Assembly (NCBI RefSeq): GCF_023035875.1
Contig: NZ_CP075391.1
Location: forward strand, 45,608-109,607
Length of the DNA stretch: 64,000 bases
Origin: Borrelia puertoricensis
GTDB taxonomy: Bacteria; Spirochaetota; Spirochaetia; Borreliales; Borreliaceae
Reading direction: 5' to 3'
Both the position numbers and the translations under genes were made by a program. The notes beneath the pieces are model-generated. The model worked only from the letters and a program-made list of their open reading frames with translations, did no database searches and had not been told where the DNA came from. Every line of letters starts with the position of its first letter. The first letter of the stretch is position 1. Positions 1-64,000 of this stretch are shown here, piece after piece.

Positions 1-335
1 GATCGTTGTTCTTCTAGCTTAACTTTTGACTTTGATTCACCCTGTTTACTTTCAACCCTATTACCTTCAACCTTTTTGTTTTTAATATCTTTATCTATAT
101 TTGGTGATTTTGCTAAATCTCCACTCACTGACTTACTCTTTGACTGACGTAAAACTGAAGTTTTTTTATTAGAAGATAAATTCGAATTTGATTGACTCAA
201 ATCTGAGTAATCCTTTAAACTATCTTCTGCTTGATACCCAAACAGAACCTCTGTAACAACTCCACTTGCTAATTCACCCTGTTTACAAGATAGCATAACG
301 AAGACATATAAAAACACTATACTCAAATCTTGCAT
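1..335 (-). CDS. Lipoprotein of the left array, partial (C-terminus outside window)
   Basis: The gene runs off the left edge; only about 111 N-terminal residues are visible. The start ATG (complement of 333-335) follows an AAAAAAGGAGAAG ribosome-binding site. The leader MQDLSIVFLYVFVMLSC ends in a lipobox with Cys17, so a surface or periplasmic lipoprotein is predicted. The visible mature part is Lys/Ser-rich and disordered, with repeated short motifs (SKSK, KQGE), like the linker that separates the lipid anchor from the helical domain in its neighbour at 601-1533. It belongs by position, strand and leader to the same minus-strand array. Function unknown. Confidence 0.75.
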   Translation of the reverse strand, partial: MQDLSIVFLYVFVMLSCKQGELASGVVTEVLFGYQAEDSLKDYSDLSQSNSNLSSNKKTSVLRQSKSKSVSGDLAKSPNIDKDIKNKKVEGNRVESKQGESKSKVKLEEQR

Positions 336-600
336 AAACTTCTCCTTTTTTAAAGCTTTTACATTAATCAATACTTATTAGTAAATATAATGCAACAGAA
401 TGACATTTACATAGTAAATTGGATAAAATACAATAAAAAATCCTGACTTTCAAATTTTGAAGTTTTTATACTTTTGATTTTGTATAAAATTTAAAAAAAT
501 AAAAATATAAAGATAAACACAAATTCAATATAAATTATTATGAAAAAAAAAATGGGAGTTTAAATTAACTCCCAAATCTAATTAACAAACTAATTAGTCT

Positions 601-1533
601 TCAATTAATCAATAATTGTATATTACCTTCCAGTTCTACAATCAAGTAAGATACCTTCTGAATTTCTTTACCAGCATTATCGCTTAAACCAACAGTGTTC
701 TTTATTGCATCTAAGAGATCTGACTTATCATTTTTTGAGACTAATAATTTTATTTGGTCTTGAATTGTTTTTACTGCATCAGATCTCACTTTTATAAAAT
801 CTTCCAAAAAAGCAGTAATTTTAGCAAGTTTCTCTACATTCTTGCTAGCCTTAATTTTATTTAAGTTACCATTACTTAAATGAATATCAATAATTTTTCT
901 AGTGAAACAGCCAACCTGCCATATGAGCATTAACAAGTTGTCAGCAAGTTTATTCTCAGATATTGTACTATTTTCCTGTGACAAAGGAAGTCCTTTTTGT
1001 AAATTTAACCTATTTAACACCCTCTCCAAATCCCGCACAGTCTCAACATCATGTGCTAAAGCAGCATAAATATCTGCCTGTTGATCTAGAGCAGCAAATC
1101 TTGCGTTTACCTCATTGAAAGGAACTTGCAACGAATGATGATTCGGATTAAATTGACCACGTGCATTGTTAAGTTGTGATCTATAACTAGTTACACTTCT
1201 CTCAAGTTTAGTGTACACTTCCTCTAAATCGTTCTCTGGTGCATTACCTTGAACTTCTTCTGGTGCTTTTGCTAAATCCTCTCTCTGATCATCTCCTGAA
1301 ACTTCTACTGGAACTACTAAGGAATTTTCTACACCACTCCCCCCTGGCACACCACCTTGCAAACTTTCAGCACCTTCCTCTGTTTTGCCTGTTTTGTCTA
1401 AGTTCAAGTAGGTCTTTACAAGATTATCTAAACCCTCTTTAATTGAACCTTGATCTAAGGATATTTTACCTTGTTCACAAGACATCACACCCAAGCAACA
1501 CAACGAATAAAAAATTATACTAATTTTCTTCAT
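601..1533 (-). CDS. Array lipoprotein, helical P35/PFam54-like family
   Basis: This 310-residue protein has leader MKKISIIFYSLCCLGVMSC (lipobox Cys19), a disordered Gly/Glu/Pro-rich linker to about residue 105, then a helical domain. The domain carries family signatures shared along this array: a Y-x-L-x(H/Y)-D-V-E-x-(V/I) motif near residue 160, a L-x-L region, then 'LSNGNLNKI' and a long helix near the C-terminus. I infer relation to the Borrelia 'virulent strain associated lipoproteins' (PFam54/P35 type, some of which bind complement regulators), from memory of the family rather than a search. The start is supported by AAAAAAGGAGAAG. It is the longest array member because of its linker. 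Ligand unknown. Confidence 0.7.
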   Translation of the reverse strand: MKKISIIFYSLCCLGVMSCEQGKISLDQGSIKEGLDNLVKTYLNLDKTGKTEEGAESLQGGVPGGSGVENSLVVPVEVSGDDQREDLAKAPEEVQGNAPENDLEEVYTKLERSVTSYRSQLNNARGQFNPNHHSLQVPFNEVNARFAALDQQADIYAALAHDVETVRDLERVLNRLNLQKGLPLSQENSTISENKLADNLLMLIWQVGCFTRKIIDIHLSNGNLNKIKASKNVEKLAKITAFLEDFIKVRSDAVKTIQDQIKLLVSKNDKSDLLDAIKNTVGLSDNAGKEIQKVSYLIVELEGNIQLLIN

Positions 1534-1583
1534 ATACTTCTCCTTTTTTAAAATTCACATCACATAATATTATATAATATATA

Positions 1584-1615
1584 TTATACTAATTATAATA
1601 TTAAAATTAGTATAA
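1584..1615. repeat. AT-rich inverted repeat with telomere-box-like arms
   Basis: Two perfect 11-base arms, TTATACTAATT and AATTAGTATAA, flank a 10-base AT centre. TTAGTATA is the box-3 motif of Borrelia telomeres, present here head-to-head, but it lies 7 bases from the axis, not about 12 as at the window's right end. It lies about 50-80 bases upstream of the start at 1533, so a promoter or operator role is the plainer explanation. Confidence 0.5.
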
Positions 1616-1923
1616 CATTAAATTCACAAAAAATAAAACCTATAAGCCAATCTACTGTCAAACTATAATAACAATCTTAAATAATTTGCCTAATATAAAT
1701 ATATATTCTAAATTTATTGAATTTAAATTATCCTTCAAACTAGGTTTTTTAATTCTTTGCAAATATTTCGTCCAATATCTCCAAACCAGTTCATTACCCA
1801 GTCTTGGGTTATACCACACCATATTTTACACTCTATTTCAAAATAACACCACTCTTATTCCATTCACCTTACCTCAAACTCAAAAACATGCACTGAAATA
1901 CTCACGCTCAACTTAATCTACAC

Positions 1924-2661
1924 TTAACAAAGACTCCAAATTGTAACGGCAATTGTACTCATTAAACTAACTGCTCGTCCAATATCTCCCTCATAATCAA
2001 CAAGTTCCTTTATTCCCGATAATACGGCTTCTCTAGTCATTCTTGATTCTAAAAATGTTATTTGTAATTTAATTTTAGACATACAATCTTTGCTTATATT
2101 AATAAATTCTTCTAAACTGGTATAAATTTCACTAAGCCTTGATTCACTCTTGGTAGCTCTAATTTGAGCTAAGTGTCCATCACTTAAATAGTAATTTACA
2201 ACGATTCTGATATAATTCGTAATATTATTTAAAATTACCAATAAACTATGAGCAACACTTGCATCAGTATTGATGAAATAAGGACCGTTGAAATCCAATT
2301 TACTAAGTACTCTTCCTAATTGTTTAATAACCTCAACATCATACCCAAGCCCAGCATAAACTTTATCTTGTTTATCTGAAGCAAAAAAATCTGGTGAGAT
2401 TTTTTTGAAAGGAATATTCAATAAAAGCTTACCTAGATCAAAATGATTGTACGCATCTTTAAGCTCCTCTTTGTAAGAATCTACTCTTGTCTTTAATGCA
2501 TAGTAAGCCCTATCTTTGGCACTTATATTAAACGATTGTTGTGAACATTCATTATCTCTTGAGTGGCCCCTTACACTCAATGACTGTTCAACTGGTTTGT
2601 CCTTTGCAAGTCCTTCTAAGTTGTAAGAAATTATACCCATAACTAAACTAGATACTTTCAT
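1924..2661 (-). CDS. Array protein, helical family, atypical leader
   Basis: The protein has 245 residues with the array family's helical domain: 'YAGLGYDVEVIKQLGRVLSKLDF' in pieces around residue 100-125, a 'YLSDGHLAQIRA' segment, and a long C-terminal helix. The N-terminus MKVSSLVMGIISYNLEGLAKD is only weakly hydrophobic and has no lipobox cysteine, unlike most neighbours, so export is doubtful. A strong site (AAGGAGGATTGT) directly precedes the ATG, supporting the start. Either the leader has decayed or the protein is exported without lipidation. Same strand and spacing as the rest of the array. Confidence 0.65.
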   Translation of the reverse strand: MKVSSLVMGIISYNLEGLAKDKPVEQSLSVRGHSRDNECSQQSFNISAKDRAYYALKTRVDSYKEELKDAYNHFDLGKLLLNIPFKKISPDFFASDKQDKVYAGLGYDVEVIKQLGRVLSKLDFNGPYFINTDASVAHSLLVILNNITNYIRIVVNYYLSDGHLAQIRATKSESRLSEIYTSLEEFINISKDCMSKIKLQITFLESRMTREAVLSGIKELVDYEGDIGRAVSLMSTIAVTIWSLC

Positions 2662-2991
2662 ACAATCCTCCTTATTATAGCCTGTTTACTACATAATAAT
2701 ATATATTTTATAGTAATTAATACATACTTATGCTAAGTATAAATATATCAATAATTTAATGAAAAATTATAATTTTAATTGCAACATAAACTGAATAAAC
2801 CTTCCCTAAAGCCTTTTTATTACGCATAAATAATTCAATATCTATCTATACTAAAACATTTTAATACCTAATATTATATAATATAATTACATTTATACAA
2901 GTTAGATCTTATGCTAATGGGATAATTAAAGATTACTTAAAAAGTTAAAGTGCCACAAAGCAAATTGAAGACTCAAAAAAAATTACAGTAT
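2662..2991. promoter_or_regulatory. AT-rich intergenic region with an element recurring in the array
   Basis: No gene is visible. It contains TATTATATAATATAATTACATTTATA at about 2868-2893 (described as one TATTATATAATA block plus ATTACATTTATA), and a near-identical element occurs at about 8850-8876 upstream of the last array gene. I read it as a duplicated promoter region carried along when array genes were copied. A -35/-10 pair cannot be assigned with confidence in such AT-rich sequence. Confidence 0.35.
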
Positions 2992-3804
2992 TTAGTTCCC
3001 AATAAAACACAAAATTATATCTACTATTCTTTTCATAATGACATAAAGTAAATTAATAGTATCTCTATTAATCGAAGCACTTAATTCAACAAGATCTCCA
3101 TGCCTAAGACCATCGACTTGTCCAACAATATCATTAGTAAGTCTCTCCAAAACAAAATCCCTATCAGCATTCTTAACAGCTATTTTGATTAACGCCTTTG
3201 AAAGTTGTTTTATAAACTGCATCCTATAATCCATAGCCGCACCTAAATAAAAATTAATTTTAGTAAGCTCTTCAGCTGTTTTATTAACCTTAAGACGCTC
3301 TAAGGTTGCCTCATCTAAGTTATCATTTAAAAGCGTCTTGAGCAATCTTGCACTATCTGATATATACTCTAATAATCGGGAAGCCTGAAATAAATCTTGA
3401 TTAAAAATATTAACGTCCAAGTTCAATGTATACAATATTAACTTAAGACTATTAATAGCAGTGGGATTATAATTTAAACCTTCATAAATGAAATCTGCAT
3501 TACTATAGACTGGAAATATTTGTGATATAGGAAATTCAAATACAAGCTTATAATCTAAACCTTTAAATGTTCTACTACTGAGAAACTCTTTATACTCATT
3601 TACCATTTTGTAAAGTTTATAAAAAGCTACATGTCTGGAATCAACCTCTATCTGTTCTACCAGTCTTAAACCCATTCTTTGATCACATGGACCTAAATTT
3701 TTTTTCAAATTGCTGTCTACTTCGTCAAATCTTGAACCGTCCGGGTCTCCTTGCTCACAAGCCAGTATAACTAATATATACAATACCATACCAACTTTTC
3801 TCAT
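2992..3804 (-). CDS. Array lipoprotein, helical family
   Basis: A 270-residue predicted lipoprotein with leader MRKVGMVLYILVILAC (Cys16). The helical body shows the array pattern in more divergent form: 'YEGLNYNPTAINSLKLILYTLNLD' in place of the usual Y-x-L-x-Y-D-V-E motif, then 'LNDNLDEATLERLKVNKTAEELTKI' and a C-terminal helix. A cysteine near the C-terminus (in ILCFIGN) is unusual for the group. Ribosome-binding site AGAGGAGAAATATT precedes ATG. The stop lies 56 bases... downstream order on the minus strand is 4671 to 3862 then 3804, so the two genes may be co-transcribed. Function not known. Confidence 0.65.
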   Translation of the reverse strand: MRKVGMVLYILVILACEQGDPDGSRFDEVDSNLKKNLGPCDQRMGLRLVEQIEVDSRHVAFYKLYKMVNEYKEFLSSRTFKGLDYKLVFEFPISQIFPVYSNADFIYEGLNYNPTAINSLKLILYTLNLDVNIFNQDLFQASRLLEYISDSARLLKTLLNDNLDEATLERLKVNKTAEELTKINFYLGAAMDYRMQFIKQLSKALIKIAVKNADRDFVLERLTNDIVGQVDGLRHGDLVELSASINRDTINLLYVIMKRIVDIILCFIGN

Positions 3805-3861
3805 AATATTTCTCCTCTTAAATACATAAATTATTCATCTATGAATAGAATAATAATAAAA

Positions 3862-4671
3862 CTAAGGCATAACTTTTGTAATCTGAGTAACTAATTTTTG
3901 AATATCTCTTACCAAATCACCAATATCACCAATTTTGCTCTTAATTTTGCCATCATTAACAATCTTTTTAAGCTCAGCTTCCATTAATTGTCTATTATCT
4001 CTGACTACGGCTGCCCCACTTATAACCTTTCTAAAATCTCTAATTAGCTCGTCTCTTGATTGCATAAACGAAAATAGCCAAGAAGTAATCTGCGAAATAT
4101 TCTCTATTGTCGCTGCACTGCTAATCCTAACTTCATTTAATTTGTTATCACTCAAACTATTCTCTAAAAGGAAATTATAATATGAAACCTGTTCTAAATT
4201 AAATAACAACATAGAAGCAATGGTTATATCTCTATTTTCCTTATGGGAACCTGGTCTTAAGTCTAATTTAGCAAGTATGTTCTTTAATGCTTGCATAAGT
4301 GTAAGATCACACCCTAAAGCTATATAAATGCTGTAACTCTTACTATTCTTAACTATACCATCATTTGTAATACCATAGCCTGACAATTGCTGAACAATAG
4401 AATTTTTAGAAGCATCAATTACAAAAGGTACATTAAATGAATTACCTAAATATTCATATGCAATCTGATTTCTAAAATACTCTACTAACGACTTCAAATC
4501 ATTATAAGCTTCACTTAGTGTATCTTGTAAAAACGGTACCAGCATAGACATTGAGAAAGGTTCTCCAGTTCTTCTACCTTCCATGAATACTGTGTCACTC
4601 CCACCACCAGCAACACATCCCAACACTAAACCCACCATGCACAATATCATACTAAACCTTTTCATACTCAT
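3862..4671 (-). CDS. Array lipoprotein, helical family (start revised)
   Basis: The frame is open further upstream, but AGGAGAATTTGT directly precedes the ATG at 4671, giving leader MSMKRFSMILCMVGLVLGC with lipobox Cys19; I use this start (269 residues). The mature protein begins with a short Gly/Ser linker, then the helical domain: 'SIYIALGCDLTLMQALKNILAKLDLRPG', 'LENSLSDNKLNEVRISSAATIENISQITSWL', and a C-terminal helix. This is the array architecture with lower identity. It lies 57 bases upstream of the next gene (start 3804) on the same strand. Surface exposure and ligand are unknown. Confidence 0.65.
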   Translation of the reverse strand: MSMKRFSMILCMVGLVLGCVAGGGSDTVFMEGRRTGEPFSMSMLVPFLQDTLSEAYNDLKSLVEYFRNQIAYEYLGNSFNVPFVIDASKNSIVQQLSGYGITNDGIVKNSKSYSIYIALGCDLTLMQALKNILAKLDLRPGSHKENRDITIASMLLFNLEQVSYYNFLLENSLSDNKLNEVRISSAATIENISQITSWLFSFMQSRDELIRDFRKVISGAAVVRDNRQLMEAELKKIVNDGKIKSKIGDIGDLVRDIQKLVTQITKVMP

Positions 4672-4737
4672 ACAAATTCTCCTCTTAATTATCTCACATA
4701 TGTATAACATACAGCATATAATACTTATTATATACAC

Positions 4738-5016
4738 CCTAAATTCTCTTAAATAAAAGATTTTCTCTTATAAACCAATTAATCATTCTTCTTTATTTGA
4801 AAAATATAAACCTTTAACCTCAAAATCCTTACTTGCACTTATAAAAACTAAAGTAAAAATCATCCTCTATTAAGCAATAATCATATCACGCTCAAACAAT
4901 GCTATAATATTAAACAATAAGATCATGAATATTATGGAACAGACTATTTAAGTATTACGTACTAGTTAGCAAAAATACCCCCATTTGACACCTTTACAAC
5001 ATTTTCCTGAAACTCA
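4738..5016. other. Intergenic, AT-rich, no gene seen
   Basis: The stretch holds only short stop-rich frames. It is the upstream region of the gene starting at 4671. No convincing hairpin or conserved element was found. Confidence 0.4.
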
Positions 5017-5616
5017 TCATAAAAGATCAACTAACTCTATGATATCAAATAAAAGATAATGAATATTGCGCATCCCCTTATTAAGCCTTGCATCCGAATT
5101 AGAGATAACTCTATTTAACTCATTTAATATATCATCTTCATTAGTTTTTGATGCAGCCGATAATATAACGGACTTAAGTTGAGGTACTAAATCTTTTACC
5201 ATCTCTATAAACTGAACTAAATACTGAGTAATTATATTAAGGTCCTTTATATCTCTAGACTTAAGCATTTCTAATTTTATCTTATTTAAAACATCCTCAA
5301 AAAGAGTCTGAATTGAATGCGCAATATGCATTAACCCGTTTAATAAATTAGTAACAACTCTTGTATCTCTATCACCTAAATGTTTAAAGTTCAACTTATC
5401 AAACACTTTACCTAAGCTACAAATAACCTCAACATCATACCCTAATGCCTCATAAACTTCACCCATATCTGATGGATAATAAACCTCATTTAATGCTCCC
5501 TTGAAATAAACATTCAACTCTTTGGGATAAAATGCAACTCGTTTATCTTCAAGTTCTTCTTTAAATCTTATCAGTACATTAGTAAGGCTCTCAAAAACTG
5601 TATCTACTTCATTCAT
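5017..5616 (-). CDS. Leaderless array paralogue, helical family (start revised)
   Basis: About 199 residues from the ATG at 5616 (MNEVDTVFESL...), which sits right behind AAAAAGGAGAAATGT, the site that precedes signal peptides elsewhere in the array. From this start there is no signal peptide, lipobox or membrane segment, so a cytoplasmic location is predicted. The domain is intact: 'YEALGYDVEVICSLGKVFDKLNFKH', 'SDRDTRV' region, long helices and a C-terminal 'IHYLLFDI-ELVDLL'. It is a close paralogue of the neighbour 5799-6407, especially in the C-terminal two thirds, so the pair arose by recent tandem duplication. Function unknown. Confidence 0.7.
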   Translation of the reverse strand: MNEVDTVFESLTNVLIRFKEELEDKRVAFYPKELNVYFKGALNEVYYPSDMGEVYEALGYDVEVICSLGKVFDKLNFKHLGDRDTRVVTNLLNGLMHIAHSIQTLFEDVLNKIKLEMLKSRDIKDLNIITQYLVQFIEMVKDLVPQLKSVILSAASKTNEDDILNELNRVISNSDARLNKGMRNIHYLLFDIIELVDLL

Positions 5617-5798
5617 ACATTTCTCCTTTTTCCTACACATACCATCTACTATTTTGTCGCGTTCACACATTTATTAACATATTTATTATTTATATTATTT
5701 ATAATTAAATATATAATATATTACATAATTAATATTAACCCTTATGAAAATTCTCTCTCACTTAAAAAACTAAAAAAATAGCAATTTCCTGCAATTTA

Positions 5799-6407
5799 TT
5801 ATAAAAGATCAATTAACTCCATGATATCAAATAAAAGATAATGAATACTACGCATTCCCCTATTAAGCTTTGCATCTGAACTAGAGACAATTTTATTTAA
5901 CTCATTTAATATATCATCTTCATTGGTCTTTGATGCAGCTGATAATATAATATCCTTAACCTGAGACATCAAATCTTTTACCATCTCTATAAACTGAACT
6001 AGATACTGAATAATTTTCTCAAAGTCACATACATCTCTAGACTTAAGCATCTCTAATTTTGTTTGGTTTAAAACATCCTTAAAGAGTGTCTGAATTGAAT
6101 ATGCAACACGCATTAAACCGTTTAAAAAATTAGTAACAACCCTTGTATCTCTATCGCTTACATGTCTGAAGTTTAATTTATCAAAAATTGTACCTAATTT
6201 ACCCATGATTTCAAAATCATATCTCAACATCGTATAAATTTTGTCCCGATCTGACTGATAATAAACGATATTTTCTAATGTTCCCTTGAAATCAATACTT
6301 AATTGAGCCTCTTTGGAAATAAATGCAGCCCGTTCACTCTCAAGTTCTTCTCTGAACTCGATTAATATCCTTCGAAGATCATTAAAAACTTGATCTTTTC
6401 CAGCCAT
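5799..6407 (-). CDS. Leaderless array paralogue, helical family (start revised)
   Basis: About 202 residues. The ATG at 6407 (MAGKDQVFNDLRR...) follows AAAAAAAAGGAGAAATAT; the open frame upstream (MCVKKKEKY) has no hydrophobic core and overlaps the ribosome-binding site, so it is probably untranslated. There is therefore no leader. The helical domain matches 5017-5616 closely: 'DRDTRVVTNFLNGLMRVAYSIQTLF', 'SKTNEDDILNELNKI', ending 'IHYLLFDIMELIDLL'. Two neighbouring genes missing the export signal in the same way suggests the deletion came before the duplication. Confidence 0.7.
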   Translation of the reverse strand: MAGKDQVFNDLRRILIEFREELESERAAFISKEAQLSIDFKGTLENIVYYQSDRDKIYTMLRYDFEIMGKLGTIFDKLNFRHVSDRDTRVVTNFLNGLMRVAYSIQTLFKDVLNQTKLEMLKSRDVCDFEKIIQYLVQFIEMVKDLMSQVKDIILSAASKTNEDDILNELNKIVSSSDAKLNRGMRSIHYLLFDIMELIDLL

Positions 6408-6651
6408 ATATTTCTCCTTTTTTTTTACACACACACCATTTACAACTAGTCTACTACTAGAATATATATTATATAATATAATTAAAATTTATTACTTTAA
6501 TCTTAAAAAGATAATTTCCCTCTCAGAATTAGCATAAATTTAAATTACTAAATAACCAAAATTCATTAAAAAATGAAAATATCCAAAATAAAGTAGACAA
6601 AAAATAGACTTTTGTCTATTTTAAATAATCACAAATAACTCTAAATACTAT

Positions 6652-7401
6652 TTAACTATCCCACTTAAATGTATCTTTAAGTTTAAATTCAATTTTAAAC
6701 ACATTGTCTACAAGCCTAACTAAAATCTCTTTTGAGAGATCGCCTTGCTCGTCACTAAGCGTCTTTAAATAATTTATCATGGCTGATTTATCACCTCGCT
6801 TTGCTGCTGCTGTTTTTATTACTCTTCTAATTTTAGACATCACATCGACCCTTCCTTGAACAAACTGATCTAGATAATAAGTAATCTTATCAAGCAAATC
6901 AACAAGACCTAACTCAAGAAGAAAACTGTTCCTAATTCTAGCTAATCTTCTCTTACTTAAATGCTTATGGAACAATTTAATTGCTAAGTCTGTAATACTA
7001 GTTAAATGATTCAAAATACTAACAGCAATAGCAATATCATTAGAATTGCTTTTGTCTTTCAAATCTAATGTATCAAATACCTCTCTCAATCGCTCAATAA
7101 CTTTAGAATTATTCCCTAGTGTAGTAGCAATGCTACGCTTGGTAGCCTTTTCTTCAGCTAGTAATAATACAGAAGGATAAGTTTGATCTTTAAATAATAA
7201 AATACTATCCAGATGAACTGACTCAAGCTCAGCTATAAGTTTTCTCCTGTAATTATCGACTTTACTTTTGAATTTACTGTAAGCCCGATGCGCTTTTGGG
7301 CTTAAGAATGATTCACAGTCTGATGTACACGACAAACACATCATTAAAAACAAACTCAAAACACTAATTACCCATACCACACTAAGTATCTTCATATACA
7401 T
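6652..7401 (-). CDS. Array lipoprotein, helical family
   Basis: A 249-residue protein whose long hydrophobic leader ends ...LFLMMCLSC (Cys25 from the first ATG; Cys22 is an alternative). Two in-frame ATGs (7401 and 7395) follow AAAAAAGGAGAG; the second has better spacing. The helical body keeps 'SILNHLTSITDLAIKLFHKHLSKRRLARIRNS' and 'DQFVQGRVDVMSKIRRVIKTAAAKRGDKSAM', aligned with the 'LSDG-LA-IR' and C-terminal helix segments of the other members. The 'YDVE' motif is replaced by 'LGNNSKVIERL'. Predicted surface lipoprotein of unknown function. Confidence 0.65.
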   Translation of the reverse strand: MYMKILSVVWVISVLSLFLMMCLSCTSDCESFLSPKAHRAYSKFKSKVDNYRRKLIAELESVHLDSILLFKDQTYPSVLLLAEEKATKRSIATTLGNNSKVIERLREVFDTLDLKDKSNSNDIAIAVSILNHLTSITDLAIKLFHKHLSKRRLARIRNSFLLELGLVDLLDKITYYLDQFVQGRVDVMSKIRRVIKTAAAKRGDKSAMINYLKTLSDEQGDLSKEILVRLVDNVFKIEFKLKDTFKWDS

Positions 7402-7439
7402 ACTCTCCTTTTTTCACCTATACAGCATTTGTATATCTT

Positions 7440-8060
7440 TTTTATAAATCCACTGCTGCGACTAATGTAATTTTATATTCAATTATAGACTAAAGCTAAT
7501 ATCAACTTCAAATTTACTATTTAAGCACAACTTTTAACTAACTCCTTAACTGAAACAACAGTGATACGCTAATAGCATTACTATCTATATTGGTAATCTG
7601 ACAAGCTGAAATTGCAATATTATGTAAAGAAAATAACATATCATAACTTAAACCTAAAAACTTTTTCATGATTCCCTTAATAAAGAGTTGTATACACACA
7701 TAGGTGCCAGTTACTCTGTAACTCACTTAATATTTTATATATCTTATATAAATTTAATCAAATTAAGAGCAGCAGAAATTGTAACACCCTCTCCAAGCAC
7801 CAAAAACCTGTCGACCTATGATGTATAACCGAAATTGCAAGAGAATATAAATAATACCAACATAAAAAAGTAAATTTTAACATTTTTACAAAATTTTCAT
7901 GCAAAAAACTAAAAAAATACCTAAAAGATACAAATTTAATCATACTTTTAGGCATATACAAACTAAAGGAGAATAACAAAGTAAAGGACAAAGTACTTTA
8001 AACCACATTGTACGCGTTTAAAAGGACAAAATAAAACACAAAAAGTCCAAACACTTTTTG
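7440..8060 (-). pseudogene. Degenerate remnants of array genes
   Basis: Two short minus-strand open frames (7538-7726 and 7758-7991) lack leaders and ribosome-binding sites. They resemble each other at their C-termini (LHNIAISACQ versus LYSLAISVIHH). The flanking sequences 7430-7480 and 7730-7790 also share a TATATCTT...TATAAAT...GCAGC/GCTGC...GTAA pattern. I read the stretch as successive decayed 5' and 3' ends of array members, not as coding. Confidence 0.35.
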
Positions 8061-8075
8061 CTACTTAAATATTAT

Positions 8076-8777
8076 TTAACTATCTTTGAAATCCTCCCTA
8101 GACATTTCTCTTACAAAAGGAACACTTGATTTAATCATCCCATCATCAATAATATTCTTTAACTTTTGCAAAATATTTTGGTTGGCAATAGCTAGATCTA
8201 TTGTCAATTTCCGCCCCATCACTTGCGAAACTGCCTCTTCTCCCATAGCCATTGCCCTTTTCAAATTAAAAGTGATTATAGAAATAATACCTGCATTTCT
8301 GATGATACTATTTCCAGTCAAATTTGCATCACTCGAATGCTCATTAAGGATTTCATCAATTGGTTCTGTAAATTCCTTGAAAAGACATAATAAATCATAA
8401 ACTATCTCTGTATCTCCAGCCGTGTAATCATAGGATAAGTCTAATCTCTTAGAGATTTTAGCCAATTTTTTGCTGACTGTAACATAATATCCAAACACAT
8501 TATAAACATTAATCTTAGACTCTAAACGTTGAAACAATGGTATAAATTTATAAAAAGGAATATTAAAATTATAATTGTTTTGTTGAAAATTAATGATTGC
8601 ATTGTTAAATTCATCTTTAAATGTTTTTACTGCTCCATTAAGTAAACTGCAAGCATTATCTCTCACTTCAATGTCTCTTTGGGATAGATTTGAGAAGTTA
8701 TAAAGAAAATTATAAAACAGTATAGTCACAATAAATGATATAAAAAAAATACCAAGTATAACACATATTTTCTTCAC
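8076..8777 (-). CDS. Array protein with N-terminal membrane anchor
   Basis: The 233-residue protein starts MKKICVILGIFFISFIVTILFYNFLYNF, a long hydrophobic segment with no lipobox, so it is probably an uncleaved membrane anchor. The rest follows the array plan: 'NVFGYYVTVSKKLAKISKRLDLSYD' replaces the Y-x-L-x-Y-D-V-E segment, followed by 'LNEHSSDANLTGNSIIRNAGIISIITFNL' and a C-terminal helix. Last array member before the nrd operon; its upstream region (8800-8880) carries the same TTATATAATA/ATTACATTTATA element as 2868-2893. Function unknown. Confidence 0.65.
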   Translation of the reverse strand: MKKICVILGIFFISFIVTILFYNFLYNFSNLSQRDIEVRDNACSLLNGAVKTFKDEFNNAIINFQQNNYNFNIPFYKFIPLFQRLESKINVYNVFGYYVTVSKKLAKISKRLDLSYDYTAGDTEIVYDLLCLFKEFTEPIDEILNEHSSDANLTGNSIIRNAGIISIITFNLKRAMAMGEEAVSQVMGRKLTIDLAIANQNILQKLKNIIDDGMIKSSVPFVREMSREDFKDS

Positions 8778-9126
8778 AAAGCATTCCCCTTCTCAAAATC
8801 ATATAATATACTAACATCAATAACTATATAATATATCTTGATATTTATCATTATATAATAAAATTACATTTATAAAACAGTTTAATTTAAAAAAATTATT
8901 AAAAAATTATACAAATTATTACATTTTCTTAACCACTCTAACAAACAAGCAAATACAATGAACTAAAACCCACTAGAAGAGGATTTTTAATTCAAATTAA
9001 ATACAAACCAAATTCGAAAATTCATATAAAACTTTAAAAAAAGAGACAAAAAAACATAAAAAAAGTTAAAAACTTCAAACCAAAAGTTAAAATTAAAAAA
9101 GTTAAAATCAAAATAGGAAATAAAAT
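8778..9126. other. Intergenic with promoter region and GTTAAAA repeats
   Basis: The left part is the upstream region of the gene starting at 8777. At about 9060-9110 there are three copies of AAGTTAAAA-like sequence in an A-rich run downstream of nrdF. No gene and no clear terminator hairpin are visible. Confidence 0.4.
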
Positions 9127-10092
9127 TCATGCAAAATCATCATCCTGCAATGGCTCAATTTTCATGGGCTTTATGTAACCATTACCTTTAGTAGAGAAAA
9201 AATCATGAGTTTTAGTATCAGTTCTAAGACCATTTAAAACCAAAGGATTAACATCAATATCTTGAATGTTAAATGTAGGTTCAAAACCTAAATTCATCAA
9301 AGCCTTGTCAGCATTATACCTAACAAAAACATCAACAGCGGATTCAAGACCAATAGATGAATATAAGTCTTTAGTATATGCCTTTTCTAGATCATAAAGC
9401 CTATCTAAGATTAACATAGACTCTTTGTAAGCAAGTACTTGTTCTCTAGAAGTCATTTTATCAAACTCTTCTTGTGCCAAGAGACCAACGAATACTCCAT
9501 GAACAGATTCATCACGCAATATCAAATTAATAATTTCACCACTATTAACCATCTTACCTTGACCTGAGAGATAGAGTGGATAAAAAAATCCAGAATAAAA
9601 TAAAAACGTTTCAAGAAACACAGAAGTACACAAAGCTTTATATAAACTCATTCTATCGTGTATACTGTTATACTTACCCAAGATCAGATCTAATTTATCT
9701 TGAAAATTTTTATAAGTTTTTACCCAATCAAATATATAATCTATTCGCTCTATGTTTGATAAACTTGAGAATATACTACTATAACTCTTAGCATGCATAT
9801 GCTCCATAGCACCCATAAACCCAAGAACAGGCTTATAATCCAAATTATCTATTGCCAAAGCTATACGAGGCATACCAACAGAACCTTGTTCTGTATCTAA
9901 TAATGTAAGTCCACCTAAAACCTTCTCATAAACATCCCGCTCCTCGATATCTAAGGAATTCCAAACCAACTTATCATCAGAGATAGGAATCTCTTCATCT
10001 ACCCAAAATTGTCTTATATTTTGGTCCCAAAACATCTTGGTATAACCATTATTTAATCTATTCCAATTTATAGCTTCTCTATTCATATTCAT
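9127..10092 (-). CDS. nrdF: Ribonucleotide reductase class Ib, beta subunit NrdF
   Basis: NrdF (321 residues) holds the dimetal centre and tyrosyl radical that start each turnover of NrdE. The ligands are all present: Asp66 (LLDTEQG), Glu97 and His100 (AMEHMHAKSY), Glu161 (VFLETFL), Glu195 and His198 (DESVHG). The radical tyrosine is Tyr104 in HAKSYSSIF. Length is normal for class Ib. It is the last gene of the minus-strand order thyX-nrdI-nrdE-nrdF, 51 bases after nrdE. In class Ib systems NrdI supplies the oxidant for a manganese cofactor, which suits the manganese-centred metabolism known for Borrelia (inference). Confidence 0.97.
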   Translation of the reverse strand: MNMNREAINWNRLNNGYTKMFWDQNIRQFWVDEEIPISDDKLVWNSLDIEERDVYEKVLGGLTLLDTEQGSVGMPRIALAIDNLDYKPVLGFMGAMEHMHAKSYSSIFSSLSNIERIDYIFDWVKTYKNFQDKLDLILGKYNSIHDRMSLYKALCTSVFLETFLFYSGFFYPLYLSGQGKMVNSGEIINLILRDESVHGVFVGLLAQEEFDKMTSREQVLAYKESMLILDRLYDLEKAYTKDLYSSIGLESAVDVFVRYNADKALMNLGFEPTFNIQDIDVNPLVLNGLRTDTKTHDFFSTKGNGYIKPMKIEPLQDDDFA

Positions 10093-10114
10093 TTAACAAT
10101 TCTCCTAAATAGTA

Positions 10115-10134
10115 TATTACATGTATATGTAATA
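10115..10134. promoter_or_regulatory. Perfect dyad between nrdE and nrdF
   Basis: TATTACAT and ATGTAATA form 8-base arms around GTAT, in the 51-base gap between nrdE and nrdF and about 23 bases upstream of the nrdF start. It could be an operator or an mRNA-processing hairpin that sets nrdF level. It does not match the NrdR box consensus as I know it. Confidence 0.5.
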
Positions 10135-10143
10135 TAATTGCAT

Positions 10144-12219
10144 TTATATTGCACAAAGAATACATTCATCTACTGAAAGATTTTTATTACGCGTATAATA
10201 TAAGCTCTTAAGTCCCTTATTTTTAGCATAAATGTAAAGTTTTACAAGTTCCCTGGTACTAGTCTCATTTGTAACATAAAGCAAGGTACTAATTCCCTGA
10301 TCAACATGCCGCTGAGCCTCACTTATTAGATCAATCAATTTTTTCATATCCATGTAATATGCTGATTTAAAAAACAAAGCATTTTCCCTACTAAGATATG
10401 GCATTGGATAATACGTTGTAGAATTACCATAAACCCTAGCTTCAACAGGTTCAACAATAGGCATAAGAGATGTTGTTGCATTTTGAACATAAGATATACT
10501 CTGAGTTGGTGCAACGGCTAACCTATAAGAATGATAAAGCCCATGCCTCTGGACATCACTCTTAAGGCTCTCCCAATCACTCTTTAGAGGAATCTTAAGT
10601 CCACTAAATATCTCTTTTATAACTTCTGTTTTGGGAGTGAAATCTTCACTCAAATACATATCAAAATAATTGCCATTATAATATTCACTCTTATTGAAAT
10701 CTTTAAAAGCACAACCTCTCTCTCTTGCAATATTCATACTACTCTTAAGGGAATAAAAATTTAATAACATAAAAAAGATGCGAACAAAATCCAAAGCCTC
10801 AGCACTCTCATAAGAGATTCTATTTTTAATCAAAAACCCATGTAAATTCATAACTCCAAGACCAACGGCATGATAATCATTATTTGCCTTCCTTATGCTT
10901 GGGGCATTTTTAATATCAGCCTTATCAACAACTGATGTCAATGCCCTCATGGCAATATCAACGGTATGCTCAAAATCACTATTAATTACATTAACTATAT
11001 TAAGTGAACCTAAGATACAACTGATATCATATCCAATCAAATCCTCTTCACCATAATCACCAATAACTGATGGGGTTTGAATCTGAAAAATCTCTGTACA
11101 AAGATTAGACATCTTAATTTTTCCAAGACCTTTTAGCGGATTATTTAAATTACATGCTGTTTGGTACACTATATAAGGATATCCAGATTCAAATTGCAGC
11201 CTAGCAATACGAATCAAAATGTCTCTAGCAGAAATTTCTTTTTTCAAAATACGAGGATTACTTGCAAACAAGTCATATTCTAAATCAAAATCAATCTCAT
11301 TCATAAAACGCCCAGTTGCTTTATAAAGCGAATATGGTGCGAAAGCATAATAATTTTTACCTTGTTTTGCAATCTCAAAAAATTTATCTGGAATTACTAC
11401 TCCTAATGATAATGTTTGAACACGACTCTTCTCATCAGCATTGATCTTCTTAGTATCTAAGAAATCTTCTATATCATAATGAAAGATATTTAAGTATACA
11501 GCACCAGCACCTTTTCGCTGTCCCATCTGATCTGCATAATTAAATCCATCTTCTAAAAGCTTCATAACGGGAATAATCCCTTTTGCAATATTAGGAATAC
11601 CCCGTATCTCCTCACCCCTAGCCCTAATATTTGAAAGATTTAAAGCCACTCCTCCACCAATTTTTGAAAGCTGCATGGCAGAAGAGATATTAAAAGTAAT
11701 ACTATTAAGAGAGTCTCCCACTTCCAACAAGAAACATGATACAAGCTCACCTCTCACCTTCTTACCAGCATTTAAAAATGTAGGTGTTGCAGGCTGATAG
11801 CGTTGTTTGATCATCTCTAAAGCAAGTTTTAAAGCAAAATCAAAACATCCATCTGCTAAAAAGAGACTAACTGCAATTATTCTATCCTCATAAGATTCAA
11901 GATAAGTAGCACCACCATTCATCTTAAGTGCATAATCTTTATAAAACTTCGAAGCGCTCATATAAGACTTAAACTGAAAATTCTCAAGACTTACAAGATT
12001 ATATATTTCAAGTATCTGCTCTTCAGAATAGTTTTTATAAAAATCTTCATATAAATCATTATCAATTAAATAATGCATTCTCTCATTTGGATTTTTAAAT
12101 TTTAAAGACTTAGAATTGACTTCACTTAAAAAAACACTCAAAGCCTCAAGATCTTTTTCTAATCTGTAAAATCCATCCTTTAAAACCATAATCTCATTAT
12201 TTAACTCTAAGTGCCTCAT
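10144..12219 (-). CDS. nrdE: Ribonucleotide reductase class Ib, alpha subunit NrdE
   Basis: NrdE (691 residues) is the catalytic subunit reducing ribonucleoside diphosphates to deoxy forms. Redox cysteines Cys162 (SCFLLE) and Cys401 (SCILGSLN) flank the catalytic N-x-C-x-E motif at Asn372, Cys374, Glu376 (SNLCTE). The C-terminal reducing pair is the CILC at 686-689. There is no large N-terminal ATP-cone, as expected for class Ib. The start ATG at 12219 follows AGAGGA and overlaps the end of nrdI by 23 bases, indicating translational coupling. Confidence 0.97.
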   Translation of the reverse strand: MRHLELNNEIMVLKDGFYRLEKDLEALSVFLSEVNSKSLKFKNPNERMHYLIDNDLYEDFYKNYSEEQILEIYNLVSLENFQFKSYMSASKFYKDYALKMNGGATYLESYEDRIIAVSLFLADGCFDFALKLALEMIKQRYQPATPTFLNAGKKVRGELVSCFLLEVGDSLNSITFNISSAMQLSKIGGGVALNLSNIRARGEEIRGIPNIAKGIIPVMKLLEDGFNYADQMGQRKGAGAVYLNIFHYDIEDFLDTKKINADEKSRVQTLSLGVVIPDKFFEIAKQGKNYYAFAPYSLYKATGRFMNEIDFDLEYDLFASNPRILKKEISARDILIRIARLQFESGYPYIVYQTACNLNNPLKGLGKIKMSNLCTEIFQIQTPSVIGDYGEEDLIGYDISCILGSLNIVNVINSDFEHTVDIAMRALTSVVDKADIKNAPSIRKANNDYHAVGLGVMNLHGFLIKNRISYESAEALDFVRIFFMLLNFYSLKSSMNIARERGCAFKDFNKSEYYNGNYFDMYLSEDFTPKTEVIKEIFSGLKIPLKSDWESLKSDVQRHGLYHSYRLAVAPTQSISYVQNATTSLMPIVEPVEARVYGNSTTYYPMPYLSRENALFFKSAYYMDMKKLIDLISEAQRHVDQGISTLLYVTNETSTRELVKLYIYAKNKGLKSLYYTRNKNLSVDECILCAI

Positions 12220-12568
12220 TTTTAATCCTCTTTACAAAATTCTCAACATCATGTGATGTTCCTGAAAGCTCAAATTTTAATATTTCGCAAACATTATATT
12301 TATTTTTTATTAAATTAACAGCATTGCAAAATGAACCACCCCAATTTCTATTTCCAGAACCAGCAACCCCAACCATAAGCTTGAAATTATGCTTTAAAAA
12401 TTTCTCTACCTCAGGTGGAACTTTACCAAAAGCAAATGTATATGTAAGTAACACATAAGGCCTACTTACAATCTCATCACCTGTAACTACATGAAAAATA
12501 TCTTCAAGTCCTGTTTTTGCAATAAAACGCGACACATTTCCTGTCTTTGAAGCATAAACTACTAAAAT
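12197..12568 (-). CDS. nrdI: NrdI flavodoxin-like activator, probable ATT start
   Basis: NrdI is the flavoprotein that activates NrdF. The signature GSGNRNWGGSFCNA is near the C-terminal half. The first conventional start codon is a GTG at 12535, but it would remove the flavin phosphate loop. Reading the same frame upstream gives ILVVYASKTGNVSRF, the expected N-terminus, beginning with ATT at 12568. AAAGGAG (12577-12583) lies 8 bases before that ATT, and the thyX stop at 12593-12595 closes the frame. No ATG/GTG/TTG exists in between. I therefore annotate an ATT start (123 residues). Confidence 0.85.
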   Translation of the reverse strand: MLVVYASKTGNVSRFIAKTGLEDIFHVVTGDEIVSRPYVLLTYTFAFGKVPPEVEKFLKHNFKLMVGVAGSGNRNWGGSFCNAVNLIKNKYNVCEILKFELSGTSHDVENFVKRIKNEALRVK

Positions 12569-12592
12569 ACACTTAACTCCTTTAATTACAAA

Positions 12593-13411
12593 TCACAAAT
12601 TAAGTTTTTCTCTTAACCTAGTTAAACTCTTATCTTGTAAATTAAGCTTGGTTAAATCTAATACTCTGCGAATCTCATCTACCTCTTCACTTGAGAACAT
12701 AACTCCTCCCAAAATATGTTTTTTAAAGCTATCAGTTGCTAAGGGCACTACTAACTTAACAATATCTAATAGGACATTAGCATAAGCCCTTATCTCTTTT
12801 TGTGCATGACTTGATGATCTAAGCTTAATAAAATGAAATAAATTATTAAGATCGATTTGCCAGTACCACTCGGTATACAAACTTAAAGGCAGAGTTATTC
12901 TTGCAAGCTCCCTAGATACATCATTATTAATCATATCATTATAAATCTTGTAAGAAGTCTTATAACTCTCATCTAGACCACCTAAAGAGGATAAAACAAT
13001 AGATTCATCAACAGACTCATCTGAGCGTCCCTGCTTATTAGTAATACTTTGTTTCTTAACATCTTCCCTGCAAGGAACATAAAACTCTTCTCTCATCAAA
13101 CTATAACGGCCTGAGACTTCATTAATTCTTGATGTTCTATGTCTCATCCACTGTCTTGCTACAAAGATTGGCGCTTTAACATGAAAAGTAAAAACCACTT
13201 GCTCAAGTGGACTTGTATGCTCATTTCTGACTAAATAGTCAATAAGACCAGCATTATCCCTTTTTGCCTTAGAATCTCTATAAGAAACTCTAGCAGAATT
13301 TACTATTCGATCATCACTACCCATATAGTCAACAAGTCTTAAAAAACCTTTATCTAAAACTTTGTATTCCTTATCCAAAATCTCTTCAGCAGCCTCTACA
13401 TGATCATGCAT
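12593..13411 (-). CDS. thyX: Flavin-dependent thymidylate synthase ThyX
   Basis: ThyX methylates dUMP to dTMP using methylenetetrahydrofolate with FAD and NADPH. The family motif RHR-x7-S is at Arg90-His91-Arg92 to Ser100 (RHRTSRINEVS), followed by GRYS. Length 272 is normal. First gene of the operon with nrdI, nrdE and nrdF, so dTMP and the other deoxynucleotides are made from one locus. Plasmid-borne thyX and nrdIEF are known from relapsing-fever Borrelia and absent from B. burgdorferi. The ATG at 13411 follows GGGTGGG; an internal in-frame ATG lies three codons on. Confidence 0.96.
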   Translation of the reverse strand: MHDHVEAAEEILDKEYKVLDKGFLRLVDYMGSDDRIVNSARVSYRDSKAKRDNAGLIDYLVRNEHTSPLEQVVFTFHVKAPIFVARQWMRHRTSRINEVSGRYSLMREEFYVPCREDVKKQSITNKQGRSDESVDESIVLSSLGGLDESYKTSYKIYNDMINNDVSRELARITLPLSLYTEWYWQIDLNNLFHFIKLRSSSHAQKEIRAYANVLLDIVKLVVPLATDSFKKHILGGVMFSSEEVDEIRRVLDLTKLNLQDKSLTRLREKLNL

Positions 13412-13450
13412 ATACCCACCCTAATTAAAATTTCTATTTTTTTATAAGTT

Positions 13451-13472
13451 GTCACCAGAAATTACGGGTGAC
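13451..13472. promoter_or_regulatory. Small inverted repeat in the thyX leader
   Basis: GTCACC and GGTGAC flank a 10-base loop, 40 bases upstream of the thyX start. A TATAAAAT candidate -10 lies just upstream on the minus strand (about 13475-13485), so the repeat would fall at the start of the transcript or overlap the promoter. Operator or leader hairpin are both possible. Confidence 0.35.
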
Positions 13473-13747
13473 TAGATTTTATACAAAACTTAAAAATAAC
13501 ATTACAATTACTTTGCAATAATTCATGTTATTCTATAAATATCTTAACTACTAAACAACTCATCTCATTATACAAAATTAACTTCCCCTTAATCCCCTTA
13601 ATAAAAATTAAAACAACAACTAAAACCAAAGTTAGTAAAACAAATGTTAACATAAAACTATCTAATATTAAATAAGCATTTTTTACGATATAAAGGTACT
13701 TAACCACAAATACATCCTATAATAAGCTAAATAATAAATAAATATGC

Positions 13748-13782
13748 TAAATATTAAATATTAAATATTGAATATTGAATTT
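13748..13782 (+). repeat. Heptamer tandem repeat upstream of the 13834 gene
   Basis: Three copies of TAAATAT are followed by TGAATAT and a partial TGAATTT, five units of 7 bases. It lies in the 400-base divergent region between thyX and the plus-strand lipoprotein, about 50-85 bases before the start, where length changes could alter promoter spacing. Confidence 0.6.
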
Positions 13783-13833
13783 AAATGAAAAATGAAATTT
13801 TAGCTATATACTCCTATGTTTGAGGGGGCAAAA

Positions 13834-14655
13834 TTGCAAAAAACAGTTTTTTTACTACCGTTATTTATAATATCTTGTTTCTTAAGTGATAGCATTATAA
13901 AAAATATTAAACCTAAGCTTGAGCAAGAAATAATGCATAATGACAAATCAAAAAAACACTTAAGAGAAAATGAGGATGAATATGCAAAATTAACAAAAGA
14001 AGATGCCACTTTTGAAATACTTGAAGGTACTACTGAAAAATGCATGTGTCCAATCTGCTGGTTGTGGTGTGGATGCCGTCCACGAAAATGTCAAATCACT
14101 TGGATGAAAATTAAAGCCAAAGAAATCATCGGGAATAATCAAAAAGCACTGGAAGCTTTAAAAGGTAGACTTAAATATTCATACTCAGTATCACCTATCA
14201 AATATAATGATCAGTACAGTACCTACGTCATGCCTTTAATATTATTTGAAAGCATGGACGAGAACATTGAAGTAACCTCATTTAAGTTAATAAATCACAC
14301 CAACCTAGACTTCAACAACAAAAACGTTTTGGGTGGAATTATTCAAGGTATACCTAAGGTAGAGAAATCATCTGAAGAGGGATACAAAAACGTATATCCT
14401 TATGGAATATTAAATGCAACAAATCCAACTGGTGGGGATGAGTTAATATCTGCTTTTGCTGCTCTTTACCAAAATGGAAAATGGAACCTTATGGAAGGAG
14501 AGATAAAAGTTAAAGACACAAAAACAAACAACGAGACAACCTACAAAATACTCTTAAGTGGTAAATTATTTAATGAATTTCTAAAATCAGTTGTATCTAA
14601 ACATCAAGGTACCACAACTGCAAATACCAAATTTAGAGTTCCAATTAACAATTAG
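13834..14655 (+). CDS. Plus-strand lipoprotein family, copy 1 (TTG start)
   Basis: Family of unknown function with copies at 14905 and 39141 and a pseudogene at 15984. The ATG at 13816 lies before the GAGGGGG ribosome-binding site, whereas a TTG at 13834 lies just after it, matching the GGGGG-to-start arrangement of copy 2. From TTG the leader reads MQKTVFLLPLFIISC with lipobox Cys15. Shared core: 'LKYSYSVSPIKYNDQYSTYVMPLILFES' in pieces, 'ITWMKIKAKEIIG' before it, and 'ALYQNGKWNLMEGEIKVKD' then 'ILLSGKLFNEFLKSVVSKH' after it. A Cys/Trp-rich patch (CMCPICWLWCGCRPRKC) at about residue 70 is unique to this copy. Confidence 0.75.
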   Translation: MQKTVFLLPLFIISCFLSDSIIKNIKPKLEQEIMHNDKSKKHLRENEDEYAKLTKEDATFEILEGTTEKCMCPICWLWCGCRPRKCQITWMKIKAKEIIGNNQKALEALKGRLKYSYSVSPIKYNDQYSTYVMPLILFESMDENIEVTSFKLINHTNLDFNNKNVLGGIIQGIPKVEKSSEEGYKNVYPYGILNATNPTGGDELISAFAALYQNGKWNLMEGEIKVKDTKTNNETTYKILLSGKLFNEFLKSVVSKHQGTTTANTKFRVPINN

Positions 14656-14680
14656 ATTAAAAAAATAAAGGTTAATTAAA

Positions 14681-14726
14681 TTAAAGAGACATTACTTAAA
14701 GATAACTTTAAGTAATGTCTCTTTAA
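14681..14726. terminator. Long hairpin after copy 1
   Basis: A perfect 21-base-pair stem (14681-14701 with 14706-14726) and a 4-base loop, 23 bases after the stop at 14655. No long T tract follows, but stem length and position support a terminator or mRNA-stabilising end. Confidence 0.75.
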
Positions 14727-14904
14727 TATCCCTGTAATAACTTTTAATGACCTTTAAGCATTTTTTAATACCTTTTTAGAAATTAATTTAATTAAAAAAA
14801 GTTAAATAAATTTGTTTTATGAATCAAAATAATTTATTATATAAGTCGATAAAATAAAAAACATATTTAAAATAATGTACTCTAAAAAATAAAAGGGGGT
14901 AAAT

Positions 14905-15708
14905 ATGAAGAGAATAATTATTTTCTTACCAATCTTCATAACATGTCATGTATCGCAAGATCAATATGACAAACCAAATTTTAAATACGCCATTAAATCG
15001 GGCTCTACACGCTCTATCAGGTCAAACACTGACACAGAAGAAGTATATGAGTACCAAAGAGAACCACTTCAAATATCTGAAGGGCTCTTAGATGTATGTC
15101 TCTCTGGTCATATAATAACACCTACTAATCACACCTGCCATCTCACTTGGATGAAAAGCAATGTACAAGATATAATTGGACCAGACGGGAAACCATCACC
15201 TGTATTTCAAGGTAAATTTAAATACTCATATGCAGTAGCTCCTATTAAGAATAATGAAAACTACAGTAAGTACGTAATGCCTTTAATACTATTTGAAAGC
15301 TTAGTTGACTATGTTAAAATAGTGTCATTTAAACTCACAAACCACAAAGAACTAAATCTAGATTTTCGCAATGGACATCAGCAAGCCACAAGAGATAAAA
15401 TAGCTAATGAACTTGAGGTCTCAACTAAAAAATTAGGATATAAAGGTATAAGTATTTATGGAGAACTATATGCATACTTTCCAAATGGAGGCGATGGTCT
15501 TATAACTGCTTTTTCAAAGCTCTACCAAAATGGTGATTGGTACTTCATGTCAGGTGAGATAACTATTGAAGACACATTAAGTAGAGAAACAACCACCCAC
15601 ACAATCTTGCTAGATGCTCAATTATTCAATGAATTCCTAAAAATAGTTATAGCAAAGCATCCAGAAACCAAAACTGCAAATAACAGATTCAGAGTGCCTG
15701 TCAGTTAG
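14905..15708 (+). CDS. Plus-strand lipoprotein family, copy 2
   Basis: 267 residues with very short leader MKRIIIFLPIFITC (Cys14). The start follows AAAAGGGGGTAAAT. It aligns with copy 1 over its length: 'CHLTWMKSNVQDIIG', 'FKYSYAVAPIKNNENYSKYVMPLILFES', 'LYQNGDWYFMSGEITIED', 'ILLDAQLFNEFLKIVIAKHPETKTANNRFRVPVS', where copy 1 has 'SKHQGTTTANTKFRVPINN'. The pair is a tandem duplication. The core looks beta-rich. No catalytic motif is seen, and the family's role is unknown. Confidence 0.75.
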   Translation: MKRIIIFLPIFITCHVSQDQYDKPNFKYAIKSGSTRSIRSNTDTEEVYEYQREPLQISEGLLDVCLSGHIITPTNHTCHLTWMKSNVQDIIGPDGKPSPVFQGKFKYSYAVAPIKNNENYSKYVMPLILFESLVDYVKIVSFKLTNHKELNLDFRNGHQQATRDKIANELEVSTKKLGYKGISIYGELYAYFPNGGDGLITAFSKLYQNGDWYFMSGEITIEDTLSRETTTHTILLDAQLFNEFLKIVIAKHPETKTANNRFRVPVS

Positions 15709-15983
15709 CGGTACTCATCCACAATAATTAATATTTAAGTCTAATTAATTTTAATTTTTATTAATCATGGTAAGCACAAAAATTAAAAATTACTTGTGTT
15801 TAAAATTATTTAAATAATATTATTTACATGTGTTAATTATGACTTAATAACTATGTGTATTTACTAAAAGAGTAGGCTTAAGCACTTAGATAAAAAATTA
15901 ATGTAAAAATACTTAAAGATAATAATTAAGGGAAATAATAAATACTAATAAGTTATAAAAATTTAATTTGAAAAGATGTATAA

Positions 15984-16570
15984 ATGAAAAAGATGATTAT
16001 ATTATTAACCCTACTTATAAACTGTTAAAGTATACCAAGCTAATAAACCATCCATTGCAGAAGACAACAACACGGATGAGTATGAGACCAATCTAGACCA
16101 TGATTACAAAGAATTTATTCATCCCAAAAGAGCACATATCTACAACATATACCGAGCATTCAAGATATTTGAAGACTACCCTAACTAATATTTGTCTAAA
16201 CACCTCACATGACATCAAAATGTAGAGTACGAGTCTGCGGTTTTAGTTGGATAAAAATAAAAGCAAACATGTCGTAGGCACAGATAAAAACATAATACCA
16301 GAATTAAAGAATAAAATTAAATACTCACATGCAGTAGCACCTATGGTGATAGATTAATATCCATTTTTGAAAATCTTTTTAAAAATTCAACGATGATAAA
16401 ATTTGCAAGCAGAAATTACTATTAAAAACAAAACAAACAATCAAGAACAAACCTAACAAATACTTATAAATAGTAAAATATTTAATGAATTTATAAAAAT
16501 AATTTTATAAAGACACAAAAGTATAAGAAATGTAAAGCCCAAATTCAAAGTTCTTAGTGAAGATAAATAA
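15984..16570 (+). pseudogene. Plus-strand lipoprotein family, copy 3, decayed
   Basis: ATG at 15984 gives MKKMIILLTLLINC and then a stop, i.e. a lipoprotein leader that ends at the lipobox. Fragments of the family follow in shifting frames: 'GFSWIKIKAN', 'KLNTHMQ' (for KYSYAV), and near the end 'LINSKIFNEFIKIIL-stop-RHKSIRNVKPKFKVL', matching the C-terminus of copy 2. Multiple stops and frame changes show an old inactivation. Confidence 0.85.
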
Positions 16571-16577
16571 TAAAACT

Positions 16578-16635
16578 TTAAGTAGTAATACTACTTAAGA
16601 AATATTACTGAAGATAAAATTTTATCTTCAGTAAT
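16578..16635. terminator. Two hairpins after the copy 3 pseudogene
   Basis: TTAAGTAGT/ACTACTTAA (16578-16598) and a loopless palindrome ATTACTGAAGATAAAA with its complement (16604-16635) follow the pseudogene. They sit where the 14681-14726 hairpin follows copy 1, so they are probably the retained terminator. Confidence 0.6.
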
Positions 16636-16729
16636 GAAATAATGAAATTTATAGATTTCAAGATTTATTTTAAAGAGAAAGAGTACAAATAAAACTCAAG
16701 TTACAATGCAACAATTTAATTAAACAAAT

Positions 16730-17320
16730 CTAATATTCATGCAAAACATCATATATTTGCCTTTTTAATGATGTAAACACTTTTGAACAATTAGCCATCT
16801 TAAGTGATAGATATGCACCTCTGTAACCATTATCACCACCACAAAAAACTTTCAAAATTTTTAAATATTCCCTCTGCTTAGTAGCAAGTTGAACTTCAAA
16901 ACCATCCCTTTTAGGATGTCCATCTGCAAGCTCATATATAGCATCCAGTATGTCATCTCGTACTCTTAATGTTACAACTATATCAGCAACTGCCTCTTTA
17001 ATCTTAGCAGAACTTAGAACAACTAAAAACTCATAAAATTCATCATCACTGTAAGTACGTACATTTGGAATACCTTCTGCAATTGTAGGATCTGTTAATG
17101 CACTTCTTAAAAATCTAACTGCTATTTTTTCTTCCCCTGAGAGATTAAAACCTGTCATTAAGTTTTCTAATGAAGGATGATCAAAGGCAAGACCAATGTC
17201 AAGCTCACTGCTGGCAATATCATCAAAATTGTAACCTAGCCCCAAATTATTGACATATTCTTCATCCTCACAGCAACAAAATAAAACCATCAATAAAATT
17301 AAAATGTTGAAAGCTTTCAT
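16730..17320 (-). CDS. Single-domain BTA121-like lipoprotein
   Basis: 196 residues; leader MKAFNILILLMVLFCCC gives a lipoprotein with a triple cysteine at 15-17. Residues about 60-125 match the repeat seen three times in the 56369 gene: 'LSGEEKIAVRFLRSALTDPTIAEG' then 'RTYSDDEFYEFLVVLSSAKIKEAV', i.e. the (I/L)-x-TD-x-x-I-G/A ... TYTD-x-EF ... LG-x-x-K-x-x-E pattern. Only one repeat is present, the glycines of I-G and L-G are lost, and it is on the minus strand 38 kb from the main group. Ribosome-binding site GAAGGGAGATATTGAA supports the start. Ligand unknown. Confidence 0.7.
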   Translation of the reverse strand: MKAFNILILLMVLFCCCEDEEYVNNLGLGYNFDDIASSELDIGLAFDHPSLENLMTGFNLSGEEKIAVRFLRSALTDPTIAEGIPNVRTYSDDEFYEFLVVLSSAKIKEAVADIVVTLRVRDDILDAIYELADGHPKRDGFEVQLATKQREYLKILKVFCGGDNGYRGAYLSLKMANCSKVFTSLKRQIYDVLHEY

Positions 17321-17524
17321 ATTTCAATATCTCCCTTCTATATGAAAACATATCTCATTAATGATTGATTAAAAATTAAAATAATACTTTATTTTTAAAA
17401 TCAAATAAAATAAATGTCTAATTTATAAAATAAAGAGACACCTACATGATATCAAAAATCCAGATGAGACTTGGAATAAAGATCGAAATAAATATTTAAA
17501 AATCAAATTTTAAATATTTTAAAT

Positions 17525-18142
17525 TTATACAACACCTGAGGTATTACCAGTTGCAAGAGTGGGAGCTCCACTGGCATTAACATAAGTTATGCTACCAACC
17601 CCATGTGTATGACTTTCAAACAATTTACCATTAATATACACATTGCCTTTAAACTCAATACTAGTAGCCTCAATAACTAAAGAGTTAAGAGAAATCCTAG
17701 TATGTTCACCATCATATATCACATTTTTAGAATTAAAAGAAGCATCCTCACATAACACATCCAATTTTTTTGCACTGATGCTCAATTTCTCTACATCAAT
17801 ACCTGCATACTCAAGACTTACTGCATTTAAGATATAAAAATAATGTTTATCGAAATAATTATTATCTCTCTCATTAAAGATATTTATGCCACTTTGAAGC
17901 AAGATTACCCTATCATCTTCCCTAAGTTCAAGTTTTAAATTTGAGATATTGCGACTCTTAATCCTTAAGTCCTCATATTCTTCAATTACAACAATTCCTT
18001 CCTGGGAATTAAAATCAAATTCCTTAATAATTCCAATGCGACAAATAAATACATTATCACGTAAATATTTCTTAGCAGCCTCAAGTGCCAAATCATTACT
18101 TAAACTTCCTAGTCTTCTAGAAATTTCATAAGTTTTGTTCAT
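17525..18142 (-). CDS. Phage baseplate spike (gpV-like; Borrelia DUF777 type)
   Basis: 205 residues. The N-terminal half has an OB-like beta pattern (VFICRIGIIKEFD...GIVVIEEYED...DDRVILLQ), followed by repeating beta strands and a C-terminal ESHTHGVG motif at about 177-184. A H-x-H motif at the tip of a beta-helical needle is typical of metal-binding spike tips of contractile phages (P2 gpV type). It directly follows the hub gene on the same strand. The usual next gene (gp25/W type) is not here but at 53425, 35 kb away. I recall the family as DUF777 but could not check it. Confidence 0.7.
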   Translation of the reverse strand: MNKTYEISRRLGSLSNDLALEAAKKYLRDNVFICRIGIIKEFDFNSQEGIVVIEEYEDLRIKSRNISNLKLELREDDRVILLQSGINIFNERDNNYFDKHYFYILNAVSLEYAGIDVEKLSISAKKLDVLCEDASFNSKNVIYDGEHTRISLNSLVIEATSIEFKGNVYINGKLFESHTHGVGSITYVNASGAPTLATGNTSGVV

Positions 18143-18155
18143 AAATTTATCCTAC

Positions 18156-19082
18156 CTATAAAATATTAGATTCATCATAAAGCTTCAATTTTAATGTGCA
18201 ATCACCCACATTGCTTAAATGAGCACTAGTCTCTTGAACAAAAGCCCTAACAACGCTCCCATATCTATCTATAAATTCAACCCCATCTCCAACTTTAATC
18301 TTATCTGTAAAGAGAAGTTTAGTATTCCAAAAATTAATGGCAGATTGGCCTACAAATCTCACTTCCCTTTGAGGAATGAATAAAAGTGCAAAATCTTCAA
18401 GCTTCTTATAAACTATTTGGCCACCTAGTTTATCAAAATTAATAAAAACAAATTTAGTATCAACCTTAAAGTCCAACTCACCAACATCAACAAAAATCAA
18501 ATGCACATAGTTTTCAATAAGTTTTTCTATAAATTCCTTCAAAGTAAGGGCATAAAAACTCTCACTTATTATGCGACTTCGAGCATCAGGCCCCATGCTA
18601 ATAATGGCTTGACCTGGAAATACCAAATTTATTGCCTCTTCTAAAGATTTACCCTTATAATTTTTAGTATCAAGCTTTTTATTAAAAAACGTATCTTGAG
18701 ACAGGAGATAAACTTCATATTGACAAATAAAATCACCATTTTCAAAATCAAAATCAATAGGAGCACCCAGATATCCAGCCATAACAAATCTGTAAGCAAA
18801 CTCATCCTCATGCGCAAATTTTTTATAGTATATTTTAACAATATCTCCATGCCTTAAAGACTTATTAAAATTTAAAGGCATATTAAACAATTGCAATTGT
18901 GCTTTTTTACATTGCAAAGCACTCATAAGGGAATATTCATTACTAATTACAATATTAATAATAGGTGCCCCATGTTTTGTCTCTATAACAAACTTTGGTT
19001 TCCGATTTTTAATCTCACCCCCAGAACTATAAAACTCTAGTTTAAAATCATATTGAAATAATAACATAACTCCCTTAATCAA
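18156..19082 (-). CDS. Phage baseplate hub protein (gpD-like; DUF693 type)
   Basis: 308 residues, beta-rich, with 'FVIETKHGAPIINIVISNEYSLMSALQCKKAQLQLFN' near the start and 'LRHGDIVKIYY' at about 80. The placement between tail proteins and the spike, and the size, match hub proteins (P2 gpD/T4 gp27 role) that carry the spike trimer. The family is known in cp32 phage-plasmids without biochemical assignment, so the role is inferred from order. Thirteen bases separate it from the spike gene, consistent with one operon. Confidence 0.6.
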   Translation of the reverse strand: MIKGVMLLFQYDFKLEFYSSGGEIKNRKPKFVIETKHGAPIINIVISNEYSLMSALQCKKAQLQLFNMPLNFNKSLRHGDIVKIYYKKFAHEDEFAYRFVMAGYLGAPIDFDFENGDFICQYEVYLLSQDTFFNKKLDTKNYKGKSLEEAINLVFPGQAIISMGPDARSRIISESFYALTLKEFIEKLIENYVHLIFVDVGELDFKVDTKFVFINFDKLGGQIVYKKLEDFALLFIPQREVRFVGQSAINFWNTKLLFTDKIKVGDGVEFIDRYGSVVRAFVQETSAHLSNVGDCTLKLKLYDESNIL

Positions 19083-19139
19083 CTCCTAAAGGTCAATATT
19101 AGTAAACCTAACTACTAACCTTACACATAAATAGTAATA

Positions 19140-20321
19140 TTAATTCTCATCTTCCATGTACTCAGATCTAAAACTAACTGGCTTCTCACCAAGTGGCCTA
19201 ACAATAGGTCTTACAAAATTTGGTCTTATATCACTTCCTGGTCTCTTAAGATCTGGTCTGGTACTACTTGGTCTAATATTACTTTTCTTAACACCACTAG
19301 GTCTTACATTTCTTGCTCTCTGGCTGTCTGGGCTTGAACCTGTCTGCCTTGGGTTTACAGATCTTGCACTTGGACCTCTTGTACTTGACTGTCTTTGACT
19401 TGGCTCTCTTGTACTTGACCCTCTTGCACCTGGCTGTCTTTGATTTGACTGTCTTTGATTTGACTGTCTTTGATTTGACTGTCTTTGATTTGACTGTCTT
19501 TGACGTCCTAAACTCTCATCATTACTCCTAGGAATGGATCTTCTCTCTGCACTCTCACTACTATCTCTAATAACTAGTTCTTCATCATCATAAGCCTCTT
19601 TAACCATATCACTTGGTCTGGGTTGTCTTAAACCTACTTGTCTCTCATACTCACTTCTAGTAATGGACCTTTGAGAACCATACCTTTGACCTGTTTGACT
19701 TGGCTGTCTTGCACTTGACTGTCTTTGATTTGACCCTCTTGCACCTGGCTGTCTTTGACCATTCAAACTACCATTTGCAACACCGAATTTTATACCAAGT
19801 TTTTGCGTAACATAATTTTCCACAAAATCAATCTCTCTAAGCTGCAGTTTAATGAATAACTTGGTATAATCTGGATTTTTAATCCAAGTCTTATTACTAA
19901 AACTCAAAACTCTATGCCTATATTTGTCAAACGCATTTTCCATAGGGATTTCTATTGCCCGTTTAAACCTATTATCAGTCTCAGTAAAAACATCATCATC
20001 AAAATACTGACCATACTCTCTTAAAAATTCATCTTCTACCTGCAGGAAAATATCATCCCTTATCATATTTACAAGACATCTGTAATATCCCTCAAGCTCT
20101 GATATTCTTTGTAAAATTTTTTTAGATTTCACATTTTTATTAACGTCATCAACATTCACTAAAATACCATCTACAACCTCATAACTTGCCTCATAAGCTT
20201 CCTCAATTTCCCTATCAAAATTCCAATTCGTAAAATCAAAAGGCCTTAAAGGTGCCCCATAAAGGTTAAAAAATAAAAATAATAAAAATAATACAATATA
20301 TCTGAATTTAACCATAAACAT
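19140..20321 (-). CDS. Exported Arg/Ser/Gln-rich repeat protein in the tail module
   Basis: 393 residues. The N-terminus MFMVKFRYIVLFLLFLFFNLYGAPLRP looks like a signal peptide cleaved after YGA. Residues about 30-185 form an acidic helical domain. From about 190 the protein is low-complexity and strongly basic: NQRQS units (four in a row), RQPSQ, RGPSAR, RPS and RPIVRPLG. Phage structural genes lie on both sides, yet a cleaved signal peptide and a disordered basic tail are not usual for a tail protein. It could be a lysogenic-conversion protein or a tail-tip factor acting in the periplasm. No family recognised. Confidence 0.7.
   Translation of the reverse strand: MFMVKFRYIVLFLLFLFFNLYGAPLRPFDFTNWNFDREIEEAYEASYEVVDGILVNVDDVNKNVKSKKILQRISELEGYYRCLVNMIRDDIFLQVEDEFLREYGQYFDDDVFTETDNRFKRAIEIPMENAFDKYRHRVLSFSNKTWIKNPDYTKLFIKLQLREIDFVENYVTQKLGIKFGVANGSLNGQRQPGARGSNQRQSSARQPSQTGQRYGSQRSITRSEYERQVGLRQPRPSDMVKEAYDDEELVIRDSSESAERRSIPRSNDESLGRQRQSNQRQSNQRQSNQRQSNQRQPGARGSSTREPSQRQSSTRGPSARSVNPRQTGSSPDSQRARNVRPSGVKKSNIRPSSTRPDLKRPGSDIRPNFVRPIVRPLGEKPVSFRSEYMEDEN
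19435..19494. repeat. 15-base tandem repeat, four copies
   Basis: Four exact copies of TGTCTTTGATTTGAC (plus strand) encode NQRQS on the minus strand within the 19140-20321 gene; a fifth copy is partial. The 15-base unit keeps frame, so slippage would change only repeat number. Confidence 0.95.
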
Positions 20322-20354
20322 TCTCCTAAATATAAATTACTATATAATTATATT

Positions 20355-20915
20355 TTAACCTTTATATGTTAAAAAATTAAAAGTTTTCACTATTTTAATT
20401 TGTAAACTAACATTAAGCTCATCTACAAATGGTGTACCTTTAATGCTTAAAGAATTAATAATAGTAGTCTCATGAAATCCTATTGATGCACCATAAATGC
20501 TATAATAAATACCTGCTTTAAATCTTTCCCTAAACTGTATCTTTATAAAATTAGAATCAAACTCTAAAGCACTATTTGCAAAAGGCGTTCTCTCTAGACT
20601 ATCAACTAAAACTTTATCATAAACAGAAGACAAAACCGCATTGGAAATAGTAATTACCCCCGGGTTTGACGTAACATTATAACTTACAAATTCACTACGC
20701 CTGGTATTCAGATTAATAATGGGATGCTGGCTACTAACACTACTTAAACTTTCCTCAATAGCTCCTGATTTTGGAAATATAAAAAATAATTGCGGAACAT
20801 ATTCAAATCCCTTAAAATCAGGCCTAGGAAAGAGTGCTATAAAATTAGATGAACTTGCACGACTTAAAATATGATTTACAACTTCCCAAATAAGTAATTT
20901 TACATCCGTTACCAT
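20355..20915 (-). CDS. Phage tail/baseplate protein (DUF792 type)
   Basis: 186 residues, beta-rich, no leader. Its place between the 441-residue tail protein and the hub suggests a hub-associated or tail-completion protein. 'YVPQLFFIFPKSGAIEES' near 40-55 and a C-terminal 'LNVSLQIKIVKTFNF' are the most distinctive parts. I recall it as the Borrelia-only family DUF792, but no biochemical role is known to me. It lies in the operon 33 bases after the upstream gene. Confidence 0.5.
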   Translation of the reverse strand: MVTDVKLLIWEVVNHILSRASSSNFIALFPRPDFKGFEYVPQLFFIFPKSGAIEESLSSVSSQHPIINLNTRRSEFVSYNVTSNPGVITISNAVLSSVYDKVLVDSLERTPFANSALEFDSNFIKIQFRERFKAGIYYSIYGASIGFHETTIINSLSIKGTPFVDELNVSLQIKIVKTFNFLTYKG

Positions 20916-20947
20916 ATTAAATATCCCCTAAATACCTTGAAGATCCT

Positions 20948-22273
20948 TTAAGGCATGCGTGAAATTTCACTGCCCATCTTATAGTCATGCATATTATCCC
21001 TCACAGAAACACCTTGCATGTTAAACATTATAGCGTCTCTTAAATCATTAATGGCCCTCTCCATATTAGTAAAATATATACTCAAAGGGTCTATAATACT
21101 CCTCTCTAAATCTATGCCACAAGCCCAACTTAAAAATTCCCTTACCTCTTCTACAAGCATATGCATATCATCACCACGCACATCATTAATTAGCCCAAAA
21201 CTCTCCGGTCTTAAATCACCTGTAACTCGCCTTTGAGAATCAATTAAGTTTGAATCTATACCTACATTCATACCTGAATCTAAATTTGAACTCATATCTG
21301 AATTTACACCTGCATTTACACCCTGATCTAAGTTTAAGCATGCATCACAAAAACGCTGTTTTACTCGATCATCAAAAGTAACTCCCGTACCCAAAAACTG
21401 AGAAAAATTCTCTCTATTCCCTACATCATTCTTAAGAGAAGATAAAACACCTTCCTTAAATAAATCATAAACAACAGATACAGCTTCAGAATTAGAATCA
21501 AACTGCCCATTAGTTCCCTTTAGAGAACTTGCAAGTTTAACTGTATCAAAAAGAGCATCAGGTGTACTCTCAACCTTAGATAATAACGATTTAAAACCAC
21601 AGGTCTTACGAATAAAATCATTAATGTCCACTTGATTATCAAACTTACCCGTGCTTGCAAGCATGTCCTCAATCCTATTCCTCTCAAAATCACTATAAGT
21701 TATATCATTAATTGTGCCCTTGTTTGCAATATTATTCCCTTTTAACTTAAAATTATTAGAAACTACCATAGAATCTTCATCAAAATCGCTTAAAGATTTA
21801 AAAAAATTTAAGTCTAGCATATTTGTATCTAAATTCAAAAGTGAACCTGATTTTGAACCTGCATCCAAACCACCAAATAAAGGCAAACTTAAATCAGCAT
21901 CAGGCTTAAGCTTAGACGGCAACTTTAAATCTGAAAACATAACCCCAATTGCATTATTATCTCTCCCCGCACTCTTAACATCTTCTTTAAAATCTGAAAT
22001 TTGATTTGAAGCTTTACGGGTCTTAAGTTCTTGCAAACCAATATCAATTCTTGGTAACTCAACTAATAACTCACTTATCAACCTATCATCTAAAATATCT
22101 TCAGATTTAAAACCACTAACTATCGGCTCAATTAATACAGATGCCAGCTGTTCCTCTAAAAACTTATCACTTCCTGCAAATTTTAAATGTTCTTCTAAAT
22201 CGCTACTTAAATCAAAATCATAAAATAAATCTTGGCTAATATCATCAAGTTTATCTAAATTCATAAACAACAT
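20948..22273 (-). CDS. Phage tail protein in tape-measure position
   Basis: 441 residues, acidic and Ser/Asp/Leu-rich, without leader. A degenerate repeat (GVNSDMSSNLDSGMNVGIDSN) lies at about 325-345. It stands where tape-measure proteins stand in contractile phages, after sheath, tube and small chaperone-like genes and before the hub. However, it is short and lacks obvious membrane segments, so another tail role is possible. The stop of the small upstream gene is only 3 bases before its start. Confidence 0.5.
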   Translation of the reverse strand: MLFMNLDKLDDISQDLFYDFDLSSDLEEHLKFAGSDKFLEEQLASVLIEPIVSGFKSEDILDDRLISELLVELPRIDIGLQELKTRKASNQISDFKEDVKSAGRDNNAIGVMFSDLKLPSKLKPDADLSLPLFGGLDAGSKSGSLLNLDTNMLDLNFFKSLSDFDEDSMVVSNNFKLKGNNIANKGTINDITYSDFERNRIEDMLASTGKFDNQVDINDFIRKTCGFKSLLSKVESTPDALFDTVKLASSLKGTNGQFDSNSEAVSVVYDLFKEGVLSSLKNDVGNRENFSQFLGTGVTFDDRVKQRFCDACLNLDQGVNAGVNSDMSSNLDSGMNVGIDSNLIDSQRRVTGDLRPESFGLINDVRGDDMHMLVEEVREFLSWACGIDLERSIIDPLSIYFTNMERAINDLRDAIMFNMQGVSVRDNMHDYKMGSEISRMP

Positions 22274-22276
22274 CTC

Positions 22277-22489
22277 CTATAAATTTGCAATTAAAAAGTT
22301 TTCATATATTTCCTTCTTAAGCTTAAAATTAGCAATCTTATTAATTTCTAAAAGTTCAGCATATCTAAATCGCTTAATCTCAGCAAAAGTGCAAACTCCC
22401 ATTAAAACGGGAAAATAATATTTAAAATCCTCACTCCTTAAATACCTTAAATAACTAAAATAATCACTTAAAATTGCACTACGATTCAT
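22277..22489 (-). CDS. Small phage tail protein
   Basis: 70 residues, mostly helical, Lys/Phe/Tyr-rich. The position between the tube/chaperone region and the tape-measure-like gene is where the second tail-assembly chaperone sits in many phages. It is separated by 51 bases from the upstream gene, with no overlap and no slippery sequence, so a frameshifted chaperone pair is not supported. Start ATG is preceded by GGACGG. Function unassigned. Confidence 0.5.
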   Translation of the reverse strand: MNRSAILSDYFSYLRYLRSEDFKYYFPVLMGVCTFAEIKRFRYAELLEINKIANFKLKKEIYENFLIANL

Positions 22490-22540
22490 AAACCGTCCTT
22501 CAAATTTAATGTCTTTAATTTTAAAATAACCTTTAAAATG

Positions 22541-22960
22541 CTATTTACCACCAGATACCAAATCATTATAATTCCACCTATCATCAATATGTGGATACTT
22601 AACAAAAGTCCCACCAAGATCCTGAAAACTCTCAACATACACCAAACTGGGTTCTCTAAATCCTTCTATCTTTTCTACCAAAGAATACTGAACAGCAAAA
22701 AAAATGGTAGGAAGCTGATATTTATATAAAAATGAATGCTCCCTATTAATACTAATAATTTCGTAAAATTCATCAAAAAAAGATTGTGATATCATTAATG
22801 TACTTATTCGCTTAAGAATAGGTAAACTATTAAGTTCCCGTCTTAAAGTCTCTTGACTTGCATCAAATCCTAAAATAGAATCCCAATCATACATAGGAAT
22901 ATCCCTTAAAACATATTCATAAGTTTTAAGATTAGTCAAAATCTTCAATTTATATCTCAC
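22541..22960 (-). CDS. Phage tail protein, chaperone position (DUF1473 type)
   Basis: 139 residues, soluble, mixed alpha/beta ('YDWDSILGFDASQETLRRELNSLPIL'). It immediately follows the tube-like gene (3 bases apart) and precedes the tape-measure region, the usual place of a tail-assembly chaperone. I recall DUF1473 for this Borrelia family without being able to confirm. No leader. Confidence 0.5.
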   Translation of the reverse strand: MRYKLKILTNLKTYEYVLRDIPMYDWDSILGFDASQETLRRELNSLPILKRISTLMISQSFFDEFYEIISINREHSFLYKYQLPTIFFAVQYSLVEKIEGFREPSLVYVESFQDLGGTFVKYPHIDDRWNYNDLVSGGK

Positions 22961-22963
22961 AAA

Positions 22964-23383
22964 TTACCCCCTCTCAATTTCGCAATTAATTGCATGAATT
23001 ATAAAATTTACAGTATCATTATTATTTGCATAAGTCCTACTAGGCACTTCAGAAAAAAATGCACTATTAGAAATAATTTTAAGCCCCATCTGGTCATTAA
23101 ACACCAATGACCTAAGCTTATCCTTTTTGGAAGTCGAATAGTAAAACTGCTCATTACTAAGTTTAGTTAAAATTTTATAATCAAATGAACCTTTGGTAAG
23201 CTCTAAACTAAATATATGAATAATAGTTCTAGGATCTCTAAAGCTTGGAATTGGTACATTCTTCTCTTCAGTGCTGGCAATAGCCATAACATTAGGAGAG
23301 GTTGAATATTGTAACTTTCCCCTATCTATGAGCATTCCTGCAAAACTAAAAAATACTAAATCCAATGAATAATAATCTTTCAT
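22964..23383 (-). CDS. Phage tail tube protein (DUF1463 type)
   Basis: 139 residues. It follows the sheath gene with a TAATG stop-start overlap at 23383, and a sheath-then-tube pair is near universal in contractile phages. The protein is beta-rich ('IHIFSLELTKGSFDYKILTKL', 'DKLRSLVFNDQMGLKIISNSAFFSEVPSRTYAN'), matching the compact tube fold in size. I infer the inner tube. DUF1463 is from memory. Confidence 0.6.
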   Translation of the reverse strand: MKDYYSLDLVFFSFAGMLIDRGKLQYSTSPNVMAIASTEEKNVPIPSFRDPRTIIHIFSLELTKGSFDYKILTKLSNEQFYYSTSKKDKLRSLVFNDQMGLKIISNSAFFSEVPSRTYANNNDTVNFIIHAINCEIERG

Positions 23384-24459
23384 TAGAAAGCCTCCTTTCT
23401 TAAATAATCATTAATATCATCACTACTTATGTTTAAAACCACACTCTTAAAACTATCATTATATTTAATACGAATAGATAAATTTAAGCCTAAAGCATTA
23501 TCTGCCTTAAGTCCAAACTTAATATCACCAAAAGATACAATAAGTTCACGTTCTTTAAACTCTTTAAATAAACATTCAAGACCTGCTGTGTAAGCATTGG
23601 GTCTCCCATCAGCAAATTTTAACTGACTAAGCTTACTATTTTGCCTATTATTACGATTCCAAATACGAATAAGCTCACGTGTTGATTCATTCTTTAAAAA
23701 ATAATATGTAAATGACTCATCAATTGGCCTACCTGAACAGTCTACCCCTTCTTTGAAAGCCAAAACCCCATCTCTACCAGTCTCATTAAGAAGAGAATAA
23801 AAATTAATATTACTGCGTCTCAAATGACCAATTAAAGTAGCATCATAAATTGGTTTAGCTCTTAATGTAATTCCATAAGGATTAGTTGCATGAAAAATAC
23901 TAGCCTCATGCAAATATTTAGCCATGAACTTAAGATGCAAATTATCCTCACCACTATCATAAATAAAGATGGATCTATCCCTCTGGCTTACAGGCAGGAC
24001 CTCCATAAACTCAGGCAGATGCTCACTATTAGTTGAGAATACCACAAACTTAGTAAGCTTCCCAATCTCATGAAAATCCTCTTTAAAGGAATCTTTCACC
24101 ATATCTACAAAGACTACAAATGGATATATATTTTTCTTTAAGAATTTAACTATCGTATCTTTATCTTTATAAAGATAAAAATTAAAAGACCTAAGCCCTT
24201 CTGCATTAAAAAAATCACTAAAACTTTTTGCCAAGAACTCACGCTGAAGACTAGCTAAATTAACTTGATCTTCTAAAGCCTTAAACTCCTCTTTAATCTC
24301 AATAGATTCTAAAGTCTCTTTAAAGCTTGAAACACTTAAAACAAAATGTCCCTCATTTAAAACCTCACTCTTATAAATAAGCAAAGGATTATAATAACCA
24401 ATGCTATGCAATCTAACAGTATCTTCTATCAAATTAACACTAATTGTATCTTGTGGCAT
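23383..24459 (-). CDS. Phage contractile tail sheath (DUF787 type)
   Basis: 358 residues. The C-terminal part has sheath features: 'LRRSNINFYSLLNETGRDGVLAFKEGVDCSGRPIDESFTYYFLKNESTRELIRIWNR' in pieces, the L-x-x-x-x-N-x-Y ... G-x-D-x-x-G-x-x-I-D pattern, and 'YTAGLECLFKEF'. The N-terminal half has the variable domain. Coupled by overlap to the tube gene. It implies a myovirus-type particle, consistent with published contractile-tail phage from cp32 of Lyme Borrelia. Confidence 0.75.
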   Translation of the reverse strand: MPQDTISVNLIEDTVRLHSIGYYNPLLIYKSEVLNEGHFVLSVSSFKETLESIEIKEEFKALEDQVNLASLQREFLAKSFSDFFNAEGLRSFNFYLYKDKDTIVKFLKKNIYPFVVFVDMVKDSFKEDFHEIGKLTKFVVFSTNSEHLPEFMEVLPVSQRDRSIFIYDSGEDNLHLKFMAKYLHEASIFHATNPYGITLRAKPIYDATLIGHLRRSNINFYSLLNETGRDGVLAFKEGVDCSGRPIDESFTYYFLKNESTRELIRIWNRNNRQNSKLSQLKFADGRPNAYTAGLECLFKEFKERELIVSFGDIKFGLKADNALGLNLSIRIKYNDSFKSVVLNISSDDINDYLRKEAF

Positions 24460-24529
24460 ATAATCTCCTTTTTTTTAAATTCAATTTTTTCATTTTAATC
24501 TTTATTAATCTTTTTTATTAATCCTTATT

Positions 24530-25069
24530 TTAACTTTTAATCTCAATAACTTGTATGTCTGCTCTGTAAGACTGAGTTAAGCCCAAAATTGCCCTTCCGA
24601 TATTACAAGTAACACTACTAACACTCCCATTTAACAAATCACCTGTAGATTTGAGGTAATAATTTAAAGACAAATCATATTCATCCTCTAATGATTTTAC
24701 AAATTCAAATTTGCAAGAATTTTCATACAAAAAATCCAAGAAACATTCATAAATTTTATGCAAATTAACATAAATTTTAAGATCACCAATATCCCCTACA
24801 AACCCCATAAAACAAAGAGTAAAATTTAATCCAAATTCATTAACACTAGAATAAAAATTGCCACTTCTTAAAGATCGCGGATCTAAGCAATCAAAACCTT
24901 TAGGATTTATGATTAACAGATAAGAATAATCATCTCTTAAGTCAGTTAAATACAAACGATTATAAGAATTGATAACCTCTATTTTGAGAGAATGATGATT
25001 TAAGTAATCCTTAAACGCAATTAGTATTTTTGTTAAAAAAGTTTGTGATTCATATAGATTAAGTAACAC
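24530..25069 (-). CDS. Phage head-tail/tail terminator protein
   Basis: 179 residues, no leader. The position just upstream of the sheath suits a tail terminator that caps sheath and tube. 'YNRLYLTDLRDDYSYLLIINPKG' and a C-terminal 'TCNIGRAILGLTQSYRADIQVIEI' strand give the mixed fold of such proteins, but I assign by position only. Followed by a 70-base gap that contains the sheath ribosome-binding site. Confidence 0.5.
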   Translation of the reverse strand: MLLNLYESQTFLTKILIAFKDYLNHHSLKIEVINSYNRLYLTDLRDDYSYLLIINPKGFDCLDPRSLRSGNFYSSVNEFGLNFTLCFMGFVGDIGDLKIYVNLHKIYECFLDFLYENSCKFEFVKSLEDEYDLSLNYYLKSTGDLLNGSVSSVTCNIGRAILGLTQSYRADIQVIEIKS

Positions 25070-25091
25070 AAATATTCTCCTTAAAGGATAA

Positions 25092-25484
25092 TTAAAGTTT
25101 CTTAAGAATTACAACGGTATAACTAGCCTTTAAATATACATAATACTTATTCACACTTATAATCTCCATCAAATCTTCATTAACTAGTACTTGATCCTCC
25201 AAATTAAAATCAATAGCATCTAAGGTATAGACCTTAGCACACATTTCTTTTATAAAGATATTTGAACCAAAAAGCTCAACTGTATCTTCATCCTTAAATA
25301 AAAACACACCATCAAAATTAATAGGGGTATCTCTTAAAATCTTTTTCTCATAAGAAGCATTAGTTCTATTCTTAATTAATTGCCTCTTAAATAAAAACAT
25401 AGGTATTGAATATCTTATAATACTACTAGTCATAGCTAGACTAAGACCACTCATCATACAAGGCCTATTAATGTTCTCTTGCAA
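25092..25484 (-). CDS. Phage head completion/stopper protein (DUF1506 type)
   Basis: 130 residues. It is beta-rich after about residue 45 ('FDGVFLFKDEDTVELFGSNIFIKEMCAKVYTLDAI...DLMEIISVNKYYVYLKASYTVVIL'), the SH3-like barrel pattern of head-closure (stopper) proteins. The start overlaps the upstream gene by 31 bases. Role inferred from order and strand pattern. Confidence 0.55.
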   Translation of the reverse strand: MQENINRPCMMSGLSLAMTSSIIRYSIPMFLFKRQLIKNRTNASYEKKILRDTPINFDGVFLFKDEDTVELFGSNIFIKEMCAKVYTLDAIDFNLEDQVLVNEDLMEIISVNKYYVYLKASYTVVILKKL

Positions 25485-25849
25485 GTCTTAATATCTTCTA
25501 CAAGATTACTAAAAGCAACGCAAAAATCCTTATTTAAAGATTCATTATGCAAAACATAATCAGAATATTCCACAGATATTTCACCCAGTCGCTCAGACTT
25601 AACTTTATTACAATCAAAATGCAAAAGTTTGCCTCTCTTTTTAAGTTCACATCCAAGAAAATAATATATAAGCAAAAATATCTTACTCATATTTAAATCC
25701 CCAAGTCCTAAACCTTTGCTAATCAAAATATTCTCAAGCAAATTCACATAGACATTAAATTCGCTAAATTCCAGATCTTCAGACTTAAGCATCAGTAAAT
25801 CTAATACTTTGGTATAAATCTTACCCAAATCCTCATTATCCATGATCAA
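25454..25849 (-). CDS. Phage head-tail adaptor protein
   Basis: 131 residues, helical, no leader. It lies just after the capsid gene with a 4-base stop-start overlap, the usual place of the helical adaptor that docks on the portal. Sequence similarity to any adaptor is not obvious to me, so this is a positional call. Confidence 0.5.
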   Translation of the reverse strand: MIMDNEDLGKIYTKVLDLLMLKSEDLEFSEFNVYVNLLENILISKGLGLGDLNMSKIFLLIYYFLGCELKKRGKLLHFDCNKVKSERLGEISVEYSDYVLHNESLNKDFCVAFSNLVEDIKTCKRTLIGLV

Positions 25850-26775
25850 GTCCAGCTTATCTTAAGTCTAAGTATTGTCTCTTGACTTGCAATGATGCTT
25901 CCAATAGAAAAATCTAGAAAACTAGTCCTAAAATTACTACTCGACATCTGTGTATATGCATTTAAAACCGGAGGATGACCATCTTTTAATACCAAAAGCT
26001 TGGAACTTCTTGGATAAATTAACATCTCATCATCTAATAAATTAGTAGTCTCAAGCTCAATATCAGCATCATTATTTATTGAACTTAAAGAGTCATATAA
26101 CATGTCCCTGTATGAATAATTATTATTATGTAGTCTCTCAAGTAAGAGAGCTTTAACTTTAGGTGTCGTTAATACTTTAAAAGGAACTCTTCTCTCATCT
26201 TCCAAATTGATCTTACCCAATTCAAAATTGCAAGCCTTTATTAGATCTAAAGCTTGTGTTACTTTAACAGCTCTGTCTATTTGACCTGGAATATTAAGTA
26301 ACCCATACATGGTCTCCCTATTAGCATCATCAACAAGAAGAGTGCGACGATTCTTCTTACCACCTGATAAGCACAAACCACCTCTTAAGTAATGTGCACT
26401 TAAAAGTTTATGTATCTCAGATAATGAATACTTAAGTCCGTCTCTCATATTAATGTTATTAATTGCCTGCACATCTAATTTCCCATCAGGTGCATAATAT
26501 GTAAAGGCATACTGAAATGGTAAATAGTTAACAAGAACCACTTGCTTCTTAAACTTGATAGTAGCTACAGTACTAAAATCATTTACCCTAAGCGTCGGTT
26601 GATCTACTATATTTGAATTCCACTTTATAACCTTTTCGCTTGCAAGCGATATATCACCACTCTCTATTTGCTCATTATCAAAAAAATGATAATATTCAGG
26701 AATTGGTTTATCAAGGGACATAGAATCCCTAATAGTATTTATAAATTCTAAATTATTAAATAGACTTTCACTCAA
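25846..26775 (-). CDS. Phage major capsid protein
   Basis: 309 residues. Gene order portal, scaffold-like, decoration-like, then this gene, with connectors after it, points to the shell protein. Length fits an HK97-fold capsid. Notable segments are 'IKWNSNIVDQPTLRVNDFSTVATIKFKKQVVLVNYLPFQYAF' in pieces near residues 45-90, 'VDDANRETMYGLL' near 150, and a C-terminal beta run 'DFSIGSIIASQETILRLKISW'. No protease site is evident. Confidence comes from order and size. Confidence 0.6.
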   Translation of the reverse strand: MSESLFNNLEFINTIRDSMSLDKPIPEYYHFFDNEQIESGDISLASEKVIKWNSNIVDQPTLRVNDFSTVATIKFKKQVVLVNYLPFQYAFTYYAPDGKLDVQAINNINMRDGLKYSLSEIHKLLSAHYLRGGLCLSGGKKNRRTLLVDDANRETMYGLLNIPGQIDRAVKVTQALDLIKACNFELGKINLEDERRVPFKVLTTPKVKALLLERLHNNNYSYRDMLYDSLSSINNDADIELETTNLLDDEMLIYPRSSKLLVLKDGHPPVLNAYTQMSSSNFRTSFLDFSIGSIIASQETILRLKISWT

Positions 26776-26849
26776 TGTTTAGTTTCTCCTATGAATTTTT
26801 AACTAATTTTTTTAACTCAACTTTAATTTAATTACTAACCATCCACAAT

Positions 26850-27440
26850 CTATACAGCGGGCATACTTATAAACATAATCTTTGTACCATAAAATCCAGG
26901 CTTATCTTTAAACTCATAAGCATCACTTAAAGCTATTGCCTGCACGGGAGTAGAGTCAACAATCTTCCCAAGTAATCCAAGCTCATCAAAAGATAACTTA
27001 TCCCCAGCTTTAATACCAGAATTTGAGAGTAAAATACACTCAAAACTACTAGCTGTTGATATTACTGTTGCTGTTTTTGTAGTTTCATCGTAATCTATGC
27101 AAATCCCATAAAGATCGCTAAGACCACCATATTCTACGCGAGGTGCCATACCATTCTCAATAACTAGTTTAACTCCTCGTTTATAACAAAAATTAATAGC
27201 CTGATAATTTTCTAACTTATCCGATACACAATATTGTAGTCCTCCCCTATGAGTAAAATAAAAATCAGATGCTCCAAACTGACTGGTTTTATCAAAAACA
27301 GCTGGATATGTGCTATAGTTTTTAAGTTGTTCCAAAACCGATGTTTGTCTTTTTGTCCTAAAAGATGCTACTTCGCTTTTAATCTTAACCTTCTCAGCAG
27401 TAGGGGTAGCTTCCGCCTTAGGTTCACTCTTGTCTGGCAT
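26850..27440 (-). CDS. Phage decoration-like protein (DUF228 type)
   Basis: 196 residues. A disordered Lys/Glu/Ala-rich N-terminus (residues 1-30) precedes a compact beta domain ('YCVSDKLENYQAINFCYKRGVKLVIENGMAPRV', 'KAGDKLSFDELGLLGKI'), the pattern of capsid-stabilising decoration proteins placed just before the capsid gene in many phages. I recall this Borrelia family as DUF228. It is separated from the capsid gene by 74 bases. Confidence 0.5.
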   Translation of the reverse strand: MPDKSEPKAEATPTAEKVKIKSEVASFRTKRQTSVLEQLKNYSTYPAVFDKTSQFGASDFYFTHRGGLQYCVSDKLENYQAINFCYKRGVKLVIENGMAPRVEYGGLSDLYGICIDYDETTKTATVISTASSFECILLSNSGIKAGDKLSFDELGLLGKIVDSTPVQAIALSDAYEFKDKPGFYGTKIMFISMPAV

Positions 27441-27512
27441 AAATACTCTCCTTAAATTTTTTAAATTTAAATAAATTTTAAATAATTACCAAAATAACTT
27501 AAGATATAAAAC

Positions 27513-28124
27513 TTAAGATTTAACATTATAAAACTCTTGCTTAATTTGCATCCACTCATTCAACATTGCTTGTCTTAAATCTTTATAATCATTTATTGTA
27601 CTATTTGGATTTCGTAAATTTAATACCTCCTTTACATTACCCTTACTAAAAGTCATTAAACTATATGAATTATTACTGTTCTTAGATAAGTCAATACTTG
27701 CATTTGCAAGCCTTAAGAGTATATCCTTAACCCCATCACTTAAATTAAAAATATCAAGATTACCTGCAACTGCCATTATTTGCCTCTCATCAACATACTT
27801 CCTTATAAGCTCGCATACTTGAATATCTAAAACTTTATCTAATGAATTCCCAGCACCTAAGAGCTCTTGTGTATTATAACTAAAACTTAAATTATCATCA
27901 GCAAGTCTAGTAATCCACACAGCTCTAGCTAGTAATTCATTATTATTAACACTATCAATCTTACTGGAATTATTAACTTTAGTAACACCCATATTATTAT
28001 AAGTAGTATTATGAGTACCATTAATACTATTATGACCAGTATCATCTAAAGTATCATTTAAACTCTCACTAAGAGAAATATCTCCTTTAAGTTCATCTTT
28101 AACATTAATACCAGCATTATCCAT
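27513..28124 (-). CDS. Phage scaffold-like protein (DUF1357 type)
   Basis: 203 residues. Residues 1-55 are Asn/Ser/Thr-rich and disordered (HNSINGTHNTTYNNMG); the rest is helical and ends 'LRQAMLNEWMQIKQEFYNVKS'. Acidic, helical proteins between portal and capsid are typically scaffolds. No catalytic Ser-His motif for a maturation protease is visible. Twenty-three bases separate it from the portal gene. Confidence 0.5.
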   Translation of the reverse strand: MDNAGINVKDELKGDISLSESLNDTLDDTGHNSINGTHNTTYNNMGVTKVNNSSKIDSVNNNELLARAVWITRLADDNLSFSYNTQELLGAGNSLDKVLDIQVCELIRKYVDERQIMAVAGNLDIFNLSDGVKDILLRLANASIDLSKNSNNSYSLMTFSKGNVKEVLNLRNPNSTINDYKDLRQAMLNEWMQIKQEFYNVKS

Positions 28125-28147
28125 TACTAAACCTCCTAAAATAAAAT

Positions 28148-29353
28148 TTAAAATCTAAAATCAAAATGTAATTTATTCCTTAATATCAAAACCTCATCAT
28201 CACTTAAAGAATGCGACTTTATAATTTCTAGATATTTAGCATACATATCCAGTAATCTCATATCTCGCTCTAATTTTTGCTCATCACTTAATATAACTAG
28301 ATCATTAAAACGCATGCTAAGTCTGTAATACTTACTTAACTTAAGATTAACTGAAATGACTGCTGCTTCTTGCACGGTATGCAAAAAATCAATATAATTA
28401 GCCCTATCTCCCTTCCCATCACTTCCCAAACCCTTAACCTGTTCATTAAAACTTCTTGTTAAGGGTTCTTTACTATCAGCACCTATCTTTGCTTTTACAA
28501 GTTCAAACGCATCCTTTAAAAATGCAAGATCGTACTTTATAACCTGTAAACTTGCACCCTCATCAGCACTATAAAAAATTCCCTCATTACTCAAACCACC
28601 CTTTAGCCTCTCAAACACAAGATCAATCTCAGACCCAAACTTGCCTAAACCTTCACTTACACCATCATTACTTTTAAAAAATGTAGAAAACAATCCCTTA
28701 CCCTTAGTCTTAAGACTAATCTGATTCTTAGCATCTTGCAATGCCTCCATAAGCTCAACTAACTGCTCATCTTTATAAAACAAAAAATTATATTGCCCAA
28801 TGCGCTTCTCAATCTCTGAATATATCTGCTCTAAGAGACAAATACTTAAAAGTAAGCTCTGGGTATAAACGGGAATATGCTCTCCTAGTATATAATCAAA
28901 ATTCTCATGGATTATAACTCTACTCTTGTGTAAAATAATAGATGTACCATCATCTTGCAGATATTCTAAATAATTACTACTGTGATCATCTATTATCCGA
29001 TTATAGTCTAAATATTTAAATCCAACTGGCAATTCATCTTTCACACTCTTACTTAAATCTTCATCTAACACCTTAGGTTTAATTAAAATATATCCTGCTC
29101 CATTAAACCTATAACTTATCATTGCCTCAAGAAGTGCCTCGCTAAGTTCTAAGCTTAAAGGTTGCAAATCAAGAAAATCAAGTGTGGAGGAATTTAAAAA
29201 ATCTAATCTAATCCCAGGTCTTAATGCATCTTCTGCTGAATTTTCTATGTAATTCCTAAAAAATAAAGAATACCTATAAAGCTTCAATGGATCTATTGTA
29301 TATTTATTAAATAATAAATTTTCAAAATCATTCTTACATTTCTTAAATATCAT
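28148..29353 (-). CDS. Phage portal protein
   Basis: 401 residues. Portal features include 'NKYTIDPLKLYRYSLFFRNYIENSAEDALRPG' at the start, 'GAGYILIKPKVLDEDL', an 'EHIPVYTQSLLLSICLLEQIYSEIEKRIGQYNF' helix, and 'FNEQVKGLGSDGKGDRANYIDFLHTVQEAAV', the region resembling the 'TKLFG-x-x-P-x-G' loop of DUF1073-like portals. In cp32-type order terminase directly precedes portal; here 13.7 kb of lipoprotein genes lies between (29.4-43.1 kb). Confidence 0.75.
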   Translation of the reverse strand: MIFKKCKNDFENLLFNKYTIDPLKLYRYSLFFRNYIENSAEDALRPGIRLDFLNSSTLDFLDLQPLSLELSEALLEAMISYRFNGAGYILIKPKVLDEDLSKSVKDELPVGFKYLDYNRIIDDHSSNYLEYLQDDGTSIILHKSRVIIHENFDYILGEHIPVYTQSLLLSICLLEQIYSEIEKRIGQYNFLFYKDEQLVELMEALQDAKNQISLKTKGKGLFSTFFKSNDGVSEGLGKFGSEIDLVFERLKGGLSNEGIFYSADEGASLQVIKYDLAFLKDAFELVKAKIGADSKEPLTRSFNEQVKGLGSDGKGDRANYIDFLHTVQEAAVISVNLKLSKYYRLSMRFNDLVILSDEQKLERDMRLLDMYAKYLEIIKSHSLSDDEVLILRNKLHFDFRF

Positions 29354-29428
29354 AAATTAATTATACCAATAATATTTAATTATGTAAACTAAATATAATT
29401 AAATAATAACTATTAATAATAATTAAAT

Positions 29429-29608
29429 TTAAAAATCATATTTTTTAATAAAATTATCAGTTTCCATAATAAATTCATCACCATAAACAGAAATTAGAGT
29501 AATTTTAATTTTAGGCTTCTCTTTAAGTTTTTCAACAAGCCTTTTCTTTAGATGAATAGTAAACGTATTACTTACTGGAACTGGAAATATAACTCCTAAA
29601 AATCGTTT
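29429..29608 (-). repeat. 180-base direct repeat, copy A
   Basis: Near-identical to 30133-30312, with four differences seen by eye. It covers the 3' ends of two neighbouring genes encoding the C-domain. Confidence 0.9.
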
Positions 29609-30064
29609 ATTAACACTAGATGGTCCAATCTGAAAATCTTTAACCCCTAAAAGTTGCCAAGTGGGATCAACAAGATTAAAAATTGATGGTTCTGCTTCTA
29701 CTCCATCAAAAATAACCTGCTTAATATTAACTGCCCTATGCTCACCAACTATATTAAAATCTAAAGAATAATATAGAAAATAAAATGGTGAATCTGGTCC
29801 ACCACCACCTGGTTCACCATCCTCCTCATCGGTGTTCATAATCATTTCCCATGTGTATGTATTAGTCTCCTGCACAATCCTATTTTTAATAAAAAGAATA
29901 CGACTTATACTTCCAGATTCAAACTCCTCTAAATACTTTTTATAACAATAAATATAAGCAGCCTCCCTATTACAATAGCTCTTAAAATCTGCTGAGAGTA
30001 AAAATACACCTAACACGCAAAATAAAAATATACGAGAAATTATCAAAGTAAACCTGATAAACAT
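29429..30064 (-). CDS. Cargo protein, C-domain only (domain also fused in 30133-31299)
   Basis: The ATG at 30064 follows GGAGACATATA, giving about 211 residues with N-terminal hydrophobic segment MFIRFTLIISRIFLFCVLGVFLL (signal or anchor; cysteine before LG but no clear lipobox). The body is the C-domain: 'SGSISRILFIKN', 'NIKQVIFDGVEAEPSIFNL', 'FLGVIFPVPVSNTFTIHLKKRLVEKLKEKP' and 'KITLISVYGDEFIMETDNFIKKYDF'. The last 180 bases are nearly identical (4 differences by eye) to those of the adjacent fused gene, so duplication or conversion was recent. Confidence 0.7.
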   Translation of the reverse strand: MFIRFTLIISRIFLFCVLGVFLLSADFKSYCNREAAYIYCYKKYLEEFESGSISRILFIKNRIVQETNTYTWEMIMNTDEEDGEPGGGGPDSPFYFLYYSLDFNIVGEHRAVNIKQVIFDGVEAEPSIFNLVDPTWQLLGVKDFQIGPSSVNKRFLGVIFPVPVSNTFTIHLKKRLVEKLKEKPKIKITLISVYGDEFIMETDNFIKKYDF

Positions 30065-30132
30065 TATATGTCTCCTTAAGAACAACTCATTTAAAACAAA
30101 TGACTACAAATAAATATCAATAAACACTAAAA

Positions 30133-30312
30133 TTAAAAATTATATTTTTTAATAAAATTATCAGTTTCCATAATAAATTCATCACCATAAACAGAAATTA
30201 GAGTAATTTTAATTCTAGGCTTCTCTTTAAGTTTTTCAACAAGCCTTTTCTTTAGATGAATAGTAAACGTATTACTTACTAGAACTGGAAATATAACTCC
30301 TAAAAATTGTTT
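30133..30312 (-). repeat. 180-base direct repeat, copy B
   Basis: Partner of 29429-29608; encodes the C-terminal 60 residues of the fused lipoprotein. Confidence 0.9.
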
Positions 30313-31299
30313 ACAAAGATCAGCAGGCCCCATCTGAAAATCTTTAACCCCTGCAAGTTGCTTATCAGGTTCATCAAGCCTAAAAATCGATGGTTTTGCT
30401 TCGACTCCATCAAAAATAACCTGCTTAATATTAATTATCCTATACTCACCAACTATACTAAATTTTAAAGAATACCTTGGATAATTCTCTTGAATTTTTC
30501 TCTCCGTCATCTCCCTCTCTCCATCGTTAATAGCCCTGTTCCTCAAACTCTCCTTACCATCTTCAGTCATTTCAATTTTAATAAAAGAAATACTTTTTAT
30601 ACTTCCAGATTTAAACTCTTCTGCATACTCTACTTCACAATAATTATTGTACCAATAACAACGTTGCTTCAAATCTTCTGAGTAACCCTTTAAGATTGGC
30701 ACTTCTACAACATGTACTTGTTCTACTAGTTCCACAAATTTACTAAAATTTGCCGCACTAACCCTAAATTCATACTTTCGCTTAAGCCCACTCTCTACAT
30801 CAACACAAAGAACACTAAATTTTAAGTATCCGCCCTTAGCATCTGCTATTAATTTTTTCCATTCAGCCCTGCATTTATCAAAATTCAAATAAAACCCAAT
30901 ACGCCACATTGTACTTTTATTATGAAAATCAAGAAAAGGAATATAGTAATGACTATTTCTGAAGCTGTAAAAACCGAGATATTTCCTGTCGTACAAATCG
31001 ATATCTTTTCCATTTAATTTAATATCCTTCAATTCAATATTAATATCAGTACCAAGATCAAGATATATTCTTACACTTGCCTCTAAATCTGAATAAGAGT
31101 TATAACTGATTATAAACTTAGTACCATCACTATTAACCAAATTCAATGCAAAACGACCCATGTGACTCTTATTGCCTAAATAAGATACTGTAAAATCTTC
31201 AGATATTGTAAGATTCTCGGATTCTTTAGTACAAGCATTCAAAAATACAAATAAACTTACTACAAATAATAATTTCAAAAATAGTTTTTTAATTACCAT
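30133..31299 (-). CDS. Cargo lipoprotein, fused N-domain plus C-domain
   Basis: 388 residues; leader MVIKKLFLKLLFVVSLFVFLNAC (lipobox Cys23). Residues about 24-195 are the N-domain, as in 31357-31920 ('CTKESENLTISEDFTVSYLGN', 'KKLIADAKGGYLKFSVLCVDVESGLKRKYEFRVSAANFSKFV'). Residues about 205-388 are the C-domain, as in 29429-30064 ('NIKQVIFDGVEAKPSIFRL', 'FLGVIFPVLVSNTFTIHL'). In the pair 38280/37572 the same domains are separate adjacent genes, so the two probably act together at the cell surface. No known family recognised. Confidence 0.75.
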   Translation of the reverse strand: MVIKKLFLKLLFVVSLFVFLNACTKESENLTISEDFTVSYLGNKSHMGRFALNLVNSDGTKFIISYNSYSDLEASVRIYLDLGTDINIELKDIKLNGKDIDLYDRKYLGFYSFRNSHYYIPFLDFHNKSTMWRIGFYLNFDKCRAEWKKLIADAKGGYLKFSVLCVDVESGLKRKYEFRVSAANFSKFVELVEQVHVVEVPILKGYSEDLKQRCYWYNNYCEVEYAEEFKSGSIKSISFIKIEMTEDGKESLRNRAINDGEREMTERKIQENYPRYSLKFSIVGEYRIINIKQVIFDGVEAKPSIFRLDEPDKQLAGVKDFQMGPADLCKQFLGVIFPVLVSNTFTIHLKKRLVEKLKEKPRIKITLISVYGDEFIMETDNFIKKYNF

Positions 31300-31356
31300 A
31301 AATCAAATACTCCACTAAATTAAAACTTTACCACTCAACTATTAACATGAATACAT

Positions 31357-31920
31357 CTATCTAAAAACGTAATTATTGTTTATATCTATAAATTTAATAA
31401 ATTTACTCAAATTTGCTGCACTAACTCTAAATTCATACTTTTTCTCTAACTTGCTCTTTTCTTCAACACAAATAATACTAAATGTTAAGTATCCATCCTT
31501 AGCATCTGCTATTAATTTTTTCCATTCATCATTGCAACGCTTAAAGTTAAACTCAATACTAACTAACCTTATATCTTTTGAAAACATATTAATCGGGTAT
31601 TTTCCAAGGTCATGCCCGTAAAAATGAATAAAACTTCCATCAAGTTTAACGGCCTTTATGTAAATTGAATGCTCATTCTTAAGCTTAAAATGTATATGAC
31701 AAATATCAAAATAATAATCACACATTATTGAAAATGAATTGTCACGATTAACTAAACTCAATTCAACTCCTAATGAGCTAAAGTTACTATCATTACTCAC
31801 ATAAGATACTCTAAAATCTTCAGATATTGTAAGATTCCCGGATTCTTTGGTACAAGCATTAAAAAATACAAGTAAACCAACTACAAATAATAATTTTAAA
31901 AAGAGTCTTCTTACTACCAT
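31357..31920 (-). CDS. Cargo lipoprotein, N-domain only
   Basis: 187 residues; leader MVVRRLFLKLLFVVGLLVFFNAC (Cys23), nearly the same as that of the fused gene. The mature part begins TKESGNLTISEDFRVSYVSN and ends with 'KKLIADAKDGYLTFSIICVEEKSKLEKKYEFRVSAANLSKFIKFID'. It is the N-domain without a C-domain. The three genes 31357 (N), 30133 (N-C) and 29429 (C) form a same-strand series best explained by tandem duplication of an N+C pair with recombination. Function unknown. Confidence 0.7.
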   Translation of the reverse strand: MVVRRLFLKLLFVVGLLVFFNACTKESGNLTISEDFRVSYVSNDSNFSSLGVELSLVNRDNSFSIMCDYYFDICHIHFKLKNEHSIYIKAVKLDGSFIHFYGHDLGKYPINMFSKDIRLVSIEFNFKRCNDEWKKLIADAKDGYLTFSIICVEEKSKLEKKYEFRVSAANLSKFIKFIDINNNYVFR

Positions 31921-32186
31921 AAACTAAATATTCTCCAAAATTAAATTTTCATAGGTTAGTATTAATCACACATTTAAATGTGTGTCAAAGTCTACACTTA
32001 AAACTAATCTTAATCAACACTTACAATACAAACTTCTAACAAAATAACTAATCTAAACTTGAAAACACATACTTAAAAATTTACTTGACAAAAAAAATTA
32101 AACCTATTAAATAACTTGTAAAAATAAATTTACCCTAAAGCTTAAAAGCCCTAGGGTAAGGTAAAGCATAAATTGGTATTTAAATT
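31921..32186. terminator. Intergenic with CCCTA/TAGGG hairpin at 32130-32159
   Basis: TTACCCTA (32130-32137) pairs with TAGGGTAA (32152-32159), with an inner GC/GC pair, about 30 bases after the stop of the 32187 gene on the minus strand. Similar hairpins follow three related genes to the right, so this is a family terminator. Confidence 0.65.
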
Positions 32187-33383
32187 TTATTCCTTAATCT
32201 TTCTCTTCAATGTGGCAAAACCACCACTTTGATAAGAAGTACCATTAAGCACCGATTCCATCTGCTTAAATACATAATCAAAAGAATCATCACTGCAATC
32301 ATAACAATATTCAAAGCTATCTGCTAATCTTTGGAAAAATAAACTTAAATAATTTCCACTATACATTCTATCACTAACAGAAAGTCTCATTAAAGCTTCT
32401 ACTTCAGCATCACTCTTAATGTCACTAGCAGAATGAATTCCAGCTGATCTTAAAATCTCTTTATCTCCACCTCCAACAATCAAATTCTGAATCTCTTTTG
32501 AACCACTAGCATTTGATTTTATAAAATCATACACCTTCTTCATATCTCGTCCCAGTTTTAATCTTCTAAAAGCAGAAGAGGAATCCTCTTTTTTTAACCA
32601 CTTAAAGAATTTTTGGTACATATTCTCAAGCTTATCTTGATCAGATTTTGATCTACCATTAATCTTAATAGCCTCACCAACATACTTCTCTAAACTCTCA
32701 AATTTACTCTTCTCATCATCACTGATATATACGATCATGCCACCTGTTGAATTAATATTTCTTGACCGACAATAAATACTACGGGAACCATAAGAATGAG
32801 CAACTCTTGTTCCTAAGAAAGGAGAGATAAACTCTTGTGGTTTTTGGTAAGTCGAACTAGAAGTTTTGGATCTATTTTTTCTCAACTCTCTCACTTTTGG
32901 TACTACACCTTTATTAGATCCTGTTACTTTAACGGTAACAGATTCTTGGGTCGCATCTTTTTTAACTTCTGTTGCTTGAGAAATAGCGGTTTCTTCTCCT
33001 AAATCTTTATTAACTCCTGTTGCTTGAGAAGTTACAGCTTTTTGGTCATCACTAACAGTAACTACTCCACCAGCAGATACATTAATTTTATCTCTACCCT
33101 CTACAATATCAACTTTTAGACGATAACCATCACCATCATAATCTACATCAACAATGTTACCTTGCTCATCAACATAAAAATATTCATACTCATCTTCTAC
33201 ATCTTCAAGAGAATCTATTAAATAACCTGCACCGTCAATAACAGTCTTAAAGCCTTTTTGAAGAAAATCTCCCATTCTCTCAACCTGATGTTCATCAAGG
33301 TTATCCTTCCCAAGTAAGTCAGCTAAATTACAACTAAATGCCAAAATACTTAAAAACACAACAAAAATTTTAGCAATTTTCAT
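32187..33383 (-). CDS. Cargo lipoprotein, FxKWLK family, member 1 (start revised)
   Basis: AGGAGGAAGAGT lies between two ATGs and fits the second (33383), giving leader MKIAKIFVVFLSILAFSC (Cys18) and 398 residues. An acidic linker with repeats (VTSQATGVNKDLGEETAIS...) runs to about residue 190. The C-terminal domain has 'LEKYVGEAIKINGRSKSDQDKLENMYQKFFKWLKKEDSS', 'DMKKVYDFIKSNASGSKEIQNLI' and 'SLFFQRLADSF', shared with 33617-35215 and, less closely, 35418-36359. Overall form (leader, variable linker, conserved helical tail) suggests a surface-exposed adhesin-like protein; function unknown. Confidence 0.65.
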   Translation of the reverse strand: MKIAKIFVVFLSILAFSCNLADLLGKDNLDEHQVERMGDFLQKGFKTVIDGAGYLIDSLEDVEDEYEYFYVDEQGNIVDVDYDGDGYRLKVDIVEGRDKINVSAGGVVTVSDDQKAVTSQATGVNKDLGEETAISQATEVKKDATQESVTVKVTGSNKGVVPKVRELRKNRSKTSSSTYQKPQEFISPFLGTRVAHSYGSRSIYCRSRNINSTGGMIVYISDDEKSKFESLEKYVGEAIKINGRSKSDQDKLENMYQKFFKWLKKEDSSSAFRRLKLGRDMKKVYDFIKSNASGSKEIQNLIVGGGDKEILRSAGIHSASDIKSDAEVEALMRLSVSDRMYSGNYLSLFFQRLADSFEYCYDCSDDSFDYVFKQMESVLNGTSYQSGGFATLKRKIKE

Positions 33384-33568
33384 ACTCTTCCTCCTCATTA
33401 ATTGCTAAAAAAAATTTATAAATAATTTTTAAATATCAAAATAATACAAATCAACATTTTTAAATTTAAAGTAACAGACAATATAAATGTATATACACGT
33501 TAATTTGCATATAATAATTTCAAAAAGATTTACCACCCTGCATAAATTAAACGAAAATAAATAAGAAC

Positions 33569-33599
33569 TTACTCTAAGGCCTTTATAAACTTAAAGTAA
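33569..33599. terminator. Hairpin after the 33617 gene
   Basis: TTACTCTAAG (33569-33578) and CTTAAAGTAA (33590-33599) pair with one mismatch just after the minus-strand stop at 33617. Weaker than its counterparts after the sister genes. Confidence 0.5.
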
Positions 33600-33616
33600 A
33601 CTTTTAAATCATTACA

Positions 33617-35215
33617 TTAATTTATAGCTTCAATTCTGGACTTAAACTCCCCCTCACTTTTATCAGAAAATACTTTCCTTAGATCTTGAAATATCTGCTC
33701 TTCAGATTTATCACGCCTATTTTCCATATCATAAAGAGTATCTGCTAATGATTGGAACAATAAACTCACAGCAAATCCACTATAATCCCTAGAACCAAGA
33801 GTAGTCTCTATTAAAAAGTCTACCTCGTCATCACTATCTAACTTATCATCACTATTAATATCAACAATAGTACTTTTATTCTCAATCTTATCTACAATAA
33901 TTTCCACCCAATTTTTAAGTTCTGTTGAATCTGAACTTTTCTCTTTTATTAGATCAAACACCTTCTGTAGATCCTGTACTAGTTCTTTTCTCTTAGAAGC
34001 ATCAATATCACTTGTTTTTAACCATTCAAAGAATTTTTTGTGTCCGGATTCTAATTTACTTTGATCAAAATCTGACATACCATTAATCTTAATGGCACTT
34101 TGAAGATATTTCTCTAAACGCTCAATTACTTGAGTCTCATTAGAACTCAAGACCACTGTTGTATCTTTAGCTTTACTTGTAACATCAGAACTCAAACTCA
34201 TTACTGACTCGCTGTCTTCACTTGTAACACTAGAACTCTCCCCCGCACCAAAAAGCATATGAGCTCCCATCTTTTGAATATCACTTATAACAAAAGTCCC
34301 TACATCTTTAATTACATCGATAACGGTACCTACTCCTTGCACAGCATCTGTAGCAAAAGTTCCTGTACCCTCAATAACATTATCAATTCCACTCATCACA
34401 CCCTCTACAACATCCTCTACAACGCCACTAACAACACTTCCCAAAATTTTATCTCTTACATCTTGATTAGAAAAATCAGAACGTTGGGTTTTAGACTCCT
34501 GCGTTCCGGTCTCAACAAAAGTGCTATCTTGAGTATTAGTAGTAACTTCTCCTTCATAACCAGATGCTCCTGTAGATGTTTCTGCTATTTGTAAAGCAGT
34601 ATTCAGCCCTGAACTAGTACTAATAATTGAATTTATATTTTCTGTTACATATTCTGTTACATGGTTAGTAGACATACCACCCTTGCTTACAACACCTAAA
34701 TTGGAATCTAAACGAGAAGTATTCACTACGCTTTGAGCACCAGTATCTACTAAGCTTTGGGAAACCTTTCCTGCTTCTTGACCACTATTATCTTCATTAT
34801 TAGCAATACCTACAGCTACTTGACCATCAACACCTTCTGAATTTTTAGTAACATCATTTTTTATTCCCTCACCACTACTATCCACGTCTCCTTCAATGGC
34901 ATTTCCTGCTTCTTGAAGCACACTCCCCGATTCCCGGGCAACAGCAACTCCATTCTTAGCATCAGCTGTGTCTTTTTTTTGCCCAACAGCATCTCCTAAA
35001 TTTCGACTAACAACCTTTTCTATTTCTTTACCACCAGCTAAGACCTCTTGGCCAACACGATCCAGTCTGCGGAGAGGAGAATCAACAAAATTTTTTGTTC
35101 CTTGAACAAATCCATCATCAGTTGTAAACCAATAACTTGTACTTCCCGTATCATAGACTTTGCAGCTCAATGTCAAGGTACTTAAAAACAAAACAATAAT
35201 ACCAAAATTTCTCAT
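33617..35215 (-). CDS. Cargo lipoprotein, FxKWLK family, member 2 (start revised)
   Basis: The start ATG at 35215 follows AAGGAGGGTGGAT; leader MRNFGIIVLFLSTLTLSC (Cys18), 532 residues, the largest of the group. A long Gly/Ser/Val/Asp-rich linker (residues 40-360) contains amphipathic VV-x-x-VV-x-x-V stretches ('GSVVSGVVEDVVEGVMSG'). The C-terminal domain matches member 1: 'LEKYLQSAIKINGMSDFDQSKLESGHKKFFEWLKTSD', 'QKVFDLIKEKSSDSTELKNW', 'VSLLFQSLADTLYD'. Probably surface-exposed by analogy with other Borrelia lipoproteins; no ligand is suggested by sequence. Confidence 0.65.
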   Translation of the reverse strand: MRNFGIIVLFLSTLTLSCKVYDTGSTSYWFTTDDGFVQGTKNFVDSPLRRLDRVGQEVLAGGKEIEKVVSRNLGDAVGQKKDTADAKNGVAVARESGSVLQEAGNAIEGDVDSSGEGIKNDVTKNSEGVDGQVAVGIANNEDNSGQEAGKVSQSLVDTGAQSVVNTSRLDSNLGVVSKGGMSTNHVTEYVTENINSIISTSSGLNTALQIAETSTGASGYEGEVTTNTQDSTFVETGTQESKTQRSDFSNQDVRDKILGSVVSGVVEDVVEGVMSGIDNVIEGTGTFATDAVQGVGTVIDVIKDVGTFVISDIQKMGAHMLFGAGESSSVTSEDSESVMSLSSDVTSKAKDTTVVLSSNETQVIERLEKYLQSAIKINGMSDFDQSKLESGHKKFFEWLKTSDIDASKRKELVQDLQKVFDLIKEKSSDSTELKNWVEIIVDKIENKSTIVDINSDDKLDSDDEVDFLIETTLGSRDYSGFAVSLLFQSLADTLYDMENRRDKSEEQIFQDLRKVFSDKSEGEFKSRIEAIN

Positions 35216-35370
35216 ATCCACCCTCCTTATAAACCACACAAAATATTAACATAATATATAGCAATAAAATTGAATTCCAATTAAATTTTCAAATTTTTAC
35301 TTGAAAAATACTCCAACTAAAAGGAAATGGGGGAATTTGAACCAATTTAAATAATAACTTAAATAAAAAA

Positions 35371-35406
35371 ATATACCCTAAAATTTGTAAAAACTCTAGG
35401 GTATAT
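35371..35406. terminator. CCCTA/TAGGG hairpin after the 35418 gene
   Basis: ATATACCCTA (35371-35380) pairs perfectly with TAGGGTATAT (35397-35406), starting 12 bases after the minus-strand stop. Same core as 32130-32159. Confidence 0.7.
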
Positions 35407-35417
35407 CAATTAACACA

Positions 35418-36359
35418 TTAATTTATAGAAGAAACTTTAAGCTCCTCCAAATCTTTAAGATACATATCAAAACGCTCTTTTATCTTTTGGAAGATTTGCT
35501 CACTAACTTCATCATTATCTTCAAAATCTTGATCCTTAATCTCATCAACATACTCATCATCAATATACTCCTCGATTTCAGATAACAATCTTTTCAACAA
35601 TAATTTTACAGCATATCTATTATTATCAGAGTCTTTATCATATTCTAATAAAAAGTATAGGCCCTCATCATAAGCATCCTCATTATTACTATCACCACTA
35701 ACATCAAGAAAAACTGTTATCTGATTTTGCATCTCCAAATCAAGATCTTCTGTCCACCTTTGAACACCCTCTAATTTCTTTTGCATACCCTCTTTTATCT
35801 CCCCATCTACCTTCTTCATTAAATTTACCAATTCTTGTCTTTTAGTTTCATTTTTTTTAAGCCACTTAAAGAATGCTTGAAGTATAGTATTAAACAATTC
35901 ACTCTCTTCATCTTCTTCATTATTGTCACTTGAATCTATAGTAATGGTACCAGTTGATCCAACCTCAGTAACAGTTTGCTCCTCTCTAGAAACTACTGCT
36001 TGAATAACTTCAGAAATCTTAACTCCTTGATTAGAAACCACGCCTTTAGATCCAGCAGATCCAAAATCAGCATTCAAATTAGCAGACATTGCTATTCCTT
36101 CCTTAGCAATATCAATTTTTGCGTCATTATTATCATCACTAGCAACCTTTAAAACGTCATCCTCCTTTAAGTGTTCGTAACTACCTCCCTTAAGAATAGT
36201 CATAATGCCACCAACAAATAAATTACCTACTCCTTGGACAACATTCATAAAAACACCACTAGAATCAGCTGATAGATCATCTATCATTGCATCTTTATAA
36301 GGGTTACAACTAAATATTAATATAATTAAAAATACAATAACAATATGAATTTTTTTCAT
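35418..36359 (-). CDS. Cargo lipoprotein, FxKWLK family, member 3
   Basis: 313 residues; leader MKKIHIVIVFLIILIFSC (Cys18). A linker of about 130 residues is followed by a very acidic helical domain starting 'LFNTILQAFFKWLKKNETKRQELVNLMKKV' and continuing 'YAVKLLLKRLLSEIEEYIDDEYVDEIKDQDFEDNDE'. The F-x-KWLK helix and the 'Y-x-V-x-LL-x-x-L' segment align with members 1 and 2. The 39 bases around its start are identical to those of 36697-37407, so the two share translation signals. Function unknown. Confidence 0.65.
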   Translation of the reverse strand: MKKIHIVIVFLIILIFSCNPYKDAMIDDLSADSSGVFMNVVQGVGNLFVGGIMTILKGGSYEHLKEDDVLKVASDDNNDAKIDIAKEGIAMSANLNADFGSAGSKGVVSNQGVKISEVIQAVVSREEQTVTEVGSTGTITIDSSDNNEEDEESELFNTILQAFFKWLKKNETKRQELVNLMKKVDGEIKEGMQKKLEGVQRWTEDLDLEMQNQITVFLDVSGDSNNEDAYDEGLYFLLEYDKDSDNNRYAVKLLLKRLLSEIEEYIDDEYVDEIKDQDFEDNDEVSEQIFQKIKERFDMYLKDLEELKVSSIN

Positions 36360-36380
36360 AATTTTCTCTTATCCTTATCT
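36342..36380 (-). repeat. 39-base identical start region, copy A
   Basis: The 39 bases at 36342-36380 are repeated exactly at 37390-37428. They hold the ribosome-binding region (GATAAGGATAAGAGAAAATT on the minus strand) and the first codons of the two lipoprotein genes. Confidence 0.9.
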
Positions 36381-36575
36381 TCTTATAATTTCTTAAAATC
36401 AATTTTCAAATAATAAAGAAACAATTTATAGCAATAAATTTAACTTTTCAAATAAAACCTTGAAAAAACTATCAAAAAAACATAATCACAGACCTTTATA
36501 TAACTAACATAAACTTTGGGGCTTATTGAAAGTGAAAAATAATGGAAAATTAAATAAACTTAAATTAAATAAAAA

Positions 36576-36603
36576 TGCCCTAAAGTTTACATACTTTAGG
36601 GCA
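36576..36603. terminator. Perfect hairpin after the 36697 gene
   Basis: TGCCCTAAAGT (36576-36586) pairs with ACTTTAGGGCA (36593-36603); 6-base loop. On the minus strand it is followed by TTTTTATTT, a good intrinsic terminator. Confidence 0.8.
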
Positions 36604-36696
36604 CACCGATCAAATTAGAACACATCAATCAATATGTCTATTTTCATCATAACTTAAGTTCTAATTTCACACTAACTTGGAATTCCTTTTATTTTT

Positions 36697-37407
36697 TTAC
36701 CACCCGTAATCCCAACGTACGCAAAGGAAACTCCACCAGCTCTTTGATGGTTGTTGTTGGGTATTTTTATTCTTAGGTGCAGGAGCTTTAGGTGTAACTA
36801 CTTTTTTACTACTATTAGTTGCATTATTTGATGCCCCAACAGCAGGTTTAGAAGGAGTTTTCACCTCTTCTTTAGCTACAGCTACACTAACAGTTTTTGG
36901 TGCTACTTGTGGTGCTACTTCTTGAGGAACTTGAGCAACCACTGGAGTCTCTAATACTACTTGGCTAGAAGCTACGGTTTCAGTTTCAGTTTCTGTTTTA
37001 GCTTTTTCTGTTTTAACTTCAGCAGTTTCAGTAGCCTTAGCATCTACAGAATTAACACCATCTGAACCTTGACTATCACCTAAAACTTTCTCTTCATTGG
37101 AATCTTTTTGTCCTTGCTCTCCTTCTTCAGAATCATCTTCTTCAGAATCTTCTTCATCTTCTAGAGCATCTTCTCCAATAACTTTACCTCCTGATACTCG
37201 AACACCTGAAATTTGTTTTTCATTAAGAACAGCAAGTGTATCAGCAAGTGTACCAACAAATGATTTCCCTACTTCTTTAAGCATACTCATCCCATCTTGT
37301 TGGGACTCCTCTGGATTTACCAAAGCACCTGACAATAAACCTTCAGCAAGGTTACAGCCAAATATTAACATAGCTAAAAATAAAACAATAATATGAATTT
37401 TTTTCAT
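36697..37407 (-). CDS. Cargo lipoprotein with Pro/Ala/Lys linker and Trp-rich end
   Basis: 236 residues; leader MKKIHIIVLFLAMLIFGC (Cys18), sharing start region and leader with 35418-36359. After an acidic stretch (DEEDSEEDDSEEGEQ, about 80-95) comes an Ala/Glu/Val/Pro-rich linker and a Lys/Pro/Gln run. Instead of the F-x-KWLK domain the protein ends SKSWWSFLCVRWDYGW, with four Trp in the last 15 residues. It may be a truncated sister that gained a new end, or a protein whose aromatic tip inserts into a membrane or binds a partner. No frameshift is obvious at the end. Confidence 0.6.
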   Translation of the reverse strand: MKKIHIIVLFLAMLIFGCNLAEGLLSGALVNPEESQQDGMSMLKEVGKSFVGTLADTLAVLNEKQISGVRVSGGKVIGEDALEDEEDSEEDDSEEGEQGQKDSNEEKVLGDSQGSDGVNSVDAKATETAEVKTEKAKTETETETVASSQVVLETPVVAQVPQEVAPQVAPKTVSVAVAKEEVKTPSKPAVGASNNATNSSKKVVTPKAPAPKNKNTQQQPSKSWWSFLCVRWDYGW

Positions 37408-37571
37408 AATTTTCTCTTATCCTTATCTCCTTAAGAAATATTTAAAAATATTTTTAAATCATAGAATAATATATAGCAAAAATTTAAATTTTCATTAAAA
37501 AATGAAGATAAATGCACCAAAAACTAAATAAAATGGAGATAAAACTTTAATTTTATTAATGTAATTATTAA

Positions 37572-38231
37572 TTAATGTGTAATATCGAATCTACTCTCAG
37601 ATAAAAAGTTATGAGTCTCAATACTATACTCAACATCATCATGAGAGATTAAAGTAATTTTTAATTTTGGTTGCTCACGTAAAACCCGAAATAGGGCCTC
37701 ATTAAATAAAATAGTAAAACTATTAACCACCTTAACTGGATATTTACCCAAATATTTTTGATCTATACCATTATTATTAATAATACGAAAAGATGGCTCA
37801 TCTGATGAATTAAACTCTGGACTAGTCATTTTATCATCATATATGGCATCAACTCCATCAAAAATTACATTTTTAAATTTCATTAAGCGTCCTTTATCAA
37901 CTACTTCAAAACGTAGATTAAGCAATGGATAAAAAGCAACCATTCTTTCTTTCTCTGCATCTGGCAAAGACTTAAAATCAGAAGAGTCCTTATTAAGATA
38001 CGACTCTTTAAGAAAGATACTCTTGATACTATGAGAACCAAACTCTTTAAAATAAGAATTCTCCCTTACCATACTAGTATATGGATTTGAAAAATAATGC
38101 TCTCTTGTTGAAAACAATCTATTTGAAAATAAATCTCTTAAGTATATGATAAAAAAGAACATGAAAAACATACAAAAACATATAAGCAAGAAAATATATA
38201 TTTTAAATAAAAATGATTTAATCTTATCCAT
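37572..38231 (-). CDS. Cargo protein, C-domain type, separate gene (start revised)
   Basis: ATG at 38231 follows GGAGGAGAATAGA, giving about 219 residues. An N-terminal membrane segment (FKIYIFLLICFCMFFMFFFIIYL) lacks a convincing lipobox. The body aligns with the C-domain of the 30133 fusion: 'FGSHSIKSIFLKESYL', 'LNLRFEVVDKGRLMKFKNVIFDGVDAIYDD', 'YLGKYPVKVVNSFTILFNEALFRVLREQPKLKITLIS-DDVEYSIETHNFL'. It follows the N-domain gene 38280-38825 by 48 bases, so the pair represents the unfused arrangement. Likely co-transcribed. Confidence 0.7.
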   Translation of the reverse strand: MDKIKSFLFKIYIFLLICFCMFFMFFFIIYLRDLFSNRLFSTREHYFSNPYTSMVRENSYFKEFGSHSIKSIFLKESYLNKDSSDFKSLPDAEKERMVAFYPLLNLRFEVVDKGRLMKFKNVIFDGVDAIYDDKMTSPEFNSSDEPSFRIINNNGIDQKYLGKYPVKVVNSFTILFNEALFRVLREQPKLKITLISHDDVEYSIETHNFLSESRFDITH

Positions 38232-38279
38232 TCTATTCTCCTCCAAACATATCTTACTCAAAAATGCCGAATAAAAACT

Positions 38280-38825
38280 TTAAGGACCTTCAAACTTATC
38301 AACAAGCTCAAAAAACTTCCAAGCACCACTTACACTGCTGTTAAAAGAAATATTATGCTTAACACCACTCTCGCGCTCAATACACTCAACATCAAATTTA
38401 AGACCTTCAGCCTTTGCAAATTCTAAGAGTTTTAAACGTTCTATAACCTTAGGACTTAAGCAAATAAAAAAACCCGTTAGTTCCATTGAATCATCAAAAG
38501 GTAAAATATACTCTTCTCCATCCAATTTCCCCGTCTTATCATAAGGCAACAATACCTCTTTAAAATCAAGTTCAATACCATTAAAAGAAACCTTTAAAAG
38601 ACTAAGGGGGGCTTTATTATCTTTAATATTAAAATCCAAGAAAAAATTATCCTTTTTAACCTTATTAGGATATTCTATGTTAACAAACCCTGAATCATTT
38701 TTTAAAGTCATCTTAATATAGAGTATACCTTCACTGACATCATGAAAAATCTCAACCGTTTCTGAAGATGAAGATGAACAGCCAAAAATTAAAAATATTA
38801 AAATAAAAACAACATTTAACAACAT
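38280..38825 (-). CDS. Cargo lipoprotein, N-domain type, separate gene
   Basis: 181 residues; leader MLLNVVFILIFLIFGC (Cys16). Beta-rich mature part with 'LDFNIKDNKAPLSLLKVSFNGIELDF', matching 'IKLKDIKLNGKDIDLYD' of the fused protein in pattern, and a C-terminal 'FDVECIERESGVKHNISFNSSVSGAWKFFELVDKF' that aligns with 'FSVLCVDVESGLKRKYEFRVSAANFSKFVELVEQV'. Divergent relative of 31357-31920, directly upstream of its C-domain partner. No ribosome-binding site stronger than AAGGTTAAGGAAT. Confidence 0.65.
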   Translation of the reverse strand: MLLNVVFILIFLIFGCSSSSSETVEIFHDVSEGILYIKMTLKNDSGFVNIEYPNKVKKDNFFLDFNIKDNKAPLSLLKVSFNGIELDFKEVLLPYDKTGKLDGEEYILPFDDSMELTGFFICLSPKVIERLKLLEFAKAEGLKFDVECIERESGVKHNISFNSSVSGAWKFFELVDKFEGP

Positions 38826-39140
38826 AATTCCTTAACCTTAAGCATCAATTATAAAGCATTAATAAACTTATCGACAACATTTGTATGCCACATTGTATAC
38901 TAATTAGCACAAAATAACAATAAATTAACAATTTTCATAAATCAACACTCAAACATTAAATCATACCTTTAATATTAAATTGTACTTAATTTAATATTAA
39001 ACTAATAATCAAGATGATAAAATTCCAAACTTATGAGATAATAATAACCTATGTGAGAATGCAACAAAAATTATAACCTAAGTCTATTTAAGAATAGACT
39101 GTATGAATTAACTTAGAGATAAATTAAGGAGAAATATTTT

Positions 39141-39947
39141 ATGTACAAAAAAATATTACTATTAATGCCCACATTGATACTTTGCTTACAATGCAATAAT
39201 GAAAAGATAACAAGCTTTAAACAAAATCAAGAACAAACTAGACAACGCATCACTAAACGTGACTCTTATTTAAGCCAATTGAATAAAAATGGAGACACTC
39301 AACCTGGGTCTCTTATAAATCGGTCTTCAAGACAAAAATTCAAAGAACCATATGAAATGCTAGAAGGAATAACACCCACTACAATACCTACAACTATGGG
39401 AATGCAGCACCAAACAGTATTATGGACAAAAAACAAAGCTATAAGCATTAAAGGACTAGATCAAAAACCCATAAGCTCACTTGAAAACAAGCTTAGGTAT
39501 TCCTACTCAATATCACCTATTAAAAGTGACGGAGAATTTAGTGTGTACATTAGGCCTATTATACTATTTGAAACAATCCAGTATAATGGTGATGATCTTG
39601 AAGTTACAAATTTCTATCTAGACGATGATCCTCAATTGGATTTCAATACAAGAACACAAAGAGTGAAATTAGTAATAACTGTCAAACCATACAAAACAGA
39701 ACTCTCAAAAGAAGCTGGATATGATAAAGCAAATCCTTTCTGGATAGCAAATAAAAATAGAGAAGTAATAATGGCTCTAACGCAATCTCAATACATAAAA
39801 GCTACAATAACAGTCAATAATAAGACAAAAAATACTATTACTGATTATAAAATACTACTTGATAGCACATACTTTGTTCGGTTAATTCAAGAAACACTTA
39901 ACAAATATCCACAAATTAAAACCGTTGAGCCTGATTTCAGGTTATAA
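39141..39947 (+). CDS. Plus-strand lipoprotein family, copy 4
   Basis: 268 residues; leader MYKKILLLMPTLILCLQC (Cys15 or Cys18). Core: 'VLWTKNKAISIKGLDQKPISSLENKLRYSYSISPIKSDGEFSVYIRPIILFETIQ', matching 'ITWMKIKAKEIIG...LKYSYSVSPIKYNDQYSTYVMPLILFES' of 13834-14655; C-terminus 'DYKILLDSTYFVRLIQETLNKYPQIKTVEPDFRL'. More diverged than copies 1 and 2. It is plus-strand inside a minus-strand cargo block, 23 kb from its relatives. Site TTAAGGAGAAATATTTT supports the start. Confidence 0.7.
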   Translation: MYKKILLLMPTLILCLQCNNEKITSFKQNQEQTRQRITKRDSYLSQLNKNGDTQPGSLINRSSRQKFKEPYEMLEGITPTTIPTTMGMQHQTVLWTKNKAISIKGLDQKPISSLENKLRYSYSISPIKSDGEFSVYIRPIILFETIQYNGDDLEVTNFYLDDDPQLDFNTRTQRVKLVITVKPYKTELSKEAGYDKANPFWIANKNREVIMALTQSQYIKATITVNNKTKNTITDYKILLDSTYFVRLIQETLNKYPQIKTVEPDFRL

Positions 39948-40000
39948 TAGGTTTCCTAATGGGTTTTAGTTAAGAATTTAAGATTAAAAATACAAAAATT

Positions 40001-40031
40001 CTACACTATAGATTAATAGACTATAGTGTAG
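40001..40031 (+). terminator. Hairpin after copy 4 lipoprotein
   Basis: Eleven-base-pair stem with a 9-base loop, 54 bases after the stop at 39947; no T tract directly follows. Confidence 0.55.
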
Positions 40032-40823
40032 GATCTTGTATCATAACTACGCTCGCCCATCAATTAAGCAAAGCTGCCACTCAAATATCTTATGATATAG
40101 CTAACGACCTAAACAAATTAAGTCTATAAGCATTAAAGCATTAACAAAATACGCATATAGTTACGTATATACATTAAAGTATATACATTAAATATTAAAA
40201 ATAAAAACAACACTTAAGAAAAAAAGACTCCTTAAAAGAACTTGGCAAATAATTTAAAAATTGACATACTCTACCACCCACTACCATCAAAACTTAAGAC
40301 AAAAAAATTACAGATAACAAATAAAAACTTCCAAATAAGGCACATGCATTTAAATTGATACAATTTAAGCAAAATTAATGTTTAAACTGACAATGTTGTA
40401 ACTTAAGACTATTTTCTATGCTTTAAGTACTTAGGTTTTTTGGTTCACAAAATGTGAAAGAAAGATAATAATAACAAAGCCATAAAATTAACGCAACAAC
40501 ATTATCCTTAAATATGCATTGCCTTATTTGTTGTTAATAATAAACATATATCAATATCTAAATAGAGCAAGTATTATTTTAAAAAATTGCAAAATATAAA
40601 TTAAACTTCAATCAAAATTAATACTAACTTTTAATAAATCTATTATCTATTAAATAAATTCCAAATTAATACATAATAAAATATACTTAAATAAAGGTAA
40701 ACATAGGCTTAAAAAGCAAAAAATAACTCTTAAAAAGCTTATTACAACTACAAATAAAACATCTTAAATTATTTAAGCAAACCTATTTATCAATCAATAT
40801 GCTTTATTAATATGGAATACACT

Positions 40824-40852
40824 TGTGCTTTTCAATCAAAAATGATAACATG
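40824..40852 (+). promoter_or_regulatory. Candidate promoter of the 40911 gene
   Basis: TTGTGC and TAACAT stand 17 bases apart, a sigma70-like arrangement about 60 bases before the start codon. Just upstream, ATTAATATGGAATAC (40806-40820) is repeated at 42892-42906. Matches to consensus are partial (3/6 and 4/6). Confidence 0.35.
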
Positions 40853-40910
40853 ACTATAAATCAATTACATTATCGTGTTAAATACAACTCGATAAGAAGG
40901 AGAATGTTTA

Positions 40911-41363
40911 ATGAAAAAAATTATTTCATGTGCTACAATAGCATTATTCACTTTATTAAGCTGTGGTCAAAATACATGTCCTACAGCAGACAAACTTGGA
41001 ACAGGAACAGGTGATAAATACATAAAAGTTATTCAAGATCACTCAAAGATAACAGCTCTTGCTAAGAACTTTAACGATATTAAAGGTCTCTTGCCTGCAG
41101 CAGCAACAGCTAAACCTTATCAAGAAGCTAAGTTAGGCGCTGCATTTACAGCTATTGGTAGTGATAATGAAGAAAAATTCTTAAAAGCATTGGCTGCAAA
41201 AAAATCAATCAAAGATGCTAAAAAGAATACAGGTGCAAATATAGCCGAGATTGACAACGAATGGAAAGCAATACTTAAAAGCATAGGTTTTGCAGAAGGT
41301 GATGCTACTAAAGACGGTAGTTTTGCAAATATTCTTAAGAAATTCCAAGATGCCTTGTCATAA
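40911..41363 (+). CDS. Small surface lipoprotein, Alp-like candidate
   Basis: 150 residues; leader MKKIISCATIALFTLLSC (Cys18) after GAAGGAGAATGTTTA. The mature part is small, Ala/Lys-rich and helical ('DHSKITALAKNFNDIKGLLPAAATAKPYQEAKLGAAFTAIG' in pieces, ending 'ILKKFQDALS'). It is relatively GC-rich and uses more regular codons than its surroundings, with its own promoter and strong terminators, as for a highly expressed gene. Size and megaplasmid location recall Alp, the arthropod-associated lipoprotein of relapsing-fever Borrelia, but I cannot confirm identity. Confidence 0.6.
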   Translation: MKKIISCATIALFTLLSCGQNTCPTADKLGTGTGDKYIKVIQDHSKITALAKNFNDIKGLLPAAATAKPYQEAKLGAAFTAIGSDNEEKFLKALAAKKSIKDAKKNTGANIAEIDNEWKAILKSIGFAEGDATKDGSFANILKKFQDALS

Positions 41364-41391
41364 AAACTTTTAAGGTTCTTAAGAACTAGTC

Positions 41392-41424
41392 CCTTGTCAA
41401 TTTCAAAATTTGAAATTGACAAGG
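41392..41424. terminator. Near-perfect 33-base palindrome after the Alp-like gene
   Basis: CCTTGTCAATTTCAAA and its complement flank one central base, 28 bases after the stop at 41363. No T tract follows, so it may protect the mRNA end or be a protein-binding site. Confidence 0.7.
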
Positions 41425-41449
41425 CTGGCACAAAATTTCACATAGATTA

Positions 41450-41483
41450 AAATAAATGCGCATTTAATGCGCATTTATTTTTT
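41450..41483. terminator. Bidirectional intrinsic terminator
   Basis: AAATAAATGCGCAT (41450-41463) and ATGCGCATTTATTT (41467-41480) form a 14-base-pair stem with a 3-base loop followed by T residues on the plus strand. Confidence 0.8.
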
Positions 41484-41737
41484 ATAACTCATTATTCTAT
41501 GTAACTTAAAATTAGTAACGTCTCTTAAAAAAATCCCTTAATAAAGGGAGGTATAAACTTCAATATCTAACAACCATGCTAATTACAATTAGATAACAGC
41601 AAGACTCACAAATATTAATAACTCTACAGCATGCTTTAATTTAAAAGCACTAAGTTAAAACATTTAAAGCCTTAATATTTCCATTTAGTGCTTTAACTTA
41701 ATTCCTTAACTACTGAATAAAAAAACTAATTATCACT

Positions 41738-42661
41738 CTACAGATCTCTCAAAATAGCATCCTTATTCTCATCAAGAAAATCCTTTAACTGATTTACAGT
41801 AAGCAAATTCTTTAACACATTAACATAACCTACAGACATCTTAATAACTTCAATCTTCTGTATTACAGTTGAATCATTTTGACTGTAATCCTGATCACCT
41901 TCATCTCTAAATATAACCTTATCATCAGAACTATCATATTTAACTTCACCTGGCAAAAACAATTTATCATAGTTATCAGACTTAGTTGCAAAATTTAATT
42001 TCAATGCATAAGAATTTTTATCACCAATGTGAATCATCTTATCTTTTTGATCCAAAGCCTGCTCTAAAATACTTAAATGATCAAAATTAATCTCTACATT
42101 AATCTCTTCTCCAACCTTGGTTTTAAATCTTAAAAGTATAATCAATAAATGTTTGGGTTGAAATCCCCTTTTTTTCATTTCATTTAAAATCTCAGGAAAA
42201 TAGTCTGTGCCTAAAATTTTCTTAACAGGCTCTGTAACTAAAAGACTTATACTCTTTAATTTAGCATCTTTTATCTTTCCCACAACCTGATTTTTTTGAC
42301 CACCGGGCTTTATCTGCCCATCTTGAACACTGTGAGTAAAATTTACTTTAAAAAAACTAAAATCTATATCCAAATTGTCAAAAGGACTTGATAATTTTGC
42401 TACATCAAATGAAACAACAGGAAGTTTTAACTCATCAATTATACCTTCTGGAGTTTCATTTTTCATATTCTTAAAAATATCACTGTCTACTTTCTTTAAA
42501 AGTAGATATCCAAATTTATCTTTAAAAAGATCTGACCTTTCATCTTGATCATTTTGCAAATTTGAATTCCTATCTTGCCACATAGCCTTCAAGCTTGTAA
42601 AATAACCCTGAATACAAAAAAATAACATAACAACTAATAAAATAATAATTTTCCTCATCAT
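41738..42661 (-). CDS. Cargo exported protein, possible distant N-domain relative
   Basis: About 307 residues from the ATG at 42661 (GGGAGAAGTTTG upstream; a TTG one codon earlier is less likely). N-terminus MMRKIIILLVVMLFFCIQGYF is a signal peptide, with Cys at position 16 as a weak lipobox. The mature part is Lys/Asp-rich and beta-patterned. 'HLLIILLRFKTKVGEEINVEINFDHLSILEQAL' resembles the C-terminal part of the cargo N-domain ('FSVLCVDVESG...YEFRVSAANFSKFVEL') in spacing. Function unknown. It lies at the terminase-proximal edge of the cargo block. Confidence 0.6.
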   Translation of the reverse strand: MMRKIIILLVVMLFFCIQGYFTSLKAMWQDRNSNLQNDQDERSDLFKDKFGYLLLKKVDSDIFKNMKNETPEGIIDELKLPVVSFDVAKLSSPFDNLDIDFSFFKVNFTHSVQDGQIKPGGQKNQVVGKIKDAKLKSISLLVTEPVKKILGTDYFPEILNEMKKRGFQPKHLLIILLRFKTKVGEEINVEINFDHLSILEQALDQKDKMIHIGDKNSYALKLNFATKSDNYDKLFLPGEVKYDSSDDKVIFRDEGDQDYSQNDSTVIQKIEVIKMSVGYVNVLKNLLTVNQLKDFLDENKDAILRDL

Positions 42662-43121
42662 CAAACTTCTCCCACCTCATATATTGTAATAATAACAATT
42701 ATACTATTACAATACATAAGCACATAAATGCATGCAATATACTAAACTACATAAAATGCAATGTACTTCAAACCATCTGAGATCGTTTTATCCACAATGA
42801 TAAAACCTTCACAAATTAATTAAAGACTTTCTTCTGTTCTGTTATTACGCATTACACTTGTTAAATATTTACTCTCAGGGTTTCATTATTCATTAATATG
42901 GAATACTAAAAGTTTAAAGAAATACATCTAAAAGAATCTAATCTTAATTTTAAGAAAAATATGTGTATATGAAACAAACTGAACTATAATTTTTAAAAAA
43001 AGTCACACTTTCAATGATTATTCCATTAAAGTGTACTTGAAAAATTACGTAAGCTGCAGTGTTATGGCTGTGGCTTTTAATTTACACTTTTCATACTAAT
43101 TTATACTCAAATTCAATAATC
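42662..43121. other. Intergenic between cargo block and terminase
   Basis: No gene is visible. It holds the second copy of ATTAATATGGAATAC (42892-42906). This is the right boundary of the segment that separates terminase from portal, so an insertion junction would be here, but no flanking repeat was recognised by eye. Confidence 0.4.
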
Positions 43122-44474
43122 TTAGATATATCTGCTCTTGGTAAAATGTTTAAGTCTATCTCTGTATTCAAGGCTTAAGAGTAAATAACAAGCACTCAAA
43201 GCATCAAGAGCATCGTCTCTGCCTTTAAAAGCACCACTATAGCTATAAATATCATTTATAACATTTTTATCCGTAATTTTTAAAAACTCTATCCTTCGAG
43301 CGTTAAATAAGGGTATTAGAGTACATATTCTCACAAACTTATTACTTAAAGGTTTAACTGCTGATATTTTAAAACAATGATTAATGTTCTGTCTAATAGA
43401 TATTATAATTTTTGTTAAAAATCCATGACCATCAGTACTATCTCGATCTTCGATATAAAGTGTATTAATATTAAAGTTTTCTGCCAAAACACTAATTGCA
43501 TTAATAATCGACCCGTCACTTATAGGTTTTCTATCCTGATAAACATAAGCATAATACTTATAACCCATCCTCTCAAGCACACAAATAGCAGTATTGTCCA
43601 TACCAACAGAAAATGCGGGATCAATATACATGATTGGACTTTTAAATGTATAATCTTCATTTAAAAGAACTTCATTAAAACACGCGTCAACACTAGCAGT
43701 CCATTCTCCTAAGAGTACTCGAGCCTTGTAAGCAGATAAATTTTTATAAATCATTTCCTGTGTTTCAATAAAATCTTTCGAATTTAAAGGATTATCATAA
43801 ATACTAAAATTATATGTCCTATATACATCGCATCTATCAATATAATCGGTCTTAAAATAATGAGCCGGATTATCAGGATTAGTATCAAAAATAATGATGG
43901 CCGGTTTTTGCCTAAGCCTTTTCATTATCTCAAGCAAAGTCTCTTTATGAATTAAGGTCGCCTCATTGACATATACCAAAGAAGAATTACTACCCCTAAT
44001 CTTAAAGAAAGAATCACTATTTTTTCCACCGTAAATATTCAGTGTCAAACCCGAAATGGTGCATGAAACATTGCGAGAAATCTTTAAATCATACTTCACA
44101 TCTAAAAGATTACATATTTTTTCTATCTGTTTAAGCGTATTGGTAATCAATGCACCAATTGAACTTCCCATAATAAAATTATTAGTATCTTTATGATAAT
44201 AATGTTTATTTTGAATCAAAAACTTAACCAACAAATACGATGCTAAAAATGTTTTGCCACTAGATATACCACCATTAAATATTAATTTAGAGCAAAAATT
44301 ATTATTTATATCCTCCACTATACTTTTCTGTTTAAGAGTTAAATACTTCTCTTCAAACGAGTTAAAATCAATTTCTCGTTTTTTATTTTGTGAAAATTTG
44401 GCAATGTTAATATTAAATTTTTGTTTAAATTTTTTTTGTAATTTAATAAAAACTGATAAATTATTTAACTCCAA
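43122..44474 (-). CDS. Phage terminase large subunit (PBSX type)
   Basis: 450 residues. ATPase: Walker A GGISSGKT at 68-75, Walker B SLVYVNEA at 165-172. Nuclease: Asp285 (MYIDPAFSVG), Glu342-Asp343 (LYIEDRDS) and Asp424 (DDALDAL) supply the metal-binding acids of the RNase H-like fold. The enzyme packages phage DNA into proheads through the portal. All catalytic parts are present and length is normal, so it could be active. The small subunit gene lies 2 bases upstream on the same strand. Confidence 0.93.
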   Translation of the reverse strand: MELNNLSVFIKLQKKFKQKFNINIAKFSQNKKREIDFNSFEEKYLTLKQKSIVEDINNNFCSKLIFNGGISSGKTFLASYLLVKFLIQNKHYYHKDTNNFIMGSSIGALITNTLKQIEKICNLLDVKYDLKISRNVSCTISGLTLNIYGGKNSDSFFKIRGSNSSLVYVNEATLIHKETLLEIMKRLRQKPAIIIFDTNPDNPAHYFKTDYIDRCDVYRTYNFSIYDNPLNSKDFIETQEMIYKNLSAYKARVLLGEWTASVDACFNEVLLNEDYTFKSPIMYIDPAFSVGMDNTAICVLERMGYKYYAYVYQDRKPISDGSIINAISVLAENFNINTLYIEDRDSTDGHGFLTKIIISIRQNINHCFKISAVKPLSNKFVRICTLIPLFNARRIEFLKITDKNVINDIYSYSGAFKGRDDALDALSACYLLLSLEYRDRLKHFTKSRYI

Positions 44475-44476
44475 AA

Positions 44477-45034
44477 TTACCCCAACTTCAAATTTTTATC
44501 AAAAATTTCTTTTAACTTAACTAAACACTCATAATCTTCCCTCATATCATTTAAAATAAGCTCTCTAGATATGCGATTCCTCTTATAAATCTTTTGTCTT
44601 AAATCCAATTTAAGTTTTTTACATAAATTCCTATCATCACTATTACTGATTTCCCTCTCTAAATTTAAAATTTCTTCATTAACATCAATTAATTTTTCTA
44701 AAGCAGATCTCAGAGTAAGTTTTTTGTATTTAAAATGAGAACTTATATAAGAATTTGCAATGCCATAAAACGATTTATAAAAACTGTCACGTTCTCCTTC
44801 AAGTCTATAAGCTTCACATGTTGCATCTTTGGCAAGAGTATCTACATCAACATCACTAGAAGACACAGAAGGACTCTCAGTATTACCTAGACCACTTGCA
44901 ATCTCACCTAAAATATTAAGTTTAACTTTTAAAACAGTAGATTCACTAACATCCAAAACCTTTGCAATATCAGCAGTACTTAAATTTGATTTGAATAAAA
45001 TATTATATTTTACTTCTCTATTTTTAAATGACAT
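44477..45034 (-). CDS. Phage terminase small subunit (DUF603 type)
   Basis: 185 residues. The N-terminus holds a helix-turn-helix (SNLSTADIAKVLDVSESTVLKVK, about 17-39), followed by a Ser/Asp-rich linker and a coiled-coil region with Lys/Arg/Glu-rich helices (about 95-180). HTH plus oligomerising helices immediately before terL is the classical small-terminase plan that recognises the packaging site. I recall this family as DUF603. The packaging site may lie in or near this gene. Confidence 0.75.
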   Translation of the reverse strand: MSFKNREVKYNILFKSNLSTADIAKVLDVSESTVLKVKLNILGEIASGLGNTESPSVSSSDVDVDTLAKDATCEAYRLEGERDSFYKSFYGIANSYISSHFKYKKLTLRSALEKLIDVNEEILNLEREISNSDDRNLCKKLKLDLRQKIYKRNRISRELILNDMREDYECLVKLKEIFDKNLKLG

Positions 45035-45151
45035 TTAAATAAATTGTAAACAAGTTTTTACAAAAAGACAAGATTGAACATGATTCAAATTAAATAAAAA
45101 AAATTCATTATTAAGTGAATTATTGTTACACGAATTATGATATACACAAAA

Positions 45152-45177
45152 TAGATATTGGTTATAACCAATATCTA
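45152..45177. repeat. 26-base perfect palindrome, ATTGGTTATAACCAAT core
   Basis: TAGATATTGGTTA and its exact complement meet without a loop. The ATTGGT-TATA element recurs without symmetry at 45458-45470 and 45655-45668. A DNA-binding dimer site is likely; the PF49/ParB-like or HTH terminase protein are possible ligands. Confidence 0.65.
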
Positions 45178-45476
45178 CAAAAAGGAGAAAAGTACAATTA
45201 AAAAATTAATTCAAATTAAGCTTCATTTCCAAAACCATAAACTTTAATATTAGTTATAATCTTAACATAAAATACGGGTTTAAAATAGAGAAATTAACAA
45301 TAAAATTTATATAAGCTACATCTTAAAATGTGTCACATTTCTGATTCAAAATCAAACATAAAAAATCAACAAAACACTTCAAAAATTCCATAATAAATTT
45401 CTCTTCTCAACCAGGAGCTTTAAGCCCCCTTAAGAGAATCTATGAAAAAATATTATTATTGGTATACAAAAAAAAC

Positions 45477-45524
45477 AAAGGGTTTATTAGAAACTCTGGC
45501 CTCAAAGTCCCTAATAAACCCTTT
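45477..45524. terminator. Large hairpin downstream of PF49-like gene
   Basis: AAAGGGTTTATTAG (45477-45490) pairs with CTAATAAACCCTTT (45511-45524), a 14-base-pair stem around a 20-base loop, about 400 bases beyond the PF49-like stop at 45924. It may end the maintenance transcript. Confidence 0.6.
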
Positions 45525-45923
45525 AAGGTAACAGGTCCTTATATTAAGAGTGACACATTGCATGTCAATCTGTACTAACTATAATATATAACAATTTTAA
45601 ACATTTTGCAAATATTTTTTAAAGTTTTTTTTGAAAAAAACAAAAACAAAAAAAATTGGTTATACAAAAATTCCTATTTACCTAATTTACTTCAAAAAAA
45701 TCAATTATATATCATAACTAAACACTTAATCATTCTTCAATAAACTTTAAAAAATTATGCCTTAAAATATATCTTAAAATAAGAGTTCTAAAATAAATGT
45801 TTTAACATAAAAACTTTTGTTATTATATGCTAGGTTCATTCCTAAAACCTTCAACCTCCCCATATCATTAAATTATTTGCAAAAAAACCTTTAGAAATAA
45901 ATCCAACGTCATAAATCTATTGT

Positions 45924-46469
45924 CTATTTTTTCCCCTTTTTTGAAGACTCAAACTGATTTATTATTTTTGCTAAAAATTCTTTTTCATCCGAGAAAACTC
46001 TCTCTAAGAGAAAACTTGTAAGCTTGGCATTACCTTTATAAAAGGCATAGGCATCTGGACATTTAAGCTGAAACCTTAAAGGTCTTAACGGATTTTGTTT
46101 AGATTTTTTTATATTAACACCTTCTTTATTTCTCAACAAAAAGATAGTCCCATTAATTCCATTATTAATAACATACTTTTCCTCCACAATTCCCTCTTCA
46201 ATCGCAGTAGCTATCTTTAAATATTTATAAGTTTGAGTTCTAGCAAGTCTGTAATCTTTGGCAAAATCATCAAAATTGGCATAATTATCAAGTTTGTAAT
46301 ACTCATTATCCTTAATCTCTTTTAAAACTTTCATTGCCTCAATTTTACAAAAAATCTCTTTTTGAAAATTAATTTTTAATCTTTCTTTAAGCCTATTATA
46401 GTGAATAGATATCTGTTCTTCAGGTGTAATCTCTTTAGCTAAATTCCTCTTATTAACCTCTATGCCCAT
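45924..46469 (-). CDS. Plasmid maintenance protein, PF49 type
   Basis: 181 residues from the ATG at 46469, which follows AAAGGAGGGTTAGAA. The central motif 'YANFDDFAKDYRLARTQTYKYLKIATAIEEG' is typical of PF49 proteins encoded after ParA in Borrelia partition loci. The segment looks like a DNA-binding helix pair, so PF49 may serve as the ParB-like or plasmid-specific partner. Last gene of the four-gene cassette, 57 bases after parA. Combinations of the four families set plasmid compatibility in Borrelia. Confidence 0.85.
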   Translation of the reverse strand: MGIEVNKRNLAKEITPEEQISIHYNRLKERLKINFQKEIFCKIEAMKVLKEIKDNEYYKLDNYANFDDFAKDYRLARTQTYKYLKIATAIEEGIVEEKYVINNGINGTIFLLRNKEGVNIKKSKQNPLRPLRFQLKCPDAYAFYKGNAKLTSFLLERVFSDEKEFLAKIINQFESSKKGKK

Positions 46470-46526
46470 TTCTAACCCTCCTTTGCTTTGTACGTACACT
46501 AAGTGTACGTAAGTTATAACTTTAGC

Positions 46527-47279
46527 TTAAGCCATAATGCCTATCTTATTCATTAAAGTTAAAAGCGTATCTTGGTACTCCCTTATGTAATCTTTACTTA
46601 GATCAAAAACATCATTCCTAGCAATTTTCCTATTTAAATCCTCCCTCTCAGATATTGTACCTAAAAAATTATCATTTTCTTTCAAAATATTTAACAATTC
46701 CTTGTGTGTATTATTCTTTTTAAATTTGGTATTAAGTAAATAAATAGGAGCTTTTATAGATAATTTCTCTATGAAAAAATTAAACAGATCTAAACTCTCG
46801 ACTGCCCATTTCTCTGCCGTAATTGGTACAATTATATAATTGCTACATACTAAAGCATTAGTTAAAGTAAAATCTAAGCTAGGATTAGTATCAAGTATTA
46901 TGTAATCATACTCAAAACCCAATAACTTTAACTGTTCCTTTAATCTGAATTCCTTGTATGGAATCGATTCTGAATTAAATTTGTGCAAAGTTAAATAACT
47001 TGGTATTAAATCTAAATTACTACTAATATTTATAATAGCATTATCAATATGAAGATTAGATATTAAAACTTCGTATATGTTCCGATTAAATAAATCTACC
47101 CCACATTCTTTTATTATTTTAAAATAATAACTGGTCGTTGATGCTTGTGTGTCTATGTCTATAATTAACACCTTAGAAGACTGCGATAAAAGTGTTGCAA
47201 ATATCAGACTCGTAGTACTCTTACCCACCCCACCTTTAATTGATGCTACTGTAATTACTTTTGTCTCTTTTGTATCCAT
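46527..47279 (-). CDS. parA: ParA-type plasmid partition ATPase, PF32
   Basis: 250 residues. The deviant Walker A KGGVGKST with signature lysine is at 15-22 (VASIKGGVGKSTTS); Walker A' 'VLIIDIDTQAS' at about 40; Walker B-like 'YDYIILDTNPSLDF' at about 115. The ATPase drives plasmid segregation. PF32 subtype decides incompatibility, so this protein identifies which Borrelia replicon type the locus came from. Overlaps the PF50 gene by 25 bases. Confidence 0.95.
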   Translation of the reverse strand: MDTKETKVITVASIKGGVGKSTTSLIFATLLSQSSKVLIIDIDTQASTTSYYFKIIKECGVDLFNRNIYEVLISNLHIDNAIINISSNLDLIPSYLTLHKFNSESIPYKEFRLKEQLKLLGFEYDYIILDTNPSLDFTLTNALVCSNYIIVPITAEKWAVESLDLFNFFIEKLSIKAPIYLLNTKFKKNNTHKELLNILKENDNFLGTISEREDLNRKIARNDVFDLSKDYIREYQDTLLTLMNKIGIMA

Positions 47280-47821
47280 CTTGGAATGATACCCCCTTCT
47301 GGCAATTTTTTCCCATAAAATGCATAAAGTTCCCGCTCTAATTCTAGGAGTATGCTTAGTAAAGTCTGATAGTAGGAACTCTCAATCTTATCTTTTTTTA
47401 ATAAATTATGCAGCCCACTTAAATAACAAAAAACCCCACCTTTTTTAAACCTAAATTCTATGTACTCACATTTCCTTAAAGTATAAGTCTCTCTTTTATT
47501 AAAATTCTTTACCAAAAAGGCCTTGTCTAATTTCTTAATTCCATAATAAATACCAAAAAAATTATCATCGTCTCTGATAGAAAATAAATGAAACATGCTT
47601 ATATCCTCTATGTTAAAAATTCCTCTAAGAGAGATGAAAAACTTAGTTGGTTCATTCTTACTTATTCCAAATGTATAAAAATCGTTGAAAATCTTAGTAT
47701 GATATATCCTACGGTTGTTAATCTCTTCAACTTTAGAGAAAATATTATGTTTTCCCTTTTGCCTATTGTTGGGATCTATCTCCTTTTTTTTCTGCTTCAA
47801 TAACTCTAGTAAAGCCACCAT
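47255..47821 (-). CDS. Plasmid maintenance protein, PF50 (DUF226) type
   Basis: 188 residues. Contains 'FYTFGISKNEPTKFFISLRGIFN', 'FFGIYYGIKKLDKAFLVKNF' and 'CEYIEFRFKKGGVFCYLSGLHNLL', the conserved core of the Borrelia PF50/DUF226 family. Gene order PF57-PF50-PF32-PF49 is conserved in Borrelia plasmids. Molecular role not established. The 3' end overlaps parA. Confidence 0.85.
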   Translation of the reverse strand: MVALLELLKQKKKEIDPNNRQKGKHNIFSKVEEINNRRIYHTKIFNDFYTFGISKNEPTKFFISLRGIFNIEDISMFHLFSIRDDDNFFGIYYGIKKLDKAFLVKNFNKRETYTLRKCEYIEFRFKKGGVFCYLSGLHNLLKKDKIESSYYQTLLSILLELERELYAFYGKKLPEGGIIPRWIQKRQK

Positions 47822-47850
47822 CTTTCCTTTTCCTCGGTATCATTAATTTT

Positions 47851-48960
47851 TTACTTTATTATTTTAAGCAATTCGTAATAATATGTATTATCAACTACTT
47901 TGCTATACTTTAACTCATCTTTGGCGTTAATAAATTTCTTTAATGCAGGTATTAATACGCCAATATCTACCTTATACCTCAACTGTTCTAATAATATACT
48001 AAAAATATTGTTTTTTATATCATCCGCTTTGATTTCTTGCTTCTCACAAATCTTGGCATTGATTTTGATTTTCCTTATTAGACGATTTAAATCTTCATAT
48101 TTGTCTTTTTCTATGATAAAGTGGGGCTTTTCTTTATAAGCTTCGTATATTTTACTGATTTCTTCTCTTAATATTGCTTCATCGTAATTTTGTCCCTTAA
48201 GTTCTCTTTCCCTCACATTCAGTATTTCTTCAAGTTCTCTTGCCTTGAGCTCTTTTTTATTACTCTTGTTTTGAAAACTTCTATTTAGGTATCCCCTTTC
48301 CTCTAAAAAGGCTCTAATACACCCTTCTTGACCCTTCTTAATTTCATCTTTTATTAGAGATAAATCCTCTCTATTGAGTGCTCTTAAACCCTTCTCATGC
48401 CTTTTTATTTCCCTTATAAGTTCTATTTTTCTTGTCCTATCTATTTTTAAGTTTAATAAAAAGAAGGGAAGATCAATCTTGAAATTGCATTTACTTATGT
48501 ATTTAATCAGTATGTCTCTTTCCCTCTTATTATTATTATTACTATTAATACACTCCCATTTTAGACTCCCATTTTCTTTTTCGTATTTAGCCACCCTTTC
48601 TTTAAACCGGTCTATCTTTTCTTTTCTTATATTCCTGAAATGTGAGTTTATCTTAGCATGACACTCTTTCTTTGAGTATTGTAGAGTATAATAAACTTCA
48701 CTTCCGCATTTTTTGCCTAAGTGTTTGCAGTAGTTGCGTGTGATTTTAAACTTTTTCTCAAGTGCGTATAGATAATTCTGTAATGTTTTAATCTTGACTG
48801 TTTTTTGATCGTTTCTCTTTAAGTTGCCATTGAAAAAATATAAAATGTTTTTTTGTGTGTATTGATTAAGTTTTAAGTTAATGAAATTAAGTGTGGATAT
48901 GAGTACAATCAAATTGTATTGATATCTATTGGTTTTACCCTTTATGCTTTTGATTTTCAC
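47851..48960 (-). CDS. Plasmid replication/maintenance protein, PF57/62 (Borrelia ORF-A) type
   Basis: 369 residues, very basic. N-terminus 'NRYQYNLIVLISTLNFINLKLNQYTQKNILYFFNGNLKRNDQ' then 'KTLQNYLYALEKKFKITRNYCKHLGKKCGSEVYYTLQYSKKECHAKINSHF' in pieces is the ORF-A hallmark region. PF57/62 proteins are required for replication of Borrelia plasmids, so this is the probable initiator. First gene of the cassette. The 450 bases upstream hold its promoter and a terminator hairpin. Confidence 0.88.
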   Translation of the reverse strand: MKIKSIKGKTNRYQYNLIVLISTLNFINLKLNQYTQKNILYFFNGNLKRNDQKTVKIKTLQNYLYALEKKFKITRNYCKHLGKKCGSEVYYTLQYSKKECHAKINSHFRNIRKEKIDRFKERVAKYEKENGSLKWECINSNNNNKRERDILIKYISKCNFKIDLPFFLLNLKIDRTRKIELIREIKRHEKGLRALNREDLSLIKDEIKKGQEGCIRAFLEERGYLNRSFQNKSNKKELKARELEEILNVRERELKGQNYDEAILREEISKIYEAYKEKPHFIIEKDKYEDLNRLIRKIKINAKICEKQEIKADDIKNNIFSILLEQLRYKVDIGVLIPALKKFINAKDELKYSKVVDNTYYYELLKIIK

Positions 48961-49432
48961 TGTTTACTCCTAATATAAGTATTTATAAATCTTAATTTAA
49001 TTAATAATACAATTTATCTTAAAAGTAAATACTTGTTTTAGCAAATATGAAAATAAATTAATATTTATTTTTTATAGAGTTAAATATTAGTTTTCTTTTT
49101 TTATTTGTTTGATTTATTTGTAAAATACTTTACAAACTTATGTTTTTGCTATATCATAAGATAAACGACTTATATTAAGAACAAAAAGTACTAATAATAT
49201 TTATTTAAAATTAATTAGAAATGGACGAGCCTTGTTAAGGGCAAGTCATGTTGATTCTATTTAACTTTATAATGTTTTTTATTTTTTGTTGAAGTTTTAC
49301 TAAGCATATGTACATATGTTTTCTTATCCTTATATACTTAAAAATTTAGACTTAAAAAAAAGCCCCTATTTGGGACTTTTTTTTAAAAGAGTAAAGATGT
49401 TAGTTGTTTTTTAAATTTACTTACTTTTAAAT
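48961..49432. other. Upstream region of PF57, with bidirectional terminator
   Basis: No gene. A-rich and T-rich blocks near 48990-49190, and the hairpin at 49354-49384. In cp32 plasmids this interval can carry mlp-type genes; none is present here. Confidence 0.5.
49354..49384. terminator. Bidirectional terminator between lysis and maintenance modules
   Basis: Eight A plus GCCCC faces GGGAC plus eight T, with one internal mismatch and loop TATTT. It lies 49 bases after the 49433 lipoprotein stop and ends the late transcript on the minus strand. Confidence 0.8.
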
Positions 49433-49810
49433 TCACTTTTTTAATTTACTATATTTTTTGTATACCGCAGAAGCTATGGGTTTTGTATTGTTTATGTAAT
49501 GTTGTAAGTGTTTTATGTTTTCTTGAATGGCTTCTAATGTGTGTTCTGCTCTTAAAACAGTGGCATCTAATAGATTAAATGTTGGAAAATTTTGATCCCT
49601 AAATTTTTGCTTAGTGCGAGTTAAAAATGTTTCTAGATACAGTGCATAACTTGCAAGTTTTGCTTCATATATGCTTAAGTTTTTAAGTGTAAGTTCGGTA
49701 GGTGTTTTAGGCTCTTCTGGTAGTGTGGCTATTGAAGTGCAACTAAATATCATACTAAATATAATGAATTGCAATAAAATTATTAGGTTTAGAATTAGTT
49801 TTTTGTTCAC
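49433..49810 (-). CDS. Lysis-module lipoprotein, spanin-like candidate
   Basis: 125 residues. It starts with GTG (complement of 49808-49810) overlapping the TGA of the upstream gene as GTGA; AAGGAGGTAAAAA precedes it. Leader MNKKLILNLIILLQFIIFSMIFSC (Cys24); then a Pro-containing linker (LPEEPKTPTE) and a long helix. A small lipoprotein with a Pro linker and helix, translated with holin genes, is what an outer-membrane spanin looks like, but no inner-membrane partner is obvious. cp32 has a lipoprotein gene at the same place. Confidence 0.65.
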   Translation of the reverse strand: MNKKLILNLIILLQFIIFSMIFSCTSIATLPEEPKTPTELTLKNLSIYEAKLASYALYLETFLTRTKQKFRDQNFPTFNLLDATVLRAEHTLEAIQENIKHLQHYINNTKPIASAVYKKYSKLKK

Positions 49811-50202
49811 TTTTTACCTCCTTTTTTGTCTACTCTCTTATATCCTTTCATATCCTGTTCTAGTTCTTCTTTGAGTAATTGGGCCTTAGTTGACATAAGT
49901 TTATTGCGTTCAAGTCGTAATTCTTCAATTAAAGAAGGATTGGCGTCATTATTAATTGCATCAGTAAGCCTCATAATCTTATTAAGTATGGTTTCAAGTT
50001 CAAGAATGATTTGTTTGTGTTCTTGAACTTCCATTTTTTGCAGTGAATTTAAGTAAATGGTGTTCATGTATTTGTAAATATCAATGGCCTTTTTTATGCC
50101 TATCTCAAAAATTTGTTCATTTGGGGTATCACTATATCCAAGAAATTCCATTAGATTTTGAAGAAAAATTATTCCTAAATTGGTGTTGTTTTTGTTTAAC
50201 AT
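49807..50202 (-). CDS. blyB: BlyB-like accessory lysis protein
   Basis: 131 residues, soluble, helical, no leader. N-terminus 'NLGIIFLQNLMEFLGYSDTPNEQIFEIGIKKAIDIYKYMNTIYLNSLQKME' and a charged C-terminus with 'MSTKAQLLKEELEQDM' fit BlyB of cp32, which stabilises the BlyA holin. Gene order BlyA, BlyB, lipoprotein supports the call. The end is coupled to the lipoprotein by GTGA overlap. Confidence 0.75.
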   Translation of the reverse strand: MLNKNNTNLGIIFLQNLMEFLGYSDTPNEQIFEIGIKKAIDIYKYMNTIYLNSLQKMEVQEHKQIILELETILNKIMRLTDAINNDANPSLIEELRLERNKLMSTKAQLLKEELEQDMKGYKRVDKKGGKK

Positions 50203-50226
50203 AAGTTATTCCTTAAATTTTTAATT

Positions 50227-50388
50227 TTATTTTTTTTTGTCAAAGAAATGCTTAATTATCTTAACTATTTCGTTCATGACAGGTCTTAATAGTAGCGTTA
50301 AAGGTATTAGTATAAGTAATACAAATCCTCCAATGATTATAAGTTTTGTCTCGGCAATATTTGATAAGAAGTCAAATACCGTATTCAT
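50227..50388 (-). CDS. blyA: BlyA-like holin
   Basis: 53 residues. ATG at 50388 follows GGAGGACAAT; an ATG four codons upstream is part of that site and is not favoured. One transmembrane helix (KLIIIGGFVLLILIPLTLLL, about 15-34) is followed by a basic amphipathic tail (IVKIIKHFFDKKK), the plan of the cp32 holin BlyA. It should form pores at the end of phage growth. Located just after the tail-fibre gene and before blyB. Confidence 0.8.
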   Translation of the reverse strand: MNTVFDFLSNIAETKLIIIGGFVLLILIPLTLLLRPVMNEIVKIIKHFFDKKK

Positions 50389-50505
50389 ATTGTCCTCCAT
50401 TTTAAATGTGTGTTAGATGTATTATTCTGTATTTGAAAGATAAACCACTCAATTTTGTTATATTGATATATTAACATAAATTTAACAAAAATTAAATGTC
50501 CAAAA

Positions 50506-51612
50506 CTATACTTTATTAAGATATGGAATATCTTGATTTAAATCATTGTTTAATAAGGCATAGTCTAATTTATACCATCCTGTAAGAATTGGTTGTGTTA
50601 TATTGTGTTGTTTTCCACTGTAAAAATAGAAAGTTGTATGTTGTGATGTATTATTTTCTGAAAATTTAAGGTTGATCCTTTTTGTCATATTAACATTAGT
50701 ATCTGTAGAACTTTTGATATCAAGGTTTATGTTAAGGTAGATGTATTGATCTTTCAAGTTTCTTGGGAATCTTAATTCTACTTGGTCACCTTTAATGTCT
50801 ATATTTAGTGACTGTTCAGCAAATTCGTTATAAGAATAAAAAGTATCACTTGTGGATAATATTCCCCAATATTTAAAATTTGCAGGAACTCCTTGTAAAT
50901 AATAGTGTGTTGTTAATCTTTTTAAGGCACCTCTGCTTCTACTGAATGCAATAAATTCTAGTTCTTTATCTTCGAAATTACTAGATCCTAGTAATTGTGC
51001 TGCAATGTTTAATTCTTTGTAAAGATTGTTCTTCTTTATGTAAAGCTCACCTATTGCATTATTTACTCTTTGGAAATCATCTATTCTGGCAAAAGTCTTT
51101 GTTGCATATTCTTTAAGTTTTTCTAAATTAGTGATTTCTGTAAAAATTTCTTTTAAATTCTCAATTAAGGTTTGAAATTCAACTAACTCAAATTCTCGTT
51201 TATTTGGATTGTAGGTTGATATTTGGCTTGATTTTACATTATTTCCAGATATCTTTAAATCTTCAATTAATGTTTCCTTAAGTTTGTTAAGGAGATCATT
51301 AAATTCAATACTATTTGGTTCTGTTTTGAGTCCTATTAGCTTAGAGATGATTTTTAAATACATTTTCTCTATGTGAGATTCGTATTCAATCAGCTCTTTA
51401 GATATTATCTCTCTTATGACCTTTTTGAAATATTCAAATCCTCCGTAGAATGTATCTTGTTTTATTTGTTCAAGTAAATTTTTGTATGTAATTGCATAAG
51501 TTTCTTCAACAATATCGTCAATGGGAATTAGGTCGTTTTCATTGACTTTGGTTTTTCTGTTAAAATCTTTTATTTGTATTATTTCTTCTGTTTCTTTATT
51601 TTCATAGTCCAT
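50506..51612 (-). CDS. Phage tail fibre/distal tail protein (DUF735 type)
   Basis: 368 residues. The N-terminal 200 residues are helical and Glu/Lys-rich; the C-terminal part is beta-rich ('FEDKELEFIAFSRSRGALKRLTTHYYLQGVPANFKYWGIL', 'TSQHTTFYFYSG'). Position after the gpI-like gene and before the holin is where tail-fibre genes lie. It may determine adsorption to host cells. DUF735 from memory. Confidence 0.55.
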   Translation of the reverse strand: MDYENKETEEIIQIKDFNRKTKVNENDLIPIDDIVEETYAITYKNLLEQIKQDTFYGGFEYFKKVIREIISKELIEYESHIEKMYLKIISKLIGLKTEPNSIEFNDLLNKLKETLIEDLKISGNNVKSSQISTYNPNKREFELVEFQTLIENLKEIFTEITNLEKLKEYATKTFARIDDFQRVNNAIGELYIKKNNLYKELNIAAQLLGSSNFEDKELEFIAFSRSRGALKRLTTHYYLQGVPANFKYWGILSTSDTFYSYNEFAEQSLNIDIKGDQVELRFPRNLKDQYIYLNINLDIKSSTDTNVNMTKRINLKFSENNTSQHTTFYFYSGKQHNITQPILTGWYKLDYALLNNDLNQDIPYLNKV

Positions 51613-51652
51613 ATAATCTCCTTATTTTTTTAAACAATATAATATTTGAATT

Positions 51653-52252
51653 TTATTTTATTTCTTTATCATAAGTGTCAAAAATTTTAATAGTTCTTCC
51701 AGCAGGAATTAGGGATTTTATAAATTCATATATTGAGTTTTTAAAGTCCTTTGGAATATAGTTAGATGCAAGTTTTTTAAATTTTCCTTTGTGTTTAACT
51801 ATAATAATTTTTAATTTTCCATTAATTTTGCCAGCTATTTTAAATTTAATAGGTGACCTAATATTATCAATTAATTTGATAATAATCTCTCCAGGTGTAT
51901 TTGGATTTATGGTTACCTCAACTCTTGCATGCAAAAATGCCTTGAAGAGTAAATGAAAACTCTCATCTGTGCCTATTGATTTTATTGCAAATATTAATGC
52001 TTTAAGAGAATTGATTAGGTCTTTTTTAAGTCCTTTTTTTAAGTGAAATGCATTAAATAGTGATAGCATCATCAATGCAATGTATCTTGAATTGATGCTT
52101 TCTTGTAAATTAATTGTGTTAAAATTTTTAAGTAGTTCTTTAAGCTCTGCTAATAGCTGTTTTTTGAAGTTAAGTTCGCTTTGTATGATTTTTGCAATCT
52201 GTGTATTTTGTAAAAATTGTGGTATTGTTTTCATTACCTTATTCTTTGTCAA
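51653..52252 (-). CDS. Phage baseplate protein, gpI-like position
   Basis: 199 residues. It overlaps the J-like gene by 14 bases. 'SLFNAFHLKKGLKKDLINSLKALIFAIKSIGTDESFHLLFKAFLHARVEVTINPNTPGEIIIKLI' carries a 'GT-E-S...F-A-F' region then a beta segment, like P2 gpI tail proteins. No leader. Call based on order W-J-I and this weak pattern. Confidence 0.6.
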   Translation of the reverse strand: MTKNKVMKTIPQFLQNTQIAKIIQSELNFKKQLLAELKELLKNFNTINLQESINSRYIALMMLSLFNAFHLKKGLKKDLINSLKALIFAIKSIGTDESFHLLFKAFLHARVEVTINPNTPGEIIIKLIDNIRSPIKFKIAGKINGKLKIIIVKHKGKFKKLASNYIPKDFKNSIYEFIKSLIPAGRTIKIFDTYDKEIK

Positions 52253-53099
52253 TTATGAGTCTTAAATTTTCATCAAAAGATATCAGTTCATTTTCTTTAA
52301 TTTCAACATCAGTATTGAAATTAAACCCAGATTCTTCAATTTCTGTTATTTTAGTCTCTAAGTTTTTTTTTATGCAAACACCGATGCGCATGCTTTTAAT
52401 TCCTTTAATTGTGCTTACAGGACTTAAAAAATCTTGGTGCCTTAATGCAATGCCCATATCTTTATATTTATCTTTTATAATTTTTTTGTAAATTTCTTTT
52501 ATTTGTCCAGCTACTTCCTTATACATTGCCTTTGTTTCGGTTTTGTATAGTACTTTTAAATATGCGTATTTAATTATTCCTAAGCTAAACTTATATGTCT
52601 TTTTTTGCCCATTTTTGTTTAAAAACTCAAGTTCTATTTGTCCCTGAAATGCTGTTCCGCTTGGGGCAGTATAATATATTGCTTTCCAAATATTCATCTG
52701 TGTTTGATTATCAATGATTTGGTTTTCTCTGTACTCAGTTTTAAATATTATGTGAATTGCAATCGTTCCTGATGAACTTATGATATTTGCATATTCTATA
52801 TGTGGAACTGCTAGTAGTGCTTGTTTGATTGCTTCGTAAGTTGAACTTTTAGGTATGCTTAGGGATTCTTGTAAACTTTTAAAGTATTCCCCTCCTTCTT
52901 TAAGTGTTGCAAATAGTTCATTTAAAACTTTAATTATCTCTATATCAATTGCAGAACTTGGGTAGTTTATTATGTCAAATATTGAGTTGTCTTTTATCGA
53001 AATATTATATTCTTGTTTAAGTATTTCTTTTTTTATATTTTGTATCTCTTCTATTGATTTTGTAATAACCCCAATTTCTTCGTCAAATATTATTTTCAT
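52239..53099 (-). CDS. Phage baseplate J-like protein (DUF276 type)
   Basis: 286 residues. 'IWKAIYYTAPSGTAFQGQIELEFLNKNGQKKTYKF' shows the SGT...G element of baseplate J proteins; the C-terminus ends 'TDVEIKENELISFDENLRLIID', again J-like. Overlaps the gp25-like gene by 4 bases and the next gene by 14. Forms the baseplate wedge. Borrelia DUF276 from memory. Confidence 0.7.
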   Translation of the reverse strand: MKIIFDEEIGVITKSIEEIQNIKKEILKQEYNISIKDNSIFDIINYPSSAIDIEIIKVLNELFATLKEGGEYFKSLQESLSIPKSSTYEAIKQALLAVPHIEYANIISSSGTIAIHIIFKTEYRENQIIDNQTQMNIWKAIYYTAPSGTAFQGQIELEFLNKNGQKKTYKFSLGIIKYAYLKVLYKTETKAMYKEVAGQIKEIYKKIIKDKYKDMGIALRHQDFLSPVSTIKGIKSMRIGVCIKKNLETKITEIEESGFNFNTDVEIKENELISFDENLRLIIDKE

Positions 53100-53425
53100 A
53101 TATTGTATTCCATACTTAGCGTGTCCCCTGCTAGGAAAAATTGTAATGTTATTTTTTGATTTTCTTTTTTTATTCGGATATTTAATATGTCAATATTGAG
53201 ACTTCTTAAAGTGTTTGCAAAAAAAGTTTTGATATCTTCTTCTTTTTGTGTCTTTAAGAGTTTTAAAAAAAAAGTAAAGTTAAGACCGTAGTTTTTATTA
53301 TAAAGACTACCAATGGGTGTTTTTAGGTATAATAATAATTTTTGCTTTTGTTCATCAAGCCCATCTACTATTTTTAAATCATTGTCAAAAATTATATTAA
53401 ATTCATCATCTATTTTAATATCCAT
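53096..53425 (-). CDS. Phage baseplate gp25/W-like protein
   Basis: 109 residues. 'FDNDLKIVDGLDEQKQKLLLYLKTPIGSLYNKNYGLNF' is the gp25 pattern (D-x-x-x-V-x-G-x-x-x-x-x-Q-x-x-x-x-x-L-x-T-x-x-G-x-x-x-x-x-x-x-Y-G). gp25 has lysozyme-like ancestry and links sheath to baseplate. In cp32 and P2-like order it should follow the spike gene, but that gene is at 17525-18142. This is the other side of the permutation breakpoint. Confidence 0.75.
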   Translation of the reverse strand: MDIKIDDEFNIIFDNDLKIVDGLDEQKQKLLLYLKTPIGSLYNKNYGLNFTFFLKLLKTQKEEDIKTFFANTLRSLNIDILNIRIKKENQKITLQFFLAGDTLSMEYNI

Positions 53426-53754
53426 TTTTAATTGCCTTAAGAATTAAATTATAGCATATTTAGCAAAATTAATACATAATTTATATTTTTTTGTCAAATA
53501 TTTAAAAAAATTTAAAATTCAATATTTTTTTGTTATATTTATAATATTATTTTTTTGTAATTCAATTAGTTTAAATTTTACTGAGTAATTCTTAAGTAAA
53601 TTTATGAGTTGGTACTGCTTAAGGAACCGCTTAAATATTTACTGTATGGCTATATATTTTGGGGAAGTGTAATGTTTACAGTATGAATTTTTGTGAGGAT
53701 TTGTGAACAATTAGATTGGTTTCTGTTACGAGAGAATTGATTTCTCTTAAAAAA

Positions 53755-53780
53755 GAGACCCTTTAAACCTAAAGGGTCTC
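53755..53780. terminator. Perfect hairpin upstream of the gp25-like gene
   Basis: GAGACCCTTTA and TAAAGGGTCTC enclose AACC. It lies 330 bases upstream of the gp25-like start and could end transcripts entering the phage segment from the right. Confidence 0.65.
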
Positions 53781-54204
53781 CAAGGTGAGAAGAATACAAA
53801 AATGAGATTCGTTTATATTTTTAAATAAAATTTCATTTTCATTGCTTTAAATTTTAAGTTAGAACAGATTATTTTTGGATGTGAAGCTATCCTTTTCTTT
53901 TGATATAGATTTATCTTTGGCTTTTTCTGTATTTTTAAATTCAGATTCTCCTAGGTACTTATCTTTTAAAAAAGTACCACATGAGAATCTTAAGAGAATA
54001 AATGAAGATAATATTGTTTTATACACTTTATGACACTTTAACCTTATAATCGCATTCTTATTACGTGTTTATATTATACATGTTTAATTAATGATCTGCA
54101 ATAATAAAAGTATAAAAAATTTAATTTTTTTTAAGAATTTAATTTTTAAAAGTACTATTAGCATTAAGTGTTTTAAGATTTTATCTTAGAAATAAGAATA
54201 AAAT

Positions 54205-54227
54205 TTGCCACCAGAATATGGTGGCAA
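54205..54227 (-). terminator. Hairpin after the small lipoprotein pseudogene
   Basis: TTGCCACC and GGTGGCAA around a 7-base loop; on the minus strand it is followed by ATTTTATTC. Starts right after the pseudogene's final stop at 54230-54232. Confidence 0.65.
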
Positions 54228-54229
54228 TA

Positions 54230-54478
54230 TTAACGTGTAAAGCTTTTAAGAGCAATACCTGTTTTAAGAAAGATATTAAATCTTTCTTTTGGAGTTATTA
54301 AAGCTTGTAAATTTTTATTTTTGCTTTCTTGTGCAAATTTTTACCATTTGTTTTCTTTATTGTATTCGTCTTTATATCCGTCTTTATAATAACTAGATTT
54401 GTCTTCAGTATCTTCATCTAAAGACTCACATGAAAGCATTCCAATTAATATTAGAAATATGAATATGTATTTTTTCAT
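54230..54478 (-). pseudogene. Small lipoprotein gene with in-frame stop
   Basis: ATG at 54478 gives MKKYIFIFLILIGMLSC (Cys17) and an acidic peptide ending NKENKW, then TAA at 54341-54343. The same frame continues for 36 more codons (KFAQESKNKNLQALITPKER...SFTR) to a second stop at 54230 and a terminator. A single nonsense change would explain it; a 45-residue lipoprotein may still be made. Confidence 0.75.
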
Positions 54479-54733
54479 CTTTTATCCTTTATCTTGAAAT
54501 TATACCAAATATATTTTGATACTTAGTATAATTTAAATATTATCAAAATGTATTTTGAAAGTCTAGAGTTTTGATTCTAAAATTTTTGTTCTTTTATTTT
54601 AAATTTTAGATGAATTTTTTCTAAAGTCTTTAGTTTGGGGGCTTAATTATTGTTTTATGAATTTTAACAGACAAATACCTAAATGGTGTTTGTTTGTTAA
54701 ATTAACTTATAGAACCTATGTTTTTTAATTTGT

Positions 54734-55584
54734 TTAAATCTCACTTTTGTTAAATCTTTCACTTGTAATGAATTTTTTCAGTTCGGTTAAGGGTGAAAAT
54801 TGATCAGCAATTTGTTTAAGTTTATTTATTCCTTCTCTGTTTATAAGCTTAAAGATTTCATTTTCGCGTTGACGAGTGCTATTATCATTTATAAATTCTT
54901 GTGAGTTTTTACCCATTTTTGTTTTGTAGAAGTAATAACCAGTATCTGCTTCAGATTTATTATCTATGAAAAATCTGAATGAGAAACTTTGTGGTACTTT
55001 ATCCGCGTCTTTCTTTAGTGCTTTTGAAAATTTCATTATGTCATCTCTAATTCCTGAAAAGACTATATCTATAGTTTTACCCCCTGGACTTTCAAAACTT
55101 AAGCATAGATCAATAGAATTTAGCTTGTAGTCTTCAACTTCAGAAAAATCTTTGAGATCATTTTGAAATAAGTAATTAGGAAATAATAGTTTGATTTTTT
55201 TAGTTGTCCAGATTGTTCATTTTCTGGGTTAATCGCGTTGTGTTTTGTTATACGATAAAATTTATGATTCATAAAGAGATCGAAATTAACATCATATTCT
55301 TTAATATAAGACTTGAAATAATAATTGTCTGGCTTGCTCGCATCGCCTTTAAAAGTTACTAAATCATCGAATAATCCATGTTTTGATGTAGGTTTGTTAA
55401 ACTCTTTTTTTTTCCTAAAATTTGGGTTGTTTGGATTTAATTTTGGATTTAAGTTATTAGATATCCTTCTTTGAAAAACTAAACCTGAATTATCTTGATT
55501 TTTTTTTGGATTTAGGGTACAAGCATTTAAGCTTAAGCCTATCCATATAATTAATATAGTTTTGTTAAGCGCGTTTTTTTGCAA
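54734..55584 (-). pseudogene. Lipoprotein gene with -1 frameshift at a run of seven A
   Basis: GGGAGGAGAATATT precedes a TTG at 55584, giving leader MQKNALNKTILIIWIGLSLNAC (Cys22) and an Asn/Lys-rich body ('DDLVTFKGDASKPDNYYFKSYIKEYDVNFDLFMNHKF'). At CTA AAA AAA TCA (T run 55195-55201 on the plus strand) the frame must drop back one base to continue: 'LFPNYLFQNDLKDFSEVEDYKLNSIDLCLSFESPGGKTIDIVF' in pieces, then the frame ending at 54734 ('LTELKKFITSERFNKSEI'). The intact protein would be about 280 residues. A missing A (real or a read error) is likelier than programmed shifting. Confidence 0.75.
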
Positions 55585-55821
55585 AATATTCTCCTCCCTA
55601 ACTTTAAAGTTAGTTATTGATTTCATTATACACATAAATGCATATTATACATATAACATATATTAGACATATATCAGTTAAATTATGTGTATAGAAAAAA
55701 TGTGTATCAATCATAATTTTGTTATAAATTACAAGTATATGAAATGACATTGTATCAATAAGATTATTCGAATTTTATAACCATTAAAAATGATGTTTTA
55801 GCTGTTATGCAAAAGAAGTAA

Positions 55822-56177
55822 TTAGTTATTTATGACAAAGATAAGTTTAATAGTATGTTAAATAGTTTAGATAATTATTGTGTTGTTAGAATTATAGATA
55901 TTTATCGAGATATTAAAATTAATCAGGATGAAGCTTTGAATGCTATAGATATTATTTTTGATGTTGCAGTAAAACAAGACTTTCAAGTTAGTTTTAATAA
56001 CCTAAAAAGTGATTATGATTCTCATATAAGAGAGGCTTTTAATAAATCTTCAGGTGAATTGTTTTTTCAGCTTACAAATGATATTAATAAATATCTAGGG
56101 TCTTTGATGTTATTACAAGCAATGCCTTAGCTGTCAATGTAAGTGGTGCTCGGCAGGTAGTGGTAGTTAATCCTTGA
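55822..56177 (+). pseudogene. BTA121-domain remnant
   Basis: An open frame from 55822 (no leader or start site) reads 'YDKDKFNSMLNSLDN', then 'EALNAIDIIFDVAVKQDFQVSFNNLKSDYDSHIREAFNKSS', matching the second half of the repeat in the 59563 gene ('EALDAIDAI...HIKEAFSKSS'). After a stop at 56128-56130 another frame supplies 'LAVNVSGARQVVVVNP' and stops at 56177. It is the tail of a lost array member. Confidence 0.75.
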
Positions 56178-56368
56178 ATTAGTTTAAATTAAGATTATTA
56201 AAAGATTATTAAGATTGAAAATAGTAGGTGAAGAAAGTAAAGCCTTAAATGTATATAATATTTGATATTAATAAATAAAATCTTTGCAGATCACAAATAT
56301 AAGCTGTTATTATATATTATATTTATTATAATAATATAATAATTTAATTTGAAAAAGGGGGGGATTTA

Positions 56369-57928
56369 ATGTTAAAAATTAGGCATATCATTTTGTTTTT
56401 AGTATTAATATTGCTATTTATAAGTTGTGATTTAAAATCTCAAAGAAAAGATCTTGGTCAAGAAGATTCTGATTTTAGCGAAATTTTTACTGGAGAGAGA
56501 ACTTTAAGAAAGTTTGGTAAAGGAGTGAATTTAACGGGTGTAAATTCTGTTGTAGAGCAAAGGCAGTTTAGTGAAGTAGTAGATTTAACGGATCTAGAAG
56601 AGAATGTTCCTAAATTAACCGAAGAAGAAAAAAGTTTGCATGTTAAGCTTAACAATCTGTTAGATACATTTGGAGTATCTCTTAAGGAAAGGGAAGCAGT
56701 TGGTTATATACTCAGTGTAGTAACTGATGCTAATATTGGTATTAATAAGGGTTATAAGACATATACTAGTCTTGAGTTTTGTAATCTGTTAAATGAGTTA
56801 GGAGCTGTTAAATTAAAGAAAATTATCGAATGTCACTTAAAAGTCCTTGAAGAACAAGAAAAAGCCAGAAATGCTATTTTAAATGCACCTTTATCCTTTA
56901 ACAAACAGGAATTGAGAGATAGCTTTAATAAGCATAAGGATAATTACAAATTTTATTTAAAAGGGTTATTTAATAGGGCTATTGCTGATGACATTTATAA
57001 TAACATTATAATTGATGATTATGATGTTGAGTTTAATAAGATTAAACAAAGAGCAGAAGGCCTTATAGAGGTTGGATATGTATATGCACAGCTTTCTGAT
57101 GAGGAGAAGTCAGTAATTGATGGGATGCAAATTATAGTAACTGATGATAGTATTGCTAGGGGTAAAGGTTATAAGAGTTATGATAATTTTTTATTTGACT
57201 TTTTTTTAGATAATATGGGTATTCTTAAGGTCAGGGAAATGATAATTGCTCATTTAAACAATCTTAAAGCACAAGATGAAGCATCATCACAAGCTAAAGT
57301 AGTTATTGAGAGTGTTGGGACACCTCAAATAAGGAAAGGATTTAAGAGCCTTTTTGATAGTTATAAGAGAGGCTATCAAGAGCATTTAAAATCTTTATTT
57401 AATAGCGATGATCCTGATGAGGTGTATAAAAGGGTTGTAAAGGATTTGTATGCGGGTAATTTTACTACGCTTAATAGCCGTGCTAACTTCATTATACGGT
57501 ATGAAAAGTTTTACGAAGAATTCTCAGATAGTAGAAAGAATGCAATTAATGATATACGAAAAATATTAACTGATTCTAAGATTCATAGTGATAAGCAGGT
57601 TTATAAATTGTATCGTGGGTTTGATTTTGAACTTTTGTTAGGTAGGTTAGGTGCTGCTAAGGTTGGGGAGATAATGGATCTTCATTTAAGAATTAAGGAA
57701 GCAGAAGAAGGAATTAAAAATGCTTTAGAAAATGCCAAAGAGAGTCCAGTGAAAGAGTGGATACGAGGTTTGTTTAATAGTGAAGTAAATCGTTACCTAT
57801 TATTTGTAAAATATGCATTCGATAACCCCTTTTTTGATCCTGATAGAGTATGTTCTAAATTTGCTAATAATAATTTTGTGGATAGATATTCTGGTATTCA
57901 AAACTTAGCAATGCAACGCCTTAAGTAA
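56369..57928 (+). CDS. BTA121-domain lipoprotein, three repeats
   Basis: 519 residues; leader MLKIRHIILFLVLILLFISC (Cys20) after AAAAAGGGGGGGATTTA. Three repeats of about 125 residues lie at about 100-225, 240-365 and 382-505, each with an 'LS/LK-x-E-(R/K)-x-x-(V/I)...(I/V)-(V/L)-TD-x-x-I' segment, a 'GYK-x-Y' or 'VYKLY' element, 'L-x-LG-x-x-K-(V/L)-x-E(M/I)I' and a 'Y-x-x-(H/Y)LK-x-LF' helix. This matches the repeat of B. turicatae BTA121, a megaplasmid surface lipoprotein, as I remember it. Helical, probably surface-displayed; ligand unknown. Confidence 0.85.
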   Translation: MLKIRHIILFLVLILLFISCDLKSQRKDLGQEDSDFSEIFTGERTLRKFGKGVNLTGVNSVVEQRQFSEVVDLTDLEENVPKLTEEEKSLHVKLNNLLDTFGVSLKEREAVGYILSVVTDANIGINKGYKTYTSLEFCNLLNELGAVKLKKIIECHLKVLEEQEKARNAILNAPLSFNKQELRDSFNKHKDNYKFYLKGLFNRAIADDIYNNIIIDDYDVEFNKIKQRAEGLIEVGYVYAQLSDEEKSVIDGMQIIVTDDSIARGKGYKSYDNFLFDFFLDNMGILKVREMIIAHLNNLKAQDEASSQAKVVIESVGTPQIRKGFKSLFDSYKRGYQEHLKSLFNSDDPDEVYKRVVKDLYAGNFTTLNSRANFIIRYEKFYEEFSDSRKNAINDIRKILTDSKIHSDKQVYKLYRGFDFELLLGRLGAAKVGEIMDLHLRIKEAEEGIKNALENAKESPVKEWIRGLFNSEVNRYLLFVKYAFDNPFFDPDRVCSKFANNNFVDRYSGIQNLAMQRLK

Positions 57929-57946
57929 AGAAGTTTAAGCCTTAAA

Positions 57947-57972
57947 TTTATACGGATATTTATCCGTATAAA
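57947..57972. terminator. Perfect hairpin after the three-repeat gene
   Basis: TTTATACGGATA and TATCCGTATAAA around TT, 19 bases after the stop; a third copy of ATATCCGTATAAA follows at about 57972-57984. Confidence 0.7.
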
Positions 57973-58076
57973 TATCCGTATAAACTTGCAAGTTATGATA
58001 TGATGTTAATATAACGTATGTATCATCATCTAATGATAATAGGTCAAATTTAGCTTAAAAAAGGAGATATTGGTTG

Positions 58077-59144
58077 ATGAAGTTAAGCCATTTCAGTTCG
58101 TTTTTAGTATTAATATTTCTATTATTGTTAGTGATAAATTGTGATTTAAAATTTCAAGGAAGTACTGGGTTTGAAGAAAATTTGACTATTAAAAAACATA
58201 TAAGGAAATTAGACAAGTTTGGTGGGGAATATGCTTTGAGAATGATTGCAACAGGTGAGGATTTAGATATTAAGCTCAATAATCTTCTAGACAAATTTGG
58301 GGTATTCGGTAAGGAAAGGGAATCAATTGCATATATAAGGCTTGCGATAACTGATGATAATGTTGGCAAAGTTAAAGGCTACAGGACTTATACTGATTCT
58401 GAGTTTTATAATTTACTTGAAAGCTTAGGTGCAGATAGGACCAAAGAAATTATAACATTTTATTTAGAGGTTGTTAACATTCAGGAATCATTTGAAAGGG
58501 CTATTAAAAATGTTAAGGACGCTACGTCAAGAGGCAAATTACAAAATAACCTTAATCAACGCAAGAATCAGTATCAGTTGCATTTAAAAGGGTTATTTGA
58601 TAGTGATAATTTTGATGATATATATAATAATATTATAGGTGATAATTATTTTTCTGAATTGATTAAATTTAAAGACGAGATTACAAAAGTTGAAGGTGGT
58701 TTGGATGTATACGCATGGCTGTCTGATGATGAGCGGGTTGTAATTGATAAGATACGAGACATAGTAACTAATCCTTTGATTGGTAAACATGAAGGTTATA
58801 GGACGTATACTGAGATTGAGTTTAATGATTTATTAAATAAGTTAGGTGATAATAGAATTCTTGCAATGATATTGGTTTATCTAGAGGATCAAAGAAACCA
58901 AGATGCGGCATTGGTAAAAGCTTTAGCAGCGATTGATAATGTTGATGATGCTGACTTGAGAGAGCAATTACGAGGGAAAATTAATGATGAGAGAAATAAC
59001 TATGAATTACATTTGAAAAAATTATTTGATGAATTTTTTCCCGATTTTTTGTATTTAAGCTTTATGCAGAATGTTCATTATTATGGTAAGTTTGTTTTAA
59101 TTAAAAACGCAGCTGAACGTATTATAGCGTTTAAAAAGCTATAA
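58077..59144 (+). CDS. BTA121-domain lipoprotein, two repeats, truncated
   Basis: 355 residues from the ATG at 58077 (AAAAGGAGATATTGGTTG upstream; a TTG one codon earlier is less likely). Leader MKLSHFSSFLVLIFLLLLVINC (Cys22). Repeats at about 65-190 and 205-330 contain 'ITDDNVGKVKGYRTYTDSEFYNLLESLG' and 'VTNPLIGKHEGYRTYTEIEFNDLLNKLG' in pieces. The protein ends at 'AAERIIAFKKL', where a third repeat should begin; part of it survives out of frame just downstream, so the gene was shortened by deletion and frameshift. Confidence 0.85.
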   Translation: MKLSHFSSFLVLIFLLLLVINCDLKFQGSTGFEENLTIKKHIRKLDKFGGEYALRMIATGEDLDIKLNNLLDKFGVFGKERESIAYIRLAITDDNVGKVKGYRTYTDSEFYNLLESLGADRTKEIITFYLEVVNIQESFERAIKNVKDATSRGKLQNNLNQRKNQYQLHLKGLFDSDNFDDIYNNIIGDNYFSELIKFKDEITKVEGGLDVYAWLSDDERVVIDKIRDIVTNPLIGKHEGYRTYTEIEFNDLLNKLGDNRILAMILVYLEDQRNQDAALVKALAAIDNVDDADLREQLRGKINDERNNYELHLKKLFDEFFPDFLYLSFMQNVHYYGKFVLIKNAAERIIAFKKL

Positions 59145-59340
59145 TGCTGTTGATTTTGAGAGCTTACTTGGGAGTTTAGGTGCTACTAGGATTGAAAGGA
59201 TTATAGACTTTCCATGCAAAAATATTTAAGTACTAAATTATGCTTGAATTACTGTAGAAAAGATTTCAGAAAGGCAATTTCAAATATTGAGAGATAGATT
59301 GACGGTGCAAGAAGATGCTAAGATCCTTTTATCAGATTAA
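59140..59340 (+). pseudogene. Remnant of a third BTA121 repeat
   Basis: Shifted by one base from the end of the preceding gene, the sequence reads YNAVDFESLLGSLGATRIER then IIDFPCKNI and stops near 59229. This matches 'FELLLGRLGAAKVGEIMDLHL' of the three-repeat protein. Further broken pieces ('RKDFRKAISNIE') extend to about 59340. Confidence 0.75.
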
Positions 59341-59367
59341 GTAAACTAATACTTAAGAAGAGTAATT

Positions 59368-59394
59368 AAGCCTTAGATGTTAATTCTAGGGCTT
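59368..59394. terminator. Hairpin after the two-repeat gene remnant
   Basis: AAGCCTTAGA and TCTAGGGCTT (one G-T pair) with a 7-base loop, followed by CTTGTTTTAATTT. The same AAGCCTTAG core ends the next gene. Confidence 0.7.
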
Positions 59395-59562
59395 CTTGTT
59401 TTAATTTATGTAGGTAAAAAATGTTAAAAATTAATATTTAAGAATTAATCTTTAAGGTAAGTTTGTGGTGAACGTTTGGAGATTAGATAGTATTAATATA
59501 ATATAATTATATTAGGTTTTATATGGTAATAATTTCATTTAAGCTTAAAAAGGAGATATTTA

Positions 59563-60573
59563 ATGATTAAGGAAGTATGTCATAATGTTTTATTAATTTT
59601 ATTGCTAGTTGTAAGTTGTGGTTTGAAATCTTTAGACAAACCCCAGGGGGATTTACATGGAACTATCCATGGTAATGGTTTTGGAATAAAACCAAGGCAT
59701 AGTCTTGATGAATTGCTAAATCCATCTGGAATATTGAGTAAAGAACAAGCAGCAGTGCGGACTATACGAAGTATAGTCACTAATCCTAATATTGGTAGTG
59801 GTAAAAATTACAGGACGTATACTGATTCTGAGTTTTCTAGTTTGTTAAATAATTTAGGTATTGCTAAGGTTGAGGAAATGATAACAGTTTATTTAGAGAT
59901 TCAAAAAAAGCAAGAAGAGGCTGTGGTATCTGTCAAGGATATTCATGTGGATCCATTTTCAGGGAATCTTCTAGTGAGGTTAGATAATTACAAAAAAGAC
60001 TATCAGGTGCATTTAAAAGGGTTATTTAATGAGTTAATTCATAATGATGTGTATGTTAATGTTATAGGTGATGATTATGTTACTAAGTTTATTGAGGTTA
60101 TAGATGATGCTAAATCCCTTAAAGAGATTGCAAAGTTTTTAGCAGATAAAGAAGGTGTTCCTATGGATGAATCGTCAGTAATGCGGTATATATCAGCTGC
60201 AGTGACGAATCCTGTGATTGGTAAGAGAGAAGGTTACAAGACTTATGAGAGTCCTGAGGAAATTTTTCTCTTGTTAGGTAAGTTAGGTTTTGATAAGCTT
60301 AAACAAATTGCAGGAGTTCATTTAAATTCTGTTAAGGCACAATCAGAAGCTTTAGATGCTATAGATGCTATAGATGTTATTAGATATAAACATTTAAAAC
60401 AGCAGGTACAAAAAAAATTCGATACTTTTAATGCTGCTTACTCATTGCATATTAAAGAGGCGTTTAGTAAGTCTTCTCTTGATAATATTTATAGAGCAGC
60501 TATTGTAAATGTTAATTACGATGCTGAGTTTAATCTTATTAAAAATGAGGCAACTGTTCCTGCAAATCCTTAA
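59563..60573 (+). CDS. BTA121-domain lipoprotein, two repeats
   Basis: 336 residues; leader MIKEVCHNVLLILLLVVSC (Cys19) after AAAAAGGAGATATTTA. Repeat 1 (about 45-170) has 'TIRSIVTNPNIGSGKNYRTYTDSEFSSLLNNLGIAKVEEMI' in pieces; repeat 2 (about 190-325) has 'AAVTNPVIGKREGYKTYESPEEIFLLLGKLGFDKLKQI'. A short internal duplication 'AIDAIDVI' marks repeat 2. The C-terminus ATVPANP is like the VVVVNP end of the 55822 remnant. Promoter-like TATAATTATATT lies about 60 bases upstream. Surface lipoprotein with unknown ligand. Confidence 0.85.
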   Translation: MIKEVCHNVLLILLLVVSCGLKSLDKPQGDLHGTIHGNGFGIKPRHSLDELLNPSGILSKEQAAVRTIRSIVTNPNIGSGKNYRTYTDSEFSSLLNNLGIAKVEEMITVYLEIQKKQEEAVVSVKDIHVDPFSGNLLVRLDNYKKDYQVHLKGLFNELIHNDVYVNVIGDDYVTKFIEVIDDAKSLKEIAKFLADKEGVPMDESSVMRYISAAVTNPVIGKREGYKTYESPEEIFLLLGKLGFDKLKQIAGVHLNSVKAQSEALDAIDAIDVIRYKHLKQQVQKKFDTFNAAYSLHIKEAFSKSSLDNIYRAAIVNVNYDAEFNLIKNEATVPANP

Positions 60574-60581
60574 TAATAGAT

Positions 60582-60607
60582 AAGCCTTAGGTTAAAATCT
60601 AAGGCTT
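60582..60607 (+). terminator. Intrinsic terminator after 59563 gene
   Basis: AAGCCTTAG and CTAAGGCTT around an 8-base loop, followed by TGGTTTTTAATTT, beginning 9 bases after the stop. Confidence 0.8.
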
Positions 60608-60801
60608 TGGTTTTTAATTTATTTAATTTTAATTTAGACATGTAAAATATTAATCATTTTCATTAGTATATTTTATTTAATATTTGTCTTTATTTGTAGT
60701 ACTATGATTATAGTAACATATTCTATTACAATAGACATTATTTATTGCTCTTCTTATAATATGTTAATTGTTGTTTACCTTGTCTTAAATGAGGTTTTGT
60801 T

Positions 60802-62255
60802 ATGTGTGAAGTAATCGATGAAGTTTTTTCTAAAAAAATGCTTGATATGCTTAATATGGGCAAACTTAAAACTTTAAGCATATCTGTTAATAATTTTCCC
60901 GATGAGAGTCATGGTAGTATTTTAAGTATTTCTAATAATTCTGTTAAATTAAAGTTTAAGAAGGAACTTGTTGAACATAATTTGAAAAAATATATTGATG
61001 ATTTTACAAAATTTTCAGGATCATCAGAAAATAATTTTTATGTTTTTACTGGTGATGATCTGGAGAGACTAGGATTATTGCTTTATCCTTATCTCTCATT
61101 TGGTATTTTAAATGGTGGTTCTGCGACTAGTTATTTTGATATACTGAAAAATAACGATTTTAATGAGGAATTGTATTCTTTATATGCAGATAAAATATTT
61201 GAAGCTAGGAGGTTGTTTGGGCATTTGCCAAAGGGAATAACACCTGCATATGTTAATAGTGATGGTAGTTATGGATTTTCATTTTTAGCATTAAAAATGC
61301 GACATCTTTTAGTTCTTTCTAAGAGATATTGTGAGCTTTATGGTGAGAGTATTAAGCCTTCGATTTTTCAGATGACAAGTTTTAGGACTTATAAACCGAT
61401 TTTTAATTTTTTAGATAATATTTTTGATGATAATTTGATTAAAGATTTAAATTCTTGTGGTTTGCAAAGTTCAGATATTTTGACAGCGATTCAGCCTTTG
61501 GTGTATTGTTATAATAAATTAGATGATGGTCAATATGAATATTTTAGCTATTGTACTAATGGCAAGAGAACTTTTTTGGCTTTACCCGCTGGTCATGGAC
61601 AAAATTTTAAAGTTTTAAGAGATATTTATTTTAAACTTTATAATTTTGGAAAAAAATTGTGTATATTGGTAATGTTGATAATATTGGTTTTACTGTTAAT
61701 TTATGTACTCTTGCAATAATGGCTATCACTAATAGTTCTTCTGGTTTTGAATTTAGTGTTAAAACACCACTAGATACAAAAGGTGGGGTTTTAGTCTTGG
61801 ATGATGATAATCATTTAACTTGTGTTGATATTGGTAGTGTTATTTCTAAAGAAGCTGTCTTTGAAGCTGAATGTAGAGGTGATAGGATTTTGTTTAATTG
61901 TGCTACAGGTCTTTTTAATTTAGAATATTTGATAGAAAATATAGATAGAATAATATCAGATATGCCTATGAGAATTATTGAACAGGATAAAGAGTTTGGT
62001 AGATATACTGCAATTGAGCAAATAACTTGGGAAGCTATAAGAATAGTAAATAACCCATTAATTTTTGAGGTCAATAGAGAAGAGAGGTTTTTGCCCGCAA
62101 AATTATTTATTGATACTCTTATTATGAGTAATTACATGAATGATAAATTTATGGGCAATATTTCTGATATTGCTAGATATTTAAATAATGCTCTTAATAA
62201 TTCATTGAAGAATAAATATGATTTGGTATTTAGGAGAGGTAAGTGGGATGTTTAA
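60802..62255 (+). pseudogene. UDP-sugar pyrophosphorylase-like gene with -1 frameshift
   Basis: Two overlapping frames form one protein of about 484 residues. The first (60802 to about 61656) has a nucleotide-binding 'GILNGGSATSYFD' and 'LFGHLPKGITPAYV', the GG...PKG layout of UDPGP-type uridylyltransferases, which make UDP-glucose or UDP-GlcNAc. The second continues with 'YIGNVDNIGFTVN' (the conserved N-x-D-N-x-G) to 62255. The join is at A-AAA-AAA (61650-61656), an in-frame slippery heptamer, where one base must be re-read. Either a lost A (real or read error) or programmed -1 shifting. The intact enzyme would feed cell-envelope sugar synthesis. Confidence 0.65.
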
Positions 62256-63285
62256 ATTTGTGTTATTTGGCCTTTTATTGTCTAGTTTGATTTTACTAGG
62301 GTCCATTCCTGATATAGATTATGATTATTTTGAAAATGATAAATTTGATCTTGTAGATATTGATGAATTTTTAGGAAGAGTTAATGTTAAGAACTTTTTG
62401 AGGGAACGTTGTTTTTTTATTGGCATTAGGAATGTTGCTAATCCTAGTGCTGTGCAAGCACTAAGTAAAGAAGAACTTGATAAAATAAGAGAGATAAATC
62501 CAGTAGGAATTATTTTATTTAGAGAGAATTTTAAGGATGCACAACAAACCAAAGAGTTGATTAAAGAGATACAGAGACATCTTGGTTCTGATATATTGAT
62601 TGCTGTTGATGAAGAAGGAGGACTGGTTAGTAGAGCTAGTGAGAATAAAAAATTGGGAGTTTATAATTTTCCTGCTATGGAATCTGTTGGGAAGACTGGA
62701 GATTCTCAGCTTGCATATAAGATTGGAGAAATTCTTGGTAAACAGCTTAGACGACTTGGTATCAATGTAAATATGGCACCTGTAGCAGATGCTAAATTTG
62801 CTCCAAATAGCCCCTTAGGTAGCAGAACTTTTGGGTATTTATCTTATAATATTGGTCTTATGGTAGAGGCATTTATTGATGGGATACAAAGGGAAGGTGT
62901 TTTTGCTGTAGTTAAACACTTTCCTGGACTTGGAGGCACAAAAGTAGATACCCATAAAGATTTGGCCTTATTACCTTATAGTAAAAATTTTTTAATGGTA
63001 AATAATTTTATACCATTTCTTTTTGGAAAGGAAGCAAAATTTATTATGCTTGGGCATGTACTTGTTCCTAAGATTTCTGGAGATGTAAGTAGTATGTCAA
63101 AAGATATTGTAGATATTATAAGACATAATCTGAATATCTTTAGTATTATCATGACAGATGCGTATGATATGGGGGCAATTGTAAATAATTTTAGTTTGAG
63201 GCATGCGATTAAGAAATCATTAAATTCAGGTATTGATGTTGTGCTTATTCCAGAAGGGTTTAAGAAACTTAATTTAGAAGAATGA
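62248..63285 (+). CDS. Exported glycoside hydrolase family 3, NagZ-like
   Basis: 345 residues. ATG at 62248 follows AGGAGAGGTAAGTGGG and overlaps the end of the preceding gene by 8 bases (coupling). Signal peptide MFKFVLFGLLLSSLILLGS. GH3 motifs: VDEEGGLVSR at about 120-129, NMAPVAD at about 175, KHFPGLGG at 223-230, the D-x-H dyad at Asp234/His236, and nucleophile Asp304 in MTDAYDMGAI. It should remove N-acetylglucosamine from peptidoglycan or chitin fragments. Most NagZ are cytoplasmic; export here suggests use on external or periplasmic sugars. Confidence 0.85.
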   Translation: MFKFVLFGLLLSSLILLGSIPDIDYDYFENDKFDLVDIDEFLGRVNVKNFLRERCFFIGIRNVANPSAVQALSKEELDKIREINPVGIILFRENFKDAQQTKELIKEIQRHLGSDILIAVDEEGGLVSRASENKKLGVYNFPAMESVGKTGDSQLAYKIGEILGKQLRRLGINVNMAPVADAKFAPNSPLGSRTFGYLSYNIGLMVEAFIDGIQREGVFAVVKHFPGLGGTKVDTHKDLALLPYSKNFLMVNNFIPFLFGKEAKFIMLGHVLVPKISGDVSSMSKDIVDIIRHNLNIFSIIMTDAYDMGAIVNNFSLRHAIKKSLNSGIDVVLIPEGFKKLNLEE

Positions 63286-63342
63286 ATATTCTTAGTTTTG
63301 TTAAAAGGAAATGCTTATTAAAAATGGTCAGTATTGTTATAA

Positions 63343-63900
63343 TTAGATAGGAAATGTAATAGCTATATCGACTAAAAAATACTCACGTAGAGAAGAAGAA
63401 AATATAGAGAGGATAGAGAATAAATTAGTAATTGGAATGCTAAGTTTAATAGAGACAAAAGGCAATGCAGGGAAAAGGAAAGCAGAAATATTGTTACCAG
63501 TAATAATGGAAGCTCTAAGAGCTATAGGTAATTGAGTACCTACTAAGATATTGATAATAAAAGAATATATGTGTATTTGATATTTCAGTATATAAAGAGA
63601 AATAGATAGAGTAAAATAGACACTTGAGAATAAAGTTGGATCGTGGGGATAAAAGTGAATGGGGATGATATTGAAATCAATCCATTCATTGTAAGTCATG
63701 GTTATTCCAATGAAAGCGTAATATTTGTGATGTTGATTATAAGGAGTTAAATTTATATAATTGTGTTGAACGATACCTATTTGTAGTGGTTTTATATTTT
63801 CATTATTAAATTTTTCACTCCATGCATGGGTATATATTATTAATAAGTGTAGTGATATAAGAATTGAATTTTTCATTGTGTGTGTAAGAAATTGTAACAT
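63343..63900 (-). CDS. Exported protein near the telomere, family unknown
   Basis: 185 residues with a signal peptide (MKNSILISLHLLIIYTHAWS from an internal ATG; the first ATG at 63900 follows AAGAAC). The mature part alternates hydrophobic and polar residues ('YYAFIGITMTYNEWIDFNIIPIHFYPHD', 'FTLSISLYILKYQIHIYSFIINILVGTQLPI'), consistent with an outer-membrane beta-barrel or a multi-span protein. Convergent with the NagZ-like gene, 57 bases apart, and 100 bases from the window end. I do not recognise the family. Confidence 0.6.
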   Translation of the reverse strand: MLQFLTHTMKNSILISLHLLIIYTHAWSEKFNNENIKPLQIGIVQHNYINLTPYNQHHKYYAFIGITMTYNEWIDFNIIPIHFYPHDPTLFSSVYFTLSISLYILKYQIHIYSFIINILVGTQLPIALRASIITGNNISAFLFPALPFVSIKLSIPITNLFSILSIFSSSLREYFLVDIAITFPI

Positions 63901-63980
63901 GTTCTTAAGGAATAAAAAATGGTTTTTACTTGTTTGTATTGTATGAGATGGGGGAAGGAGGTAATAATAACAATATATGT

Positions 63981-64000
63981 TATACTAATAAAAATTAAAT
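63981..64000 (-). other. Probable right telomere (hairpin end) sequence
   Basis: Read inward from the last base on the minus strand, the sequence is ATTTAATTTTTATTAGTATA, exactly 20 bases to the end of TTAGTATA. In known Borrelia telomeres the box-3 motif TTAGTATA lies at the same distance after an AT-rich tip, and 14 consecutive bases (TTTTTATTAGTATA) agree with the type sequence I remember. The resolvase ResT acts on such ends. The match strongly suggests the window ends at the plasmid's covalently closed end. Confidence 0.75.

What the first reader, a model, noticed from the sequence alone, without database searches (positions are those of the whole stretch)
17525..53425. Complete cp32-like phage-plasmid built into a linear plasmid in circularly permuted form
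All phage and maintenance modules are on the minus strand. In transcription order they are gp25-J-I-fibre-lysis (53.4-49.4 kb), PF57-PF50-PF32-PF49 (49.0-45.9), terminase small and large (45.0-43.1), cargo, then portal to spike (29.4-17.5). Joined as a circle this is the cp32 order. The only break in the baseplate module is between the spike (17525-18142) and the gp25-like gene (53096-53425), which should be neighbours. This is what one crossover between a circular phage-plasmid and a linear plasmid at that point would give. Key genes look intact (terminase catalytic residues, holin, sheath, portal), so packaging of linear-plasmid DNA is possible.
Basis: partly seen in the sequence, partly recalled or inferred. 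Interest (0 to 1): 0.82.

Follow-up and report, generated by a model that had tools for sequence, protein, structure and literature searches.

The report
Ancient phage genome inside linear plasmid
Most genes of a tailed bacterial virus, opened at one point of its circular map, form the core of a linear plasmid shared by Lyme, relapsing-fever and reptile spirochetes; the virus genes are under selection, but what they still do is untested.

Summary
In the window (a relapsing-fever Borrelia "F6" megaplasmid, contig C13, 109,607 bp) phage and maintenance genes run in cp32 order, opened between DUF777 (spike) and DUF2634 (gp25/sheath initiator). All 28 gene families lie in the same order with the same break in 9 of 9 fully covered F6 and lp54 blocks (relapsing-fever, reptile, Lyme); a three-gene marker order holds on one contig in 30 of 31 genomes with this terminase type (the other is split over contigs). 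In 25 of 27 gene trees F6+lp54 separate from cp32, so the modules are not mosaic. Terminase distances track chromosomal GyrA (r = 0.99, 25 genomes), weakly within Borreliella. Intact spike-gp25 junctions exist on co-resident cp32s, whose terminase is 47-50% identical. C13 has no match to cp32 integrase, ERF/RecT or other early genes. Packaging, capsid and most tail genes are under purifying selection. Already in print: lp54 as an old cp32 x linear plasmid recombinant, lp54 DNA in phiBB-1 virions, F6 related to lp54. Packaging of the whole 110 kb is unlikely. Boldest open reading: a vertically inherited, GTA-like particle.

The parts
53096..53425 (-). gp25-like sheath initiator (DUF2634); first gene after the break
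   Evidence: Pfam Sheath_initiator 30.4 bits (cut-off 32.9); PHROG baseplate 4.9e-6; lp54 51%, B31 cp32-1 42%
52239..53099 (-). baseplate J-like (DUF276)
   Evidence: lp54 58%, cp32-1 41%
51653..52252 (-). baseplate I-like (DUF735)
   Evidence: lp54 67%
50506..51612 (-). fibre-like (DUF685 family by homologue annotation)
   Evidence: lp54 36%, cp32-1 39% over 112 aa
50227..50400 (-). BlyA-family holin, 57 aa
   Evidence: Pfam Holin_BlyA 2.5e-10
49807..50202 (-). BlyB-family holin accessory; one copy, cp32-1 has two
49433..49810 (-). BBA14-family lipoprotein
   Evidence: lp54 54%
47851..48960 (-). PF57 plasmid maintenance; only match on C13
   Evidence: Pfam Borrelia_orfA 9.6e-77
47255..47821 (-). 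PF50 (DUF226 family); only match on C13
   Evidence: lp54 76%
46527..47279 (-). PF32 ParA; only match on C13
   Evidence: lp54 80%
45924..46499 (-). PF49 partition; only match on C13
   Evidence: lp54 70%
45441..45611 (-). unannotated conserved RNA-like element ending in a long terminator-type stem; found on F6/lp54, not in the cp32 loci scanned
   Evidence: lp54 copy described as 'Sequence #5' in PMC2674063
44477..45034 (-). small terminase subunit candidate with HTH
   Evidence: weak Pfam Phage_terminase 0.0096, below cut-off; lp54 35%; position
43122..44474 (-). large terminase
   Evidence: PHROG 3e-24; motif residues invariant
29429..42664 (.). cargo: 12 ORFs (three BptA-family, one BB0158-family among the 11 scanned), not part of the cp32 order
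   Evidence: dN/dS 0.29-1.37 against B. turicatae
28148..29353 (-). portal
   Evidence: PHROG 4.4e-11; lp54 59%, cp32 49-53%
25846..26775 (-). major capsid candidate (BBA40 orthologue by position and homology)
   Evidence: lp54 69%, cp32 30-32%; capsid role of the cp32 counterpart assigned from PMC11008901 passages and recall
   Evidence: Pfam DUF787; lp54 51%
22964..23383 (-). tube-like (DUF1463)
   Evidence: PHROG virion structural 5.6e-5
20948..22273 (-). positional counterpart of cp32 DUF759 (possible tape measure)
19140..20321 (-). BBA52-like gene between DUF792 and DUF693: in 10 of 10 F6/lp54 replicons, in 0 of 9 cp32s whose DUF792-DUF693 stretch was held
18156..19082 (-). hub-like (DUF693)
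   Evidence: 42-45% to lp54 and cp32
17525..18142 (-). central spike (DUF777); last gene before the break
53754..53781 (-). terminator-like hairpin upstream of the gp25 operon
   Evidence: found in 4 of 5 relapsing-fever F6
9127..13411 (-). spike-side arm marker: nrdF-nrdE-nrdI-thyX
   Evidence: same side in B. turicatae, miyamotoi, anserina, turcica, RT5S; lp54 has thyX on that side

Best explanation
The block is the genome of an ancient sister lineage of the cp32 phages. Its circle was opened once, between the spike gene and the gp25-like gene, and became the core of a linear replicon in a common ancestor of the Borreliaceae. It has since been passed down mainly with the host, as lp54 in Lyme spirochetes and as the F6 megaplasmid in relapsing-fever and reptile spirochetes. 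The phage supplied the only partition/replication gene set found on this plasmid, so the linear plasmid is in effect the altered phage-plasmid rather than a host plasmid with a guest. Opening split the late operon in two; the gp25-J-I-fibre-lysis part now starts its own unit. The virion genes are still under purifying selection, so they most likely still yield particles or lend proteins to cp32 particles, packaging part-length DNA. Shown: order, break, single lineage, distance match to the host, selection. Inferred: single event, opening mechanism, own transcription unit, particle making, what is packaged.
For: 28-family order identical in 9 of 9 fully covered F6/lp54 blocks (B. turicatae only partly covered there). 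DUF276-TerL-DUF777 in the open order on one contig in 30 of 31 genomes with F6/lp54-type TerL. Trees: 25 of 27. BBA52-like gene in 10 of 10 F6/lp54, 0 of 9 cp32s with that stretch held. F6/lp54 TerL against GyrA protein distances r = 0.986 over 25 genomes, 0 of 2000 permutations. thyX on the spike-side arm in all six plasmids where that arm was read plus the window; gp25 lies 3-11 kb from the record end in lp54, B. miyamotoi, B. turcica, RT5S and the window. dN/dS against B. turicatae: TerL 0.17, portal 0.18, capsid 0.18, tube 0.06, gp25 0.12. One partition set and no integrase or recombinase match on all of C13. lp54 capsid proteins and lp54 DNA in virion preparations (PMC11008901, passages).
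Against: gp25 and PF57 trees do not recover the split and BBA14 does so with support 28. By topology F6/lp54 TerL shares 13 of 22 splits with GyrA and cp32 TerL 6 of 11, so topology does not set the two apart; cp32 TerL distances also track GyrA (r = 0.70 over 14; 0.84 within Borrelia). Within Borreliella the F6/lp54 match is weak (r = 0.48, 57 of 2000 permutations). Genes nearest the break differ between clades. G022 holds two lp54-type TerL copies on one contig, in opposite directions. The element can decay: G010 keeps the arm and hub gene but has broken spike, DUF792, tape-measure and DUF1322 genes; RT5S, G020, G026 and G030 have interrupted genes. In induced B. burgdorferi only cp32 and lp28-2 copy number rose significantly (PMC9839762, passages).
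Confidence: 0.82

Rival explanations
1. Single crossover: a circular phage-plasmid recombined once with a pre-existing linear plasmid at spike|gp25, and the linear plasmid's own partition genes were later lost.
For: cp32s do integrate into linear plasmids: B. finlandensis SV1 lp54 holds a cp32-11 (PMC5870499; TerL, DUF276 and DUF777 of both kinds on one 83,377-bp contig). Both arms carry non-phage genes. lp54 is said to come from cp32 x linear plasmid (PMC11008901).
Against: One partition set on C13. In SV1 the integrated cp32 keeps spike and gp25-side genes within 1 kb, so that site is no obvious hot spot. No long matching flanks at the two edges.
Confidence: 0.42
2. Telomere capture, as in N15: a resolvable telomere was inserted between spike and gp25 of the circle, making a linear phage-plasmid; the arms were added later.
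For: One partition set, at its phage position. gp25 lies within 3-11 kb of the record end in lp54, B. miyamotoi, B. turcica, RT5S and the window. N15 is recalled, not tested.
Against: I did not search for telomere traces at the edges. Arms are long and gene-rich; one has thyX in all clades read. In B. anserina, turicatae and coriaceae gp25 lies 21-71 kb from the end.
Confidence: 0.45
3. Recent insertion of a co-resident cp32 into this plasmid.
For: Permuted order and intact genes.
Against: Same break in 30 of 31 genomes; co-resident cp32 TerL 47-50% identical and in the other tree half; inverted PF cluster in the three co-resident cp32s read.
Confidence: 0.02
4. Dead prophage: virion genes are kept only because they sit on an important plasmid.
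For: No integrase or recombinase match on C13; decay in G010, RT5S, G020, G026 and G030, some perhaps assembly error.
Against: dN/dS below 0.6 in 29 of 29 phage and maintenance genes against B. coriaceae, and at or below 0.38 in 28 of 28 comparable genes between two lp54s. The 12 cargo ORFs are at 0.29-1.37 against B. turicatae and 0.40-0.80 against B. coriaceae, so the ranges overlap in part. TerL transcript up in blood in B. turicatae (PMC4741519).
Confidence: 0.15
5. GTA-like particle: the domesticated block packages random DNA fragments and is inherited with the host, not by infection.
For: One copy in 30 of 31 genomes, distance match to the host, selection, no mobility genes matched, replicon of 72-194 kb in relapsing-fever species against about 30 kb for cp32. 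Chromosome and low-frequency plasmid reads average about 8 kb in phiBB-1 preparations (PMC11008901).
Against: All such packaging may be done by cp32. No particle is known from F6. cp32 shows a similar share of host-matching splits.
Confidence: 0.2

Closest known systems
lp54 of Borreliella (Lyme spirochetes)
   Same: All 28 gene families in the same order with the same break; thyX on the spike-side arm; BBA52-like gene; RNA element after PF49.
   Different: 54 kb, not 110 kb; carries ospAB, dbpAB and complement-regulator-acquiring proteins as cargo and arm genes; 63% TerL identity.
F6 megaplasmid family (B. turicatae lp158, B. miyamotoi lp72 and others)
   Same: The window is a member: 93% DNA identity over 17-30 kb to B. 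turicatae, same order.
   Different: Mainly cargo and arm content and length.
cp32 / phiBB-1 phage-plasmid
   Same: Homologous head, tail, lysis, packaging and partition genes in rotated order.
   Different: Circular, multi-copy, spike-gp25 joined, with integrase, ERF recombinase and erp/mlp/bdr; separate tree half; four cp32 spikes aligned lack the HTHG...TG tip.
N15-type linear phage-plasmid (recalled, not tested)
   Same: Linear replicon whose map is a permutation of the phage map.
   Different: No telomerase gene recognised in the block; resT lies on cp26-type plasmids (PMC10481545); long gene-rich arms.
Gene transfer agents (recalled, not tested)
   Same: Passed down with the host, selected, replicon too long to be packed whole.
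   Different: Carries partition genes and a cp32-type terminase pair; no particle shown.

Membership tests
F6/lp54 linear plasmid family | F6/lp54-type PF32 and TerL branch | tested here: met
   TerL split support 100, PF32 90
F6/lp54 linear plasmid family | Linear with hairpin telomeres | not testable with these tools
   Window ends at the end of contig C13; relatives are annotated linear
F6/lp54 linear plasmid family | Open block order gp25...spike with thyX arm on spike side | tested here: met
cp32 phage-plasmid | Circular ~30-kb replicon with joined spike-gp25 | tested here: not met
   109,607-bp contig, spike and gp25 35 kb apart
cp32 phage-plasmid | Groups with cp32 in virion gene trees | tested here: not met
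   25 of 27 trees separate it; gp25 and PF57 do not
cp32 phage-plasmid | Integrase, ERF recombinase, erp/mlp/bdr region | tested here: not met
   no homologue on C13 at E 0.01; a weak match of lp54's Mlp-annotated gene to two cargo ORFs
Active phage / phage-plasmid | Makes particles that pack its DNA | not testable with these tools
   needs virion DNA; lp54 DNA is reported in phiBB-1 preparations (PMC11008901)
Gene transfer agent | Descent with the host | tested here: inconclusive
   r = 0.986 to GyrA over 25 genomes, but 0.48 within Borreliella, and 13 of 22 shared splits against 6 of 11 for cp32
Gene transfer agent | Packs random host DNA | not testable with these tools
   -

The most novel reading that the evidence does not exclude
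The F6/lp54 block is a domesticated particle system of the Borreliaceae, passed down with the host and separate from the cp32 phages. It keeps head, tail, lysis and packaging genes but has no recognisable integrase or recombinase, and its replicon (72-194 kb in relapsing-fever species) has outgrown any cp32-sized head. It would therefore act like a gene transfer agent, moving fragments of plasmids and chromosome, and could account for part of the non-cp32 DNA and the lp54 capsid proteins already seen in phiBB-1 preparations.
Probability: 0.2. Interest if true: 0.85.

Novelty: new member of a known kind. Interest (0 to 1): 0.46.

Why it matters
It turns the open remark that lp54 'may be a prophage' (PMC11008901) into a wider, testable statement with parts: one opening before the clades split, nearly always one copy, the same break, and selection on the virion genes. 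It gives relapsing-fever biology concrete targets (TerL, capsid, spike of F6) for asking whether these bacteria make particles, and a reason why phage genes sit on plasmids that matter for the tick-host cycle.

Tried and rejected
Recent insertion of a resident cp32: rejected. Module mosaicism: rejected, with gp25 and PF57 trees not recovering the split and BBA14 at support 28. Inversion of the block between Lyme and other plasmids: suggested by BBA07-like, S2/P23, BBA57-like and P27-like genes lying on opposite sides, dropped because thyX is on the spike side wherever that arm was read. Excision by direct repeats: little support. Rfam identity of the RNA element: none above a gathering score. 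Solved-structure homologue of DUF777 by sequence: none. Fold of the capsid candidate: not obtained.

Papers: passages only for PMC10580987, PMC4741519, PMC9158201, PMC6945570, PMC5870499 (plus section 36 whole), PMC3303823, PMC11008901, PMC12018966, PMC9839762, PMC2674063, PMC7224557, PMC10481545. Miller 2013 (PMC3754566) is not held and was not used. Searches behind 'not seen in print'; 'gene transfer agent' + Borrelia + lp54 gave 0 papers.


Full report
WHERE. The window is G000:C13:45608-109607, the right 64 kb of a 109,607-bp contig. Region 17-30 kb is about 93% identical to the B. turicatae, parkeri, venezuelensis and Ca. B. fainii large plasmids and 77-84% to those of B. hermsii, anserina and miyamotoi. 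It is an F6 megaplasmid of a relapsing-fever Borrelia; the species was not determined.

OBSERVATION. Reciprocal protein mapping to B31 lp54, B31 cp32-1, three cp32 contigs of the same genome and B. turicatae F6 gives one consistent gene list. Of 42 annotated cp32-1 genes, 29 have a window homologue at E<=0.01, on 26 distinct genes; 13 do not: one hypothetical, DUF759, RevA, Mlp, ERF, Bdr, DUF244, DUF261, integrase, ErpA, ErpB, DUF643 and DUF603. Two of these, DUF759 and DUF603, have positional counterparts in the window (possible tape measure and TerS), linked through other family members. None of the 13 queries, nor relapsing-fever versions of integrase, RecT/ERF and DUF244, matches the left 45.6 kb of C13, and PF57, PF50, PF32 and PF49 occur once each on C13. 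So packaging, head, tail, lysis and partition are full, and the mobility and early region is missing.

THE BREAK. DUF777 and DUF2634 are neighbours in four annotated cp32s (gaps 29-74 bp) and in the three co-resident cp32 contigs fetched; here they sit at opposite ends of the block (17,525 and 53,425). DUF2634 is a sheath initiator/gp25-type protein by a just-subthreshold Pfam hit and a PHROG hit. DUF777 folds poorly (pLDDT 53.5), but brings phage baseplate or puncturing proteins as the six best PDB matches, at TM about 0.25; most further hits among the top 50 are generic OB-fold proteins. In P2 the order spike-W(gp25)-J-I is the rule (recalled), so the joined state is taken as ancestral and the open state as derived.

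HOW OLD. I wrote each replicon as a string of 28 families. Nine of nine fully covered linear replicons (window, B. coriaceae, anserina, miyamotoi, turcica, RT5S; lp54 of B31, afzelii, yangtzensis) read 1-28 without exception; B. turicatae reads 13-28 in the part then held, and the rest of its order was seen in its annotation. Two Lyme cp32s read as a rotation for the families found; five of five relapsing-fever cp32s have the PF cluster inverted. Over 36 Borreliaceae genomes, 33 hold some TerL and 31 the F6/lp54 type (13 Borrelia, 18 Borreliella; in G020 and G030 it is broken). DUF276-TerL-DUF777 lie in the open order on one contig in 30; G006 is split over contigs. Thirty of the 31 show one copy; G022 shows two on one contig in opposite directions. 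Of the other five genomes, three are single-contig assemblies without a TerL match (G007, G011, G012), G017 has neither F6-type TerL nor nrdE and G010 has a remnant (below). A 'Ca. tachyglossi' F6-type DUF777 exists too; its gene order was not read under that name.

ONE LINEAGE. 27 gene trees with up to 20 replicons: the split F6+lp54 | cp32 is recovered in 25, with UFBoot >=95 in 21 and >=80 in 24; BBA14 has 28; gp25 and PF57 do not recover it. A 28th family, the BBA52-like gene between DUF792 and DUF693, is in all 10 F6/lp54 replicons and in none of the 9 cp32s whose stretch was held (the tenth, turcica C5, was not held there).

DESCENT. F6/lp54 TerL against chromosomal GyrA protein distances: r = 0.986 over 25 genomes (0 of 2000 permutations), 13 of 22 splits shared; within Borrelia r = 0.92 (13 genomes), within Borreliella r = 0.48 (12 genomes, 57 of 2000). 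cp32 TerL, one copy per genome: r = 0.70 over 14, 0.84 within Borrelia, 6 of 11 splits shared. So distances favour descent with the host for F6/lp54 more than for cp32, while shared splits do not tell the two apart. PMC10481545 (passages) reports host-like PF32 trees for lp54/RPF4/F6. The spike-side arm has thyX, with nrdIEF outside Lyme species, wherever that arm was read (window; B. turicatae, miyamotoi, anserina, turcica, RT5S; B31 lp54). The gp25 end is 3-11 kb from the record end in lp54 (5.3 kb in B31), B. miyamotoi, B. turcica, RT5S and the window, and 21-71 kb in B. anserina, turicatae and coriaceae. So one linear chassis is likely, though genes next to the block differ between clades.

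SELECTION (pairwise, own script). Window against B. turicatae dN/dS: tube 0.06, gp25 0.12, spike 0.15, TerS 0.15, J 0.16, TerL 0.17, portal 0.18, capsid 0.18; several tail and head genes are at 0.35-0.66, and the possible tape measure (0.82) and DUF1322 (1.29, few changes) are higher. Against B. coriaceae 29 of 29 phage and maintenance genes are below 0.6. Between two lp54s 28 of 28 comparable genes are at or below 0.38. The 12 cargo ORFs lie at 0.29-1.37 against B. turicatae and 0.40-0.80 against B. coriaceae; best-hit pairing in these repeated families may join paralogues. So the virion genes do something. Counter-cases: G010 retains the arm and an intact hub gene, but spike, DUF792, possible tape-measure and DUF1322 are broken, its BBA52-like ORF is short, and no F6-type TerL, portal or capsid was found (the contig ends there); RT5S DUF276 is interrupted; G020, G026 and G030 have broken genes, possibly assembly error.

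SPLIT OPERON. In relapsing-fever F6 a hairpin with T-run lies 338-369 bp upstream of gp25 in 4 of 5 (not found in B. turicatae by an exact-stem scan), with a conserved stretch just before the gene in 5 of 5; no such hairpin was found in two reptile and three lp54 plasmids. This fits a second late unit that starts at gp25 (inference).

MECHANISM. Either a crossover with a linear plasmid whose partition genes were later lost, or capture of a telomere by the circle, gives this map. One partition set on C13 and the closeness of gp25 to an end in several plasmids fit the second; arms with thyX fit the first. The cp32 inside the lp54 of B. finlandensis SV1 keeps its spike and gp25-side genes together, so spike|gp25 is not an obvious preferred site. 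I hold the two nearly even.

FUNCTION. phiBB-1 preparations hold lp54 capsid proteins and lp54 DNA, and chromosome and low-frequency plasmid reads average about 8 kb (PMC11008901, passages). In a strain with over-expressed RpoS only cp32 and lp28-2 copy number rose significantly (PMC9839762), against a classical inducible lp54 phage. B. [quoted passage not shown] Whole F6 cannot fit a head made for a ~30-kb cp32 (inference), so at best parts are packaged. A GTA-like role is the boldest reading left open.

KNOWN OR NEW. Known: lp54 as an ancient cp32 x linear plasmid recombinant and possible prophage (PMC11008901); [quoted passage not shown] F6 related to lp54 with intact phage genes (PMC10580987); shared PF32 descent (PMC10481545). 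PMC5870499 section 36 still said relapsing-fever plasmids share little with Lyme plasmids beyond partition genes, scattered genes and cp32-like plasmids. Not seen in the passages and searches listed: the full 28-family colinearity, the fixed spike|gp25 opening across clades, and the per-gene trees and dN/dS.

Noticed in passing
window 45441-45611 (-): About 170-bp unannotated RNA-like element downstream of PF49: near-identical in relapsing-fever F6, about 80% in lp54, in 121 plasmid records at one place each (60 listed and seen), not found in ten loci covering seven cp32s. The lp54 copy is 'Sequence #5' of PMC2674063; its presence in F6 and reptile plasmids was not in the passages I saw.
   Followed up: partly
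window 17525-18142: F6/lp54 spikes end in a histidine-bearing tip that the four cp32 spikes aligned lack; the outer end of the two phage lineages' spikes differs.
   Followed up: partly
G000 contigs C8, C9, C10, C11: Contigs with two cp32 regions each (C8, C9 and C11 are 59-61 kb); C11 looks like a dimer, the others like pairs of different cp32s; several further TerL copies in this genome are broken.
   Followed up: no
relapsing-fever cp32s (C5, C7, C11, L075, L077): Partition cluster inverted relative to Lyme cp32 and to F6/lp54.
   Followed up: partly
window 16730-17320: Conserved 196-aa gene next to the spike (dN/dS 0.13), related to BBA07 beside gp25 in lp54 and to the tandem array at 55.9-60.6 kb on the other side.
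   Followed up: partly
window 29429-38261: Three BptA-family genes within a fast-evolving cargo array between terminase and portal.
   Followed up: no
L153/L154 (G010 C2:37590-42459): Decaying F6 phage block in a Borrelia grouping with B. turcica by GyrA: hub intact, neighbours broken.
   Followed up: partly
G017: Borrelia with GyrA 99% like the window but no F6-type terminase and no nrdE; plasmid lost or not assembled.
   Followed up: no
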